This document shows positions 1 to 64,000 of a DNA stretch of 64,000 nucleotides, piece after piece (the stretch's first letter is position 1; every line of letters starts with the position of its first letter). A program made the translations under genes and the position numbers. This DNA is from Limosilactobacillus reuteri (lineage in GTDB: Bacteria; Bacillota; Bacilli; Lactobacillales; Lactobacillaceae), in assembly GCF_013694365.1 (NCBI RefSeq), contig NZ_CP059275.1, positions 1,364,001 through 1,428,000 of the forward strand, read 5' to 3'. A model generated the notes under the pieces. The model saw nothing but the letters and a program-made list of their open reading frames with translations, had not been told where the DNA came from and ran no database searches.

Positions 1-1476
1 GTTAATGGGGCTCCAAAGATTTTAAGCTTGAAACAAATCTTGCAATATTATCTGGAACACCAGGAATCAGTTGTACGGCGGCGAACGGAATTTGAATTAA
101 AGAAAGCCCAGAATCGTGCGCACATTGTTGCCGGATTGCGGATCGCTTTAGACCATATTGATGAGATAATTAATATTATTCGTAATTCACAAACAAGTGA
201 AGTAGCGAAAAATGAGTTGATGAATAATTATGGTTTATCAGATCGACAGGCTCAAGCTATCCTCGATATGCGGTTAGTTCGGTTGACCGGTCTAGAACGG
301 GAAAAGATAGAGGATGAATACCAAAAATTAATGGCAGCAATTGCTGATTACAAGGATATTCTTGCTCATCGTGAACGGATCAATCAAATCATTTATGACG
401 AATTGATGGAAATTCAAAAACGTTTTGGAGATGAACGGCGGACTGAACTTCAAGTTGGTGATATTACCAATATTGAAGATGAAGACTTAATTGAAGAAGA
501 AGATATTATCGTTGCCTTGACCCACAATGGATACATTAAACGTCTTCCAGTTGATGAATTTAAGTCTCAGCATCGTGGGGGTCGTGGTGTTAAGGGAATG
601 GGAGTTCATAAAGATGATTTTATTGAACAACTAATTTCTAGCTCAACTCATGATATGTTGCTCTTCTTTACTAATTCAGGAAAAGTATACTCAATGAAAG
701 GGTATGAAGTTCCTGAATATGGTCGGGCTGCGCAGGGAATTCCAATTATTAACCTGCTTGGAATTAATAATAAAGAGAAGATTAGCGCTGTTATCAATGT
801 TTCACATGAAACTAACGATGATGATAAATACCTCTTCTTTATTACTAAGCTAGGAACAGTTAAACGGACAGCAGTAACAGAGTTTAAGAATATTCGAAGT
901 AATGGATTAAAGGCGCTTAATCTCCATGAAAACGATGAATTGATTGATGTAGAAGTTATTAGTGAAGATCAGCCAATGATTATTGGTACTCATAATGGAT
1001 ATGCTCTTAGCTTTAAATCATCAGTTGTTCGGTCAATGGGGCGAAGCGCGGCTGGAGTTCGTGGGATTCGTTTACGAGATGAAGACTACGTAATTGGCGC
1101 TGCCCCTCTTAATTCTGATAGCAAGGTACTTGTAATTAGTGAAAATGGTTTTGGAAAGCAAACTCCTGCTTCTGAATACCCAATCAAAGGCCGGGGCGGA
1201 TTAGGAGTTAAGACAGTTAATGTTACTGTAAAGAATGGCCCGCTGGTTGGTTTAACGACTGTCAATGGTGATGAAGATATCATGTTAGTGACCGACCAGG
1301 GAGTAATTATTCGTTTTGGCATTGAAAGTGTATCGCAAACTGGACGATCTGCGGTTGGTGTTCACTTAATTAAGATGGATAATGGTGCCCGTGTTGCTAC
1401 GATTGCAAAGGTGGATAAAGAAGTCGATGAGGAGACTGAAGAAGTAACTAATAATTCCTCACAAGAAGAAAATTAA
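1..1476 (+). CDS. gyrA: DNA gyrase subunit A, C-terminal part (cut by window start)
   Basis: GyrA is the breakage-reunion subunit of DNA gyrase, which introduces negative supercoils with GyrB. The frame is open from base 1 (VNGAPKILSLKQ...), so the TTG at 28 is internal and the 5' part of the gene lies outside the window. About 491 residues remain: the coiled-coil/tail of the cleavage domain, then the beta-pinwheel DNA-wrapping domain. The GyrA box appears as QHRGGRGVKG at bases 568-597, followed by blade repeats with related GRxxxG motifs. The tail is acidic (EVDEETEEV), as is common. The active-site Tyr and the quinolone-resistance region are not visible. Identity is secure. Confidence 0.97.
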   Translation, partial: VNGAPKILSLKQILQYYLEHQESVVRRRTEFELKKAQNRAHIVAGLRIALDHIDEIINIIRNSQTSEVAKNELMNNYGLSDRQAQAILDMRLVRLTGLEREKIEDEYQKLMAAIADYKDILAHRERINQIIYDELMEIQKRFGDERRTELQVGDITNIEDEDLIEEEDIIVALTHNGYIKRLPVDEFKSQHRGGRGVKGMGVHKDDFIEQLISSSTHDMLLFFTNSGKVYSMKGYEVPEYGRAAQGIPIINLLGINNKEKISAVINVSHETNDDDKYLFFITKLGTVKRTAVTEFKNIRSNGLKALNLHENDELIDVEVISEDQPMIIGTHNGYALSFKSSVVRSMGRSAAGVRGIRLRDEDYVIGAAPLNSDSKVLVISENGFGKQTPASEYPIKGRGGLGVKTVNVTVKNGPLVGLTTVNGDEDIMLVTDQGVIIRFGIESVSQTGRSAVGVHLIKMDNGARVATIAKVDKEVDEETEEVTNNSSQEEN

Positions 1477-1773
1477 ATGGAAACACGCAAATATGAAATT
1501 ACTTACATCATTCGTCCTGATATCGAAGAATCTGCAAAGAGCGAATTGGTAGACCGATTCGACAAGATCTTGGCGGACAATGGTGCAACTATCGCTGACT
1601 CAAAGGATTGGTCAACTCGTCGTTTTGCTTACCCAATCGCTAAGTACACTGAAGGTACTTACCACGTGGTAAACTTAACTACTGATTCAGACCAAGCTTT
1701 AAACGAATTTGATCGTTTAGCTAAGTTCAGTGATGATATCCTACGTCACATGATTGTTAAGCTTGATGCTTAA
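1477..1773 (+). CDS. rpsF: 30S ribosomal protein S6
   Basis: The product is 98 residues, normal for bacterial S6, and starts [19 protein letters not shown]6 binds S18 on the central domain of 16S rRNA in the small-subunit platform. The order rpsF-ssb-rpsR is the conserved Firmicute operon. The ATG directly follows the gyrA stop and has no Shine-Dalgarno sequence in front of it. That is implausible for a highly expressed ribosomal protein gene and suggests the native leader has been removed. The native operon usually carries an S6:S18-binding leader RNA; none is present here. Confidence 0.97.
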
Positions 1774-2337
1774 ATGCTTAATCGTGCAGTCTTAACTGGG
1801 CGTTTAACAAGAGATCCCGAGTTGCGGTACACAACCAGCGGGACGGCTGTTGTTTCATTTACGTTAGCTGTTGATCGGCAATTCCGAAACCAAAATGGTG
1901 ATCGTGATGCTGACTTTATCAATTGCGTTATTTGGCGTAAATCCGCTGAAAACTTTAGTAACTTTACGCATAAGGGTTCACTTGTTGGAATTGAAGGGCG
2001 TATTCAAACCCGGAATTATGAAAACCAACAGGGTAACCGTGTATATGTTACCGAAGTTGTTGTAGATAACTTTGCATTGTTAGAACCTCGTCAAAATGGT
2101 GGTATGAACCAATCAGGCGTTCAACAGCCATTTAACAATACCCAACAATCGTTTGGTGCTCAGGCTCCACAATATGGCAGTCAACCACAACCTGGAAATA
2201 ATGCTCCTCAAAGTAATCCGTCACCAAGTATGGACAATGGTTTCGATCCCAATCAAAATGCTGGCAACCAGTTCCCTGGAAGTAGTGATGATGGTGGTCA
2301 ATCCATTGATTTAGCTGATGACGAATTACCATTCTAA
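1774..2337 (+). CDS. ssb: Single-stranded DNA-binding protein
   Basis: SSB coats single-stranded DNA in replication, recombination and repair and recruits partner proteins through its C-terminal tip. The 187-residue product has an OB-fold at about residues 1-107 ([20 protein letters not shown]). A Gln/Asn/Gly/Pro-rich flexible linker follows, then the acidic tip DDELPF that binds partners. It sits between rpsF and rpsR as in most Firmicutes. The start is the canonical MLNR. It abuts both neighbours with no spacer. Confidence 0.97.
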
Positions 2338-2574
2338 ATGGCACAACAACGTCGGGGCGGACGTCGTCGTCGTAAGGTCGACTTCATCGCCGCAAACCAC
2401 ATCGAATACATCGATTACAAAGACACTGATTTATTACGTCGGTTCATTTCTGAACGTGGTAAGATCTTACCACGTCGGGTTACTGGTACCAGTGCTAAAA
2501 ACCAACGTAAGTTAACTATCGCTATCAAGCGTGCACGGATCATGGGTCTTTTGCCATTCGTTGCAGAAGACTAG
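2338..2574 (+). CDS. rpsR: 30S ribosomal protein S18
   Basis: The product is 78 residues and rich in Arg at the N-terminus ([17 protein letters not shown]), with the conserved S18 core ([21 protein letters not shown]). S18 pairs with S6 in the 30S platform. It is the third gene of the rpsF-ssb-rpsR operon. The ATG follows the ssb stop directly, and no ribosome-binding sequence lies in the preceding bases (gacgaattaccattctaa). Confidence 0.97.
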
Positions 2575-2811
2575 ATGAAACTAAATAAATATATTGATCA
2601 TACTTTACTAAGTCCCGAAGCAACAGAAGCACAAGTAGAAAAAGTTATTAAGCAAGCAATTGATAATCATTTTCATACTGTTATGATTAATCCATACTGG
2701 GTTGCTAAAACTCATAAAGCATTAGAAGAAACTGATGTAGTAACAGCAACTGTTATTGGTTTTCCTCTTGGAGCCACTACAACTGCAACAAAAGTTTTTG
2801 AAACTGAGTAA
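2575..2811 (+). pseudogene. deoC: Deoxyribose-phosphate aldolase, N-terminal fragment (nonsense-truncated)
   Basis: DeoC splits 2-deoxyribose-5-phosphate into acetaldehyde and glyceraldehyde-3-phosphate in deoxynucleoside salvage. This 78-residue piece carries the normal N-terminus ([17 protein letters not shown]) up to [13 protein letters not shown] and then stops at TAA. Intact family members continue with a Gln after the corresponding E, so the likely lesion is CAA to TAA. The piece stops before the conserved catalytic Asp. About ten residues that should join it to the next fragment are absent from the window. That fits two separately annotated halves having been joined without the DNA between them. 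Function is presumably lost. Confidence 0.85.
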
Positions 2812-3198
2812 ATGGTTATGAATATTGGCGAAATGAAAGGCAAAAATTATGCTAAAGTAGCTGATGATATTAAGACAGTTGTTAAAGTTGCTCATAATGC
2901 CAATAAGGTTGCAAAGGTAATTATTGAAACAGCTTTGCTAACTGATGATGAAATCACTAAGGCATCTAAGATTGTTGCTGATGCAGGTGCTGACTTTGTA
3001 AAAACATCAACAGGTTTCTCAACCCGTGGAGCAGCAGTTCATGATGCTGAATTAATGTCAGCAGCTACTAAAGAAACTCCCACTGAAGTAAAGGCTTCTG
3101 GTGGTATTCATACAACCGAAGAAGCAGAAGCAATGATTAATGCTGGAGCTACAAAGTTGGGCGTTAGCCATAGTATGCAAGTTATTGGTAAAGAATAG
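2812..3198 (+). pseudogene. deoC: Deoxyribose-phosphate aldolase, C-terminal fragment
   Basis: This 128-residue piece begins inside the TIM barrel (MVMNIGEMKGKNYAKVADD) and runs to the normal DeoC C-terminus. It keeps the Schiff-base lysine in VKTSTGF and the second active-site lysine in VKASGG. It lacks the N-terminal strands, so it cannot be a working aldolase alone. In intact homologues this Met is an internal residue just after the catalytic Asp. With the preceding fragment it would total roughly 215-220 residues, the family length. Its 3' neighbour is a SorC/DeoR-type regulator, the usual partner of deoC. Confidence 0.85.
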
Positions 3199-4134
3199 GT
3201 GGATAGTAAGCAACAAATTAAACAGGCCGTCCAGGTTAGTAAACTTTACTATTTAGATGGCGTTACCCAAGCAGAAATCGGAAAAAAACTAAATTTATCG
3301 CGACCAACAATTTCTCGATTACTTCAATTTGCACGCGAGAAAAATATTGTCAAAATTTCAATAAATGATCCCCTTAGCAATATTGAAGATCTGCAGCACC
3401 AATTAAAAGAAAAGTATCAACTAAAGGATGTCATTATTAGTACTCCAGAAAGCAATGAAACGGCTGAAATTTTATCATCTTTAGGTAAGGCCACGGCTCG
3501 TTACCTTGATAAAAAAGTTAAGGATAATGATGTTATTGGTGTTAGTTGGGGAAGGACACTGGTCAGCGTAGCACGTCAATTGATACCAAATGACCGTAAA
3601 AATGTTCAGGTGGTCTATTTTAAAGGAACAGTGGCGAACTCTACTCATAATAATTATGTTGTAGAGGTTACTAAATGTTTTAATAAATGCTACCATACCC
3701 AGGCGCAGATTCTTCCGCTTCCTTTAATTTTTGAAAATAAGCAAATTAAAGAGATGGTGATAAAAGATAAATTTATTAACGAGATTTTAGATACTGGTAA
3801 GCGGACAAGCGTGGCACTTTTTACGGTAGAAACGACGGAACAAGATGCAACGCTATTTGAACTAGGTTATTTTAATGATCAGCAAATTAAAACCTTGCAA
3901 GAGAAAGCAGCCGGGGACCTTGTTTCTCGCTTTATTGATGAACGCGGGAAAATCGTTGATGACCAGTTAAATGATCGCACAGTTGCTATTGCTTTAGATG
4001 ATCTAAAACAAGCTCGGGAATCAGTTCTTATCGCTGGTGGAATGAATAAGTTAAAAGCAATCAAAGCGGCCTTAGCTGGAAAATATGCAAATGTATTAGT
4101 AACCGATTCACTTGTGGCTCAACACCTATTATAG
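3199..4134 (+). CDS. deoR: SorC-family transcriptional regulator, DeoR-like (deoxynucleoside operon)
   Basis: The protein has 311 residues and a GTG start. An N-terminal helix-turn-helix at about residues 17-45 (GVTQAEIGKKLNLSRPTISR) is followed by a SorC sugar-phosphate-binding domain to the end (VIGVSWGRTL, LIAGGMNKLKAI). B. subtilis DeoR belongs to this family and represses the dra-nupC-pdp genes until deoxyribose-5-phosphate binds. Adjacency to deoC supports the same role here, but the effector is inferred. If deoC is dead, the regulator may control other nucleoside genes elsewhere. Its operator would lie in sequence missing from this window. Confidence 0.85.
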   Translation: MDSKQQIKQAVQVSKLYYLDGVTQAEIGKKLNLSRPTISRLLQFAREKNIVKISINDPLSNIEDLQHQLKEKYQLKDVIISTPESNETAEILSSLGKATARYLDKKVKDNDVIGVSWGRTLVSVARQLIPNDRKNVQVVYFKGTVANSTHNNYVVEVTKCFNKCYHTQAQILPLPLIFENKQIKEMVIKDKFINEILDTGKRTSVALFTVETTEQDATLFELGYFNDQQIKTLQEKAAGDLVSRFIDERGKIVDDQLNDRTVAIALDDLKQARESVLIAGGMNKLKAIKAALAGKYANVLVTDSLVAQHLL

Positions 4135-6153
4135 ATGCGAAAAATTTTCAGTCGTGAGAACTGGGAGTTTTATTTTGAACACCCAGCCGTCCGCTGGAAT
4201 GTCTGCTATATAGTGCTTTTAACAATCATTGGGCTTATTTTAGGGTTTATGGATAACTGGATTATTGGACTAATTGTTTTAGTAATCGCAGTTATTGGTG
4301 GAGCTATTAGTATTCGGCGGTTAAGAAAATTATTAGTCGATGCTCATGAATATTTAAATGAATTAACGTATAAAGTCCAACGTGGGCAACAAGAAGCATT
4401 ACTGGAAATGCCCATGGGAATGATTATGTTAAATAAGCGTCATGAGGTTGAATGGATTAATCCATATATGGCGCGTTATTTTAATCTTGAAATTGTTGTA
4501 GGGAAGCCGATTGCAGATGTTGATGTAAAATTAGCGGAATTAATAAAAGATCATGCAGATGATAAGCAAACACAAGTAGTGACATGGCGTGACCATCAAT
4601 TTGAATTTTTGGTTCAGCATCACGGACAGGTAGTTTATTTATTAGATATTACAAAATATGAACAGATTAGTGCACAATATAAGGATGAACAAATCTTCAT
4701 TGGTAATATTTACCTAGATAACTATGATGAGCTGATTCAAGGAATGAGTGATTCTGATGTCTCTAATCTTCATAATTACGTAACTTCACAAATAAGCGAT
4801 TGGGCAGTTGCTAATCACTTATTGATGAAGATCATTGATGATGATAACTACTTGATTATTGGACATCAAGCTTCATTAAAAGAACTTGAAAAACAAAAAT
4901 TCAAGATTCTTGATGTTATCCGTGAAAATACATCCAAGCAAAATTCGCCAGTTACTCTTAGCGTAGGAATTGCTTATGGCGAAAATGATCTGATAAAGCT
5001 TGCTGATACAGCACAAAATAACCTTGACCTCGCGTTAGGTCGTGGTGGAGACCAAGTTGTTGTTCGGGCTCAAGATCAGGAGGCACGTTTCTATGGTGGA
5101 AAGACCAACCCGATGGAGAAACGAACCCGGGTACGAGCACGGATGATTAGTCAAGCATTACAAGAATTAATGGCTCAATCAGACCAATTATTTGTGATGG
5201 GCCACACCAATCCAGATATGGATTCAGTCGGTGCCTGTTTGGGGATTCGACGGATTGCGGAAATGAACGGTAAAGAATGTTGGATTGTGATTGATGATGA
5301 ACATCCACACTCTGATATTCAACGTTTGATGCATGAGATTGATAATTACCAGACGATTAAGGACCATATTATTTCACCAGTCGAAGCGTTAGAAAAAGCG
5401 ACAAATAACAGTTTGTTAGTAATGGTTGACCATGCTAAGCGGGGAATTACCATTGCTCCTGAATTATATGATAAAATGCAAAACAGACTTGTTATCATTG
5501 ACCACCACCGTCGCGGCGAGGACTTTCCTGAAAATCCATTGCTTGTTTATATCGAACCATATGCTTCATCAACTTGTGAGTTAATTACGGAAATGTTTGA
5601 GTACCAACCACGTGAAGGAAAAGGACTTAACAAGCTTGAAGCAACGGCAATGCTAACAGGGATTCAGGTTGATACAAAATCATTCACCAAGAGTGCTGGT
5701 ACGCGAACTTTTGATGCAGCTAGTTACTTGCGTTCTGCTGGTGCCGATGGTTTAATGATTCAATCATTTATGAAAGAAAATCCAGAAACCTTCATGATGC
5801 GTAATCATTTGATTTCAAGAGCGGAAATAAATGATAAAATAGCATTATGTACGGGTGAAGAGGGACAGGTTTATGATCCTGTCACGGCTGCCCAGGCTGC
5901 TGATATGTTGCTCCAAATGAGTGGGATTGAAGCTTCATTTGTAATTTTTGAACGTGCTGATAACAAGATCGGAATTTCAGCACGCTCAATGGGAAATGTC
6001 AACGTCCAGGTAATCATGGAAAAAATGGGTGGTGGCGGTCACCTTGCAAATGCTGCTACACAAATCAGTGATAAAGATATTACACAGGTCAAGCAAGAGT
6101 TAGTTGATATTCTAACTAAACCTGATAAAGAGCAAGACGATACAGAGGAGTGA
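4135..6153 (+). CDS. gdpP: Cyclic-di-AMP phosphodiesterase GdpP
   Basis: This membrane-bound enzyme hydrolyses c-di-AMP to pApA and so affects cell-wall stress, osmolyte balance and beta-lactam tolerance. The 672-residue protein has two N-terminal membrane helices (about 20-60), a PAS-like domain (about 75-170), a degenerate GGDEF domain (about 180-310) and a DHH phosphatase domain. The DHH domain shows HTNPDMDSVG near residue 356 and IIDHHRR near 453, and the DHHA1 motif GGGGHLANAA is near 632. All metal-binding motifs look intact. The order gdpP-rplI-dnaC is conserved across Firmicutes. Confidence 0.96.
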   Translation: MRKIFSRENWEFYFEHPAVRWNVCYIVLLTIIGLILGFMDNWIIGLIVLVIAVIGGAISIRRLRKLLVDAHEYLNELTYKVQRGQQEALLEMPMGMIMLNKRHEVEWINPYMARYFNLEIVVGKPIADVDVKLAELIKDHADDKQTQVVTWRDHQFEFLVQHHGQVVYLLDITKYEQISAQYKDEQIFIGNIYLDNYDELIQGMSDSDVSNLHNYVTSQISDWAVANHLLMKIIDDDNYLIIGHQASLKELEKQKFKILDVIRENTSKQNSPVTLSVGIAYGENDLIKLADTAQNNLDLALGRGGDQVVVRAQDQEARFYGGKTNPMEKRTRVRARMISQALQELMAQSDQLFVMGHTNPDMDSVGACLGIRRIAEMNGKECWIVIDDEHPHSDIQRLMHEIDNYQTIKDHIISPVEALEKATNNSLLVMVDHAKRGITIAPELYDKMQNRLVIIDHHRRGEDFPENPLLVYIEPYASSTCELITEMFEYQPREGKGLNKLEATAMLTGIQVDTKSFTKSAGTRTFDAASYLRSAGADGLMIQSFMKENPETFMMRNHLISRAEINDKIALCTGEEGQVYDPVTAAQAADMLLQMSGIEASFVIFERADNKIGISARSMGNVNVQVIMEKMGGGGHLANAATQISDKDITQVKQELVDILTKPDKEQDDTEE

Positions 6154-6606
6154 ATGAAAGTTATTTTTACACAAGATGTACGAGGCCGTGGTCAACGTGG
6201 TCAAATTAAGGAAGTTCCAGATGGCTATGCTCAAAACTACTTAATTAAGCGTGGATTAGCAAAACAAGCTACTAAGGCGGCGATGAGCCAACTAAAGGGT
6301 CAACAACGTGCTGAAGAAAAACATGCTGCTGAAGAATTAGCTGATGCCAAGCGGATGAAGAAGATTCTTGAAGATGATAATACAGTTGTTGAATTAAGTG
6401 GAAAAGCCGGTACAGATGGCCGGATGTTTGGTTCAATTTCAACAAAACAAATTGCAACTGCTTTACAAAAACAATTTGACCTTAAAATTGATAAGCGAAA
6501 GATTGAGCTGGCGGCTCCAATTAAGGCGCTTGGCTACGTAAATGTGCCAATTAAACTTCATCCAGAAGTCGAAGCTCAAATTCGTGTTCACATTGCTGAA
6601 AAGTAA
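6154..6606 (+). CDS. rplI: 50S ribosomal protein L9
   Basis: The product is 150 residues, full length for L9. It has the N-terminal 23S rRNA-binding domain (MKVIFTQDVRGRGQRGQIKE), a long connecting helix and the C-terminal domain. L9 sits at the base of the L1 stalk and helps maintain reading frame. It follows gdpP and precedes dnaC, the standard order. The end of gdpP (gaggagtga) resembles a ribosome-binding site but lies very close to the ATG, so the native spacing is probably longer. Confidence 0.97.
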   Translation: MKVIFTQDVRGRGQRGQIKEVPDGYAQNYLIKRGLAKQATKAAMSQLKGQQRAEEKHAAEELADAKRMKKILEDDNTVVELSGKAGTDGRMFGSISTKQIATALQKQFDLKIDKRKIELAAPIKALGYVNVPIKLHPEVEAQIRVHIAEK

Positions 6607-7998
6607 ATGGATAATGCACCAGTGCAAGAAGAGCCACGCGATATTGAAGCAGAAAAAGCAGTTCTTGGAGCTGCTTTTTTAAGTAAAAACGCGTTGGCTG
6701 ATGCGATGGAATATCTTGAGCCGCAAGATTTTTATCGGAAGGCTCACCAAATTATTTTTGAAAAGATGGTCCAACTAAATGATGCGGACCAGCCAATCGA
6801 TCCGTTAACGATGAAAAATGTCCTTGATCAGGATAATCAAACGGAAAATATTGGTGGAGTTGCTTATATTGCTGAACTTGCAACAGCGGTTCCGACGGCT
6901 GCTAACGTTGTCTATTACTCAAAAATTGTTCATGATAAGGCGATTTCACGACGGTTGATCAATACTGCAACCAAAATTATCAATGATAGTTATGCTGGAA
7001 ATGACAAAATTGAAGATCAACTTGACCGGGCTGAGCAAGAAATTATGTCAGTTTCGGAAAATAGTCGTCAAACTGGTTTTAAAAGTATTAGTGACGTTTT
7101 ACAAGAGTCAATTAACCATGTCAGTGAGCTCTCTAGTCAAGATTCAGAGATTACTGGACTTTCAACTGGATATGCTCAATTAGATGAGATGACGACTGGT
7201 CTGCATAAAGATGAGTTGGTGATTATTGCGGCACGACCTGCTGTTGGGAAGACTGCCTTTGTTTTGAATATTGCTCAAAACGTTGCAACTAGAACCGATA
7301 ATACGGTCGCAATTTTCAGTCTTGAAATGGGTGCGGAGTCTTTAGCAAACCGGATGCTTTGTGCTGAAGGAAATATTAACGCTAACCACTTACGGACCGG
7401 ACAGCTTACGCAGGATGAATGGCAAAGTTTATTTATTGCAACTGGTGCCTTGAGTAACGCTAGTATCTATATTGACGATACACCAGGAATCAAGGTAGCA
7501 GAAATTCGGGCACGTTGTCGGCGCTTAGCAAAGGAAAAAGGCAACTTAGGATTGATCGTAATTGATTACCTTCAGTTGATTGAAGGGAGTAATCCTGATA
7601 ACCGGCAACAAGAAGTTTCAGAAATTTCTCGACAACTAAAGAAACTGGCAAAGGAATTAGAAGTTCCAGTTATTGCCCTATCACAGTTGTCGCGGGGAGT
7701 TGAACAGCGACAAGACAAGCGCCCGGTTTTATCTGATATTCGTGAATCTGGATCGATTGAACAGGATGCAGATATTGTTAGTTTCCTTTATCGTGATGAC
7801 TATTATGAGCACGATGAAGATTCGGAAGATAATAATAACCCGGGAAATAATCAGGATGACGATGGATCAAATGCTAGTGAAGTTGAAGTCATCATTGAAA
7901 AGAATCGTAGTGGTCCGCGGGGGACAGTTAAATTATTATTTGCAAAGTCTTATAATAAGTTCACTTCGATTTCCTATATCCCTGAAGATAATAATTAA
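6607..7998 (+). CDS. dnaC: Replicative DNA helicase DnaB (DnaC in Bacillus naming)
   Basis: This hexameric ATP-driven helicase unwinds DNA at the fork and binds DnaG primase through its N-terminal domain. The 463-residue protein has the N-terminal domain (about 1-110) and a RecA-like motor with Walker A ARPAVGKTA near residue 209 and the DnaB signature IVIDYLQLI near 318. A stretch of about 25 residues near residue 400 is acidic and Asn-rich (EHDEDSEDNNNPGNNQDDDG) and sits in the loop before VEVIIEKNRSGPRGTV. Similar acidic loops occur in other lactobacilli. The preceding gene is rplI, as expected. Confidence 0.96.
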   Translation: MDNAPVQEEPRDIEAEKAVLGAAFLSKNALADAMEYLEPQDFYRKAHQIIFEKMVQLNDADQPIDPLTMKNVLDQDNQTENIGGVAYIAELATAVPTAANVVYYSKIVHDKAISRRLINTATKIINDSYAGNDKIEDQLDRAEQEIMSVSENSRQTGFKSISDVLQESINHVSELSSQDSEITGLSTGYAQLDEMTTGLHKDELVIIAARPAVGKTAFVLNIAQNVATRTDNTVAIFSLEMGAESLANRMLCAEGNINANHLRTGQLTQDEWQSLFIATGALSNASIYIDDTPGIKVAEIRARCRRLAKEKGNLGLIVIDYLQLIEGSNPDNRQQEVSEISRQLKKLAKELEVPVIALSQLSRGVEQRQDKRPVLSDIRESGSIEQDADIVSFLYRDDYYEHDEDSEDNNNPGNNQDDDGSNASEVEVIIEKNRSGPRGTVKLLFAKSYNKFTSISYIPEDNN

Positions 7999-9201
7999 AT
8001 GAACCGTCAAGGCGTAGAATTAAAATGGCTTTTATTCGGAATGTTCCTTGGAAGTATTGGGAATAGTTTTGTCTGGCCATTAACAACAATTTATATTCAC
8101 GATCAGTTGCATGAGTCATTAACTGTATCGGGAATCGTTTTACTCTTTTATTCAGGAGCAAATGTTGTCGGAAGTTATATTAGCGGAATGCTATTTGACC
8201 GAGCTAACCCGCGGAAATTAATGATTGGCGGGACACTGCTAGCGACAATCGTAATGGTTATTATGATTTTCTTCAATGGCTGGCCGATATATGGAATTCT
8301 TTTAACAGTTATTGGATTCTTTAATGGCTGGATCATTACAATGGTTAATTCTTTTGCGACTCGTTCAGGTCGAGATGGTCGTTATGTTTTTAATATGTTG
8401 TATTTTGCCAATAACTTGGGAATGGTGATTGGAACTACTATTGTCGGCCCGCTTTATCAGTATGCAGATGGCAATGTTTCACCAATGTTTTTGATTACCA
8501 CAATCCTTTATACAATGTTCTCACTTGTTGTTATCTTTTTCTTTAAGGATAGTCAACAAACAGTTGCAAAGACCGAAGATATGGAAGCTGAAGAAGAGAA
8601 CAAGACAGTTAATATTAAGATACCTCAAGCTAACTTATGGATTAACTGGATCTTCTTCATTGCCTTAGTTGTAATCTGGACAATGTATGAACAATGGGCA
8701 AGTAACCTATCAGTTTTCATGACTGATCAAGGAATCTCGATGACAAAATATAGTCTTTTGTGGACATTAAATGGGATTTTAATTGTTGTTTTCCAATTAG
8801 GAATTACTTGGCTTAATCGCTGGGTTAATCGGCCATATGCGCAAGTATTTATTGGGATGTTTACAATTGGTTTCTCATTTGTCTTATTACTTTACGCTCA
8901 CTCATATAGCTGGTTTGTTGCGGCAATGGTCATTCTGACAATCGGTGAAGCCACTGCTCTGCCAACAATGCCTGCCATTGTAAACAGCCTTTCACCGGTT
9001 GCTGTTAAGGGAAAGTATCAGGGAATTCTGAACGCATTTTCTTCTTTAGGAAAGGCAATTGGTCCGCTATTTGGTGGATTGATGATTGAAGCGACCTCTT
9101 ATCATATCCTCTTTATTATTTGTGCGATTTCAATTTTTGTAATGGAAATAATAGTAGTCTTTGTTATTAAGATAAAACGTGCAAAAGCAGTTGAATATTA
9201 A
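7999..9201 (+). CDS. MFS transporter, probable drug/solute exporter
   Basis: The product is a 400-residue hydrophobic protein with about 12 predicted membrane helices and a charged central loop (MEAEEENKTVN, about residues 195-205). The N-half has an MFS-type pattern with a cytoplasmic loop after helix 2 (MLFDRANPRKLMIGG, similar to motif A). Family members like this are often annotated as multidrug efflux proteins. The substrate cannot be read from the sequence. It lies between dnaC and a zinc-ribbon gene with no clear functional link. Confidence 0.85.
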   Translation: MNRQGVELKWLLFGMFLGSIGNSFVWPLTTIYIHDQLHESLTVSGIVLLFYSGANVVGSYISGMLFDRANPRKLMIGGTLLATIVMVIMIFFNGWPIYGILLTVIGFFNGWIITMVNSFATRSGRDGRYVFNMLYFANNLGMVIGTTIVGPLYQYADGNVSPMFLITTILYTMFSLVVIFFFKDSQQTVAKTEDMEAEEENKTVNIKIPQANLWINWIFFIALVVIWTMYEQWASNLSVFMTDQGISMTKYSLLWTLNGILIVVFQLGITWLNRWVNRPYAQVFIGMFTIGFSFVLLLYAHSYSWFVAAMVILTIGEATALPTMPAIVNSLSPVAVKGKYQGILNAFSSLGKAIGPLFGGLMIEATSYHILFIICAISIFVMEIIVVFVIKIKRAKAVEY

Positions 9202-9528
9202 ATGTTTTACAATAATTTTGATAATGTCCATGGTGAAGACCGTTATGGAATGGTAGGAAAAACAGGAGATCCTTTTAGGGAAGAATGTAAACTAGGGATT
9301 TCTTGTTATCAGTGCCATGAACAGCCGTTAGTAATTGCGGAAAGAAATTGGATGGATACGAATAATGATGACTCGCAACGGTATCAAATTGTGGTAGTTT
9401 GTGAGCATTGTGGTGCTGTTGATGAATTTATTGTTAATGATGGTCGAGAGCACCAAATTGGTAAATTAAAACATAGTAAATACCAGCCAACAGAAAAGAA
9501 TATTATAAATAATGGAGCTGTGAACTAG
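9202..9528 (+). CDS. Small zinc-ribbon protein of unknown function
   Basis: The product is 108 residues and soluble. Two CxxC knuckles, Cys35-Cys38 (CYQC) and Cys67-Cys70 (CEHC), are separated by 28 residues. That is the arrangement of a zinc ribbon able to bind one zinc ion. An additional Cys lies at residue 29. I do not recognise a named family. The region between the knuckles is polar and rich in Asn and Asp. It sits directly upstream of a PPK2-family kinase gene, so a shared role is possible but unsupported beyond adjacency. DNA, RNA or protein binding are all open. Confidence 0.6.
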   Translation: MFYNNFDNVHGEDRYGMVGKTGDPFREECKLGISCYQCHEQPLVIAERNWMDTNNDDSQRYQIVVVCEHCGAVDEFIVNDGREHQIGKLKHSKYQPTEKNIINNGAVN

Positions 9529-10407
9529 ATGAAAACCAAGAAATATCGTTACACAGGAAAAGACTTTGATATTAAGACGGCACCAACTAAGGTAAAAGAT
9601 TCTGCTGATGATCTTAAGAAGATTAAAAAGAAGATCAAGAAAAATGTAAAGTCAATCAAGAATGCGCAAAAGATGATGTATGCGCGGCGTCATTATGGTG
9701 TTTTAGTAGTATTTCAAGCAATGGACGCGGCAGGAAAAGATAGTATGATTTCGCATATTTTTGCGGGCGTAAATCCAGTTGGGTTTAAGGTGGCCAATTT
9801 TAAACAACCAACAGGCCGCGAATTACGTCATGATTATCTCTGGAGAATCAATCGTGAATTGCCAATGCGTGGTGATATTGGTGTTTTCAATCGATCTTAT
9901 TATGAGGACGTTCTTGTTTCACGCGTTCACCCTGCTTTAATTTTGCAATCTAATATTCCAGGGATTGAGTCTGTTCATGATGTTAATAATAAATTCTTTG
10001 ATAGTCGTTATGAAGATATTCGTCAGTACGAAAGTTATCTAACGCGGAACGGTTACTTAATTGTAAAATTCTTCCTCCATGTATCAAAGGAAGAACAGAA
10101 GAAGCGTTTCTTAGCACGGATTGATACACCAGAAAAGAATTGGAAGTTTTCTGCAGCTGATATTCGCGAACGTCAATATTGGGACGATTACCAAAAGGCA
10201 TATGAAAAGGCGATTAATGCTACCGCCACAAAGGAAAATCCATGGTATGTTATTCCGGCTGATGATAAGTGGTATTCGCGTTTAATTGTATCTGATATTT
10301 TGACAAAGAAGATTAATAGTTTGCCATTAGCTTATCCCGAGGTTTCGCCAGAACAAGAAATGAGTTTACGCCAAGCACGAAAAGAACTAATAGCAGAAGA
10401 TAAGTAA
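9529..10407 (+). CDS. Polyphosphate kinase 2 (PPK2) family protein
   Basis: PPK2 enzymes transfer phosphate between polyphosphate and nucleotides. Depending on class they phosphorylate nucleoside mono- or diphosphates. The 292-residue protein has the PPK2 core: Walker A FQAMDAAGKDSM near residues 63-74, the lid Arg region KQPTGRELRHDYLWR, and Walker B IGVFNRSYYEDVLV near residue 122. The conserved ERxYWDDYxxAYE segment is present (ERQYWDDYQKAYEKA). A Lys-rich N-terminal stretch (KKIKKKIKKNVKSIKN) could contact polyphosphate. The length fits single-domain PPK2. The exact nucleotide preference is not readable. Confidence 0.9.
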   Translation: MKTKKYRYTGKDFDIKTAPTKVKDSADDLKKIKKKIKKNVKSIKNAQKMMYARRHYGVLVVFQAMDAAGKDSMISHIFAGVNPVGFKVANFKQPTGRELRHDYLWRINRELPMRGDIGVFNRSYYEDVLVSRVHPALILQSNIPGIESVHDVNNKFFDSRYEDIRQYESYLTRNGYLIVKFFLHVSKEEQKKRFLARIDTPEKNWKFSAADIRERQYWDDYQKAYEKAINATATKENPWYVIPADDKWYSRLIVSDILTKKINSLPLAYPEVSPEQEMSLRQARKELIAEDK

Positions 10408-10929
10408 ATGAAATACATACCATTATCTAAATATAAGTATTTTATTGAAGATAAGACGAATGACCCGGCAGCAATTGAAAGTGAATATCAGAGTCGACTG
10501 AACGGATATACAAGCCAGAAGACAACTCTGTTTCCTCTTCTTAACTATCGCGATGGTGCACAGACAAGTAAATATCCAATTTTCTATCTTCCATTACCGG
10601 AAATTCAAAACCTGGCGGATCAGCTTAGGCGTAATTCTAATATGATTAAGGATATCTCTGTAACGCTTCCCCAAGTTGCGATTAATCAATTTTTGAATTC
10701 ATTATTACTCTCTGAAATTTTCTACACTAATGATATTGAAGGTGTAAAAACGAGTCGTGTTGAAATTAGTACTGTTATTCAGGAAAATAACCACCCAATA
10801 AATGGTAATGATCATATATCAAAGAAAAGGCTTGGTTCAACTATAAAAATGTACCAGCGCACACAATTAGGAAAAAAGTTGAAATCAATGTTCTTCAAGG
10901 CTATAGAAAAATCTATGATTCCTTGTTAA
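10408..10929 (+). pseudogene. Fic-family protein, N-terminal fragment (frameshifted)
   Basis: Fic proteins usually AMPylate target proteins. This 173-residue piece carries the N-terminal region with a class II autoinhibitory motif, (S/T)xxxE(G/N), seen as TNDIEG at residues 107-112, which normally blocks the ATP site. The frame fails near bases 10870-10885, at the A-rich run before ttgaaatcaatg. After that the real protein continues in another frame, which reads EINVLQGYRKIYDSLL, and this frame gives an alien tail ending SMIPC. The catalytic HPFx motif is in the next fragment. The lesion could be real or a homopolymer sequencing error. Confidence 0.85.
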
Positions 10930-10936
10930 TTGTTAA
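10923..10936 (+). repeat. Duplicated 7-base gene overlap at Fic junction
   Basis: The heptamer ttgttaa occurs at 10923-10929, as the end of one frame, and again at 10930-10936, as the start of the next. Collapsing the two copies restores a simple overlap of the two Fic frames. It marks a join made by copying each frame out in full. Confidence 0.8.
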
Positions 10937-11715
10937 AAGGCGAACTTAATGAAGATCGACTGCCCAATGGAAAAATATTTCGTGATAAGCTTCCTAATAG
11001 CGAAGTGCTTTCGATCGGGGATGGCATTAAAACAGTTCATCGACCACCAACCACGGAAACTGCAATCAAGGTTGCCCTTACAGCTTTAATTGAATATATG
11101 AATAATGATGATACTCCTTCAATATATAAAGCCCTTGTAACTCACTTTTTCTTTGAAAATACCCATCCATTTCTTGATGGTAACGGTCGAATGGGGCGTT
11201 ATCTTTTGTCGTCATATATTGCTAACAAATTTGATCGCTTTACTGGCTTTTCTGTGGCTACTGCAATTCATAATAATGTTCAGCAATACTATAAGGTATT
11301 TAAGGATGCCGATAGTGCGGAAAATAGAGCTGATTTAACATTTTTTATTCAAAAATTATTAATGATACTTGTTAGTCAGCAAGAAAAAGTAATTAAGATT
11401 TTGAGTCAATCTCGTGAAAAGCTTGATAAAGCCAATGAAATTATTAGTCAGTGGGTCAATGAACACCATCATCAATTAGCTGCAACGTCTGATAGTTTGT
11501 ATTGTAATGTTCTATATCTTCTTGCACAATCAAAGCTATTTACTAACCAGTTAGATTTAGGAATTAAAGATAATGATATTATTGAAACTTTGAAGAAGAG
11601 TAATCGCCGTTATCCAATGACAAAGACTAAGGCAGCCATTGAAGAACTAGAAGCACTTGGCGCAATTGAAATTGTTTCTAAGCGTCCTAAACAACATGTA
11701 ATTACAATTTTATAA
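10930..11715 (+). pseudogene. Fic-family protein, C-terminal catalytic fragment
   Basis: This 261-residue piece starts at a TTG that is internal to the intact gene. It keeps the full Fic catalytic motif, HPFLDGNGRMGR, near residues 78-89, the conserved helices around it, and a C-terminal winged-helix-like segment (MTKTKAAIEELEALGAIE). The first seven bases (10930-10936) repeat the last seven of the preceding fragment. In the native genome the two frames therefore overlap by seven bases. If this piece were expressed alone it would lack the N-terminal inhibitory motif and could in principle be deregulated. Translation from TTG here is not established. Confidence 0.85.
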
Positions 11716-11788
11716 GGGCAGTTAGCTCAGCTGGCAGAGCAACGGACTCTTAATCCGTGGGTCCAGGGTTCGATCCCCTGACTGCCCA
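11716..11788 (+). tRNA. tRNA-Lys (anticodon CUU)
   Basis: A cloverleaf folds over 73 bases. The acceptor stem gggcagt pairs perfectly with actgccc at 11781-11787, and the discriminator is A at 11788. The anticodon is CTT at 11749-11751 and reads AAG lysine codons. The T-arm contains ggttcgatc. The CCA end is not encoded; the bases after the discriminator are tca, so a CCA-adding enzyme is needed. It directly follows the Fic fragment and is only three bases before a MarR-type gene, leaving no room for a promoter or terminator. Confidence 0.95.
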
Positions 11789-11791
11789 TCA

Positions 11792-12226
11792 ATGACATTA
11801 AAAAAAGATAAATTTGAGCAAATGAACCGTTTATTGCAGAACTATATGATTAACATGAAGCATTTTTATACTGAACTTGCCCCTGAATTAGATATAACTC
11901 CACAGCAAGCACATACGCTTTTTTATATAGAAAAACACGCTGGGCTTATTCAACGAGAATTAGGTGACCATTTCCATTTACGGAATGCTAGTGTTACTAG
12001 TATGGTGAAAAATCTTGAACGCGACGGGTATATTATCCGGAAGGCGGATCAAGAGTCAGCACGAATTAAGCGTATTTTTCTTACCAAAAAGGGTGAAGAA
12101 AAGACTAATGAGGTTAAAGAAATATTTGATAAAGCTTATTTGCAGATTATTAGCCGCCTCGATGAAAGAGATATTGATGCAATAGTTAAAGGGATGACTA
12201 ATATTAATAGCAATCTAAAAAAATAA
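11792..12226 (+). CDS. MarR-family transcriptional regulator
   Basis: The product is 144 residues with the winged helix-turn-helix of MarR proteins in the middle (GLIQRELGDHFHLRNASVTSMVKNLERDGYIIR, about residues 48-81, given here as the recognisable core). Dimerisation helices lie at both ends. Such proteins repress nearby efflux genes and are released by small aromatic ligands. The next gene is an ABC multidrug-type exporter, so this is its probable local regulator. The operator is not visible. Confidence 0.88.
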   Translation: MTLKKDKFEQMNRLLQNYMINMKHFYTELAPELDITPQQAHTLFYIEKHAGLIQRELGDHFHLRNASVTSMVKNLERDGYIIRKADQESARIKRIFLTKKGEEKTNEVKEIFDKAYLQIISRLDERDIDAIVKGMTNINSNLKK

Positions 12227-13948
12227 TTGAGCAGAAATAAATTTAGTTTTCGAAGTTTCTTTAGTTTAATAAATCAATTACATCCGCAGTATATTAAGCT
12301 TTTTGTGGGAATCTTACTAGGTTTTATCTCCACGGGTGCTAACCTATTTGTTCCTCAACTAGCGCAAAAGTTAATTAATAATTTTAAGAGTATTAGTCTA
12401 ACGTTGGTAATTTTAACAGTTGTAATTTTTATAGCAGGATTAATCACAAGTGCGTTATCAGGGTTATTATTAGGAATTTTTGGTGAAAATGTTGTTTCTA
12501 AATTACGGAAACAATTATGGCAAAAACTACTTAAAATGCCTGTAAAATATTTTGATGATGTTAAAACAGGCGAAATCAGTTCACGATTAGTTAATGATAC
12601 GTCACAGGTGAAGGATTTGCTTGCTTCAACATTACCAAATGCAATGACATCGCTTTTACAATTCGTTGGTGCACTGGTTATTATGTTAGCAATGGATTGG
12701 CGGATGACATTGTTGATGTTTGTGGCAGTTCCTTTAGTGATTTTAGTCATGCTACCAGTGATGAATCAGTCGCGTAAGATTGGTCGGGTTCGGCAAGATG
12801 AATTAGCAAAATTTGCTAGTGATTCCACCGATGTATTGGGTGAGGTCCGATTAGTTAAGTCTTCAAACGGTGAAGAACATGAACTGGCAAAGGGAAATCG
12901 TCGTATCGATAATTTATATCATGTCGGAAGAAAAGAAGCGTTGATTAACTCAGTAACGCAACCAATTACAAACATGCTCATGATGATAATGTTTCTTGGG
13001 ATTCTTGGTTACGGAGCAATTCGCGTTATGAATGGTGCAATGACAATGGGCGCCTTAGTTTCATTTTTAATGTATCTTTTCCAGATTATTAGTCCTGTTG
13101 TTGTAATTAGTCAGCTCTTTAATAATATGGCAAAGACTAGCGGAGCCACGGAACGTATCCAACAAATCTTAACTGAACCAGAAGAATTTGCTGCTGATAA
13201 AGCAGAAAAAGATATTGCGAGTGCACCATTGAAATTTGAGAATGTTGATTTTGCATATGAGGAAGGTAAGCCAGTCTTACGAGATGTTAGTTTTGAAACT
13301 AAACCTAATGCAGTGGTAGCTTTTGCCGGCCCATCTGGTGGAGGAAAGTCAACTATTTTCTCGTTGATTGAACGCTTCTATAAGCCAACAGGTGGGGAAA
13401 TTTTGATCGGTGAAGAGAATATCGAAAATGTAGACTTAGCCAAATGGCGTGAACAAATTGGTCTCGTAAGCCAAGATGCCGCTGTAATGCCAGGAACTAT
13501 TCGTGATAATTTAACTTATGGATTACGGAGAGAAGCCTCAGATGAGGAACTTTGGGACGCGTTAAGAATGGCTTATGCAGATGGCTTTGTCAGTGAAATG
13601 GAAGATCAGTTAGAAACTGAAATTGGTGAACGAGGGATCAAACTTTCTGGGGGACAACGGCAACGAATAGCGATTGCGCGAGCTTTTCTCCGCGATCCAA
13701 AAATCTTAATGCTTGATGAAGCCACTGCTAGCTTGGACGCTGAATCAGAGGCGATGGTTCAAAAAGCATTGGGAGACTTAATGCAAGGAAGAACGACACT
13801 AGTAATTGCGCATCGCTTAAGTACGATTGTCGATGCCGATAAAATCTACTTTATCGAAAATGGAACAGTATCCGGCGCAGGAACCCATCAAGAATTATTA
13901 AAGACAACACCACTATATGCACAGTATGTTAAGGATCAGTTTAAATAA
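12227..13948 (+). CDS. ABC transporter, fused permease and ATPase (multidrug/lipid exporter type)
   Basis: This 573-residue half-transporter starts at TTG. Six membrane helices span about residues 20-310. The nucleotide-binding domain follows, with Walker A GPSGGGKST near residue 370, Q-loop VSQDAAVMPG, signature LSGGQRQRIAIARA, Walker B ILMLDEATASLD and H-loop AHRLST. It resembles LmrA/BmrA exporters that work as homodimers and export drugs or lipids. Pairing with the upstream MarR gene supports a detoxification role. The substrate is unknown. Confidence 0.9.
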   Translation: MSRNKFSFRSFFSLINQLHPQYIKLFVGILLGFISTGANLFVPQLAQKLINNFKSISLTLVILTVVIFIAGLITSALSGLLLGIFGENVVSKLRKQLWQKLLKMPVKYFDDVKTGEISSRLVNDTSQVKDLLASTLPNAMTSLLQFVGALVIMLAMDWRMTLLMFVAVPLVILVMLPVMNQSRKIGRVRQDELAKFASDSTDVLGEVRLVKSSNGEEHELAKGNRRIDNLYHVGRKEALINSVTQPITNMLMMIMFLGILGYGAIRVMNGAMTMGALVSFLMYLFQIISPVVVISQLFNNMAKTSGATERIQQILTEPEEFAADKAEKDIASAPLKFENVDFAYEEGKPVLRDVSFETKPNAVVAFAGPSGGGKSTIFSLIERFYKPTGGEILIGEENIENVDLAKWREQIGLVSQDAAVMPGTIRDNLTYGLRREASDEELWDALRMAYADGFVSEMEDQLETEIGERGIKLSGGQRQRIAIARAFLRDPKILMLDEATASLDAESEAMVQKALGDLMQGRTTLVIAHRLSTIVDADKIYFIENGTVSGAGTHQELLKTTPLYAQYVKDQFK

Positions 13949-14215
13949 TAAATAAAATAAGAGGCTGGGAAAAAACTCCTAGTCCAAATAAAAACCGGAT
14001 GATGAATTTTTTGAACAATTCATCATCCGGTTTTTATGTACACAGGAAATCGTTCCTGATATGATGTAATTACCCCTAAAAACAACCGCTTAGTATTCGA
14101 CACACTAAAGGCTACTGGTCTTTTCTTTTTTTGTAAATAAGTAAATTGGTCTACAAAAAAGATTTCCACGACCAGATGAATTATTCATCCAACCTATGAA
14201 AATCTTACACTAACT
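13949..14215. other. 267-base non-coding, hairpin-rich stretch (possible insertion-element remnant)
   Basis: This is the only sizeable gene-free stretch in the first 48 kb. No convincing reading frame is present on either strand. It opens with gaggctgggaaaaaactcct, a type of sequence that I associate with ends of insertion elements and repeats in lactobacilli. It contains a perfect 21-bp hairpin (13988-14037), a small hairpin (14043-14058), a larger imperfect hairpin (14115-14175) and a 7-bp inverted repeat with a one-base centre (14175-14189). No ribosome-binding site precedes the next gene. A decayed transposon end, a repeated element or an untranslated RNA are all possible. I cannot decide between them. 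Confidence 0.5.
13988..14037. terminator. Perfect 21-bp hairpin, bidirectional terminator-like
   Basis: The arms 13988-14008 and 14017-14037 are exact reverse complements, with an 8-base loop (ttttgaac). The upper stem contains accggatgatgaatt and the foot is A/T-rich, so either strand gives a stem followed by a short U run. It lies 40 bases after the ABC transporter stop and would suit a transcription terminator. The unusual stem length also fits a mobile-element end. Confidence 0.6.
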
Positions 14216-14884
14216 ATGGTAAAAAAATATTATGCAGTCAAAAAAGGTCGTCATCCAGGAATATATAAAACTTGGGCTGAATGTCAGAAGGAAGTTAATG
14301 GATATCCGAATGCTAAGTTCAAAAGCTTTTTAACGTTTAAAGGTGCTAATGAGTGGCTTCAGGCTACGGGAAATATCGTACCATCGACTAAAACGGTTGA
14401 TTATTCTGATAACATTCTTGTTTATACTGATGGAGGCTCCCGTAATCATGGCAATAAATTGGGACAGCATGTTAAGGCAGATGATAAAGCGGCCTGGGCT
14501 TATTTTATTCAAACTAAAGATCAAGCTTATACAGGAACTGCTGGCGAATTTGGGGCTACTAATAATAAAATGGAGATTACAGCTTTAATTCAAGCACTAA
14601 CTAAACTATTAGAACTTGGCCTCCAAGATCAACCAATTACAGCGATTTTGGATTCACATTACGTACTTGATCCAATTATGAAAGGCTGGTTAACTAATTG
14701 GCAGCGACGGGGATGGTTAACTGCTAGTGGCAAGCCGGTAGCAAATCAGAAGCTATGGGAAGAAATAGTTACCCTTTTACCTCAGTTCCCTAATTTACAT
14801 TTTGATTGGACTAAGGGTCATGCAACGAATGCTGGAAATAATAAGGTCGATGAATTACTAAATAAGACGATGGATCAGTTATAA
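14216..14884 (+). CDS. rnhA: Ribonuclease H (type HI with viroplasmin-like N-terminal domain)
   Basis: RNase HI removes RNA from RNA-DNA hybrids. The 222-residue protein has an N-terminal viroplasmin-like hybrid-binding domain (about residues 1-48, YYAVKKGRHPGIYKTWAEC) and a C-terminal RNase H fold. All four acidic active-site residues are visible, in VYTDGGS, KMEI, ILDSHY and KVDEL. The domain arrangement matches eukaryotic-type RNase H1 found in many Firmicutes. The start is supported by the immediate MVKKYYAVKKG. The upstream bases show no Shine-Dalgarno. Confidence 0.93.
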   Translation: MVKKYYAVKKGRHPGIYKTWAECQKEVNGYPNAKFKSFLTFKGANEWLQATGNIVPSTKTVDYSDNILVYTDGGSRNHGNKLGQHVKADDKAAWAYFIQTKDQAYTGTAGEFGATNNKMEITALIQALTKLLELGLQDQPITAILDSHYVLDPIMKGWLTNWQRRGWLTASGKPVANQKLWEEIVTLLPQFPNLHFDWTKGHATNAGNNKVDELLNKTMDQL

Positions 14885-16042
14885 ATGAGAATTGGTATTG
14901 ACAAAATGGCTTTTGCAACAACAAATGACTATTTAGACCTTGTTGAATTAGCAAAAGAACGCAGCGTAGATCCTAATAAATTTACCATTGGAATTGGACA
15001 GGATCTACAGGCAGTTGTGCCACCTACGCAAGATATTGTGACTTTAGGAGCTACGGCAGCGAAAAAATTGCTTACTCCGGAATTAGAAAAAAATATTTCG
15101 ACAGTAATTGTGGCAACTGAGTCAGGAATTGACAATTCAAAAGCGAGTGCAATCTACATTAAACGCTTATTAGGGCTTAGCGACTTCACCCGAACGGTAG
15201 AAATGAAAGAGGCTTGTTATTCTGCAACAGCTGCTATCCAATTTGCAAAGGGAGTAGTGGCGCTTAATCCTCAAGAAACTGTATTGGTGATCGCTGCTGA
15301 TATTGCTCGTTATGGATTAAATACGCCAGGAGAGGTGACTCAAGGAGCTGGAGCAGTTGCAATGCTGATTTCGCGGAACCCTCACATCCTAACCCTTGAA
15401 GATACAACGGTTGCTTATAGTAAGGATATAATGGACTTTTGGCGGCCGTTATATGCAACAGAAGCTTTAGTAGATGGAAAATACTCTACTAATGTTTATA
15501 TTGAATTTTTCCTTCAAACTTTTACCCGTTACCAGCAATTAACTGGGCGAGAATTAGCAGATTTTGCTGCCCTTACATTCCATATGCCATTTACTAAAAT
15601 GGGAAAGAAAGGGTTAGAAGGGCTGCTCAAAGATCGTAATGATGAGGTAGCTCAACGATTACGAACACAATTAACCGCAAGTCAACTATTTTCACGTCAA
15701 GTTGGTAACCTTTACACTGGCTCCCTATATTTATCATTAATGTCATTGTTACAAAATAGTGACTTAAAAGCTGGAAGCCGAATTGGGTTATTTAGCTATG
15801 GTTCTGGTGCAGAAGGAGAGTTCTACACAGGAATCCTAGAAGATGGCTACGAGCATTATATGAATAATATTCAAGAAGAACTAGAACATCGTCACCAGGT
15901 TTCGGTAGCAGAATACGAAAAACTATTCAGTAGTCAATTAGGAATGAATGACCAGGATATCGAGTTTGATGTTACTAATGATCCATTACCTTTCGTTCTT
16001 AAAGGGCAAAAGGATCATCAACGGATTTATGAAGCCAAATAA
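14885..16042 (+). CDS. mvaS: Hydroxymethylglutaryl-CoA synthase
   Basis: MvaS condenses acetyl-CoA with acetoacetyl-CoA to HMG-CoA, the first committed step of the mevalonate pathway that lactic acid bacteria use for isoprenoids. The 385-residue product has the catalytic Glu in VATESGID, the nucleophilic Cys in EACYSATAA and the His in FHMPFTKMGKKGL, all three conserved. Length is normal. In lactobacilli mvaS often lies next to lexA, as here. It feeds undecaprenyl synthesis, with uppS also in this window. Confidence 0.96.
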   Translation: MRIGIDKMAFATTNDYLDLVELAKERSVDPNKFTIGIGQDLQAVVPPTQDIVTLGATAAKKLLTPELEKNISTVIVATESGIDNSKASAIYIKRLLGLSDFTRTVEMKEACYSATAAIQFAKGVVALNPQETVLVIAADIARYGLNTPGEVTQGAGAVAMLISRNPHILTLEDTTVAYSKDIMDFWRPLYATEALVDGKYSTNVYIEFFLQTFTRYQQLTGRELADFAALTFHMPFTKMGKKGLEGLLKDRNDEVAQRLRTQLTASQLFSRQVGNLYTGSLYLSLMSLLQNSDLKAGSRIGLFSYGSGAEGEFYTGILEDGYEHYMNNIQEELEHRHQVSVAEYEKLFSSQLGMNDQDIEFDVTNDPLPFVLKGQKDHQRIYEAK

Positions 16043-16669
16043 ATGGCAAAGGTAGCAAAAAATAAACAAATGGCCGTCCTAAATTATATTCATAAACAAG
16101 TTGAAGATCATGGCTATCCACCGACTGTTCGTGAAATTTGTAGTGCTGTTGGCCTGTCTTCAACTTCAACAGTCCATGGACACATCTCTCGCTTAATTGA
16201 ACAAGGATTCTTACAAAAAGACCCTTCTAAACCTCGAGCACTTGAGATCACACCCAAGGGACTTGATATTTTAGGTGTAAAACCGATTCAAAAAGAAATT
16301 CCAATGCTTGGTGTTGTTACGGCTGGGCAACCAATTTTAGCAGTTGAAAATGCTACTGAGTTTTTCCCGATACCTCCTTCTATTCAAGATAATAATGATT
16401 TGTTTATGCTTACCATTCGTGGAACTAGTATGATTAAAGCAGGGATTTTTAATGGCGACCAAGTAATTGTGCGTAAACAATCCACCGCTAAAAATGGTGA
16501 TATCGTTATTGCAATGAATGATGATAATGAAGCTACTTGTAAACGATTCTATAAAGAAAAAACACGTTTTCGTTTACAGCCAGAAAATGATACGATGGAG
16601 CCAATCTTCTTAGACAATGTAAAAATCCTTGGTAAAGTAGTGGGACTATTTCGTGATCATATTTTCTAA
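16043..16669 (+). CDS. lexA: LexA repressor, SOS regulator
   Basis: LexA represses DNA-damage genes until RecA filaments trigger its self-cleavage. The 208-residue product has a winged HTH at about residues 8-65 ([20 protein letters not shown]) and an Ala-Gly cleavage site in VVTAGQPI. The catalytic Ser is in RGTSMIKAG and the Lys in ATCKRFY. In most Firmicutes lexA is divergent from yneA/ynzC. Here it reads the same way with no gap and no SOS box between them, which points to strand-normalised joining of genes. Confidence 0.96.
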
Positions 16670-16921
16670 ATGGCTGAATCGAAAGAACAAGATGCTTTAT
16701 TGAAGCGAATTAATGAACTTGCTCATAAGAATAAAGAAGAAGGTTTAACTGAGGAAGAAACTAAAGAACGAGATCGTTTACGTAAGGAATACCTAAAGAA
16801 CTTTAGAGAAGCAATGCGTAGTAATATTGAAATGATGCGGATTTTTGATAAAGAAGGTAAAGAGGTTACTCCTGAAAAGGTTCGTGAAATTCAACGTAAA
16901 AAAGGACTTCGTGACGATTAA
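16670..16921 (+). CDS. ynzC: DUF896 protein, YnzC family
   Basis: The product is 83 residues and highly charged, with a helical hairpin (LLKRINELAHKNKEEGLTEE, then ETKERDRLRKEYLKNF). That is the DUF896/UPF0291 signature. The B. subtilis homologue is in the SOS-induced yneA-yneB-ynzC operon next to lexA. Molecular function is not established. The C-terminal region (EGKEVTPEKVREIQRKKGLRDD) is typical of the lactobacillus version. Position beside lexA suggests, but does not prove, SOS control. Confidence 0.88.
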   Translation: MAESKEQDALLKRINELAHKNKEEGLTEEETKERDRLRKEYLKNFREAMRSNIEMMRIFDKEGKEVTPEKVREIQRKKGLRDD

Positions 16922-17149
16922 GTGGGTATGACGATCATGCTAATGATTCTTGCATTATTAGTCGGTTTGGTTATCGGCTTCTTTGGTGCACGTAAATACA
17001 TGGAAAACTACCTCCGCAATAATCCACCGATTTCGGAAGAGATGCTGCGGACGATGATGCTTCAAATGGGACAAAAACCATCAAGTCGTAAATTACATCA
17101 AATGATGCAAGCGATGAAAGCACAAGCTAAAAAGTCAAATCGTAAATAA
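16922..17149 (+). CDS. yneF: YneF-family small membrane protein (UPF0154)
   Basis: The product is 75 residues with a GTG start. One N-terminal membrane helix (about 4-22, [20 protein letters not shown]) is followed by a cytosolic segment with the family pattern [20 protein letters not shown] and a basic tail (KSNRK). It is conserved in Firmicutes near lexA/ynzC. The function is unknown. Length is normal for the family. Confidence 0.87.
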
Positions 17150-17788
17150 ATGTTGTACACTTTCCTCGTTAAAATCGTTAATCCATTTTTAAATTTGATT
17201 AACGGACGACCTAAAATATACAATCGGGAAAACATCCCTGAAGGCAATTATATTATTATTGCACCTCATCGTACTTGGATGGATCCTGTCTTACTAGCGC
17301 TTGCCGTATGGCCCAAAAAATTTAGCTTCATGGCTAAAAAAGAACTTTTTAAGAATCCAATTGCTAGCAAATTCTTAAAAGCACTAAATGCCTATCCGGT
17401 TGATCGGAAAAATCCAGGTCCGTCTGCTATTAAAAAGCCGGTTACAATTTTAAAGAAGACTGACTTATCGACCATTATTTTCCCTAGCGGATCACGCTAC
17501 TCATCTAAATTAAAAGGCGGGGCCACCGTGATCGCTAAAATGGCAAACGTCCCCTTAGTTCCTGCTGTTTACCAGGGACCTCTAAAATTTGGCCAGCTAT
17601 TTACCCGTAAGCCGCGCCAAATTGCATTTGGGAAGCCTATTTATATTGACCGAAAGCAACGGCTCACTCCCGAAGTACAGGCTGACTTAGAAAAGCAAAT
17701 GCAAGACTCCTTTGACCAATTAGATAGACAAATTGATCCCAATTATAAATATATTGTTCCTCCAAAGCCGAAGAATGATGAATTTTAA
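17150..17788 (+). CDS. plsC: 1-acyl-sn-glycerol-3-phosphate acyltransferase-like protein
   Basis: PlsC-family enzymes acylate lysophosphatidate to phosphatidate in membrane lipid synthesis. The 212-residue product has the HX4D catalytic motif (APHRTWMDP, about residues 39-47), a membrane-associated N-terminus and the block for glycerol-phosphate binding. That block reads FPSGSRYS where classical PlsC has FPEGTRS. This variant is, from memory, shared by the lactobacillus members of this locus, so it is a subfamily trait and not damage. Substrate specificity could differ from true PlsC. Confidence 0.85.
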   Translation: MLYTFLVKIVNPFLNLINGRPKIYNRENIPEGNYIIIAPHRTWMDPVLLALAVWPKKFSFMAKKELFKNPIASKFLKALNAYPVDRKNPGPSAIKKPVTILKKTDLSTIIFPSGSRYSSKLKGGATVIAKMANVPLVPAVYQGPLKFGQLFTRKPRQIAFGKPIYIDRKQRLTPEVQADLEKQMQDSFDQLDRQIDPNYKYIVPPKPKNDEF

Positions 17789-18544
17789 ATGGAAAACAGA
17801 AATATTTTAAAAAAGGATGAAAGAATTGATCAGTTATATAGTCAGGATGTACGGATAATCCAAAATCCCCATTATTTTGCTTTTTCGTTAGATGCTGTCT
17901 TATTAGCAAACTTTGTGCGTCCCAATCATCGACAGAAATTAAAAATTGTTGACTTGTGCGCTGGAAATGGGGCAATCGGCATTTTTCTCCACGATAAGCT
18001 TGGCGGAACATTTACCGAAGTTGAATTACAACCACAGATTGCTGATATGGCTGAACGGACAATTTTGCTAAATGATTTACAAGATCGTTATACCGTCATT
18101 AATGATGATATCGCAAACGTTAATGATTATATTTCTAAGGACTCGATTGATATTGTCCTTTGTAATCCTCCTTATTTCCCAGTTACAGCCCAAAGCCAGA
18201 AGAATCCAAATAAAGCTTTAGCGATTGCTCGTCACGAAATAGCGACTGATTTAGTGACAGTTGTTAAAAAGATGAATGGCTTATTAAAAATGAATGGTCA
18301 TGGGTATCTTGTGCATCGTCCAGATCGTTTAGGTGAGATTTTACAAGTGTGTCAGGAAAATAGATTAGCACCTAAAAGAATTCAATTTATTCATCCTAAA
18401 CCTGATCGTGATGCGAATATTTTGTTGCTTGAAGTGATTAAGGATGGCCGGCCTGGAGGAGTAAAAGTAGTACCACCATTGATTGTTCATGGAGCAGATA
18501 ACCAGTATACTCCAGCGGTTCAGGAGTTATTATATGGCAAGTGA
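17789..18544 (+). CDS. tRNA1(Val) adenine-N6 methyltransferase-like protein (YabB/TrmN6 family)
   Basis: The 251-residue product is an S-adenosylmethionine-dependent methyltransferase. The SAM site is VDLCAGNGAIGIFL (about residues 53-66) and the adenine-N6 catalytic motif is NPPYF (about 128-132). In E. coli the relative TrmN6 methylates A37 of tRNA1(Val). In Firmicutes the gene is usually followed by the GIY-YIG gene yazA, as here. The last 11 bases overlap the native start of that gene and are therefore present twice in this window. Confidence 0.88.
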   Translation: MENRNILKKDERIDQLYSQDVRIIQNPHYFAFSLDAVLLANFVRPNHRQKLKIVDLCAGNGAIGIFLHDKLGGTFTEVELQPQIADMAERTILLNDLQDRYTVINDDIANVNDYISKDSIDIVLCNPPYFPVTAQSQKNPNKALAIARHEIATDLVTVVKKMNGLLKMNGHGYLVHRPDRLGEILQVCQENRLAPKRIQFIHPKPDRDANILLLEVIKDGRPGGVKVVPPLIVHGADNQYTPAVQELLYGK

Positions 18545-18555
18545 ATGGCAAGTGA
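18534..18555 (+). repeat. Duplicated 11-base gene overlap
   Basis: The sequence atggcaagtga occurs at 18534-18544, ending the methyltransferase gene, and again at 18545-18555, starting the GIY-YIG gene. A single copy would serve both genes in an ordinary overlapping operon. The second copy marks a gene-by-gene join. Confidence 0.85.
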
Positions 18556-18835
18556 GAAATACTATATTTATGTATTGTATTGTGCAGATAATAGCTTTTA
18601 TTGTGGCTTTACCAACAATGTTAAACGGCGCTTTCATACTCATCAAACTTATCAAGGGGCAAAATATACTCGTGTGAAAAAGCGTCATCCACTAAAGCTT
18701 ATTTATTCAGAGGAATTTGAATCAAAGCATGATGCCTTAAGTGCGGAATATTATTTTAAACATCAAACCCGCCGCCAAAAAGAAAAATTTTTACTAGACC
18801 ATGGTGTTAATTTATTGAAACTACGGAGGAATTAA
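18545..18835 (+). CDS. GIY-YIG nuclease superfamily protein (YazA/UPF0213)
   Basis: The product is 96 residues with a single GIY-YIG domain: YYIYVLYCADNSFYCGFT at residues 5-22, then NVKRRFHTH with the conserved Arg. It matches the YazA/UPF0213 group, found beside the yabB-type methyltransferase. Nuclease activity and biological role are not established for most members; a repair or tRNA-related role has been suggested by context only. The last codons (ctacggaggaattaa) supply a good ribosome-binding site for the next gene. Confidence 0.88.
   Translation: MASEKYYIYVLYCADNSFYCGFTNNVKRRFHTHQTYQGAKYTRVKKRHPLKLIYSEEFESKHDALSAEYYFKHQTRRQKEKFLLDHGVNLLKLRRN
18825..18830 (+). promoter_or_regulatory. 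Shine-Dalgarno site for the dehydrogenase gene
   Basis: The hexamer ggagga lies five bases before the ATG at 18836, within the last codons of the GIY-YIG gene. It is one of the few junctions where a plausible ribosome-binding site is present at proper distance. The native genes may truly be adjacent here, or the match may be chance. Confidence 0.5.
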
Positions 18836-19828
18836 ATGAAGATTTATATGTATGGTGTTTATCAGGATGAAGTCCCTTACATTGAGGAATGGCAAGAGGA
18901 ACATCCTGAAGTAACTGTAGACTCAACAACTAAACTTTTAGACGAAAGCACAGTCAACTTGTCTAAAGGAAGCGATGGAGTAGTAGTATTCCAGCAAAAG
19001 CCTTATTCAGACGAGGCCTTACGTCAATTAGCGTTTAATGGTATTACAAAGATGTCATTGCGGAATGTTGGGGTTGATAATCTTAATCATGAATTAGTAC
19101 GAGAACTTGGTTTCCAAATTACTAACGTACCAGTTTATTCCCCAGCTGCAATTGCTGAATTTTCAGTTACTCAAGCACTCAACCTTTTACGTCGAACAAA
19201 AGAATTTTATTTAAAATTAGCAAAAGGAGATTATAACTGGGCACCGCATATTGCTAAGGAAATGAATAAGCAGGTTGTCGGGATAGTTGGAACAGGAAAC
19301 ATTGGATCCACAGCAGCTAAAATCTTTGCTGGTTTTGGTGCAAAAGTGATTGCATATAGCCGTCACCAAAATAAGGAACTAGAAGGAATTGTTGAATACG
19401 TTAGCCTTGATGAATTATATAAACGGGCAACAATTATTTCGCTTTATTTACCTCATGTTCCAGCGACAGATAAAATGCTTAATGAAAAAACATTTGCAAT
19501 GATGCAGGACGGGGTCTTACTGGTTAACACTGCACGTGGACCATTAGTCGATGAAAAGGCATTGATTGAAGCGTTGAATAGCGGTAAAGTCGGAGGAGCT
19601 GCTTTAGACGTAATGACTGGTGAAACCAAGATTTTTAACCAGCAAATTGATTTCCAAGAAGTTGATTATAACGAATTTAAGGATTTAGTTGATCGGCCAA
19701 ATGTTTTAATCACGCCACATATTGCTTTCTATACTGATCAAGCAATTAAAAATATGGTTAAGATGAGTTTGTCCGCCAATCTAGATTTGATTAAAACTGG
19801 CACCTCAGATAAACTAGTTAAATTTTAA
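18836..19828 (+). CDS. ldhD: D-2-hydroxyacid dehydrogenase, probable D-lactate dehydrogenase
   Basis: The 330-residue product is in the D-specific 2-hydroxyacid dehydrogenase family. It has the NAD-binding glycine motif VGIVGTGNIGSTAAKIF (about residues 148-164), the substrate Arg in VNTARGPLVDE and the catalytic His in ITPHIAFYT. The nearest well-known relatives are fermentative D-lactate dehydrogenases of lactobacilli, which reduce pyruvate to D-lactate and regenerate NAD+. A 2-hydroxyisocaproate-type specificity cannot be excluded. It sits between a GIY-YIG gene and rpsB. Confidence 0.85.
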   Translation: MKIYMYGVYQDEVPYIEEWQEEHPEVTVDSTTKLLDESTVNLSKGSDGVVVFQQKPYSDEALRQLAFNGITKMSLRNVGVDNLNHELVRELGFQITNVPVYSPAAIAEFSVTQALNLLRRTKEFYLKLAKGDYNWAPHIAKEMNKQVVGIVGTGNIGSTAAKIFAGFGAKVIAYSRHQNKELEGIVEYVSLDELYKRATIISLYLPHVPATDKMLNEKTFAMMQDGVLLVNTARGPLVDEKALIEALNSGKVGGAALDVMTGETKIFNQQIDFQEVDYNEFKDLVDRPNVLITPHIAFYTDQAIKNMVKMSLSANLDLIKTGTSDKLVKF

Positions 19829-20617
19829 ATGTCTGTTGTATCTATGAAGCAATTGCTTGAAGCCGGTGTCCACTTCGGTCACCAAACTCGTCGTTGGAAC
19901 CCAAAGATGGAAGAATACATCTTTACTGAACGTAACGGTATTTACATCATTGACTTACAAAAGACTGTTAAGTTAATTGATACTGCTTACAACTACATGA
20001 AAGATGTTGCTGCTAACGATGGTGTTGCTTTATTTGTTGGTACAAAGAAGCAAGCTCAAGATGCTATTGAAGAAGAAGCTATTCGTGCAGGTCAATACTA
20101 CGTTAACCACCGTTGGTTAGGTGGTACTTTGACCAACTGGAAGACTATCCAATCACGGATTGCTCGTTTGAAGGAACTTAAGAAGATGAGCGAAGACGGT
20201 ACATTTGATGTTCTTCCTAAGAAGGAAGTTGCTGTCTTAACTAAGCAACGTGAAAAGCTTGAACGTTTCCTTGGTGGTATTGAAGATATGCCACGGATCC
20301 CAGATGTTATGTTCATTGTTGATCCTCACAAGGAACAAATCGCTGTTAAGGAAGCTCAAAAGTTACACATTCCAATCGTAGCTATGGTTGATACTAACAC
20401 TGACCCAGACGACATTGATTACGTTATCCCATCAAACGATGATGCTATCCGTGCCGTTCGCTTAATCACTTCAAAGATGGCTGATGCTTTTGTTGAAGGT
20501 AAGCAAGGTCAAGACGATGCTCAACAAGAAACTGCTGATGATAACGCTGCTAACGAAACTGTTAGCGAAGATTCATTAAAGAACTTGAAGAACAGCGTTG
20601 AAGGTAAAGAAGACTAA
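19829..20617 (+). CDS. rpsB: 30S ribosomal protein S2
   Basis: The 262-residue product begins [20 protein letters not shown], the standard S2 N-terminus, and includes [17 protein letters not shown] and the [10 protein letters not shown] motif. S2 bridges head and body of the 30S subunit and is needed to bind S1. The C-terminus is extended and acidic ([18 protein letters not shown]), as in other lactobacilli. It heads the conserved rpsB-tsf-pyrH-frr cluster. Its autoregulatory leader is absent here. Confidence 0.97.
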
Positions 20618-21493
20618 ATGGCTGAAATTAAAGCTGCTCAAGTTATGCAATTACGTAAAAAATCCGGTGCCGGTATCATGGATGCTAAGAAGGCATTAGT
20701 TGCTAGTAATGGTGACATGGACAAAGCAATGGACTACCTTCGTGAAAAGGGTATTGCTAAGGCAGCCAAGAAGAGTGATCGTGTTGCAGCTGAAGGCTTA
20801 GCTGATATTGCTGTTAATGGCAATACAGCTGCAATCGTTGAATTGAATTCAGAAACTGATTTCGTTGCTGCTAGTGAACCATTTAAGGACTTATTGAAGA
20901 AGGTTACTAAGTTAATTAGTGAAAACAAGCCTGCTAATGTTGAAGAAGCATTAGAAATCAAGACTGAAAATGGCACATTAAATGATGATATTATCAGTAC
21001 TACACAAAAAACTGGTGAAAAGGTTAGCCTTCGTCGGTTTACTGTTGTAGAAAAGGATGACGGCGATAGCTTTGGTGCATACTTACACCAAGGTGGTCAA
21101 ATTGCTGCATTGGTTGTCTTAGAAGGTGCTGACGATGCCACTGCTAAAGACGTTGCAATGCACGTTGCAGCTATCAACCCTGAATTCATGACTCGTGATG
21201 ATGTTTCTCAAGAACGTCTTGACCATGAACGTGCTATCTTCAAGGAAGAAACTTTAAACGAAGGAAAGCCTGAAAAGATCGTTGACAAGATTGTTGAAGG
21301 TCGTTTAAACAAGTTCCTTTCACAAATTTGTTTAGCAGATCAAGACTTTGTTAAGGATTCTGACCAAACTGTTGAACAATACGTTTCAAGCAAGAATGGT
21401 AAGTTGAAGTCCTTCATTCGTTACGAAGTCGGTGAAGGAATCGAAAAAAAGCAAGATGACTTTGCTCAAGAAGTTAAGGACCAAATGAACTAA
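20618..21493 (+). CDS. tsf: Translation elongation factor Ts
   Basis: EF-Ts catalyses GDP release from EF-Tu. The 291-residue product has the N-terminal UBA-like domain ([20 protein letters not shown]), the core signature [12 protein letters not shown] and the second core domain with [18 protein letters not shown] sequence ([20 protein letters not shown]). Length is normal. It lies in the conserved order after rpsB and before pyrH. Confidence 0.97.
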
Positions 21494-21527
21494 GTGCGTC
21501 CTTTTTTAAAGATTAACTTACCAATTC

Positions 21528-21534
21528 AAGGAGG
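21528..21534 (+). promoter_or_regulatory. Shine-Dalgarno site that fixes the pyrH start
   Basis: The heptamer aaggagg is followed by a seven-base spacer and ATG at 21542. It is a near-ideal ribosome-binding site, and few junctions in the window show one. It survives because the frame was taken from an upstream GTG at 21494, carrying the native leader along. Confidence 0.85.
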
Positions 21535-21541
21535 ATATCAT

Positions 21542-22264
21542 ATGGCAGATATTAAATATAAGCGAGTAATTTTAAAGCTCAGTGGAGAAGCATTAGCTGG
21601 CGACAAGGGTTTTGGGATTAACCCACCCGTTTTAAAGGATGTAGCTAAAGAATTAAAAGAAGTTCATAATTTGGGCGTTCAAATTGCCATCGTTGTTGGT
21701 GGTGGTAACATGTGGCGTGGTGTTACTGGTGCTGAATTAGGGATGGAACGTGCGCAAGCTGATTACATTGGAATGTTAGCAACTATTATGAATGCCTTAT
21801 CACTTCAAGATGCGCTTGAATCAATTGGTGTTCCTACCCGGGTACAAACTTCAATTGAAATGCGCCAAATTGCTGAACCATATATTCGGCGGAAAGCTAT
21901 TCGTCATTTAGAGAAAGATCGAATCGTTATTTTTGCTGGTGGAACAGGAAGTCCTTACTTCTCAACTGATACTACTGCTGCATTACGAGCAGCAGAAATT
22001 AACGCTGATGCCATTTTAATGGGTAAAAATGGGGTTGACGGCGTTTACTCAGCTGATCCAAATAAAGTTAAGGATGCTACTAAGTTTGATCATTTAACCC
22101 ATATGGATATCATTGAAAAGAATTTACATGTAATGGATACTACTGCTAGTTCACTATCGATGGACAATCATATTCCATTGGTAGTCTTCAACTTGAACAC
22201 ATCAGGCAATATTATGAAAGTAGTAACTGGTCAAGAAGTTGGTACAACAATTGAAGGAGACTAA
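21542..22264 (+). CDS. pyrH: UMP kinase
   Basis: PyrH phosphorylates UMP to UDP with ATP in pyrimidine synthesis and is a hexameric amino-acid-kinase-fold enzyme. I place the start at ATG 21542 ([18 protein letters not shown]). Homologues begin there, and an ideal Shine-Dalgarno sequence lies seven bases upstream. The frame is also open from a GTG at 21494, which would add 16 unlikely residues ([16 protein letters not shown]). Motifs include [23 protein letters not shown] and the [14 protein letters not shown] block. Length from the chosen start is about 240 residues, the family norm. It is followed by frr. Confidence 0.96.
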
Positions 22265-22828
22265 ATGGCTACAGGAAAAGAAATTTTAAATGATGCCAAA
22301 CAAAAAATGGCAAAATCAGGTGATGCACTTCAGCGGACACTTGCTGATATTCGTGCGGGTCAAGCCAATGCAAGTTTATTAAATTCTGTTAAAGTTGAAT
22401 ATTACGGAGCACCAACTCCATTAAATCAAGTTGCATCAATCACAATTCCAGAAGCACGGCAATTATTAATCACCCCTTATGACGAAAGCGTGCTTGAAGA
22501 AATTGAAAAAGCAATCTATGCATCTAATTTAGGATTAACTCCTCAAAACGACGGAAGTTCAATTCGCTTAATCATCCCACAATTAACTGAAGATCGGCGG
22601 AAAGAATTAGTAAAGGACGTTAAAGCTGAATTAGAAAAGGCAAAAGTTGCAGTTCGAAATGTTCGTCGTGAAGCGATGGATGACTTAAAGAAGGGTAACA
22701 AGAACGGCGACTTTAATGATGATGAATTCCATGATCTTGAAAAGAAAGTTCAAAACGAAACAGATGCTGGAATTAAGAACCTTGAAGATATTGCGAATGC
22801 AAAAGAAAAGGAATTAATGGAAGGCTAG
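22265..22828 (+). CDS. frr: Ribosome recycling factor
   Basis: RRF splits post-termination ribosomes with EF-G. The 187-residue product has the typical three-helix bundle and beta/alpha domain, including the signature [23 protein letters not shown] (in part) and [15 protein letters not shown]. Its partner pyrH is directly upstream. The end of pyrH (gaaggagactaa) happens to give a Shine-Dalgarno-like sequence close to the ATG. Confidence 0.97.
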
Positions 22829-23593
22829 GTGTTTTCCAAAAGTAAACATGATGAAATAAATCAGCAACTTGATATGGAACGTATTCCTAACCATATTGCA
22901 ATTATTATGGACGGTAATGGTAGGTGGGCGCAGAAACGACACCTTCCACGGGTTGCTGGTCATAAGCAAGGAATGCAAACAGTAAAAAAGATTACAATTG
23001 CTGCCAGTGAATTAGGGGTAAAAGTCTTATCATTATATGCTTTTTCAACCGAAAACTGGAAACGTCCTTCTTCAGAGGTAAGTTATTTAATGCAGTTGCC
23101 TGTCCGCTTCTTCTCAACATTTGTTCCAGATCTTGTCAAACATAATGTTAAGGTGACAGTGATGGGAGATATTACGCAACTGCCTGAAGCTACGCAAAAA
23201 GCTGTTAAAGATGCAATGGCTGATACAGCCCATTGTACGGGGATGATTCTCAATTTTGCTTTGAATTATGGGAGTCGAGATGAGATCACTCAAGCTGCTA
23301 AAGAGATTGCAGAAGACGTTCAAAATGGGAACTTGGCACTTGCGGATATTGATGAAGCTTCGTTTGGTAAGTACTTGATGTCAGCACAACTGGGTCAATT
23401 TGCAGATCCTGACCTGCTAATCAGAACAAGTGGCGAAGAGCGGATTAGTAACTTTATGCTGTGGCAAATTGCTTATAGTGAATTGGAGTTTGTTCCAGAA
23501 CACTGGCCAGACTTTGATGAAGATTCATTACGGTCAGCAATAATTGCCTATCAAGGACGTCATCGGCGGTTCGGTGGACTAAAAAATCAATAA
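22829..23593 (+). CDS. uppS: Isoprenyl transferase (undecaprenyl diphosphate synthase)
   Basis: UppS builds the C55 undecaprenyl diphosphate carrier for cell-wall synthesis from farnesyl diphosphate and isopentenyl diphosphate. The 254-residue product has a GTG start, the catalytic Asp in IIMDGNGRWA, the SxENWKRP motif (FSTENWKRPSSEV) and the C-terminal DLLIRTSGEERISNFMLWQ signature. All are intact. It stands before cdsA and rseP, the standard order. Confidence 0.97.
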   Translation: MFSKSKHDEINQQLDMERIPNHIAIIMDGNGRWAQKRHLPRVAGHKQGMQTVKKITIAASELGVKVLSLYAFSTENWKRPSSEVSYLMQLPVRFFSTFVPDLVKHNVKVTVMGDITQLPEATQKAVKDAMADTAHCTGMILNFALNYGSRDEITQAAKEIAEDVQNGNLALADIDEASFGKYLMSAQLGQFADPDLLIRTSGEERISNFMLWQIAYSELEFVPEHWPDFDEDSLRSAIIAYQGRHRRFGGLKNQ

Positions 23594-24379
23594 TTGAAAA
23601 CAAGAATAACGACCGCGGTAATTGCACTTGCAATCTTTATACCGCTTATTATATATGGTCATTGGCCATTAACAATTGCAGCCGTTGCCTTAGGAATGGT
23701 TGCAATGTCAGAAGTATTGGTAATGAAAAAAATGTTTGTAATTTCGTTTGAAGCTTTGATCAGTTATCTGGGGGTTGCATTATTAATACTGCCGGATAGT
23801 TGGCTTGACTTCTTGCCTAGTGTTGCAACTCGATGGTTCGGATTCTATATTTTAGTTGTTTTACTTCTATTACATACGGTTATTCGAAAACAACGCTTTA
23901 CTTTCGATGATGCTGGGGTTTTAACATTAGCAATGCTCTATATTGGAATGGGATTTCGCTATTTTATTGCTGCTCGTGCAATCAATTTTCAAACGCTATT
24001 ATATGGAATGTTAATCGTTTGGATTACAGATAGTGGAGCATATTTAATTGGCCGAAAAATTGGTAAAAATAAACTCGCTCCTAAGATTAGTCCTAATAAA
24101 ACTTGGGAAGGTTCAATTGGTGGTACATTAGCTGCTGTTATTATTTTGGCTATTTATTGCTACTTTATCCCTGTTGGTGCAGGTTGGGTAACAATGATAT
24201 TCGTTACTTTGATTCTTTCAATCTTCGGTCAATTTGGTGACTTAATCGAATCATCATTAAAACGCTACTATGGTGTAAAGGATTCGGGAAAAATTCTTCC
24301 AGGCCATGGCGGAATTTTAGATCGGTTTGATAGTATGCTAATTGTTATGCCAATGCTTCATTTATTAGGGATCATTTAA
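23594..24379 (+). CDS. cdsA: Phosphatidate cytidylyltransferase
   Basis: CdsA makes CDP-diacylglycerol from phosphatidate and CTP, the precursor of phosphatidylglycerol and cardiolipin. The 261-residue product has a TTG start and about eight membrane helices. The family signature is clear: KISPNKTWEGSIGG, and near the C-terminus KRYYGVKDSGKILPGHGG and LDRFDS. It is located between uppS and rseP as in most Firmicutes. Confidence 0.96.
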   Translation: MKTRITTAVIALAIFIPLIIYGHWPLTIAAVALGMVAMSEVLVMKKMFVISFEALISYLGVALLILPDSWLDFLPSVATRWFGFYILVVLLLLHTVIRKQRFTFDDAGVLTLAMLYIGMGFRYFIAARAINFQTLLYGMLIVWITDSGAYLIGRKIGKNKLAPKISPNKTWEGSIGGTLAAVIILAIYCYFIPVGAGWVTMIFVTLILSIFGQFGDLIESSLKRYYGVKDSGKILPGHGGILDRFDSMLIVMPMLHLLGII

Positions 24380-25654
24380 TTGATAATAACAATTATTACA
24401 TTTATTATTGTTTTTGGAATCCTTGTCCTTGTTCATGAATATGGTCATTATTATTTTGCTAAACGAGCAGGAATTCTGGTTCGTGAATTTTCAATAGGAA
24501 TGGGGCCAAAAATTTGGTGGAAACGAAAAAATGGTACTACCTATACTATTCGAATTTTGCCCCTCGGTGGTTATGTTCGTTTAGCTGGTGCTGATGATGA
24601 GGACCAAGATGAGTTAAAGCCAGGTACCCCTCTAACGATTCAACTAAATGATCAAGATAAAGTTATTAGTATTAATGCTAGTGATAAAACAACCTTATTT
24701 CAGGGGATCCCCCTTCAATTAGTTGCTTGTGATTTAGAAGATGGCTTATGGATAAAAGGATATGTCAATGGGGACGAAGATCAGCTGAAGGTATATAGTG
24801 TTGACCATGATGCAATGATTATTGAACGAGACGGAACCGAGGTACAGATTGCTCCACGTGATGTGCAATTTCGTTCAGCAAGTCTGCCTGCACGGATGAT
24901 GACTAATTTTGCTGGTCCAATGAATAATTTCATTTTGTCCTTAGTAGTATTTATCATTCTTGGTTTTACCTTAACGGGCGTACCAACTAATAGCAATCAG
25001 TTAGGGCAAGTGAATGCCGGTTCCGTAGCTGCCAAAGCGGGCTTAAAAGCAAATGATCGGATTGTTAAGGTTAACAACCAAAAAATAAATAATTGGACTG
25101 ACCTTTCAACTAATATTTCAAATAAGCCTAACAAGACAGTATCAGTAACGTATGAGCGTGGTAATAAGACATATCATACTAAGCTAACACCAAAAGCAGT
25201 TGAGCGAGGGCATCAGAAAGTTGGCCAAATTGGAATTGTTGAAAAGCAAGAGAGAAGTTTAGCTGCTCGATTAAAGTTTGGTTGGCAACAATTTATCCAA
25301 GCGGGAACATTAATCTTTAGTGTTCTTGGTCATATGGTTACCCATGGATTTAGCTTAAATGACCTTGGTGGACCGGTAGCAATTTATGCTGGGACATCAC
25401 AAGCCACCTCATTGGGAATCAATGGAGTTTTAAATTTCTTAGCCCTCTTATCAATTAATTTAGGAATTGTTAACTTATTACCAATTCCAGCATTAGATGG
25501 TGGGAAATTATTATTGAATATTGTTGAAGCGATCATTCGGCGACCAATTCCTGAAAAAGCTGAGGGAATTATCACAATGATTGGTTTTCTAATCTTACTA
25601 ACACTTATGGTTCTAGTAACATGGAACGATATTCAAAGATATTTTATTCGGTAA
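24380..25654 (+). CDS. rseP: Site-2 intramembrane zinc protease RseP/RasP
   Basis: This protease cuts transmembrane substrates such as anti-sigma factors and signal-peptide remnants. The 424-residue product has a TTG start, the zinc motif HEYGH within the first membrane helix (about residues 18-22), a PDZ domain (about 205-275, SVAAKAGLKANDRIVKVNN) and the third metal-ligand motif LPIPALDGG near the C-terminus. Four membrane helices are apparent. It follows cdsA and precedes proS, the conserved order. Confidence 0.96.
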   Translation: MIITIITFIIVFGILVLVHEYGHYYFAKRAGILVREFSIGMGPKIWWKRKNGTTYTIRILPLGGYVRLAGADDEDQDELKPGTPLTIQLNDQDKVISINASDKTTLFQGIPLQLVACDLEDGLWIKGYVNGDEDQLKVYSVDHDAMIIERDGTEVQIAPRDVQFRSASLPARMMTNFAGPMNNFILSLVVFIILGFTLTGVPTNSNQLGQVNAGSVAAKAGLKANDRIVKVNNQKINNWTDLSTNISNKPNKTVSVTYERGNKTYHTKLTPKAVERGHQKVGQIGIVEKQERSLAARLKFGWQQFIQAGTLIFSVLGHMVTHGFSLNDLGGPVAIYAGTSQATSLGINGVLNFLALLSINLGIVNLLPIPALDGGKLLLNIVEAIIRRPIPEKAEGIITMIGFLILLTLMVLVTWNDIQRYFIR

Positions 25655-27388
25655 ATGAAACAGTCAAAGGTATTAATTCCAACAAAAAAAGAGGCCCCAA
25701 GTGATGCAGAAGCCTTAAGTCATAAGATGATGATTCGTGCCGGCTACATTTACCAAGTATCTGCAGGGGTATGGTCATATTTACCATTAGCTTACCGGGT
25801 TATTCGAAAAGTAGAAAATATTATTCGTGATGAAATGGATAAGGCCGGAGCGGTTGAAATGCTTATGCCGGGACTTCTTCCAGCTGATTTGTGGAAGGAA
25901 TCTGGTCGTTACGAAAGCTATGGTGATAATCTTTTTAAACTTAAAGATCGTCGTGACCGTGACTTTATTTTGGGCCCAACTCATGAAGAAACCTTTACTG
26001 AAGTATTGCGTGATAGTATTAAGTCGTACAAGAAGCTGCCATTAGTAGTTTATCAATTACAAGATAAGTTTCGTGATGAAGATCGTCCTCGTTATGGAAT
26101 TCTTCGTGGAAAAGAATTTGAAATGCTTGATGGTTATTCCTTCTCAGCAGATCAAGAAGGATTAGACGAAGCCTACAATAATCAAGCAAAGGCTTACCGG
26201 AACATTTTTGATCGGATTGGCTTAAACTATAAAGTTATTCTCGCTGATTCGGGAACAATGGGTGGTAAGAACTCACAAGAATTCTCTGCACCAGCTGAAG
26301 TAGGGGAAGACATAATCGCTTATACTGATGGAGATTACGCTGCCAATATTGAGAAAGCTGAAAGTAAATTTACTGGTGTACAACAAACAGCTGCTCCTGC
26401 ACCAATTGAGAAAAAAGCTACTCCGGGTGCTCATACGGTAGATGAAGCTGCAGAAAGTTTAGATCTTGATCCTAATCAAGTTATCAAATCAATGCTTTAC
26501 ATTGCTAAAATGAGTGAAGATGAATACCAACCGGTCTTAGTATTAATGCGTGGCGACGATGAAGTTAATGAAGCAAAGGTAACGAATGCTCTTGATTGTG
26601 AAGAACTTGAATTAGCTACAGAAGAAGATGCCGAAAAGTACCTTAATGCTCATCCTGGATCATTAGGACCTGTAGGAGTAGGCGAAGAAGTAAAAATTCT
26701 TGCTGATAATTATGTTAAGGTTTTAGTTAACATGGCATGTGGTGCTAATGAAGATGGTTACCATTATATTAATGCTAATATTGACCGTGACTTCCGCGTT
26801 GATCAATTTGGTGACTTCCGGAATGTTAAAGAAGGCGAGATTGCTCCTGATGGTAAACCACTTAAATTTACTCCCGGAATTGAAATTGGTCATATCTTTA
26901 AGTTAGGTACTCATTACTCAAGCAAACTTGGTGCCCAAGTTCTTGATAGCAATGGTCGTTTGACAGACGTAATCATGGGAAGTTACGGTATTGGTGTAAC
27001 CCGTCTATTGTCAGCTGTTGCAGAACAAAATGCTGATGAAAATGGTCTTGTCTGGCCTAATAGTATTGCTCCATTTGATGTTCATGTAATTCCAGTTAAT
27101 GCGAAGAAAGAAGATCAAATGGCAATGGCTGATAAGATCGATCAACAATTAACTGAAGCTGGTTATGAGGTATTAGTAGATGACCGAAAAGAACGAGCAG
27201 GGGTTAAATTTGCTGATTCAGACTTGATTGGTATTCCAATTCGGGTTACTGTTGGTAAGAAAGCTCAAGATGGTATTGTTGAAATTAAGATCCGTAAAAC
27301 TGGTGAAACTGTTGAAGTTAAACAGGAAGAGCTAGTAAATACGGTGGGAATTTTACTAAAGCAATTGAACGAAGAAAAAAACAAATAA
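25655..27388 (+). CDS. proS: Prolyl-tRNA synthetase
   Basis: ProS charges tRNA-Pro. The 577-residue product is the bacterial type, with class II motifs (motif 2 RDEDRPRYGILRGKEFEMLD, motif 3 MGSYGIGVTRLL). The editing (INS) domain lies between them at about residues 230-400, and the C-terminal anticodon-binding domain runs from about 470. Length is normal. It is often part of the cluster uppS-cdsA-rseP-proS-polC, as here. Any T-box leader would have been in removed sequence. Confidence 0.97.
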   Translation: MKQSKVLIPTKKEAPSDAEALSHKMMIRAGYIYQVSAGVWSYLPLAYRVIRKVENIIRDEMDKAGAVEMLMPGLLPADLWKESGRYESYGDNLFKLKDRRDRDFILGPTHEETFTEVLRDSIKSYKKLPLVVYQLQDKFRDEDRPRYGILRGKEFEMLDGYSFSADQEGLDEAYNNQAKAYRNIFDRIGLNYKVILADSGTMGGKNSQEFSAPAEVGEDIIAYTDGDYAANIEKAESKFTGVQQTAAPAPIEKKATPGAHTVDEAAESLDLDPNQVIKSMLYIAKMSEDEYQPVLVLMRGDDEVNEAKVTNALDCEELELATEEDAEKYLNAHPGSLGPVGVGEEVKILADNYVKVLVNMACGANEDGYHYINANIDRDFRVDQFGDFRNVKEGEIAPDGKPLKFTPGIEIGHIFKLGTHYSSKLGAQVLDSNGRLTDVIMGSYGIGVTRLLSAVAEQNADENGLVWPNSIAPFDVHVIPVNAKKEDQMAMADKIDQQLTEAGYEVLVDDRKERAGVKFADSDLIGIPIRVTVGKKAQDGIVEIKIRKTGETVEVKQEELVNTVGILLKQLNEEKNK

Positions 27389-30300
27389 GTGGGATTAAGT
27401 CGCCAAGAATTATTTGGAAAACTATTAGAACAAATTCACTTTCCGGAAAAAGACAATTCTGCATTCAGAAATGCCGCAGTTCAATCAGTTGTTGTTCATA
27501 AAAAGTCTCGGCACTGGGAATTTCACTTAATCTTTAATAAAGCTTTACCGTATGACCTATTTACGCAGTTCAACCAGAGCTTACAGCTAGGGTTCAAAGA
27601 TATTGCTAAAGTTAGTTTGAAGATTAGTACTCCCATGACAGAACTTGATGAATCACAGATAGCTAATTATTGGCAGTTCATCATTAATAAGGCAATTAGT
27701 GATACACCAATGCTCCAACAAGCTTGCTTACAAACGGCTCCCGAGGTTAAGGAGGGTCGTGTAACGCTAGTTGTTGAAAATGAGGTAATTAAAGACTTAC
27801 TAGCACAGAAAGCATTAGATAAGATTGAAAAATCATACCAAGAGCTAGGCTTTCCTAAATTTAGGATTCACCCATTTGTTGACCAGTCAGCCTCGCAAGC
27901 AAAAATTGAAGAATTAAAGGCTAAACACGAGAAAGCCGATGCTGCGCTTGCTGCCAAGGCGGCTGCCCGGATCAAGAAAAATGAGGCTGCAAAGAAGACA
28001 GCAAAGAAGAGTGCACCAGTTGCTCCTGCTGATGGCCCAATTCAACTTGGCCGGATGATTGATAGTAAGCAGAATGTTATTCAAATGAAAGACATTGAGG
28101 GTGAAGAGCGGTCCGTGGTTGTTGAAGGATATGTATTTAATGCAGAAATTCGCGAACTACGCTCAGGTCGTCAATTATTAACCTTTGAAATTACTGACTA
28201 CACTTCTTCTTTTGCTGTCAAGAAATTCTCACGCAACAGTGATGAAGAAGCACAATTTGCCAATATCAAAGCAGGAATGTGGTTGAAAGTTCGCGGGCCT
28301 GTACAAGAAGATACTTGGATGCGAGACTTGGTAATCACGGCTTATGATGTTAATGAAGTAACTCATACGGCGCGTCAAGATAAAGCTCCTCAAGATGATA
28401 AACGAGTTGAACTTCATACGCATACAACAATGAGTCAGATGGATGCCACTAATTCGATTACTGAGCTTGCAACTCGTGCTCATAAGTGGGGACATCCAGC
28501 AATTGCGGTAACCGATCATGGGAATGTCCAGGCTTTTCCAGAAGCATTTAGCGTGGCCCAAAAAACGGGCATTAAAATGCTATATGGAATGGAAGCTAAT
28601 GTTGTTGATGATGGAATTCCATTGGTATACAACGAGAATCATGAAGAACTCGCTCATCAGACCTATGTCATTTTTGACGTGGAAACGACAGGGTTATCGG
28701 CAATTTACGATAAGGTAATTGAATTGTCTGCAGTTAAAATGCAAGATGGAAATGTCTTAGAACGTTTTGATGAATTCATCGATCCTGGTTTCCCGTTATC
28801 AGAACAAACAACTAATTTAACTAGTATCACCACTGAAATGGTTCAGGGTTCAAAAACTGAAGAAGAAGTTTTTCAGATGTTTAAGGACTTTTGTAAGGGC
28901 TGTATCATTGCTGGTCATAACGTTGCATTTGATATGGGTTTTATGAATACTGGCTATGAACGTCATCAAATGGGAAAAATCGCGGAACCAGTAATCGATA
29001 CATTACCACTGGCGCGATTCTTATATCCTGATATGCGAGGATACCGATTAAACACGCTTAGTAAAAAGTTTAAGGTAGCATTGGAACATCACCACCGTGC
29101 TAACTATGATTCGGAAGCTACAGGACACTTGCTTTATAAGTTCTTGAAAGATGCTGAAGCCCGTTATGATGTGAAGTATGTGGATGATTTAAATAAGCAC
29201 ATGGAAGAAAATAATGCTTACCGTCATGCGCGGCCTTTTCATGTAACGATTTTTGCGCAGACCCAGGCTGGTTTGAAAAACTTATTTAAGTTAGTATCGC
29301 TATCAAACGTTGAATATTTTTACCGAGTACCGCGAATCCCGCGAACAGTGCTGACGAAATATCGTGAAGGACTGCTTTTGGGAACTGCTTGTTCATCGGG
29401 AGAAGTATTTACCGCGATGATGGAGAAAGGTTACGATCAAGCACTAGAAAAGGCGCGCTACTATGATTTTATTGAAGTTCAGCCCAAGCCAAACTATGCA
29501 CCGTTACTTGAACAACATGTGATTGCAGATGAAGACCACCTCGAAGATATCCTCAAAAATATGGTCAAACTAGGGGATGAGTTGGAAAAAACAGTGGTTG
29601 CCACTGGAGATGTCCATTACCTTGATCCACATGATGCAATTTACCGTAAGATCCTGATTAATTCGCAAGGTGGCGCAAACCCGTTAAATCGAACTGAGCG
29701 TCCAGAAGTGCACTTTAGGACCACTGATGAAATGTTAAATGAATTTGCTTTTCTCGGTGAAGAAAAAGCCCACGAATTAGTTGTAGAGAATAGTAATAAG
29801 ATTGCAGCTGAGATTGATGACAATATTCGGCCAGTAAAAGATAAACTTTATCCACCGCATATGAAGGGGGCCGAACAGGAAATCCAAGATCGGACATGGA
29901 GTACTGCACGAAAATGGTATGGTGATCCTTTGCCACAACTAGTTCAGGACCGGATTGAATTAGAGTTGAACAGTATTGTTAAGAACGGATTCTCTGTTCA
30001 CTATTTAATTGCCCAACGACTAGTAGCTAAGTCTAATAAAGACGGATACTTAGTAGGTTCGCGGGGATCTGTTGGTTCAAGTGTGGTTGCAACGCTTTCG
30101 GGAATTACAGAAGTTAACCCGTTGCCACCGCATTACCGTTGTCCAAATTGTCAATTTACCCACTTCTATACGCAAGGGGAATATAGTTCAGGTTTCGATT
30201 TGCCAGATAAAAAATGTCCAAAGTGTGGCACTCTAATGGTAAAAGACGGTCATGATATTCCATTCCAAACTTTCCTTGGGTTTAAGGGTAATAAGGTACC

Positions 30301-31720
30301 AGATATTGATTTAAACTTCTCTGGTGACTACCAGCCAATTGCCCATAACTATATGAAAGTCTTATTCGGTGAAAAAAATGTATTCCGTGCCGGGACAATT
30401 GGTACGGTTGCTGATAAGACGGCATATGGATATGTGAAGGCTTACGAACGAGATACAGAAAAGGAATTTAGAAAGGCAGAGGAGGATCGCTTAGCAAAAG
30501 GAGCTACTGGTGTTAAGCGAACTACTGGTCAGCACCCAGCGGGAATTATTATTGTTCCTGATGATATGGATATTTATGACTTTACACCTGTACAGTATCC
30601 TGCTGATGATCAAACAGCTGCCTGGGAAACAACTCACTTTGATTTCCACTCGATTCACGATAATATTCTTAAAATGGATATTTTGGGACATGATGATCCA
30701 ACGATGATTCGTGCCTTGCAAGATTTATCAGGAATTGATCCTCAATCGATTCCAATGGATGATCCAGGGGTGATGGCCTTATTCTCTAGTCCTAAGGTAT
30801 TAGGGGTAACTGAAGAACAAATTCAAAGTAAAACTGGTACACTAGGATTGCCGGAATTCGGGACGCGATTTGTCCGGGGGATGCTGGAGGATACTCATCC
30901 GAAAAATTACTCGCAATTATTACAAATTTCTGGTCTTTCACATGGGACTGGTGTGTGGCTAGATAATGCCCAGGAACTAATCAAACAGGGAATTGCCACT
31001 ATCGCTAATGTTATTGGTTGTCGTGATAACATCATGACCGACTTAATCCACTATGGAATGGACTCAGAAATTTCTTTCCAAATTATGGAACACGTACGGA
31101 AGGGGCGCGGGATTCCAGACGAGTGGCAAGAAAAGATGCATGAAGCTAATGTTCCACAATGGTATATGGACTCATGTTTGAAGATTAAGTATATGTTCCC
31201 GCGGGCGCACGCGGCTGCTTATGTCTTGATGGCTCTACGAATTGCTTACTTTAAGGTTTATTTCCCGTTAGTTTATTATTGTGCATTCTTCTCTGTGCGA
31301 GCAGATGACTTTGATGTAGTAGCGATGTCTCATGGTAAAGATGCGGTTAAGCAACGGATGAAAGAAATCAATGATAAGGGAAATGATGCCAGTGCAAAAG
31401 AGAAGAATCTCTTAACAATTCTTGAACTAGCTAATGAGATGCTGGAACGGGGCTTTAAATTTAAGATGGTTGATATTGAAAAATCAGATGCCTCCGATTG
31501 GTTGATTGATGGTGATTCATTAATTGCACCATTCCGAGCAGTTCCTGGATTAGGGCTAAACGTTGCTAAGCAAATTGTTGCCGCACGTGAAGAACGTCCA
31601 TTCCTTTCTAAAGAAGATTTGGCAGAGCGTGGAAAGGTTTCGCAGACACTTATTGACTTTTTGACAGATAATCATGTATTAGATAAGCTGCCTGACGAAA
31701 ATCAACTTAGCTTGTTTTAA
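27389..31720 (+). CDS. polC: DNA polymerase III subunit alpha, PolC type
   Basis: PolC is the main replicative polymerase of low-GC Gram-positives. The 1443-residue product starts at GTG. In order it has an N-terminal domain, an OB-fold (about 235-320), a PHP domain ([12 protein letters not shown] near residue 341) interrupted by the DnaQ-like proofreading exonuclease (VIFDVETTG near 427), a zinc-binding segment (CPNCQFTHF near 917), the palm with [12 protein letters not shown] near 971, and the C-terminal helix-hairpin-helix. It ends with the clamp-binding-like tail NQLSLF. Full length for the family. Confidence 0.97.
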
Positions 31721-32194
31721 TTGAGCAGTGTTGTAGAAACTGTAACAGATCTTGTAACGCCGATTTTACAGGACCATGATTTTTACTTATATGATTTAGA
31801 GTTTGTAAAAGAAGGTAAAAGCTGGTACCTCCGCGTTTATATTGATAAAGACGGTGGGATTACGCTAGAAGATTGCGCACTTGTCAGTGATGAATTAAGT
31901 GAAGCATTAGATAATGTTGAACCTGATCCAATTCCACAGGCTTACTTTTTAGAAGTTTCCTCACCAGGTGCTGAACGCCCACTGAAGAAAGAGGAAGATT
32001 ATCAACGAGCAATTGACCATTACATTCACATTTCTCTTTACCAACAGATTAATGGTCAAAAGGTTTATGAGGGTACGTTAACGCAATTGTCTAATAAAGA
32101 AATTACGTTGGATTATTTAGACAAGACTCGTCATCGGCAAATTACGATTGATCGTCAGAAAATTGCCCAGGCCCGATTAGCGATTAAATTCTAG
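31721..32194 (+). CDS. rimP: Ribosome maturation factor RimP
   Basis: RimP assists maturation of the 30S subunit. The 157-residue product has a TTG start, a typical N-terminal alpha/beta domain ([20 protein letters not shown], then [20 protein letters not shown]), the conserved [14 protein letters not shown] motif and a C-terminal SH3-like barrel. It heads the conserved rimP-nusA-ylxR-ylxQ-infB-rbfA operon. Confidence 0.95.
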
Positions 32195-33382
32195 GTGAGT
32201 AAGCCAAAAATTAACACTGAGATGATTGGCGCCCTTGATTATCTTGAAAAAGAAAAGGGGATCAAGAAAGAGATTGTTATTGAAGCGTTAGAACAAGCAC
32301 TTGAATCAGCATACAAGCAAAATTACGGTGATAAGAATGTTGAAGTAGAATTCAATTCATTGACTGGTAATATTAAAGTCTACGCTGTAAAAACAATTAC
32401 TGATGATGAAGAAGCAGTCGAAGCAGACAGCAACGAATTTATGAGTTTAGCTGATGCACGGAAGCTTCCTCATGGCCAAGGTTATGATATTGGTGATGAA
32501 ATTCGCGAAGAAGTTACCCCTCGTGATTTTGGTCGGATTGCTGCCCAAACTGCTAAACAAGTAGTAATGCAGCGTCTCCGTGAAGAAGAACGGAAAATCA
32601 TTTACGACAAGTATAAGACTTATGAAAATGAGATTATCACTGGTGAAGTTTCACGAGAAGATAAGCGTTTCACATATGTTGATTTAGGAGATGGTGTAGA
32701 AGGTGCCATGGGCTTTAGAGATAAGATGCCTAATGAGCACTACCACGTCCATGATCGGATTCAAGTATACGTAACGAAAGTAAATGACGATCGTCGGGGA
32801 CCACAAATTTTTGTTAGCCGGACTGCTCCAGAACTTTTAAAGCGATTATTTGAACGAGAAGTGCCTGAAATCAAGGATGGGACTGTCTTAATCGAAAATA
32901 TTGCTCGTGAAGCAGGTGATCGTGCTAAGGTTGCAGTATACTCAAATGATCCTAATGTTGATCCAGTTGGGACTTGCGTTGGTCCACGAGGTTCTCGTGT
33001 ACAAGCAATCGTTAATGAACTTGATGGCGAGAATATGGATATTGTGGAGTATGTTAAGGAGCCCGCTAAGTTTATCGCTAATGCATTGAACCCAGCAGAA
33101 GTACTGGATGTAATCTTTAACGAAGAGAAGGCAGCAAGCGAAACTGAGGATAGCGAAGGTGAAGAAACGACTGAAGGACAAACAGAACGTTCATGCACTG
33201 TCGTTGTCCCAGATAGCCAATTATCCTTAGCCATCGGTAAGCGAGGACAAAATGCTCGTCTTGCTGCTCGGTTGACTAAGTACAAGATTGATATCAAGTC
33301 TGAATCTGAAATGGCTGAAAATGACCAAGAATCTGAAGAAGTAGCTGATTTAGAAGAAAATGTTGACAATAACGAAGAATAA
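32195..33382 (+). CDS. nusA: Transcription termination/antitermination factor NusA
   Basis: NusA binds RNA polymerase and RNA and modulates pausing, termination and antitermination. The 395-residue product has a GTG start, an N-terminal polymerase-binding domain (about 1-125), an S1 domain (about 135-200, ITGEVSREDKRFTYVDLG) and two KH domains with GTCVGPRGSRVQAIVNEL and IGKRGQNARLAARLT. The tail is acidic, and the protein lacks the E. coli-type C-terminal repeats, as expected in Firmicutes. A long open frame on the opposite strand inside the gene is a shadow. Confidence 0.96.
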   Translation: MSKPKINTEMIGALDYLEKEKGIKKEIVIEALEQALESAYKQNYGDKNVEVEFNSLTGNIKVYAVKTITDDEEAVEADSNEFMSLADARKLPHGQGYDIGDEIREEVTPRDFGRIAAQTAKQVVMQRLREEERKIIYDKYKTYENEIITGEVSREDKRFTYVDLGDGVEGAMGFRDKMPNEHYHVHDRIQVYVTKVNDDRRGPQIFVSRTAPELLKRLFEREVPEIKDGTVLIENIAREAGDRAKVAVYSNDPNVDPVGTCVGPRGSRVQAIVNELDGENMDIVEYVKEPAKFIANALNPAEVLDVIFNEEKAASETEDSEGEETTEGQTERSCTVVVPDSQLSLAIGKRGQNARLAARLTKYKIDIKSESEMAENDQESEEVADLEENVDNNEE

Positions 33383-33664
33383 ATGCGTAAAGACATTGTT
33401 ACCGGTGAAATGATGCCTAAAAGGCAATTGATTCGGGTAGTTAAGAATAAGGAAAATGAAGTCTCCTTAGACCCAACTGGTAAAAAGCCTGGTCGTGGAG
33501 CATATGTTGCAGTAGATGTGGATATTGCAAAGCGCGCCAAGAAAGAAAAAACTTTTGAAAAAGCTTTTCATGTTCAACTTGATGAATCATTTTATGATGA
33601 ATTAATCAAGTATGCAGACCACCTACAGGCACGACAAGAGTTATTTGGTAATGATCAAAAATAA
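33383..33664 (+). CDS. ylxR: YlxR-family RNA-binding protein (RnpM)
   Basis: The product is 93 residues with the YlxR signature (TGEMMPKRQLIRVVKNKENE, then GRGAYV). In B. subtilis this protein has been reported to bind and modulate RNase P, hence the newer name RnpM. It is always found between nusA and ylxQ. Its last 14 bases overlap the native ylxQ start and are therefore duplicated at the junction here. Confidence 0.92.
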   Translation: MRKDIVTGEMMPKRQLIRVVKNKENEVSLDPTGKKPGRGAYVAVDVDIAKRAKKEKTFEKAFHVQLDESFYDELIKYADHLQARQELFGNDQK

Positions 33665-33678
33665 ATGATCAAAAATAA
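33651..33678 (+). repeat. Duplicated 14-base gene overlap
   Basis: The sequence atgatcaaaaataa stands at 33651-33664, the end of ylxR, and again at 33665-33678, the start of ylxQ. One copy would encode both gene ends in a normal overlapping operon. Confidence 0.88.
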
Positions 33679-33976
33679 AGAACAGGTCTTAAACCTCCTT
33701 GGAATCGCTCGGCGTGCCCGGCAACTTCAGAGTGGGGAAGAGATTGTCTTAAAAAATATTCAAACTAAAAAGGCAAAGTTTGTATTCCTAGCTTCAGATG
33801 CTGGAAAAGCTAGTGCAAAAAAGATTACTGATAAATGTAAATTTTATGGCATTCCTTTTTCAACAGATTTCACTAGAGAACAACTTAGCCGGGCAACAGG
33901 GCAAGCACGAACAGTTTTTTGTGTAATGCAATCAGGTTTTGCAAGAAAGTTTGAGGAACTACTAACTATGAGATAA
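33665..33976 (+). CDS. ylxQ: YlxQ, L7Ae-family RNA-binding protein
   Basis: The product is 103 residues with the L7Ae/L30e fold: LNLLGIARRARQLQSGEE, FVFLASDAGKASAKKI and a C-terminal strand region. L7Ae-type proteins bind kink-turn RNAs. Bacterial YlxQ is non-essential and its RNA targets are not settled. The position between ylxR and infB is invariant. Confidence 0.92.
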   Translation: MIKNKEQVLNLLGIARRARQLQSGEEIVLKNIQTKKAKFVFLASDAGKASAKKITDKCKFYGIPFSTDFTREQLSRATGQARTVFCVMQSGFARKFEELLTMR

Positions 33977-36235
33977 ATGGCCAAAGAACGAATTTATGAA
34001 TTAGCTAAGGAATTAAAAATGCCTAGCAAAGACTTAGTTAATATGGCCAATCGGCAAGGAATGGGAGTTAAAAGTCACATGTCTTCTGTTACCCCAGATC
34101 AAGCGCAACAATTACGTCAACTTGCAAAGGGTGGACAAAAAACAACTAATAATCAACGCCAACCAGTAAAGAAAAATGATGGTCACAATAAGCAAAATAA
34201 CCATCAAGCACAAAATCACAATCAACACCACGATCATGATAAGGCACAAAATGAGCGTCCACAAAAGAAAAACAATAGCCGACCAAACAATGGAACAAAA
34301 GATAATAATCAACACCAAAACAATGGTGGTCGATTTGGCGGCAGCTTAAATAACGATCAAGGCCGTAATGGCAAACGCTTTAATAAGAAAAATAAGAAGA
34401 ATAAGAAACACAATAAGAACAAGCGGTTACGTGAAGTAGCTCATAAGCAACCAACACAACGAAAAGATAAGCCGCTTCCAGAAGTATTAGAATATACTGA
34501 TGGGATGAATGCCCAAGACTTAGGAAAGATCTTACACCGTTCACCAGCAGAAATCGTTAAAAAGTTATTTATGCTTGGTGTAATGATCAACCAAAATCAG
34601 TCACTTGATAAGGATACAATTGAATTATTAGCAACTGATTACGGTATTGAGGCTAAGGAAAAGGTTCAAGTTGACGTTTCAGACATTGATAAGATGTTTG
34701 AAGATGAACAAAATAATACTGAACATCAAGTAACGCGGCCAGCTGTTGTTACTGTTATGGGACACGTTGACCATGGTAAGACAACCTTGCTTGATAAGTT
34801 ACGTCACTCTCATGTTACTGAACATGAAGCAGGGGGAATCACCCAGGAAATTGGTGCTTACCAAGTTCACTATAATGATCAATTAATTACGTTCCTTGAT
34901 ACGCCAGGACACGCGGCCTTTACTGAAATGCGTGCACGAGGAGCTAATATTACTGATATCACGGTCCTTGTTGTTGCAGCTGATGATGGAGTTATGCCAC
35001 AGACAGTTGAAGCTATTCACCACGCGCAAGCTGCCCAAACACCAATTATTGTTGCAGTTAACAAGATTGATAAGCCAGGTGCAAATCCAGATCGTGTAAC
35101 TGAAGAATTAGCAAAGTATAACTTGATTCCTGAAGACTGGGGTGGAGATACGATTTTTGTTAAGATTTCTGCCAAATTTGGTAAGAATCTTGATGAATTA
35201 CTTGATATGATTCTACTCCAAGCTGAAATGCTGGAATTAAAGGCTAATCCGGATCAAAATGCGGCTGGATCAGTTGTTGAAGCCCGCCTTGATCAAGGTC
35301 GGGGGTCAGTTGCCACTATTTTAATTCAACAAGGTACTCTTCATGTTGGGGACCCAATTGTTGTTGGTAACACATTTGGTCGTGTGCGGACAATGACAAA
35401 TGAAAATGGTCGTCGTATTAAAGAAGCTACCCCATCTACTCCTGTTGAGATTACTGGGTTAAATGAAGTACCAGAAGCCGGGGATCGGTTTGTTGTCTTT
35501 GATGATGAAAAGACTGCCCGTGCAGCAGGTGAAGAACGGGCTAAACGAGCAATGGATAAGGAACGTCAAAAGACTTCTCATGTTACATTAGATAACCTCT
35601 TTGCAACTATGAAGAAGGGTCAAATGAAGACCTTACCGATTATCATTAAAGCCGATGTTCAGGGATCTGTTGAGGCTCTAAGTCAAAGCCTTCAAAAGAT
35701 TAAAGTTGACGGTGTTCGTGTTGATATTATTCACCAAGCCGTTGGTGCCATTAATCAAAGTGATGTTACCTTAGCTGAAGCGTCTAATGCGGTTATCATT
35801 GGTTTTAATGTTCGCCCAACTGCCGTAGCTAAGACATTGGCTGACTCTAATAGTATTGATATCCGTCTTCACCGTGTCATTTACGATGCAATTGAAGAAG
35901 TTGAAGATGCGATGAAGGGGATGCTTGAACCGGTATACAAGGAAGAAACAATTGGTCAAGTAGAAGTTCGTCAAATCTATAAGGCATCAAAAGTTGGTAC
36001 AATTGCCGGGGGAATGGTTACTTCTGGTAAGATTACCCGTGATGCAAAGGTTCGTTTAGTTCGTGATGGCGTTGTTATTTACGAAGGTGAATTAGGTAGT
36101 CTTAAGCGCTTCAAAGATGATGTCAAAGAAGTTAAGCAAGGTTACGAATGTGGGTTGACAATTGAAAACTACAATGACATTAAAGAAATGGATGTTATTG
36201 AAGCCTACAAGATGAAAGAAGTTCCAGTTAAGTAA
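33977..36235 (+). CDS. infB: Translation initiation factor IF-2
   Basis: IF-2 is the GTPase that brings fMet-tRNA to the 30S subunit and promotes subunit joining. The 752-residue product has the N-terminal IF2N motif, a low-complexity linker rich in Asn, His, Lys and Gln (about residues 50-150), then the GTPase with [10 protein letters not shown] near residue 262, DTPGHAAF near 308 and NKID near 360, and the C-terminal tRNA-binding domains. The linker is short, as in other lactobacilli. It lies between ylxQ and rbfA. Confidence 0.97.
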
Positions 36236-36595
36236 ATGCCAAGTAAACAATATCGAGTAGATCGTTTAGCTCAAGAAATTCAAAAAGATGTTGATGAAAT
36301 CTTGTTAAAACGTGTTCGTGATCCACGTGTACAAAACGTTACAATTACAGGTGTGGATGTTACTGGTGATCTCCAGCAAGCAACCATCTATTACAGTATC
36401 TTGTCAGATCTTGCTTCTGATGCGGAGAAGGCACAGGCTGGATTAGATAAGGCAACCGGGTTAATTCGCAGTGAATTAGGCGCACGTCTTAATATTTTTA
36501 AGACTCCAGAAATCAAATTTGTAAGAGACCCATCAGTTGCTTACGGTAGTCGAATTGATCAACTCATTAACGACTTACACAAAAAAGAAAAATAA
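36236..36595 (+). CDS. rbfA: Ribosome-binding factor A
   Basis: RbfA binds the 30S subunit and helps process the 5' end of 16S rRNA, notably in the cold. The 119-residue product has the KH-like fold with RVDRLAQEIQKDVDEILLKR, RDPRVQNVTITGVDVTGDL and the C-terminal PEIKFVRDPSVAYGSRID. Length is normal. It is followed by truB, the conserved order. Confidence 0.96.
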   Translation: MPSKQYRVDRLAQEIQKDVDEILLKRVRDPRVQNVTITGVDVTGDLQQATIYYSILSDLASDAEKAQAGLDKATGLIRSELGARLNIFKTPEIKFVRDPSVAYGSRIDQLINDLHKKEK

Positions 36596-37501
36596 ATGGA
36601 TGGAATAATACCCTTATATAAAGAACGTGGGATGACTAGTTTTGCATGTGTTAGTCGACTACGACAAATTTTAAAAACTAAAAAGATTGGTCATTCAGGA
36701 ACACTTGATCCAGGTGTAGCGGGTGTTTTACCAATTTGTGTTGGAAATGCTACCAAAGTTGTTGATTATTTGATGCAATCAGGAAAACAATATCAAGGTG
36801 AGCTTTTAATTGGTTTTACGACTACTACTCAAGACCTTGATGGAGACAAAATTGAGGAAAAAGAAGTTACAAATGAAATTCCGACTAGTGAAATCCTATC
36901 AGCCATGAATTCATTAACGGGGACAATAATACAAATCCCACCGATGTATTCGGCTGTAAAAGTAAATGGGAAAAAACTTTATGAATATGCAAGAGCTGGT
37001 GAAACTGTTGAACGGCCCAAACGACAAGTGACTATTAGCAAATTTGAATTATTAAGCTCAAAGTATGATGAGGAAAATAAACAACAACGAATCCGTTTTA
37101 ATGTTGAATGTAGTAAGGGTACTTATATTCGGACGCTTGTTGTTGACCTTGCACGTAAACTAGGGTATCCAGGAGTAATGAGTTTGTTAACGCGGTTGAA
37201 GAGTGGAGGCTTTACTCTTGATCAGACTCTAAGTTTAGACGACGTTCGCGATGCTGTTGCGACCCAAACTCTCCAGCAATATTTGTATCCTTTAGATTAT
37301 GCTTTGAAGGACTATCTGCAATTAACGATTCAAGAGGCTCAATGGAAAAAGGTTCAAAATGGAGGATGGCTTTCTCCAAGTGAACTTAATACTAGTGAGA
37401 AGGAAATTGTGTTATCATTTGATGGACAAGTAAAAGCACTATATCATTTTGATCCAAAAAATAAAATGTATAAGCCAACTAAAATGTTTGCAGTTAATTG
37501 A
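36596..37501 (+). CDS. truB: tRNA pseudouridine-55 synthase
   Basis: TruB makes pseudouridine 55 in the T-loop of tRNAs. The 301-residue product has the catalytic Asp in HSGTLDPGVAGVLP (about residues 37-50), the conserved motif CSKGTYIRTLVVDLARKLG and the C-terminal PUA-like region. The N-terminus starts MDGIIPLYKERGMTSF, as in family members. It is located between rbfA and ribF. Confidence 0.96.
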   Translation: MDGIIPLYKERGMTSFACVSRLRQILKTKKIGHSGTLDPGVAGVLPICVGNATKVVDYLMQSGKQYQGELLIGFTTTTQDLDGDKIEEKEVTNEIPTSEILSAMNSLTGTIIQIPPMYSAVKVNGKKLYEYARAGETVERPKRQVTISKFELLSSKYDEENKQQRIRFNVECSKGTYIRTLVVDLARKLGYPGVMSLLTRLKSGGFTLDQTLSLDDVRDAVATQTLQQYLYPLDYALKDYLQLTIQEAQWKKVQNGGWLSPSELNTSEKEIVLSFDGQVKALYHFDPKNKMYKPTKMFAVN

Positions 37502-38449
37502 TTGCAAGTTATTAAAATTCACCATCCTTTGGAAAAAAGACTAATTCCTGCGGGGCCAATTGTACTTGCAATGGGTTTCTTTGATGGTGTTCATCGGGGA
37601 CATCAGGCAGTAATCAAACGTGCCCGTGAAATTGCCCGTGAAAAAGGATTGCCATTAGTAGTTTTGACGTATGATCATGCTCCAGGAATTGTTTATCGTC
37701 AATATAAGGGCGGCTTTAAATATCTATCAACGGTCGATAGGAAGCTTGAGTTATTAAATGACCTTGATGTCGATCGGGTTTATTTAATAAGCTTTACCTC
37801 GTCTTTTGCAAGTCTTTCTCCTCAGCAATTTGTTGATGAGTATTTGGTAGGCTTTCATGCTCAAACGGTCGTAGCAGGTTTTGATCATACTTATGGAAAA
37901 GAAGATATTGCATCAATGAAGTTGCTTCCTAAGTATGCAGCGGGACGGTTTGAAGTTGTAACTGTGCCCAAATTTACTGAGGATGGAAGTCAAGAAAAGG
38001 TCGGTTCGCGAGAAATTCGGAAATTAATTGATGCTGGTAATGTAGAAGCAGCCAACCAAGCACTAGGGTATCCTTATCAAACAACTGGCTTAGTAGTTCA
38101 TGGCTTAGCTCGTGGACGAACACTTGGTTTTCCTACAATCAATGTTGAGCATCCAGAAGAGGAGCGAATTCCTGGGATTGGGGTCTATGCTGTCAAAGTT
38201 AAGCTCGGTAAGAAGTGGTATGACGGCATGGCAAGTGTTGGCCATAACATAACATTTGGCGATGCTAATCAATTAACGGTTGAGATTAATCTATTTGATT
38301 TTCAACAAATGGTGTATGGTGAAGAAGTAGTTGTGCGCTGGTATCAGTACCTTCGTGGCGAAGAAAAGTTCACGGGAGCGGATGCATTAGTAGCACAGAT
38401 GAAGCAAGATGAACAAAACGCCCGTCGTATTTTAGAAAAATATAAATAA
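37502..38449 (+). CDS. ribF: Bifunctional riboflavin kinase/FMN adenylyltransferase
   Basis: RibF converts riboflavin to FMN and then FAD. The 315-residue product has a TTG start, an N-terminal adenylyltransferase domain (MGFFDGVHRGHQAVI, the nucleotidyltransferase motif, and VAGFDHTYGK) and a C-terminal kinase domain (GRTLGFPTINVE, then IPGIGVYAVKV). Both active sites look intact. The truB-ribF pairing is conserved in Firmicutes. Confidence 0.96.
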   Translation: MQVIKIHHPLEKRLIPAGPIVLAMGFFDGVHRGHQAVIKRAREIAREKGLPLVVLTYDHAPGIVYRQYKGGFKYLSTVDRKLELLNDLDVDRVYLISFTSSFASLSPQQFVDEYLVGFHAQTVVAGFDHTYGKEDIASMKLLPKYAAGRFEVVTVPKFTEDGSQEKVGSREIRKLIDAGNVEAANQALGYPYQTTGLVVHGLARGRTLGFPTINVEHPEEERIPGIGVYAVKVKLGKKWYDGMASVGHNITFGDANQLTVEINLFDFQQMVYGEEVVVRWYQYLRGEEKFTGADALVAQMKQDEQNARRILEKYK

Positions 38450-38821
38450 ATGAAACATAAAGAACATCGCTATATTCAACCTCAGAATACTCAAGAAGCA
38501 ATGTTATTAATTCAGAAGTTATTTAATAAATACCGCAATGCGTCCCTAACGAATGAACTATTAGAATACCATAACAACCTAATCTATCGCTTGCAGTCAG
38601 ATATTAAAGACGAAGCAATTAAGGAGAACAATCCTAATCAACTTAAGGCACTTGCTTCCATGACCGAAATTATGCGTAACTGGACAACAGTACGCTTAAA
38701 CGGCCAGCCTTTTAACGGGAAAATGCGGCATTTCAAATTAGTGACTGATGGCGGATTCAAATTTGAACGAAATATTCATAAAATTAACCAGACTACCAGT
38801 CATCGGGGAAGTCGGCATTAA
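38450..38821 (+). CDS. Conserved hypothetical protein between ribF and hrcA
   Basis: The product is 123 residues, basic and mostly helical in character, with no signal peptide or membrane segment. I do not recognise the family. Notable stretches are HRYIQPQNTQEAMLLIQKLF at the start, an Asn-rich middle, and a C-terminal segment with several His and Arg (HKINQTTSHRGSRH). A helical, RNA- or protein-binding factor is conceivable but unsupported. It fills the gap between the translation operon and the heat-shock operon. Coding character matches its neighbours, so I take it as a real gene. Confidence 0.65.
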   Translation: MKHKEHRYIQPQNTQEAMLLIQKLFNKYRNASLTNELLEYHNNLIYRLQSDIKDEAIKENNPNQLKALASMTEIMRNWTTVRLNGQPFNGKMRHFKLVTDGGFKFERNIHKINQTTSHRGSRH

Positions 38822-39874
38822 ATGCTAACACAACGACAGAAAAAGATTCTGCAAGCGATTGTACGTCAATACACATCAACTGGTCAACCGGTTGGATCAA
38901 AACATTTAGCAGAAAAGTTGCCTTTTAAGGTCAGTTCAGCAACTGTCCGTAATGAGATGGCGGTTTTAGAGGACAATGATTTGATCTTAAAAGAGCACTC
39001 TTCATCAGGCCGGATTCCATCAAAACGAGGTTACCGTTATTATGTTGATAATTTGCTTGATCCACAAGCAGTTACTGATAATGACCTGGTAGTAATTCAA
39101 AACTCACTTGGAACCGGTTTTCAAAAGATTGACGAGATTATTTCACATTCAGCAGATATCTTATCAAACTTAACTTCATATACTGCTTTTACATTAAAGC
39201 CTGAGCAAGAAAGTGTTCGTTTGAGTGGCTTTCGAGTTGTGCCGCTAGGAAATCATAAGGTTATTGCGATCTTGGTTACCGATAGCGGTGAGGTTGAAAA
39301 TCAGTCATTCACTTTGCCGTCGGACATTGACACAGATGCATTGCAGGCAGTAATTAGAATGATTAATGATCAATTAGTTGGTTTGCCGCTATCAGAAGTG
39401 GTAAAACGACTAAAAGATGATATTCCACTTCAGGTTCTGCATTATATGCATAGTCCCGATGGTTTCCTTGATATTTTTGATAATGTCTTATCTCAAGCAG
39501 CACGTGAGCGGTTTTTCGTTGGTGGTCGATTGAACTTACTGGATTTTGCAAGTACTCATGATCCCCATGCAATCCAATCACTGTATGGCTTGTTAGATAA
39601 GAACGACAACTTATCGAATATCTTGGATTCAACACTTACCTCAGATAATGGAGTTAATGTTAAAATCGGTCAAGAAATCTCTAAGAATAAGCTTCTTGAT
39701 GATTATAGCTTGATTACTGCAAGTTATAATGTTGAACAATATGGACGAGGAATTATTGCAGTTCTTGGTCCAACAAGGATGCCTTATTCACGGACGATTG
39801 GAATTGTAAATGCCTTTCGCCAAGAATTAGCAAAACGGCTATTAGATTTCTACCGTCACTATTATGATTCATAG
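38822..39874 (+). CDS. hrcA: Heat-inducible transcription repressor HrcA
   Basis: HrcA represses class I heat-shock genes by binding CIRCE inverted repeats. The 350-residue product has the N-terminal winged helix (LTQRQKKILQAIVRQYTSTG, VSSATVRNEMAVLE) and the conserved SSSGRIPSKRGYRYYVDNLL, followed by the GAF-like core with NVKIGQE. Length is normal. It heads hrcA-grpE-dnaK-dnaJ, as in most Firmicutes. No CIRCE element is present before this gene, although one is expected in this family. Confidence 0.96.
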   Translation: MLTQRQKKILQAIVRQYTSTGQPVGSKHLAEKLPFKVSSATVRNEMAVLEDNDLILKEHSSSGRIPSKRGYRYYVDNLLDPQAVTDNDLVVIQNSLGTGFQKIDEIISHSADILSNLTSYTAFTLKPEQESVRLSGFRVVPLGNHKVIAILVTDSGEVENQSFTLPSDIDTDALQAVIRMINDQLVGLPLSEVVKRLKDDIPLQVLHYMHSPDGFLDIFDNVLSQAARERFFVGGRLNLLDFASTHDPHAIQSLYGLLDKNDNLSNILDSTLTSDNGVNVKIGQEISKNKLLDDYSLITASYNVEQYGRGIIAVLGPTRMPYSRTIGIVNAFRQELAKRLLDFYRHYYDS

Positions 39875-40447
39875 TTGGCCAAGGAAAAACAAGAAGAACA
39901 ACAAAAACAAACTGCGCCTGAAAATGAAAAGGCACCTAAAAAAGATATAAAAAAAGAGGCTTCAGATAAGAAGGATGATCAAACTGTTAAATTAAAAGAA
40001 GAGATCGCTGACTTAAAGAAGCAGCTCGCTGATAAAGATGACAAATATTTACGAGCAGAAGCAGAAATTCAAAATATGACTAATCGTTTTAATAAAGAAC
40101 GGGCTCAAATCCTTAAATATGATGGTCAGGATTTAGCAAAGTCAATTTTACCAGTGCTTGATAACCTTAAACGGGCTTTAGCAATTGAAGTTGTAGACGA
40201 TAATGGCAAGCAACTTAAAAAGGGCATTCAAATGGTCCATGATCATCTTGTAAAGGCATTAAATGATCATGGCATCACTGAAATCAAAGCTGATGGTGAA
40301 ACATTTGATCCTACTCTTCACCAGGCAGTTCAAACTGTTTCGGTCGAAGAAGGTCAGAAGCCTGAAACTGTTGTTAATGTTCTTCAAGCAGGATATCAAC
40401 TCAAAGACCGGGTATTACGCCCAGCAATGGTTGTTGTAGCTCAATAA
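39875..40447 (+). CDS. grpE: Nucleotide exchange factor GrpE
   Basis: GrpE releases ADP from DnaK. The 190-residue product has a TTG start, a charged disordered N-terminus (EKQEEQQKQTAPENEKAPKK), a long helix (about 45-90) that dimerises, and the C-terminal beta domain ending VLQAGYQLKDRVLRPAMVVV. Everything is as expected for the family. It lies between hrcA and dnaK. Confidence 0.96.
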   Translation: MAKEKQEEQQKQTAPENEKAPKKDIKKEASDKKDDQTVKLKEEIADLKKQLADKDDKYLRAEAEIQNMTNRFNKERAQILKYDGQDLAKSILPVLDNLKRALAIEVVDDNGKQLKKGIQMVHDHLVKALNDHGITEIKADGETFDPTLHQAVQTVSVEEGQKPETVVNVLQAGYQLKDRVLRPAMVVVAQ

Positions 40448-42313
40448 ATGGCAAGTAATAAGATTATTGGTATTGATTTAGGTACTACTAACTCTGCGGT
40501 TGCTGTTATGGAAGGTAATGAACCTAAGATTATCACCAACCCAGAAGGAAGTCGGACAACACCATCTGTTGTTTCATTTAAGAATGGTGAAACTCAAGTT
40601 GGAGAAGTAGCAAAGCGTCAAGCGATTACTAATCCTAACACTATTTCATCAATCAAGAGTCACATGGGTGAAGCAGGATACACTGTTGAAGTTGATGGTA
40701 AGAAATATACTCCACAAGAAATTTCAGCAATGATTTTGCAATACCTTAAGAAATATGCTGAAGACTACATTGGTGATACTGTTACTCAAGCAGTTATTAC
40801 TGTTCCTGCATACTTCAATGATGCTCAACGTCAAGCTACTAAGGATGCCGGTAAAATTGCGGGCCTTGATGTAAAGCGGATTATTAACGAACCTACTGCT
40901 TCATCCCTAGCATACGGTCTTGACAAGAAGGACAAAGATGAAAAGATCCTTGTTTATGACCTTGGTGGTGGTACATTCGATGTTTCCATCCTTGAATTAG
41001 GTGACGGTGTCTTCCAAGTTCTTTCTACTAATGGTGATACTCATTTAGGTGGGGATGACTTTGACCAAAAGATCATGGATTGGTTAATTGATGGCTTTAA
41101 GGAAGAACATGGTGTTGATCTTTCTCAAGATAAGATGGCTCTTCAACGTTTGAAGGATGCTGCTGAAAAGGCTAAGAAGGACTTGTCAGGTGTTCAAGAG
41201 GCACAAATCAGCTTACCATTTATTTCAGCTGGTGAAAACGGTCCATTACACTTGGAAAAGACATTAAGCCGGGCACAATTTAACCAATTAACTAATGACT
41301 TAGTTGAACGGACAAAGCAACCAGTATTGAATGCTTTGAAAGATGCTGATCTTACTTTTGATGACATTGATGAAGTTATCTTAAACGGTGGATCTACTCG
41401 TATTCCTGCTGTTCAAGAAATGGTTAAGGAATTAACTGGTAAGGAACCTAACCACTCAATTAATCCTGACGAAGCCGTTGCTCTTGGTGCAGCTATTCAA
41501 GGTGGGGTTCTTACTGGTGATGTTAAGGATGTCGTATTACTTGATGTTACTCCACTTTCACTTGGTATTGAAACCATGGGTGGTGTCTTCACTAAGCTGA
41601 TTGACCGTAACACAACTATTCCTACTTCAAAGAGTCAAATCTTCTCTACTGCTGCTGATAACCAACCAGCTGTTGATATTCACGTTCTTCAAGGTGAACG
41701 TCCAATGGCAGCAGATAACAAGACTTTAGGTAACTTCCAACTAACTGATATTCCTGCTGCTCCTCGTGGTGTTCCTCAAATCAAAGTTACATTTGATATC
41801 GATAAGAACGGTATTGTTAATGTTTCTGCTGAAGATCAAGGAACTCACAAGAAGCAAAATATCACTATCAAGTCTAACTCAGGCTTAAGTGATGAAGAAA
41901 TTGAACGGATGAAGAAGGATGCTGAAGAGCATGCTGAAGCCGACAAGAAGAAGAAGGAAGAAGTTGACTTAAAGAATGAAGTTGACCAAGAACTCTTCCA
42001 AGTTGATAAGACTTTGAAGGAAGTTAAGGGTAAAGTTCCTGAAGATGATATCAAGAAGGCTGAAAGTGCTCGTGACGAATTAAAGAAGGCTAAAGAAAGC
42101 GGCAACCTTGATGAAATGAAAGCTAAGAAGGATGCTTTAAACAAAGTTATTCAAGACCTTAGCGTAAAGCTTTACCAACAAGCTCAAGGTGCACAAGGTG
42201 GCGCTGCTAATGGTCAGCCTGGTGATAACCAACAAAATGGTAATAACAACGGTAATGATGACAATACTGTTGATGGTGATTTTAAGGACGTTACACCAGA
42301 CGACAAGAAATAG
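40448..42313 (+). CDS. dnaK: Chaperone DnaK (Hsp70)
   Basis: DnaK is the ATP-dependent Hsp70 chaperone. The 621-residue product has the ATPase domain ([18 protein letters not shown] at the start, [27 protein letters not shown]), the linker [14 protein letters not shown] near residue 360, the substrate-binding domain and the lid. The C-terminal tail is rich in Gly, Asn and Asp. All motifs are intact. Codon use is strongly biased, as for highly expressed genes. Confidence 0.97.
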
Positions 42314-43465
42314 ATGGCAGAACAAGATTATTATGACATTTTAGGTGTCTCTAAGGATGCATCCGAAAAAGACATCAAGCGTGCATATCGTCGGCTTGCG
42401 GCAAAATACCACCCAGATGTTAACCACGAGCCTGGTGCAGAAGAAAAGTTTAAGAAGATTAATGAAGCATATGAGACATTAAGTGATAGCCAAAAACGTG
42501 CTCAATATGATCAATTTGGTTCAGCTGGCCCACAAGGTGCTGGCGGTCAAGGCTTTGGCGGCTTTGGTGGTGGTCAAGCTTATTCTAACTTTGGCGGCGG
42601 CTTTGACGACATCTTTAGTCAATTCTTTGGTGGCGGTGGTCGTACTCGTCGGGACCCAACAGCCCCGCGTCAAGGACGTGATTTACAATATGCAATGACT
42701 CTTGATTTTATGGATGCGGTTTTTGGTAAAACAACTACTATCAAGTATAACCGTGATGCAGAATGTAAGACTTGTCATGGAACCGGAGCAAAGCCTGGTA
42801 AATCGCCAATAACTTGTCCACGGTGTCATGGTGCCGGCGTGATTACGAGTGTTCGTCAAACACCACTAGGCAATATGCAAACTCAAACCACTTGTCCAGA
42901 ATGTAATGGAACTGGAAAGATTATTAAGCCAGAAGATCGTTGTGATACTTGCCATGGTGCAGGACATATTCACGAACGTCATGAGCTAGAAGTGAAGGTG
43001 CCTGCCGGTGTTGATGATGGTCAACAAATGCGGCTCCAACACCAAGGAGACGCTGGTGAGAATGGTGGCCCAGCCGGAGATTTGTATATTGTCTTCCGGG
43101 TAACACCAAGTCGTGAATTCCGTCGTGACGGTTCAACAATTTACGTTGATCGTGATATTTCGTTTGCTCAAGCAGCCTTGGGAGACGAAGTAAAAGTTAA
43201 AACGGTTCATGGTGATGTTAACCTTAAGATTCCTGCGGGAACCCAATCAGAAACTAATTTCCGCTTGCGTGGCAAAGGGGTTCCACACCTTAACGGTAAT
43301 GGTAACGGAGATGAACATGTTACTGTCCATGTTAAGACACCTAAGAGCCTTAACAAGCGTCAGCGTGAAGCAATGTTAGCTTTTGCGGCTGCTAGTGGTG
43401 AAGATGTTAAGGGTGTGAAGAAGACAGTTCTTGATAAGTTACGTGATGCCTTTGAGGATAAGTAA
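42314..43465 (+). CDS. dnaJ: Chaperone DnaJ (Hsp40)
   Basis: DnaJ stimulates DnaK ATPase and delivers substrates. The 383-residue product has the J domain with the HPD motif ([13 protein letters not shown], about residues 28-40), a Gly/Phe-rich linker (about 70-115), and four zinc-finger repeats [24 protein letters not shown] and CDTCHGAG (about 150-215). The C-terminal substrate-binding domains follow. It is full length and the last gene of the hrcA operon. Confidence 0.97.
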
Positions 43466-45301
43466 ATGAACCTAGAAGAAATGAAAGAGCGGCAAAAACA
43501 CATTCGGAATTTCTCGATTGTTGCCCACATTGACCATGGAAAATCAACGCTTGCTGATCGTATTTTAGAAATGACTGATTCAATCAGCAAACGTGAAATG
43601 AAAAACCAGATTCTTGATGATATGCCTCTAGAACGTGAACGGGGTATTACAATCAAATTAAATGCCGTCGCCTTGACATATCATGCTAAAGACGGTGAAG
43701 ATTACATTTTCCATTTAATCGATACACCAGGCCACGTCGATTTTTCTTATGAAGTATCACGGTCTCTTGCTGCCTGTGAAGGTGCCGTCTTAGTGGTCGA
43801 TGCAACGCAAGGGGTAGAAGCACAGACCCTTGCTAACGTCTTTTTAGCGCTTGACAATGACCTTGAGATCTTACCTGTTATCAATAAGATCGATTTACCT
43901 TCTGCTGATCCTGAGGGTACTAAGAAACAGATTGAAGACGAGATTGGTTTAGATACTGATGAGGCAGTTGATATTAGTGCTAAGACTGGAATGGGCGTTG
44001 ATGAAGTCCTTGAAAAAATCGTTAAGGATGTCCCAGCACCAACAGGAGATTTAACTGCGCCGTTAAAAGCCCTTATCTTTGATTCAAAGTATGATGATTA
44101 TCGGGGCGTGGTTCTTAGTGTCCGGGTTGTTGAAGGAACGGTTAAAAAAGGTGACCGAATTAAGTTAATGAACGGTGGTACCGAATATGAAGTTGCTGAA
44201 GTAGGAATTAACTCTCCTAAACCATTGGCACGTGATGTATTGATGGCTGGGGATGTAGGTTATATTACCGCGGCAATTAAAGACATTAAAGATACTCGGG
44301 TCGGTGATACGGTTACAAGTGCAGATAATCCTACAGATAAGCCGTTAGAAGGATATCGGCAAATGACGCCAATGGTATATGCTGGACTTTATCCAACTGA
44401 TAATGCTAAATTTAATGATTTACGTGATGCGTTGGAAAAGCTTCAACTTAATGATGCAGCATTAACCTTTGAACCGGAATCATCGCAAGCATTGGGATTT
44501 GGATTCCGTTGTGGTTTCTTAGGATTACTTCACATGGACGTTATTCAAGAACGACTTGAACGTGAATTTAATCTTGATTTAATCACAACTGCACCATCTG
44601 TTACTTACCATGTTGAATTAGCGGATGGGACAACAAAAGAAGTGGAAAATCCAGCTGAAATGCCAGACGCTTCTTCCATTAAAGCGATTAAGGAACCATA
44701 TGTCCGCGCTTCAATCATGGTACCCAATGATTATGTTGGCCCAGTAATGGAGCTTTGCCAACGTAAACGGGGAGACTTTGATACGATGGAATATCTAAGT
44801 GATACCCGGGTAAACGTTATTTATCATATTCCGCTGTCAGAAATTATTTTTGACTTCTTTGACAAGTTAAAGAGTTCTACACGGGGATACGCTTCCTTAG
44901 ATTATGAAATTGATGGTTACCGGCCAAGTAATTTGGTTAAGATTGACATCTTGCTCAATGGCGATAAGGTGGATGCATTGAGCTTTATTGCTCACCGTGA
45001 CTTTGCGGCAGAACGTGGTCGGGAAATTACTGCTAAGTTAAAGAAGATTATTCCACGGCAAAACTTTGAAATCCCAATTCAAGCAGCAATAGGCTCAAAA
45101 ATTATTGCCCGGACCAATATTAAAGCCTACCGAAAAGACGTTACTGCCCGTATTCATACAGGGGATCCAGACCGGCGTGCTAAATTATTAGATAAGCAGA
45201 AACGTGGGAAGAAACGGATGAAGGCTGTCGGAAAAGTTGATATTCCTCAGGCCGCCTTTATGGCCGTTTTGAAGACCGATGAGCAATTAGACGAGAAGTA
45301 A
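43466..45301 (+). CDS. lepA: Elongation factor 4 (LepA)
   Basis: LepA is a ribosome-dependent GTPase implicated in translation under stress and in ribosome assembly. The 611-residue product has the GTPase motifs [14 protein letters not shown] near residue 20, DTPGHVDF near 86 and NKIDLP near 138, EF-G-like domains II, III and V, and the LepA-specific C-terminal domain ([19 protein letters not shown]). Full length. It follows dnaJ as in many lactobacilli and is the last housekeeping gene before the accessory block. Confidence 0.97.
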
Positions 45302-46462
45302 ATGAATGGTAATGTTAGAAAGCGTGGTAAAAAATGGTACTACCGCTTTGATATTGCTGACAAAGACGGAAAAAGGCGACAATACGAACGAGTCGGAGGC
45401 GATTCTTACAAGGAAGCAATGCACCGATTACGCGTTGCTTTAGAGCTTTATGAAAATACAGGAGCAGTTACCAATACTGATAAGATTTCAACTCATGATT
45501 ACTTTGAATTTTGGTATGACAATTATGTTAAGACCAACTTATCTAAAAACACTCAGCTGAATTATCGGCATGTCTTGGATAAATATGTGCAACCTACCCT
45601 CGGAATTTACCAATTATCTAAAGTCACTCCAGAATTAATTCAAAAGACTATTAATAAGATCGCCGACTCTACCGAATACAAGCCTGATCACACACGACTG
45701 CATGGTCATACTGTCGAAATTATTCTTATGGTTATCAAGGAAGGATTTAGACAAGCGGTCCATCCCTGGCATATTCTTACTCAATCACCTGCAGAATATG
45801 TCCGGCAGCCAAAATATAACCATCCTAAAACTACAAGAGAAGATCTAAAAATTATTACTCTACAACAATTTAATCAACTTTTAGAGCAATTTCCTCTTGG
45901 CCACCCATTTCACCTTCCCCTCTTAATCAGCTTTTATACTGGAATGAGGCGTGGAGAAGTAGCTGGTCTTGAATGGGATAATGTTAGTTTACCAGATGCT
46001 GAAATTAATGTTACTCAGCAGATGAAACAGTATTCCAAAACGGATGTTCGACTTGGAAAACTAAAAACAGCCGCCAGTTATCGAACAATTGCAATCGGTG
46101 ATCAACTTATCCATGCGCTTAAAGTTCAGCGGCGACTACAAAATGAAAATCGTTTACGATATGGTAAAAATTACCATGAATCTAACTTTGTATGTACAAA
46201 AGAAAATGGGAAACCAGTCACTCCCAATTCGATTAAGTACTATGCAAGTACTGTCACTAAAGAGCTAGGTTTCCCATTTAATTTCCATAGTTTGCGTCAT
46301 ACCCACGCAACCATGTTACTAGAAGCGGGTGCATCTGCTAAAGAGGTCCAAGTACGATTGGGTCATAACAAAATTGCCACCACTCTAGATACCTATGTCC
46401 ATCTTAGCAATAAGAAGAAACATCAAACAGCAAATCTATTTGATCAAATAGCTAAAATGTAA
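45302..46462 (+). CDS. int: Site-specific tyrosine recombinase (phage/island integrase)
   Basis: Tyrosine integrases insert and excise phages and genomic islands at attachment sites. The 386-residue product has an N-terminal arm-binding domain (KRGKKWYYRFDIADKDGKRR), a core-binding SAM-like domain (about 60-165) and the catalytic domain. Active-site residues are visible: Arg in YTGMRRGEVAGLEW (near residue 214), Lys in LGKLKTAASYRTI, HxLR in FHSLRHTHATM (near 328), the second His in VRLGHNKIATT and Tyr in DTYVHL (near 363). It looks intact. It directly follows lepA, and an Abi-type gene follows it, so it marks the edge of an acquired element. Attachment sites are not visible. Confidence 0.93.
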   Translation: MNGNVRKRGKKWYYRFDIADKDGKRRQYERVGGDSYKEAMHRLRVALELYENTGAVTNTDKISTHDYFEFWYDNYVKTNLSKNTQLNYRHVLDKYVQPTLGIYQLSKVTPELIQKTINKIADSTEYKPDHTRLHGHTVEIILMVIKEGFRQAVHPWHILTQSPAEYVRQPKYNHPKTTREDLKIITLQQFNQLLEQFPLGHPFHLPLLISFYTGMRRGEVAGLEWDNVSLPDAEINVTQQMKQYSKTDVRLGKLKTAASYRTIAIGDQLIHALKVQRRLQNENRLRYGKNYHESNFVCTKENGKPVTPNSIKYYASTVTKELGFPFNFHSLRHTHATMLLEAGASAKEVQVRLGHNKIATTLDTYVHLSNKKKHQTANLFDQIAKM

Positions 46463-47635
46463 TTGTTGGGCAAAAAGCTAAAGCAGGTAAAGTTTCTTAC
46501 ATATGAACAAATGGTAGATAACCTAAAAAATAAAAATTTAAGTATTTCAGATAAGAAACTAGCAATTGAACTAATTAAAGCTCGTGGATATTATAATCTT
46601 GTAAATAGATATAAAAATCATATTTATAATTCTAACAGGCACTATCCTAATCATACCCATTTAACTGATTTGTATTTATTTCAGGTAATGGAATCAGATC
46701 TTCAAGATATATTATTTCAAGCAACAATTAATTTTGAACACAGATTTAAAGAGGCAATGGCCCATTCCCTTTCGAAAGAATTTGGAATTGGCGAAGCAGA
46801 TTATCTTGATCCCTTGAAATATAAACGCAGAAAACGTAATAAAGCTATTAGTATAACAGCATTTTTACTAGATATTGCATATCATACTGATAAAAATCCA
46901 ACTAGATATTATCGTAGAAGGTATGACTGTATTCCTCCTTGGATTCTTATTAACAATGTAACTTTAGGTCAAGTTAGGATGTGGTTTTCAATCTTTAATT
47001 CAAAAATGACAAGTACTGTTGTTTCCGAAATGTTACCAATTGATACATATCCGTCACAGATTATAGTTGGTAATTCCGGTGTTGGTTCTCTTGCATTAAG
47101 ACAAATGCGAATGAAATCAAAGCCAGGAGAGTACCGTGATATATTCGGCTTTTTTCATGACCAAAGTGCTGAAGAAGTAAAAAAGTTAGAAGACGAATAT
47201 CAAAAAGATTTCGATAATATAATTAATTTATTCAAAAACATGTTAAGTATTATTCATGATTTTAGAAATAATTTAGCTCACGGAAATGGTCTCTTTGATT
47301 TTAAGTCAAACTCCTCTTTACTTTTGACTCCTTTAAGACTTTTTGCATCAACGTCAGTAATTACCAATCAAGAGTTTAACAGTAGATTTGGTAAAAATGA
47401 TTTGCTATCTTTTATGATTTCGTTAATACTAACTCTTGATAAATACGACTCACTTAATCTAATTAAGCACCTAAGAGACTGGAGAAATAATAATAATTCC
47501 ACACCTGAGAGAAGCAATGCACTTAATCTTTTCCTAAAAGGATTAAACCTACCTACAAACTTCATAAGTAGACTAGAACATATAAATATAGAGTTAACAC
47601 ACGAGCAATATCGACACCGAATGCAACTATTTTAA
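46463..47635 (+). CDS. Abi_2 (AbiD/AbiF-type) abortive-infection protein with HEPN motif
   Basis: The product is 390 residues with a TTG start. The N-terminus carries the Abi_2 pattern (FLTYEQMVDNLKNKNLSIS, then IELIKARGYYNLVNRYKN), and the middle has INFEHRFKEAMAHSL. An RX4H HEPN ribonuclease motif, RNNLAH, is at residues 268-273. AbiD/AbiF proteins of lactococci stop phage growth by sacrificing the cell. Published work, as I recall it, links AbiF-type HEPN proteins to a nearby non-coding RNA antitoxin. The gene is more AT-rich and Asn/Ile-rich than its neighbours, in keeping with transfer. Any flanking RNA would be in sequence missing here. Target and trigger are unknown. Confidence 0.85.
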   Translation: MLGKKLKQVKFLTYEQMVDNLKNKNLSISDKKLAIELIKARGYYNLVNRYKNHIYNSNRHYPNHTHLTDLYLFQVMESDLQDILFQATINFEHRFKEAMAHSLSKEFGIGEADYLDPLKYKRRKRNKAISITAFLLDIAYHTDKNPTRYYRRRYDCIPPWILINNVTLGQVRMWFSIFNSKMTSTVVSEMLPIDTYPSQIIVGNSGVGSLALRQMRMKSKPGEYRDIFGFFHDQSAEEVKKLEDEYQKDFDNIINLFKNMLSIIHDFRNNLAHGNGLFDFKSNSSLLLTPLRLFASTSVITNQEFNSRFGKNDLLSFMISLILTLDKYDSLNLIKHLRDWRNNNNSTPERSNALNLFLKGLNLPTNFISRLEHINIELTHEQYRHRMQLF

Positions 47636-47779
47636 ATGAATAAAGAATCTACTGTAAATAGTAACAGTCAATCTAAGATAGAAACTATCCATGCCTCAAT
47701 TGATCCAAAAGCAACTGAGGAAGAACGTGAAGAGATTATTAAATGGATTGAGAATCTAAAGAAGCAGAAGCAGAAATAA
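47636..47779 (+). CDS. Small 47-residue charged protein of unknown function
   Basis: A short open frame starts at ATG right after the Abi stop and ends at TAA right before the next gene. It encodes 47 residues: a polar Asn/Ser-rich N-half (MNKESTVNSNSQSKIE) and an amphipathic, strongly charged C-terminal helix (TEEEREEIIKWIENLKKQKQ). I know no family for it. The exact fit between neighbours suggests it was annotated as a gene. Its position after an Abi/HEPN toxin-like gene allows an antitoxin or accessory role, but nothing in the sequence proves this. Confidence 0.6.
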   Translation: MNKESTVNSNSQSKIETIHASIDPKATEEEREEIIKWIENLKKQKQK

Positions 47780-48166
47780 TTGGCACAGATGATGAAAATA
47801 GCAAAGATAATTAGCACTAAAGCAGTTGTAATTAATGCCGGTATTGATAATCACTTACGAAAAGGAGATAAATTAGAAATCATCGATAAATTCGGCACAG
47901 ATCCCGTAATAGATCCTGATACAGGTAAAAGTCTTGGAACATTAGATTTACCTAAGGGAGAATTAATCGTCACAGAAGTTTATCCCAAAATGGCTATTGC
48001 GGAAGCTCCTAGGAAGCCCGCCATACCATATCTTTCTAATGGTATTCCTGGACTACCATCTATTCAAAATGATTTAAATGTAGATCCAGAACAGATTACA
48101 GGTGGATTTCCTAAGCCATCAGGAGAACAAATTAAAGTTGGTGACATAGTTATAAAGCGTTCATAA
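47780..48166 (+). CDS. Hypothetical 128-residue protein, beta-rich
   Basis: The product is 128 residues with a TTG start (MAQMMKIAKIISTKAVVINA). The pattern of short strands, turns and a repeated GDxxxI (KGDKLEIIDK near residue 34, VGDIVIKRS at the end) suggests a small beta-barrel, distantly like the C-terminal domain of FlgT-type proteins. I consider that resemblance tentative. The middle is rich in Pro and Gly (APRKPAIPYLSNGIPGLPS). There is no signal peptide or membrane segment. It belongs to the integrase/Abi block and has no recognised function. Confidence 0.6.
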   Translation: MAQMMKIAKIISTKAVVINAGIDNHLRKGDKLEIIDKFGTDPVIDPDTGKSLGTLDLPKGELIVTEVYPKMAIAEAPRKPAIPYLSNGIPGLPSIQNDLNVDPEQITGGFPKPSGEQIKVGDIVIKRS

Positions 48167-48761
48167 ACGCGGTTTGTAAAATTAAGTTAGAAAAATAAAA
48201 AGCCATTTGTGGTAGACTTTTGAATACCCATACATCAAAAGAAAGGACACCACAAATGACCTACCATCATCTTACCATAGACGAACTAACGATGGTCATA
48301 CCTCAGGTCACTTTGAAGCAGATACAGTTTTATCTGGAAAGCGTAAAGGTCAAGCAATAGCTACGTTTGTCGAGCGTAAGAGTCGTCTTATCATCGTTAA
48401 ACGGCTTCAGGGACGAGATAGTACCTCAATGACCAAGGCCATTTTAGAATTAGCTAACCAGTTAGAAGATAATCTCAAGACCCTTACTGTTAACCATGGG
48501 AAAGAATTCGCTAACTACAAGCTAATTGAAGAGCAGGCCAGGATTCCCCTCTACTTTGCGCATGCTTATTCTCCACATGAACGGGGCAGTAATAAGAATC
48601 GCAACCGAGTACTACGACGCTTTATCCCCAAAGGTCAACCGATTGAGGAAATCACTGATGATGAGTTAATTCAAATTAACTGGTATTTGAACTCCAGGCC
48701 ATTCAAATGTTTAAACTGGCGCACACCAATTGAGATCTTTTTGCGTAATCTGCATCACTAA
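48167..48761 (+). pseudogene. IS30-family transposase remnant, copy 1 (internal deletion)
   Basis: Bases 48167-48255 are non-coding and end in a left-end-like stretch with a ribosome-binding site (gaaaggacacc) before ATG 48256. The frame then reads MTYHHLTIDELTM, the normal IS30 start, but soon leaves the right frame and stops after about 34 codons. The DNA-binding half of the gene is missing. From 48297 the other frame resumes with the catalytic domain (HTSGHFEADTVLSGKRKG) and runs to TAA at 48761. At the second catalytic Asp there is Asn (TVNHGKEF, codon 48492-48494) and at the catalytic Glu there is Lys (GSNKNRN, codon 48594-48596). The element is dead. Confidence 0.85.
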
Positions 48762-49256
48762 CTTTGTTCAAGTTATTTCTTGCAATCTGCCCATACCTCA
48801 GGTCACTTTGAAGCAGATACAGTTTTATCTGGAAAGCGTAAAGGTCAAGCAATAGCTACGTTTGTCGAGCGTAAGAGTCGTCTTATCATCGTTAAACGGC
48901 TTCAGGGACGAGATAGTACCTCAATGACCAAGGCCATTTTAGAATTAGCTAACCAGTTAGAAGATAATCTCAAGACCCTTACTGTTAACCATGGGAAAGA
49001 ATTCGCTAACTACAAGCTAATTGAAGAGCAGGCCAGGATTCCCCTCTACTTTGCGCATGCTTATTCTCCACATGAACGGGGCAGTAATAAGAATCGCAAC
49101 CGAGTACTACGACGCTTTATCCCCAAAGGTCAACCGATTGAGGAAATCACTGATGATGAGTTAATTCAAATTAACTGGTATTTGAACTCCAGGCCATTCA
49201 AATGTTTAAACTGGCGCACACCAATTGAGATCTTTTTGCGTAATCTGCATCACTAA
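48297..49256 (+). repeat. 465-bp perfect direct repeat, two IS30 tails in tandem
   Basis: The segment from catacctcaggtcact to the stop codon occurs at 48297-48761 and again at 48792-49256, and I see no difference between copies. They are separated by 30 bases (48762-48791), probably the normal 3' non-coding end of the element. The repeat contains the IS30 catalytic domain with two inactivating changes. Because the flanks differ at the left joint, this is not a simple doubled gene overlap like the other junction repeats. Confidence 0.85.
48780..49256 (+). pseudogene. IS30-family transposase C-terminal fragment, copy 2
   Basis: An open frame of 158 codons begins at TTG 48780 (MQSAHTSGHFEADTVLSGK) and covers only the catalytic half of an IS30 transposase. 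The first five or so residues come from the 3' non-coding end of copy 1. Asp13 matches the first catalytic Asp, but position 70 is Asn and position 104 is Lys, where active enzymes have Asp and Glu in a D-33-E spacing. The N-terminal helix-turn-helix is missing. It cannot transpose. It ends directly before a DegV-type gene. Confidence 0.85.
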
Positions 49257-50135
49257 ATGAAAATTGCTGTTGTTACTGACAGCACTGCCTACCTTTCTCC
49301 TGAAGAGGCGGCGGCTAATAATATTCATGTTGTCCCAATCCCAGTGACATTGGATGGTCAAACATACCGTGAAGGTGTCGATATTTCCACCAGTGATTTT
49401 TATGAAAAGATGGCAAATTCAAGCTCTTTTCCAACGACTTCTCAAACGCCAATCGGTCAATTGATGGAAGTTTATCAAGGATTAGCCGATGATGGGTATG
49501 ATGCTGTGATTAGCATTCATTTAACACGGGCTATTACAGGATATTTGGATACTGTTGAACAACTTGCTGAGCAGATGAAGGATACAATCAAGATCGTACC
49601 AATTGATTCCCACCTAACAGTTAAAATGATGGGGTACTTAGCCTTAGAAGCAGCTAAATTAGCTAGTGAAGGCGATGATTTAGATGACATTGTTAAAAAG
49701 GTAAAAGAATATCGTGATACCTTTAATAATGTATTTGTGGTTGATGACTTGCAAAACCTTGTTCGTGGTGGTCGTTTATCAAACGCCTCTGCATTTGTAG
49801 GCTCAATTTTAAAAATCAAACCTCTCCTGACTATGCATACTCCAACGCATGCCATTGAAGCGTTTGAAAAGGTGCGGTCAATGAAAAAGGCTAAACTTCG
49901 CTGTGAACAAATCTTTGATGAGGATATTGCCAAACTTGACTATCCAGTTAGAGCGATGGTTGTTCACGCAAATGCTCCAGAAGAAGGCCAAAAGTGGCTT
50001 GATAAACTTCAAGCGGATCATCCTGATATTTTATTTGAGTTGAGTTACTTTGGTCCAGTAATTGGTTCCCACTTAGGACAAGGAGCCCTGGCCTTAGCAT
50101 GGATGCAAGATACAGCAAAGAAGCCTTTAGTATGA
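49257..50135 (+). CDS. DegV-family fatty-acid-binding protein
   Basis: The product is 292 residues with the DegV fold: the N-terminal KIAVVTDSTAYLSPEEA, an SFPTTSQTP motif near residue 60 and the C-terminal HANAPEEGQKW and GSHLGQGALAL region. DegV/FakB proteins hold a fatty acid for FakA kinase, so exogenous fatty acids can be activated. Not all paralogues are proven to pair with FakA. The native stop overlaps the next gene (atga), and the last 37 bases are duplicated at the junction. Confidence 0.92.
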   Translation: MKIAVVTDSTAYLSPEEAAANNIHVVPIPVTLDGQTYREGVDISTSDFYEKMANSSSFPTTSQTPIGQLMEVYQGLADDGYDAVISIHLTRAITGYLDTVEQLAEQMKDTIKIVPIDSHLTVKMMGYLALEAAKLASEGDDLDDIVKKVKEYRDTFNNVFVVDDLQNLVRGGRLSNASAFVGSILKIKPLLTMHTPTHAIEAFEKVRSMKKAKLRCEQIFDEDIAKLDYPVRAMVVHANAPEEGQKWLDKLQADHPDILFELSYFGPVIGSHLGQGALALAWMQDTAKKPLV

Positions 50136-50172
50136 ATGGATGCAAGATACAGCAAAGAAGCCTTTAGTATGA
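50099..50172 (+). repeat. Duplicated 37-base gene overlap
   Basis: The same 37 bases occur at 50099-50135 (end of the DegV gene) and 50136-50172 (start as given for the membrane-protein gene). With one copy removed, the DegV stop and a natural ATG form an atga overlap, the classic translational coupling arrangement. Confidence 0.88.
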
Positions 50173-50813
50173 AAAAACAAACCTTAATTAAAACCCTTTT
50201 GGCAATTACGGCGGGTATTTTGATGATATTAATGTCATTTACTGGCTTTCAAACCATTTTACCGACCGGTAAGGCGTTTATGCCTTTAGCTGGCGTGATT
50301 GCAGTGGGAATAGCAGTTGCATTGGGAATTAATATTGCATTTATTGTGACGCTTGTTAGTGCCATAATCATGATTGTCTTAGGAACTGCTGACTGGGTAA
50401 TATTAGTCGATTTTATTGTTATTTTGATTGTGGTTGGCTTGATTTTACGCAAACAAGTTCCATTATCTATTGATCTCAATCATTCACAATTATTATGGCT
50501 TGCTATTTTTACCGGTCTAGTTCAATTATTCTTTATTTCAATCTTTTATGGTCTAATTGGATTAGTCCTAACGGGGACGCCAACAGGTGGATTAACATTT
50601 GTTCAACTGATTATTCCTAATGCATTACTGACAGGATTATTGTATGGCTTCCTGGTAGCACCGATCTCATTGATTTTTCGGTGGGTAGCGCGAAAAGCAT
50701 TGCATATTGATAATAATCATAATAATGATTCAGGTAACTCTGCAGACGATAAGCAGGGCGGTTCGATTATTGTCGACTTAAGAAGTGCTAAAAATAAAAA
50801 AGATGATAAGTAA
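50136..50813 (+). CDS. Hypothetical integral membrane protein
   Basis: The product is up to 225 residues, but the natural start is probably ATG 50169 (MKKQTLIKTLLAITAGIL). That codon overlaps the DegV stop in the un-duplicated sequence, and the extra 11 residues upstream (MDARYSKEAFS) are just the DegV end in another frame. From there I count five or six membrane helices to about residue 185, then a polar tail rich in Asn, Asp and Lys (NNHNNDSGNSADDKQG). I do not recognise the family. A small transporter subunit is a guess I would not defend. Coupling to DegV suggests a lipid or membrane role. Confidence 0.7.
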   Translation: MDARYSKEAFSMKKQTLIKTLLAITAGILMILMSFTGFQTILPTGKAFMPLAGVIAVGIAVALGINIAFIVTLVSAIIMIVLGTADWVILVDFIVILIVVGLILRKQVPLSIDLNHSQLLWLAIFTGLVQLFFISIFYGLIGLVLTGTPTGGLTFVQLIIPNALLTGLLYGFLVAPISLIFRWVARKALHIDNNHNNDSGNSADDKQGGSIIVDLRSAKNKKDDK

Positions 50814-51470
50814 ATGAAACAAGCGGAACAATTAACTGCCATTAAAGAGTACACCATTCAAAAATTAGGTCAGGACAAGACTGGACATGGGATGGACCAT
50901 ATTAACCGCGTAGTAAAAATGAGTAAACGGTTAGCAATTGGTGAAAAAGTTGATCCCTTTTTGCCCATCGTGGCGGCCTACCTTCACGATACAATTGATG
51001 AGAAATTAGTTGACAACGTTGAGGCAGCTAAACAAGAATTAGTTGATTACTTAAAGCAAATTGACTTTAGTGATGAACAAGTCGAAATAATTATGAATGT
51101 CATCAATAATATTTCTTTTGCTCATACCTTAGATAAAGAGGAAGTCAAACTCTCCCTCATTGGACAAATAGTCCGTGATGCCGACTGGTTAGATGCAATT
51201 GGCGCAATTGGCATTACGCGGGCAATTTATTATGGAGGTGGCCATCATGAAAAAATATACGATCCGGCTATTAAACCTCGTCATAATATGTCCAGGGAAG
51301 AATATCGTAATTTAGCAAATGAAACTATCATTAATCACTTTGATGAAAAACTCTTACATCTAAAAGACATGATGAACACTGAAACTGCCAAGAAAATTGC
51401 AAATCACCGTCAACAAGTGATGCTCGACTTTCTTGATGAATTTCATGCAGAATGGGATGCAAAGATGTAA
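50814..51470 (+). CDS. HD-domain phosphohydrolase family protein
   Basis: The product is 218 residues with HD-superfamily metal ligands: His in GHGMDHINRV (about residues 22-31), the HD doublet in AAYLHDTIDEK (about 57-67) and a later Asp in VRDADWLDAIGAIG. It resembles YedJ-type hydrolases. HD proteins remove phosphate from nucleotides or related compounds; the substrate here is unknown. It follows the membrane protein without a gap. Confidence 0.87.
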   Translation: MKQAEQLTAIKEYTIQKLGQDKTGHGMDHINRVVKMSKRLAIGEKVDPFLPIVAAYLHDTIDEKLVDNVEAAKQELVDYLKQIDFSDEQVEIIMNVINNISFAHTLDKEEVKLSLIGQIVRDADWLDAIGAIGITRAIYYGGGHHEKIYDPAIKPRHNMSREEYRNLANETIINHFDEKLLHLKDMMNTETAKKIANHRQQVMLDFLDEFHAEWDAKM

Positions 51471-52319
51471 ATGAATTTATTATTTTCAATTAACGACAAA
51501 TTTGTCACGCAATTAGCAACAGTTTTGTTATCGATCAAGTTAAATACTCATGCACAAGAATTTAACGTATATGTCTTACAAAAGGAGAAATTGAAACGAA
51601 CTGAAGACTTGGAAAGAGTTTGTAAGCAATTAGGAATGAACTATTTTCCAATCAAAGTTAATGATCAATTATTTAGCAAAGCACCAGTTACAGACCGCTA
51701 TCCGACAACAATTTATTATCGTTTACTAGCACACCGTCTTTTACCTCAAGATTTGCATAAAATTTTATACTTGGATGCTGATGTATTGTGTATTAATGAT
51801 CTTTCAAGTCTGTATGAGACTTCATTAGAGGGATACCTATATGCTTCTGCCATCCATACAAACCTGACGAATACGACAGAGGTTATTAATAAGATTCGTC
51901 TGCAAAACTTTGATGCTGACGGGTATTATAATTCTGGCGTTCTCTTGATGAATCTTGATACTATCCGTAAAAAAGTAAAGGATACGGACATTTTTAACTA
52001 CATCCGTACCCATACACTTTTACTCCCTGATCAAGACGTCTTGAATGCCTTATATGGACGCTATATTAAGTCTGTCCCTGATCAGTTATATAATTTTGAT
52101 ACTCGTAAGGGTGGTATTTACGAAACGATTTCCTTTGGCGAATGGACAACCGATTGGATAATGCGTAATACTGTGATTCTCCATTATTGCGGGCGAGACA
52201 AGCCATGGCTACCAACTAAAAATAGTGGTCGTTACACTGCTTTATACAAAAACTACTTTCAAATGACTAATAAACTTATTAGTGCAACATTATTATTTTC
52301 CCCAGAAGAAGTTAATTAA
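51471..52319 (+). CDS. Glycosyltransferase family 8 protein
   Basis: The product is 282 residues with the GT-A fold of family 8: MNLLFSINDKFVTQLATVLL at the start, the metal-binding DxD in ILYLDADVLCI (near residue 103), YYNSGVLLMNLDTI, PDQDVLNALY and HYCGRDKPW near the end. Such enzymes add glucose or galactose to lipopolysaccharide, teichoic acid or glycoprotein acceptors. No membrane segment is visible. The acceptor is unknown. The following gene encodes a secreted hydrolase. Confidence 0.9.
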   Translation: MNLLFSINDKFVTQLATVLLSIKLNTHAQEFNVYVLQKEKLKRTEDLERVCKQLGMNYFPIKVNDQLFSKAPVTDRYPTTIYYRLLAHRLLPQDLHKILYLDADVLCINDLSSLYETSLEGYLYASAIHTNLTNTTEVINKIRLQNFDADGYYNSGVLLMNLDTIRKKVKDTDIFNYIRTHTLLLPDQDVLNALYGRYIKSVPDQLYNFDTRKGGIYETISFGEWTTDWIMRNTVILHYCGRDKPWLPTKNSGRYTALYKNYFQMTNKLISATLLFSPEEVN

Positions 52320-53165
52320 ATGATCAAATTTATTAAATTTAATTTAACAATATTTACTGCATTTTTCCTAATATTCATTTATGGACTAGCAGTAAATCCA
52401 GTTCATGCAGATCTCTCAAATAAATATATTCATTCTACTACCCCCACCCTCTTTTTCCATGGCTACGGAAGCGGTGCCCATGCAGAAGAATATATGGTAA
52501 ATGGTTTTGTGAAAGCAGGTGTGTCAAAGACAGTTATCACCGCAGATGTTGCTGGCGATGGAACCGTTACTCTTAAAGGAGATATTCCTCATAACGCCGT
52601 CAATCCGCTCGTGATGGTCAATTTCAATGATAATCATAGCACAAATTATGAATTACAAGGACAATGGGTTAAGAACGTTCTTGAAGAACTGCAAGCTAAA
52701 TATCATTTTAAAAAGGTAAATATTGAAGCACACTCCATGGGAAACATGGCAGTTATGTATTTTCTGCTTGCTAATGCCGGCAACCATAATCTTCCACAAA
52801 TTCAAAAACAAGTTGCGATGGCTGGAACCTTTGATGGTGCAATCGGTTGGAATGAACCTGCTAATCTAATAGTGAATAAAAAGACGGGAAAACCTTCCGC
52901 AATGAATGATTCCTATCAAAAATTACTTCCTTTACGTCACCGCTACCCACGGCAAATTAAATTATTGAATATTTACGGTGACTTAAAAGATGGCAACGAT
53001 AGCCAAGTTTCAAACGCTTCCTGTCTTTCTCTTAAATATCTTATTAATAACCGCGCACGTTCATACCGCGAAGTTAAGATTACCGGACCAAATGCTAAAC
53101 ATGAATTACTTCATCACAACCCCCAAGTCAATAAAATCTTAATTAACTTCTTCTGGGGAAAATAA
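52320..53165 (+). CDS. Secreted alpha/beta hydrolase (DUF915-type cell-surface hydrolase)
   Basis: The product is 281 residues. A signal sequence (about 1-30: basic start, hydrophobic FNLTIFTAFFLIFIYGLAV, then a cleavage region near VHA-DL) predicts export. The mature part has the alpha/beta-hydrolase fold with TPTLFFHGYGSGAHAEEYMV and a nucleophile elbow AHSMGNMAV near residue 138, and a late His in HELLHHN. DUF915 proteins are common on lactobacillus surfaces and are thought to be esterases or lipases. Substrate is unknown. Confidence 0.88.
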   Translation: MIKFIKFNLTIFTAFFLIFIYGLAVNPVHADLSNKYIHSTTPTLFFHGYGSGAHAEEYMVNGFVKAGVSKTVITADVAGDGTVTLKGDIPHNAVNPLVMVNFNDNHSTNYELQGQWVKNVLEELQAKYHFKKVNIEAHSMGNMAVMYFLLANAGNHNLPQIQKQVAMAGTFDGAIGWNEPANLIVNKKTGKPSAMNDSYQKLLPLRHRYPRQIKLLNIYGDLKDGNDSQVSNASCLSLKYLINNRARSYREVKITGPNAKHELLHHNPQVNKILINFFWGK

Positions 53166-53690
53166 ATGCAAATCAAACAAGCCAAAATGGATGATTTAAA
53201 TCAAATTATGGAAATTTTGCGAGATGGTCGAAACCAATTAGCTGAACAAGGGATCGATCAATGGCAAGGAGATTACCCGAACGAAGAACATATCAAAGAA
53301 GATATTGAAAAAGGATTTGCATACCTTGTACAATCACAAGATAATGAAACTGTCGGTGCATTATCAATTGTTGAAGCACCAGATCACTCATATGATGAAC
53401 TTGACGGTGATTGGTTAATTGACACTGATCATTATGTTGTTATTCACCGTGTGGCAATTCACTCTAATCATGCTGGAAAAGGATACGCCTCAGCATTATT
53501 CACTAGTGTAATTGATTACATTAAGAATAATCGGAAGGATATTAAGACTATTCGGATCGATACCCATGAAGACAACAAGATCATGCAACACTTGATCGAC
53601 AAAAATGGCTTTACTAAAGTTGGTGAACTTCACGGGGTTTACCGTCCAGAAGAAAATTCATATGTTTACGCCTTATTAACAGGTAATTAA
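53166..53690 (+). CDS. GNAT-family N-acetyltransferase
   Basis: The product is 174 residues with the GNAT fold: MQIKQAKMDDLNQIMEILRD at the start, the acetyl-CoA loop SNHAGKGYASALF (about residues 98-110) after HRVAIH, and a C-terminal HGVYRPEEN region. Acetyl-CoA-dependent transfer to an amine is expected; the substrate is unknown. It has no operon partner of known function and is followed by IS21 debris. Confidence 0.88.
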   Translation: MQIKQAKMDDLNQIMEILRDGRNQLAEQGIDQWQGDYPNEEHIKEDIEKGFAYLVQSQDNETVGALSIVEAPDHSYDELDGDWLIDTDHYVVIHRVAIHSNHAGKGYASALFTSVIDYIKNNRKDIKTIRIDTHEDNKIMQHLIDKNGFTKVGELHGVYRPEENSYVYALLTGN

Positions 53691-54398
53691 TTGTTTGAAA
53701 CCTTTAAGGTTACTGGTGGAATTCCTAAAGAAATCTGGTTTGATAATATGTCAACTGTCATTGACCATAAATTAAGCGATTTTCATCATCATCGATTTAA
53801 TGAGCGATTCCTATCATTTAGCCATGATGCCGGATTTCATCCAGTCGCATGTCGCCCATTTAGACCGCAAACCAAAGGTTGCGTTGAAGCATTAGCAAGA
53901 ACAATGGAACGATTAAAACCTTATGATGGAGAATTTAGTACGGTCAATGATTTAAATGATATCGTTAATCGGCTAGCTGAACGGCTCAATCATGAGAAAT
54001 CACAAAGTAATAATCAGAAGCCAATTGAATTATGGACAAAAGAAAAAGAGCATTTCCGGTCTCTCAACCACGATCTCGTGAGATACTTTAACAGCGACCA
54101 AACTAGAAAGGTATCCCAAGACTCAATGATCAGATTTCAAAACCATCAATACTCTGTTTCCCCTAATTATATCGGAAAAGAAGTCGAAATTAAACCGACA
54201 ACTGATGGTAAGACTATCCGCATTTTCTATCATGGTACTGAGATTCAAAAGCATGATTTAACCAATAAGCAATTTAATTATGATCCTCATGATAAACATG
54301 CCATTCTTAAAAGTGATTTGATGAAAGATAAAACGGATGAAGAAATTAACCAGTATATGCTTAATAATCTTAGTATTTATGATCAGATTGGGGAATAA
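53691..54398 (+). pseudogene. istA: IS21-family transposase IstA, C-terminal fragment
   Basis: The fragment of 235 residues starts at an internal TTG. It holds the second half of the integrase-type catalytic domain: the second Asp in EIWFDNMST and the Glu in FRPQTKGCVEALART, and the C-terminal beta-barrel region. The N-terminal helix-turn-helix and the first catalytic Asp are missing, so it cannot be active. Its partner istB follows at once, in the native IS21 order. Confidence 0.88.
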
Positions 54399-54859
54399 AT
54401 GAATCAATATCAAAAATTAGTAGATAATTTAACGAAGTTAAATTTACATAATATGGCTGCATCAATCGCAGATTATCGTCAACAAGTCAATGATAACCAA
54501 ATTAGCTTTAGTGAAGCATTGTTAAAACTAACGGATAAGGAGATTACCTATCAGCAACAAGAAAGCTTAAAGAGAAGAATCAAACGCGCTAGATTTCCGA
54601 TTATTAAACGACTCAATGATTTTAATTATCAATTTCAGCCTTCAATTAATCCGCAACAAATCGCTGAATTTGCGACTATGTCATTTCTGGACAATCAAGA
54701 AAACATTATCTTTATTGGCAGCCCTGGCGTAGGTAAAACACATCTGTCAATTGGGCTTGGTATCGAAGCATGTCGACAAGATGTACGAATACTATTTATT
54801 AATTGCCATGAACTAATTCTTAGATTGAAAGCAGCTCAAGAAAAGCAACACTTAGAGCA

Positions 54860-55163
<304 letters not shown>

Positions 55164-56444
55164 ATGAATTCACAACAAATTTATGAAACTAGCCATATGA
55201 TCTCTAATGAAAATCTTGACGTGCGGACAATCACGATGGGAATTTCTTTACTTGATTGTATTGATAGTGATAGTACGGTCGCATGTCAGAAGATCTATGA
55301 CAAAATTACGACAAACGCAAAAGACCTTGTTAAAGCCGGCCAACAAATTGAAGCCGAATATGGGATTCCGATTGCTAACAAGCGAGTAACTGTTACTCCT
55401 ATTTCTCTTATTGCTGCTGCCTCTCATGACCATGATTATGTTAAATATGCTAAAACGTTAGACAAGGCTGCTAAAGCATTAGGAATTGATTTTATCGGTG
55501 GTTATAGTGCACTTGTTCAAAAGGGATATCAAACTGGTGACCGCACGTTAATCGTCTCCCTCCCTGAAGCATTGGCAGAAACTAATTTTGTTTGTGCATC
55601 AGTAAATGTTGGTTCAACTCGTAGCGGAATCAACATGGATGCCGTTGCACAAATGGGTGAAGTAGTCGTCGCTGGTTCAAAGCTGGATATGATGACAAAT
55701 GCTAAATTAGTTATCTTTTGTAATGCTGTTGAAAATAATCCCTTCATGGCGGGAGGATTTCATGGTGTTAGTGAACCAGATGTAGTAATAAATGTTGGTG
55801 TTTCAGGTCTTGGAGTTATCAAAACCGCCCTAGAAAAAGTTAAAGGTGAATCAAAGGACGTCGTCGCTGAAACGATCAAGAAAACTGCCTTTAAGGTGAC
55901 ACGAATGGGTCAATTAGTAGGAACTGTTGCAGCGGAAAGACTGGGCGTTCAATTTGGGATCGTGGACCTTTCCCTCGCACCAACTGCTGCCGCTGGTGAT
56001 TCCGTTGCTGAAGTTTTAGAGGAAATTGGCGTTGCTCAGGTTGGAACTCACGGAACCACCGCTGCTCTAGCTATGTTAAACGATGCCGTGAAAAAAGGTG
56101 GCATTATGGCCTGCAGTCATGTTGGTGGTTTATCAGGCGCATTTATCCCCGTCTCTGAAGATGCTGGCATGATTAAGGCAGTTAACGCTGGAACGCTAAA
56201 TATCTCTAAATTAGAAGCAATGACTGCAGTTTGTTCCTTTGGTCTTGATATGATTGCAATTCCAGGTGACACACCAAAAGAAACCATTAGCGCAATGATT
56301 GCTGATGAAGCAGCAATTAGAATGATTAATAATAAAACCACTGCTGTCCGCGTGATTCCCGCACCTGGTAAAAAAGTTGGTGATACGGTTGAATTCGGCG
56401 GTTTATTAGGATATGCCCCGGTAATGTGTCAAGGGCGGTTTTAA
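55164..56444 (+). CDS. UPF0210/DUF711 (PFL-like) protein, C-terminus probably shifted
   Basis: The 426-residue product belongs to UPF0210, a family with a pyruvate-formate-lyase-like fold and unknown function, often encoded with a small ACT-domain protein. Core motifs are present ([55 protein letters not shown]). After [10 protein letters not shown] the frame reads CQGRF and stops, while relatives continue for about 20 more residues ending near IPAPIHSFKN. Another frame at 56430-56443 reads VKGGF, so a small deletion near 56426 is likely. It could be a mild truncation or an error. The usual order is ACT gene first; here it is second. Confidence 0.8.
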
Positions 56445-56711
56445 ATGAAAGCTGTTGTATCTGTTCTAGGTGAAGACCAAGTTGGAATTATCGCTAAGGT
56501 AAGTGCCCTCCTTGCCCAAAAACAAATTAATATTCTAGATGTTTCCCAAACAATTATGGATGGCAATTTCGTAATGATGATGTCTGTGATGATTCCTGAA
56601 AATCTTGATAGTTATCAATTAACTAATGAATTTACAGAACTCGGTAAAGAGATTGGTGTTGAAATCAACCTTAGAAATGCCAAAATTTACGATGCCATGC
56701 ATAATCTTTAA
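56445..56711 (+). CDS. ACT-domain protein (UPF0237)
   Basis: The product is 88 residues, one ACT domain: KAVVSVLGEDQVGIIAKVSA, then INILDVSQTIMDGNFVMMMSV. ACT domains bind amino acids or other small ligands. This family is the constant partner of UPF0210 proteins, and a regulatory role is assumed. Length is normal. In most genomes this gene comes before UPF0210, so the order here fits a minus-strand pair whose genes were each rewritten in sense orientation. Confidence 0.9.
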   Translation: MKAVVSVLGEDQVGIIAKVSALLAQKQINILDVSQTIMDGNFVMMMSVMIPENLDSYQLTNEFTELGKEIGVEINLRNAKIYDAMHNL

Positions 56712-57602
56712 ATGAATCAAAATTTGCAACCAAACATAAAATTAAACAACGGACACCTTATCCCCCAACTTGGCTTAGGAGTCTGGAAAGCCTCACTTGC
56801 GGAAACACAGCAAATGGTTAAAGAGGCTATTATGAATGATTATGTTTTGATCGATACGGCAAAGCAATATGGGAATGAAGTAGCTGTCGGACAAGGTATT
56901 CAGGACGGCCTTATAGCAACTAGTCGTAAGCGCAACAGTATTTTTCTCACTACTAAAATTTTCAATGGTGATCAAGGAGACTATGATAAGCTTCGGCAAG
57001 CAGTAAAAGCTCAACTTAAGAGGCTTCAAACTGATTATGTCGACCTTCTCCTTCTTCATTGGCCGGTAAATGATAAATACAATGAAAGCTGGCGTGCGTT
57101 AGAAGATATTTACAAGGACGGTCAAGCGAAATCAATTGGTGTTTGCAATTTTAATGTTGAACGAATGACTGATTTGCTCGATCACGCCAAAATTAAACCA
57201 GCAATTAATCAAATTGAATTCAATCCCCTAATTCACCAACCTAAGATTGTAAAGTTTTGTCGAGAAAATGATATTCAGCTTGAAGCCTGGTCGCCACTAG
57301 GCAATGGTCGTCTTCTTTCCAATGATGTTATTAAGCAAATCGCAGACGAGCACCAAAAGAGTCCTGCCCAAGTAATTCTTCGCTGGGAAATTCAGCAAGG
57401 CTTTATAGTTCTTACCAAGACTACTCATCCTCAACGTATGCAAGAAAATGCCGGAATTTTTGACTTTACCCTATCACCAGATGAAATGAAGCAAATCGAC
57501 AAGTTAGATCAAGAAAAGCATTCTATCTGGTATGATAAGTTCAAATGGTCAGGAAATCCGGACGGTGTAGATGACTATATTGGTAAGCCAGGCGCATTTT
57601 GA
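56712..57602 (+). CDS. Aldo/keto reductase
   Basis: The product is 296 residues with the AKR TIM barrel. The catalytic tetrad is visible: Asp and Tyr in LIDTAKQYGNE (about residues 46-56), Lys in FLTTKIF and His in LLLLHWPV. NADPH-binding features occur near the C-terminus (IVLTKTTHPQRMQEN). It resembles the 2,5-diketo-gluconate reductase group common in lactobacilli. The physiological substrate is unknown. It lies between the UPF0210 pair and the uronate regulator. Confidence 0.9.
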   Translation: MNQNLQPNIKLNNGHLIPQLGLGVWKASLAETQQMVKEAIMNDYVLIDTAKQYGNEVAVGQGIQDGLIATSRKRNSIFLTTKIFNGDQGDYDKLRQAVKAQLKRLQTDYVDLLLLHWPVNDKYNESWRALEDIYKDGQAKSIGVCNFNVERMTDLLDHAKIKPAINQIEFNPLIHQPKIVKFCRENDIQLEAWSPLGNGRLLSNDVIKQIADEHQKSPAQVILRWEIQQGFIVLTKTTHPQRMQENAGIFDFTLSPDEMKQIDKLDQEKHSIWYDKFKWSGNPDGVDDYIGKPGAF

Positions 57603-58613
57603 ATGAATGATAAGGTAACAATAAAGACGATTGCAAAAATTGCTAATGTTTCGCATACAACTGTTTCGCGGGCGCTAAATGATAGTCCGTTAGTTAAAGA
57701 AAAAACTAAGAAAGAAATTAGAGAGATTGCAGAACGATTAAATTATTCGCCTAATTTAAATGCTAAAGCTCTTGTTGAGCATCGTTCATTTATTATTGCC
57801 GTTTATTTTACTGATTTAAATAGTGGAACGTCTCCTAGTTTTATGTCAGAAATGCTCCACCAAATAAAAGAAATGTTACCAGCTGGATATGAAATAGCGA
57901 TCGATAGCTTTGAAGGATTACGCCGTGCTAATCAATCAATAAATTTGCGGTTTGATGGGGCGTTAGTTGTTAGCCAATCAACAACCGATGACATCTATAT
58001 CGACCAGTTGGCTAAAACGGGGAAGCCAGTAGTTGTTTTAAATAGAAAGATTGAGCGTGATGATCTTTTTAATTATGCATCTGATGATTATTCTGGAACT
58101 GTAACTGCAATTGAATATCTCTTGCGAATGGGGCATAAAAAAATTGGAATTATTTCGGGGAAAGAGGAGTTTGCGTCATCTCAAAATCGGCTGAATGCTT
58201 TTATTGATATTTTGAATAAGCATAATATTAACTTAAATGATAATTGGATGGTGATGGGAGACTACAGTGTTAAATCAGGATATAATGCTATGGAAAAAAT
58301 CTTAAATACAAGCGAACTACCTACTTGTATTTTCGCATCTAATGACGATATGGCGATGGGAGCTATTCGTGCATGCCAGGATTATGGATTTGATGTTCCG
58401 GATCAAATTTCGTTTGTGGGATTTGATGATAGTGCATATTCTAATTATTTCATTCCAAGATTAACAACGATAAAAAAACCAATGCGTGAAATTACAAACA
58501 AAGGGCTAAAAACGTTAAATAATCTTATTAATAATAAGAATATTACACCTATTGAATTTATGAATATAAAGCCATCATTAGTAGTCCGTGAATCCGTAAA
58601 AAAAATAAATTAG
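57603..58613 (+). CDS. LacI-family regulator, probable repressor of the uronate genes
   Basis: The product is 336 residues. A LacI helix-turn-helix with hinge is at the N-terminus (TIKTIAKIANVSHTTVSRAL, then RLNYSPNLNAKALVE). A periplasmic-binding-protein-like ligand domain follows, with FDGALVVSQSTTDD, ASDDYSGTVTAIEYLLRMGH, IGIISG, ASNDDMAMGAIRACQD and FVGFDDSAYSNYFIPRLTT. It precedes a transporter, uxaC and uxaB, so it most likely represses hexuronate use and is released by a uronate or intermediate. The operator is not visible because spacer DNA is absent. Confidence 0.88.
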   Translation: MNDKVTIKTIAKIANVSHTTVSRALNDSPLVKEKTKKEIREIAERLNYSPNLNAKALVEHRSFIIAVYFTDLNSGTSPSFMSEMLHQIKEMLPAGYEIAIDSFEGLRRANQSINLRFDGALVVSQSTTDDIYIDQLAKTGKPVVVLNRKIERDDLFNYASDDYSGTVTAIEYLLRMGHKKIGIISGKEEFASSQNRLNAFIDILNKHNINLNDNWMVMGDYSVKSGYNAMEKILNTSELPTCIFASNDDMAMGAIRACQDYGFDVPDQISFVGFDDSAYSNYFIPRLTTIKKPMREITNKGLKTLNNLINNKNITPIEFMNIKPSLVVRESVKKIN

Positions 58614-60083
58614 TTGGATACCACATCTACTAAAGATTCTGTAAAAGATAATCAAGCAAATACTGTGGCGAAAACTGACAACTTCAACAAACGAATTCCT
58701 ACTCACCAAAAGATTTTTTACGGTTTTGGGGATTTTGGTAATGGATTTATGTTTGACTTGGGTCAGGCTTATTTAACTAAGTTTTGGATTGACGCAGCGG
58801 GTATTGGGGCTGGAGCAGTTGCTGGTATTTTTGCGTTTACAAAGATTTTTGATGCTTTTATGGACCCAATCGCAGGCTCATTTGTTGATGGTCGAAAGAA
58901 TATCGGTAAGCGAGGGAAGTTCCGTCCAGTAATGATGATTTCAGCAATTATTCTTGGAATTATGACGGTTGTTACATTTACAATGCCGATGGGACTAACA
59001 ACAACACAAAAAATAATTTATGCCTACGCGGTTTATATGATTTGGGGTGTAGTTTACTCATTTACTAACGATCCATATGGGTCGCTAGCGTCTGTTATGT
59101 CGCGGAATCCGCAAGATCGGAGCTTCATGGCGACTACCCGTCAAGTTGGTTCAGTTGGTGCCCAATTTATTGCTGGTGTTGCATTTATTCCGCTAATGGA
59201 AATGGTTGGGGGCGGCATGAGTAGTAAAGACCAACTACACGGTTATTTCTTTGCTGCTACAGTCTTTGCAATCATCGGTGTTCTAATGTTTGCCGTTTGT
59301 TACTTTGGCACAAAAGAAAATGTTAAAGTTCACCGTGATAAGAATGCTAAGCGTGAAGGATTCAAGGATTATATTAAGGTAGTTTTCACCAATGGTCCAT
59401 TAGGCGCTTTAATTTTAATGACATTGTTCACGATTTCAGCAATGAATACTAATAACCAAATGATGGTTTTCTATGCTCAATACAATTTAGGTAATATTGG
59501 CTTACAGCCGGTTATCAATGCTGTTATGATGGGATGTTCAATTGTTGGGGTATTTATGATTCCTGCTTTAACTAAGAAATTTGGTCAAAAGCGGACTGCA
59601 ATGTGGTCATTCGTTGTTGGTGCAATCGCTAATATCGTAAACTTCTTCTTACCAACAAATGTGATTACTTTTATCGTACTAGTTACAATCGGTTACACGG
59701 CTTTGGCTATTCCTAATGGTATTACTTGGGCAATGGTTTCTAACGCGATTGATTATGGTGAGTGGCATACAGGAATGCGTAAAGAAGGTATTACTTACGC
59801 TGCCTTTAACTTCTCACGGAAAATTGCTCAATCAATTGCGGCATTAGTTAGTGCTGGTGTCCTTGCCGTTACTGGTTATGTTGCCAATGCTCACCAAACT
59901 GCTCGGACCCTTCAAGGAATTAAGGCAGCGATGACCCTTTATCCTGGCTTTTGCTTAATCATGGCCGCAATTATCATTGGTTTCTTGTATAAGATCAGTG
60001 ATAGCAAGTTTAAGCAAATCGCTACCGACCTTGATAATGGTAAGTGGGAAAATGGTGTTATTGGTGACGAGGATGTTAAATAG
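58614..60083 (+). CDS. GPH-family sugar:cation symporter, probable hexuronate/glucuronide transporter
   Basis: The product is 489 residues with a TTG start and about 12 membrane helices. It has the glycoside-pentoside-hexuronide pattern, including FYGFGDFGNGFMFDLG near residue 35 and KIFDAFMDPIAGSFVDGRKN in the loop after helix 2. Relatives such as UidB/GusB import glucuronides by proton or sodium symport. Being directly upstream of uxaC and next to the LacI regulator, it probably brings in glucuronate, galacturonate or a glucuronide. Exact substrate unproven. Confidence 0.88.
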   Translation: MDTTSTKDSVKDNQANTVAKTDNFNKRIPTHQKIFYGFGDFGNGFMFDLGQAYLTKFWIDAAGIGAGAVAGIFAFTKIFDAFMDPIAGSFVDGRKNIGKRGKFRPVMMISAIILGIMTVVTFTMPMGLTTTQKIIYAYAVYMIWGVVYSFTNDPYGSLASVMSRNPQDRSFMATTRQVGSVGAQFIAGVAFIPLMEMVGGGMSSKDQLHGYFFAATVFAIIGVLMFAVCYFGTKENVKVHRDKNAKREGFKDYIKVVFTNGPLGALILMTLFTISAMNTNNQMMVFYAQYNLGNIGLQPVINAVMMGCSIVGVFMIPALTKKFGQKRTAMWSFVVGAIANIVNFFLPTNVITFIVLVTIGYTALAIPNGITWAMVSNAIDYGEWHTGMRKEGITYAAFNFSRKIAQSIAALVSAGVLAVTGYVANAHQTARTLQGIKAAMTLYPGFCLIMAAIIIGFLYKISDSKFKQIATDLDNGKWENGVIGDEDVK

Positions 60084-61553
60084 ATGACACTACTTGATAA
60101 AGATTTTTTGTTAACTAATGAATGGGGTAAAAAGTTATTCTTTGACTATGCTAAAGACATGCCAATCATCGACTTTCACTGTCACTTAAATCCAGAAGAA
60201 ATTTACGAGAATAAAAACTATACCAATATCACGCGAGTTTGGATTAATGAAGACCACTATGGTGACCATTATAAATGGCGTCTAATGCGTGCTAACGGTG
60301 TTCCAGAAGAATTAATTACTGGTGACGGTGATGATTATGAGAAGTTCCTTGCCTGGGCAGGGACGATCGAAAAGGCTGTTGGTAATCCGGTTTACGAATG
60401 GACTCATCTTGAATTACGGCGATTCTTTGGGATTGATAAACCATTGACGCGAAAGAATGCTCCGGAAGTTTGGAAGAAGGCTAATGCATTACTACAAACT
60501 GAAGACTTCAAGCCACGTAACCTTATCAAATTGTCAAATGTTAAGGCAGTCTGCACTACCGATGATCCTGCATCTGACCTTCATTATCACAAACTTTTGA
60601 AGAAGGATGAACGGGAAAATGGCTTCCGGACACTCCCAGCTATGCGCCCAGATAATTTGATTCAAATTAATAAGCCAACCTTTGCTGAATATATTAAAAA
60701 ACTTAGCAAAGTCTCGGGTGTTGAAATTAACTCATTCCGTGATTTAATTCGCGCAATGGATCAACGTTTCCAATTCTTCAGTGAAATGGGTGGCCGGTTA
60801 TCTGATCATTCATTATTAACTTATCATTACGCTGAAGCTACTAATGAAGAACTTGATGCAATTATGAAGAAAGCTGAAGCAAACGAAGAAGTAACCGGTG
60901 TTGAATACGACAAATGGTTAACGATGTTCCTTGAAGAAATGATGAAGTTGAACACTAAGTACAACTGGACGATGCAATTTCACATTAACTCTATTCGAGA
61001 CCTTAACCACCCAATGTTTGAACAACTCGGTCAAGATACTGGATATGATGCAATGGGAACTCAACCAGATATTGTTGCTCACATGCAAAAGCTTTACACT
61101 AAGATGCGTGATACAAATGATATTCCTAAGACGATCTTCTATTCCCTTAATCCAAATGATTGGATGCAATTAGTAACCTTAATGGGTTGCTTCCTTGAAG
61201 GTGGAAAGCAACGAATGCAATTGGGTGCTGCATGGTGGTTTAATGATACTGCTGAGGGAATGACTACCCAATTACGTGATTTTGCTCAACAAAGCCTTTT
61301 ACCAAACTTTGTCGGGATGTTAACAGACTCACGGAGCTTTCTTTCATATCCACGGCATGAATATTTCCGGCGGGTATTATGTAACTTTATTGGTAGCTTG
61401 GTTGAACAAGGGCGGGCACCTGAAGATAAAGAATACCTTGGTAAGATTGTTCAAGATGTTGCCTATAATAATGCTTATGAATACTTTGGATTTTTTGATG
61501 ATGCCACACCTGAGGAGTTATTCGCAAAGCATGAAAATCCATTTCAATATTAA
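60084..61553 (+). CDS. uxaC: Glucuronate isomerase
   Basis: UxaC converts D-glucuronate to D-fructuronate and D-galacturonate to D-tagaturonate, the first step of hexuronate catabolism. The 489-residue product has the metal-binding IIDFHCHLNPEEIYENK near residue 28, VKAVCTTDDPASDL, TYHYAEATNEELD and the C-terminal DSRSFLSYPRHEYFRRVLCN. Length is a little over the 460-470 of E. coli but in the range of Gram-positive enzymes. It sits in the uronate cluster ahead of uxaB. Confidence 0.95.
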   Translation: MTLLDKDFLLTNEWGKKLFFDYAKDMPIIDFHCHLNPEEIYENKNYTNITRVWINEDHYGDHYKWRLMRANGVPEELITGDGDDYEKFLAWAGTIEKAVGNPVYEWTHLELRRFFGIDKPLTRKNAPEVWKKANALLQTEDFKPRNLIKLSNVKAVCTTDDPASDLHYHKLLKKDERENGFRTLPAMRPDNLIQINKPTFAEYIKKLSKVSGVEINSFRDLIRAMDQRFQFFSEMGGRLSDHSLLTYHYAEATNEELDAIMKKAEANEEVTGVEYDKWLTMFLEEMMKLNTKYNWTMQFHINSIRDLNHPMFEQLGQDTGYDAMGTQPDIVAHMQKLYTKMRDTNDIPKTIFYSLNPNDWMQLVTLMGCFLEGGKQRMQLGAAWWFNDTAEGMTTQLRDFAQQSLLPNFVGMLTDSRSFLSYPRHEYFRRVLCNFIGSLVEQGRAPEDKEYLGKIVQDVAYNNAYEYFGFFDDATPEELFAKHENPFQY

Positions 61554-62759
61554 ATGAAGTATTCAGGAGAACCATTAAATATTTTACATACCATTGGGTT
61601 AAAAGAACTTTACCCAATTATTCGCATTAGCTTTTTTGTAAATGGTAACTTTGATATTAGTCGCTTTAAACGGGCAATTATATTATCTAGCAAGGTCATT
61701 CCCGAGTTGTTTTGTAAATATTCGCTTGCCGATAATTCTTTCATTCCTGTTACCGACGATTTAGAAGGAGTAATGTTTACTGATATTGATCCTGACCTTG
61801 ATATTGGACGGTGGGATCTTTTTGCAGACCCGCAATTACGAATATATCTTAATAAGCAACGGGTAACGATTTTTATTAGTCATATTCTTACCGATGGGGC
61901 GGGGAGTAAACAGTTACTATATTTATTAGCACATGCTTATAATACCGGAACAGTCGATAATTACCAGAACCACCAAGATATCGAGTGGTTACGTAAACTT
62001 TTAAAACAACATCCGGTAAAAACTAATCGTAATATTGACCATCCCGCAAAACCGTTAAGCTTACCAGCACTTGCCGAAGTGAATAGGCAGCATCGCCGAA
62101 CATTTGCAATTAGTTTAACTGTTGCTGATAGTAAAAAGCTAGCAGAAGCTGCGCACCGGGAAGGGGTAACACTTAATGATCTCTTTATGGCCGCATTCGG
62201 GCAAGCTGTCCAACGTTATTCGGATACTGATATGATTTCATTAGCTTGCCCTACAGACATGCGACAATTTATTTCCGGACAAAAGCAGTTAAGGATAGCG
62301 AACCATACTTCTCGCTATAATATTTCAGTTAAGTCAAAGTTAACAGCGCCATTTGAAGATTTAGTGCAATCAGTTCATCAAGCAATGCAACAAAATAAAG
62401 ATAATTTTCAGTGTTTTCAATCAGTTAAGTCATTAATCGATAATTACGATACCTCTTCGCTAGATGAATTGCAGCAAACGGTAGAAGAGAACTATCATGT
62501 ACGAAGCATTTCATATACTAATTTTGGAATAATTAATGACCAACTCTTTAAATTCAATCAGTGTAATATTGCCGACTTTCGAATGCTGGGAACCTATCGG
62601 CGATACCCAATGTTTCAGATAGCAGTTAGTACGTATCATCAACGAATCAACCTCGCATTTGCAATGATTGGCAACGATGCTGAGGAACGAATGGGACAAG
62701 CAATCACAATGACCATGATGGATTTATTACAGAAATATGCAGAAAAATATAATTTCTAG
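61554..62759 (+). CDS. Condensation-domain/CAT-like acyltransferase superfamily protein, function unknown
   Basis: The product is 401 residues and soluble-looking. An HxxxDG motif, HILTDG, is at residues 110-115, preceded by a strand (RVTIFIS) and followed by GSKQLLYLLAHAYNTG, the pattern of condensation-domain and chloramphenicol-acetyltransferase-like enzymes. A second region (GVTLNDLFMAAFGQAVQRYS) also fits this fold. There is no carrier-protein or adenylation domain. It could acylate a small alcohol or sugar, or have lost activity. No such step is known in uronate breakdown, so its place between uxaC and uxaB is odd. Confidence 0.7.
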   Translation: MKYSGEPLNILHTIGLKELYPIIRISFFVNGNFDISRFKRAIILSSKVIPELFCKYSLADNSFIPVTDDLEGVMFTDIDPDLDIGRWDLFADPQLRIYLNKQRVTIFISHILTDGAGSKQLLYLLAHAYNTGTVDNYQNHQDIEWLRKLLKQHPVKTNRNIDHPAKPLSLPALAEVNRQHRRTFAISLTVADSKKLAEAAHREGVTLNDLFMAAFGQAVQRYSDTDMISLACPTDMRQFISGQKQLRIANHTSRYNISVKSKLTAPFEDLVQSVHQAMQQNKDNFQCFQSVKSLIDNYDTSSLDELQQTVEENYHVRSISYTNFGIINDQLFKFNQCNIADFRMLGTYRRYPMFQIAVSTYHQRINLAFAMIGNDAEERMGQAITMTMMDLLQKYAEKYNF

Positions 62760-62939
62760 ATGAGTTTAATTAAAAGCTTAATTGTTGTAGTTATAGCTAT
62801 TGTTCTATTGGTTGGCGGTGTTAGCGCAAGTTCTATCTATACCGCAAAGAAAAACGTTAATAGCCATGACCTTAGTTACCAAATGACAAATATTGTAAAT
62901 AAAAATAAAGAAACAGTTGATTACCAGTTAAATAAGTAG
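62760..62939 (+). CDS. Small 59-residue membrane peptide
   Basis: A short frame from ATG 62760 to TAG 62937-62939 encodes 59 residues. It has one N-terminal membrane helix (SLIKSLIVVVIAIVLLVGGV) and a polar, Asn/Lys-rich outer or inner tail (KKNVNSHDLSYQMTNIVNKN). I recognise no family. The helix plus ASS after it could also be a signal peptide. It exactly fills the space between the acyltransferase-like gene and uxaB. A single-helix partner of the neighbouring acyltransferase or transporter is possible but not shown. Confidence 0.6.
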   Translation: MSLIKSLIVVVIAIVLLVGGVSASSIYTAKKNVNSHDLSYQMTNIVNKNKETVDYQLNK

Positions 62940-64000
62940 ATGGAAAGTCTAAATAATAGTTTTCGTAAATTGCCACAATATCCTAATAAAGTAATTCAGT
63001 TTGGTGAAGGAAACTTCTTACGAGCCTTTATTGATTGGCAAATTCAGCAGATGAATAAGCAAGGATTGTTTAAGGGCGGTGTCCAGATTGTACAGCCGTT
63101 ACCAACAGGGCGTGTAAAGGAACTTGATGCGCAGGATGATCTTTATACTGTATTACTTGAAGGTATTTTAAATGGTGAAAAGATCCAAAGTCATGAAATC
63201 ATTGAATCGGTAAATGGAACTGTTAATCCATATACTGATTATGATAAGTACCTAGCACTTGCTGAAGATGACAACATTGAAGTTATTTTTTCTAATACCA
63301 CTGAAGCAGGAATTGCGTTTGATAAGAATGATACCCTTGAAAAAATTAAAAATGGTGAAAAGAGTTCATATCCTGCTAAGTTAACCGCTTTGCTTTACCA
63401 TCGATTTAAACTCGGTAAGAAAGGTTTCCATATCATTCCATGTGAGTTGATCAACCACAATGGTGACGCATTGAAGAAGACGATTTTACAATATGCTGAT
63501 TTATGGAATCTCGGACAGGACTTTGTTGATTGGATTAATAATGATAATGAATTTTACTCCACATTAGTTGATCGGATTGTTCCTGGCTATCCACGTGATC
63601 GTGCTGCTGACTTAGAAAAAGAGTGGGGTTATAAAGATCAAAATATGGTTAAGACTGAGCCGTTCTTAATTTTTGTAATTGAAGGTAACAAAGATATTGA
63701 AAAAGTTTTGCCACTTAAGGAAGCTGGCATTAATCTTGTGGTTACCGATGATATGCAACCATATCGTAATCGAAAGGTATCTATCCTTAATGGACCTCAT
63801 ACAACAATGTCTCCAATTGGTCGCCTAGCTGGATTAGAAAGTGTTGGTCAGGTAATGGCTGATAAGGACTTCTATAAGTTTATTGACGATGAAATGCATA
63901 AAGAAATTATTCCAGTTGTTCCATTACCAAAAGAAGAATTAGAGAGCTATGCCAAGGGAATTCAAGAACGTTTTGAGAATCCGTATGTTAAACACCAACT
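62940..64000 (+). CDS. uxaB: Tagaturonate reductase (altronate oxidoreductase), cut by window end
   Basis: UxaB reduces D-tagaturonate to D-altronate with NADH, the step after uxaC in galacturonate use. The visible 353 residues match the family in order: QFGEGNFLRAFIDWQI near residue 20, FSNTTEAGIAFD near 118, HIIPCELINHNGDALKK, STLVDRIVPGYPRD near 205 and ILNGPHTTMSPIGRLAG near 282. The gene runs off the right edge. The motif set fits UxaB better than the fructuronate reductase UxuB. Altronate dehydratase (uxaA) and KDG genes may lie beyond the window. Confidence 0.93.
   Translation, partial: MESLNNSFRKLPQYPNKVIQFGEGNFLRAFIDWQIQQMNKQGLFKGGVQIVQPLPTGRVKELDAQDDLYTVLLEGILNGEKIQSHEIIESVNGTVNPYTDYDKYLALAEDDNIEVIFSNTTEAGIAFDKNDTLEKIKNGEKSSYPAKLTALLYHRFKLGKKGFHIIPCELINHNGDALKKTILQYADLWNLGQDFVDWINNDNEFYSTLVDRIVPGYPRDRAADLEKEWGYKDQNMVKTEPFLIFVIEGNKDIEKVLPLKEAGINLVVTDDMQPYRNRKVSILNGPHTTMSPIGRLAGLESVGQVMADKDFYKFIDDEMHKEIIPVVPLPKEELESYAKGIQERFENPYVKHQ

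Follow-up and report, generated by a model that had tools for sequence, protein, structure and literature searches.

Two near relatives of the DNA considered here are Limosilactobacillus reuteri WF-AA1-C and L. balticus BG-AF3-A, which provided the best two loci among the matches listed for the gdpP-like gene at position 4135, a list from which records of the same genome, or very near ones, may be absent. In both relatives the gene order of our sequence is conserved in long blocks and the genes are spaced and oriented in the usual manner: in L. balticus none of 55 neighbouring pairs has zero spacing, the median is 60 bases and 13 pairs lie on opposite strands, and in WF-AA1-C the corresponding values are 0 of 48, 52 bases and 11 pairs. 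The same pairs abut, all in the forward sense, in the stretch of 64,000 bases analysed here (the window), which was taken from a single-contig record (2,085,667 bases in length, listed with completeness 100 and contamination 0.96) at positions 1364001-1428000. This record is a database artefact and not biology, and it shows no real chromosome layout; we estimate at about 98% the probability that it is a file of feature sequences turned into a "genome".

1..64000, + strand: concatenated annotated features in coding sense; the parent record is of the same kind

Spacing and strand in comparison with close relatives

Pairs were compared when they were consecutive features lying on the same contig within 3 kb in the relative. 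The 75 features of the window give 74 pairs, of which 19 in L. balticus and 26 in WF-AA1-C were left out on account of a feature without a match over 60% of its length, a position on another contig or a distance above 3 kb. Outlying spacings of 1900 bases in L. balticus and of 2663 and 1965 bases in WF-AA1-C come from the choice of a second, identical copy of the tRNA-Lys gene; with the copies at 107983 and 115300 the spacings are 149, 39 and 148 bases, and the zero counts are unchanged.

The preliminary description of this DNA had interpreted the window as a paste of annotated genes, and had predicted that alignments would break at every gene boundary with a constant loss of intergenic bases. 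Set against the two relatives, the pasting is well supported: spacers are gone, opposite-strand genes are written forward and native overlaps are duplicated. The intergenic bases are indeed missing at the junctions, but their loss is not constant, the number of bases lost being the relative's own spacing, from 1 to 289 bases in L. balticus with the mis-assigned tRNA pair excluded. Since several spacers are of equal size in both relatives (216, 37, 33, 121, 162 and 222 bases), the loss lies in the record of the window. Nor are coding genes the only material pasted: coding genes, tRNA, rRNA and repeats are all included, without spacers, each in its own sense and, within blocks, in the order of a real chromosome.

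1477..2574, + strand: rpsF, ssb and rpsR, with 0 bases before each; 216, 37 and 33 bases in both relatives

A real but extremely compacted chromosome, devoid of intergenic DNA, would agree with a sequence that is almost spacer-free and is called 100% complete. Close kin of a natural gapless chromosome would be expected to have zero spacing at the same genes; instead, no such pair was found (0/55, 0/48), and these near relatives show normal spacing and strands there. Compaction would in addition require very many single-gene inversions onto one strand.

Two regions of the window differ in content from the relatives. Between rpsR and gdpP, positions 2575-4134 hold a fragment of a DeoC-like aldolase (2812-3198) as well as a sugar-binding transcription regulator, and 2575-2811 has no Pfam match; at this place there is nothing but a spacer of 215 bases in L. 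balticus, and WF-AA1-C shows two contig ends. An insertion in the strain, or one more boundary between source contigs, would account for the region. At 45302-48166 a phage-type integrase is followed by an Abi_2-family protein and by features unmatched in the regions taken from the relatives; a prophage or an island may begin or end here, interrupted by the repeat module at 48167 (see below).

Zero-gap junctions in the window and across the record

That some 70 genes follow each other with no base between stop and start, as had been claimed, is borne out by a chaining algorithm, which on the + strand of the window finds 67 zero-gap junctions out of 74; two of the seven breaks merely reflect the last gene running off the end, before which the count is 67 of 72. 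A strict walk from 1477 passes through 72 ORFs, each beginning on the base after the preceding stop, with four breaks (11716, 13949, 48167 and 48762). The genes rpsF, ssb, rpsR and tsf, named as abutting their neighbours in the preliminary description, do so at 1477, 1774, 2338 and 20618. When the same algorithm is applied to both strands of 8 regions of the two relatives, 14 of 411 junctions are zero-gap, an upper estimate because ORFs down to 25 aa were admitted, and with a simpler method the figures are 64 for the window vs 5 for 31 loci of the relatives, both strands included.

Two properties go beyond what had been noted: the chained genes all lie on one strand, and the pattern extends to the genome as a whole. 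The parent record was sampled by 20 stretches of 20 kb spread across it; the sequence taken outside the window amounts to 22.6% of the record, and the part examined to 25.7% (536 kb) in all. Taken together, the window and the 20 samples have 452 zero-gap junctions of 566, or 450 of 519 when the sample from the tail of the record (L113) is left out. Among the 19 other samples the share goes from 58% (L112, 18/31) to 100% (L095, 22/22); the low values of L112 and of L094 (13/19) are in part due to the last gene running off the stretch, before which they are 18/22 and 13/14. The tail sample, made of repeat pieces, has only 2 of 47. A local masking or trimming accident confined to the window, within an otherwise normal parent record, is very improbable in view of these shares in 19 of the 20 samples: normal spacing was not seen in the sampled part of the record outside the window, and no point was found in favour of such an accident.

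Native overlaps written twice

Where the genes of the relatives overlap, the window repeats the shared bases, once at the end of the first gene and again at the start of the second:

18534..18555, + strand: 11-base native overlap, doubled, at junction 18544/18545
33651..33678, + strand: 14-base native overlap, doubled, at junction 33664/33665
50099..50172, + strand: 37-base native overlap, doubled, at junction 50135/50136
51471..53165, + strand: two genes written forward at junction 52319 that in both relatives converge and share 27 bases

The first three overlaps are single in both relatives and duplicated letter for letter in the window, a 7-base overlap of WF-AA1-C is duplicated exactly at junction 10929, and at 52319 the final 27 bases of the first gene are the reverse complement of the final 27 of the second; in all, duplicated overlaps are exact at five window junctions. 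Elsewhere in the record (L107:17036), a GTGA that occurs once in the relatives between a 375-aa and a 649-aa frame, which we take to be recF and gyrB, is doubled. A compacted chromosome would have to have duplicated its gene overlaps.

Over 393 junctions, a suffix-prefix match of at least 8 bases occurs at 8, vs 0.145 expected from shuffled pairings. One of these eight, 8 bases at 1773, is not a native overlap, the relatives having 37 bases there, and thus suffix-prefix matches alone can mislead. Exactly 4 duplicated bases are found at 4 of the 393 junctions vs 5.7 in shuffled pairings, an absence of enrichment that counts against the paste, since many bacteria have numerous gene overlaps of this length; in this clade, however, such overlaps turned out to be rare, with three distinct places in the loci examined.

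A separate case of duplication is seen at 54399-55163, where a single IS21-type IstB ATPase is split over two ORF features, which cover Pfam positions 3-146 and 149-232 and have a duplicated 31-base end/start, as from two overlapping calls on a frameshifted gene.

Missing control elements

Shine-Dalgarno-like words are found before 5 of 58 starts in the window, while at the orthologous starts in the two relatives the counts are 42/59 and 36/54; over the junctions of all samples (47/393) they are reduced, not absent. T-boxes give one match, below cut-off, in the record vs 21-32 matches in six congeners, and the only Rfam match of the window at gathering scores is the tRNA. With a search pattern in which up to 3 substitutions were permitted, no CIRCE operator was found in the 536 kb of the record examined; in each of the two relatives it is present once, with one substitution, before hrcA.

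38450..39874, + strand: hrcA (38822), directly behind the stop codon of a gene found on the other strand in both relatives; the 120/119-base spacer with CIRCE is gone

Runs of at least 6 T occur at 0.20 per kb on the + strand of the window vs 0.75 in the L. balticus regions, which agrees with a loss of terminators, with the reservation that genes lie on both strands in the L. balticus regions.

For a compacted chromosome these counts would mean that most ribosome sites and nearly all T-boxes were lost while close relatives keep them. They bear also on a deliberately designed (refactored or synthetic) chromosome, whose designer could have placed the genes on one strand and without spacers; most genes of the record lack a ribosome-binding site.

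Residual non-coding stretches, 127-base modules and repeats

A few non-coding stretches had been thought to survive between the genes of the window. Their coordinates are correct, but they are the CCA end of a tRNA and pieces of repeats:

11716..11791, + strand: tRNA-Lys, 76 bases with CCA, between two coding genes; 11789-11791 is its end
13949..14215, no strand assigned: 140-base stretch followed by a 127-base module (14089-14215); synteny with the relatives breaks here
48167..48779, no strand assigned: 127-base module (48167-48293), then a transposon piece; exact copies of the module in L111 and L139
48780..49256, + strand: transposase fragment with an rve domain below the Pfam cut-off; repeat of the transposon piece

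In the relatives the tRNA-Lys gene is on the strand opposite to that of its neighbours. Most of the 140-base stretch from 13949 is 86% like a piece of L109, and the module after it has an exact copy in L111, being directly before an ATG in both places. The transposon piece after the second module is presumably IS30-like, and 465 of its bases (48297-48761) recur exactly at 48792-49256. The two modules, each of which sits at a synteny break with respect to the relatives, abut in L111 between a stop codon and an ATG.

Repeats of this length are frequent in the record: among the maximal exact repeats of at least 60 bases in the window and the 20 samples, 133 of 357 are 125-129 bases long, most of them involving L113, without which 33 exact repeats are left, 7 of them 126-128 long. 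RASTtk reports repeat_region features. The largest k-mer of SPAdes is 127, and the ends of its contigs retain sequence that overlaps (PMC5481147). The 127-base modules are most likely repeat features at the contig ends of a fragmented short-read assembly; as marks of contig ends, they suggest that the window spans at least three source contigs.

rRNA, tRNAs and the tail of the record

All three full SSU rRNA copies found are on the + strand, while genomes G008 and G014 have copies on both strands. Two of the three are directly followed by antisense SSU sequence, which in L140 extends over at least 343 bases with 98.8% identity. In the tail sample L113, 92% of the sequence has further copies, with at least 90% identity, among the pieces sampled, for the most part inside L113 itself; in the preceding stretch, L139, repeats occupy 60-93% of each 2-kb bin, and in L138, before it, 6-99%.

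L139 and L113 form the last 40 kb of the record, with 667 bases between them not taken and with 60-100% repeats per 2-kb bin; group II intron fragments and 5S rRNA pieces in both orientations, present in L113, and many exact repeats of 125-129 bases characterize this tail. In L096, three tRNAs are joined without any spacer (3559-3783), and another two come after them, up to 4144; with an odd anticodon call (Phe aaa) and 36% GC, they are perhaps phage tRNAs.

A compacted chromosome would need antisense rRNA beside rRNA, and its probability appears to us vanishingly small, so that a natural origin of the gapless layout can practically be dismissed. No purpose of design is evident in split transposase genes, transposon scraps, antisense rRNA or a repeat tail, and no description of a designed strain of this kind was found among the best-ranked titles of literature searches, so that a synthetic origin is extremely improbable. 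The reading that we prefer remains that of a feature-sequence file.

Surveys of related genomes

In a survey of 300 genomes of the family, the motif AAGGAGG-N4-9-ATG was found 25 times forward and 5 times reverse in the record, vs totals of 82 to 181 in the 16 other congeners of the table; this survey is weak taken alone, since a smaller genome outside the genus reaches only 28 vs the record's 30, with balanced strands and in a genus that is low throughout. In a second survey, of 395 genomes of the order, a codon motif of the ABC signature occurs 14 times forward and never in reverse in the record, and inspection of the table by reading revealed no other of the 395 with zero on one strand. The one-strand pattern was seen in no other record of the 300 and 395 genomes surveyed; the record is therefore isolated within these samples and does not reflect a group trait.

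Proposed origin of the record and its consequences

The starting point may have been a fragmented short-read assembly in many contigs, obtained with a k-mer of 127 and annotated by a pipeline, presumably RASTtk-like, that would also report repeats and ORFs antisense to rRNA. The feature FASTA would then have been joined, in contig order, into one sequence, in which the contig ends would appear as 127-base repeat features and the small repeat contigs would make up the tail. The paste has no function, its intergenic DNA having disappeared in the file and not from the organism.

With features pasted in one direction by computer, nothing biological can be read from spacing, strand or control regions. 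Inferences on spacing, strand, operons, leaderless genes, promoters, terminators or riboswitches drawn from this record are void, while its single proteins are still usable; the biological interest of the record is low, and its worth as a quality warning moderate. It is conceivable, if rather doubtful, that reference collections contain other feature-concatenation "genomes" as well, a small class that carries no flag and passes the checks of completeness. Should this class exist, it would introduce a quiet bias in studies of intergenic DNA, strand bias, operons and riboswitches. Literature searches, limited to the best-ranked titles, gave no report of feature-concatenation records or of the present one. 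Two cheap tests would catch such records: strand counts of coding motifs and the share of stop-to-start junctions.

Comparison with known systems

Two known systems are close to the record. In gene content and block order it resembles the normal chromosomes of the L. reuteri clade (WF-AA1-C and BG-AF3-A), with matched genes mostly at 91-100% DNA identity and a few at 68-89%; unlike the record, these chromosomes have spacers, genes on both strands, CIRCE and Shine-Dalgarno sites. In arrangement it resembles a joined feature FASTA of CDS, RNA and repeat sequences, with which it shares the writing of each feature in its own sense, the zero spacing, the duplicated overlaps and the inclusion of repeats and tRNAs; unlike a plain file of this kind, however, it is stored as a one-contig genome and passes completeness checks.
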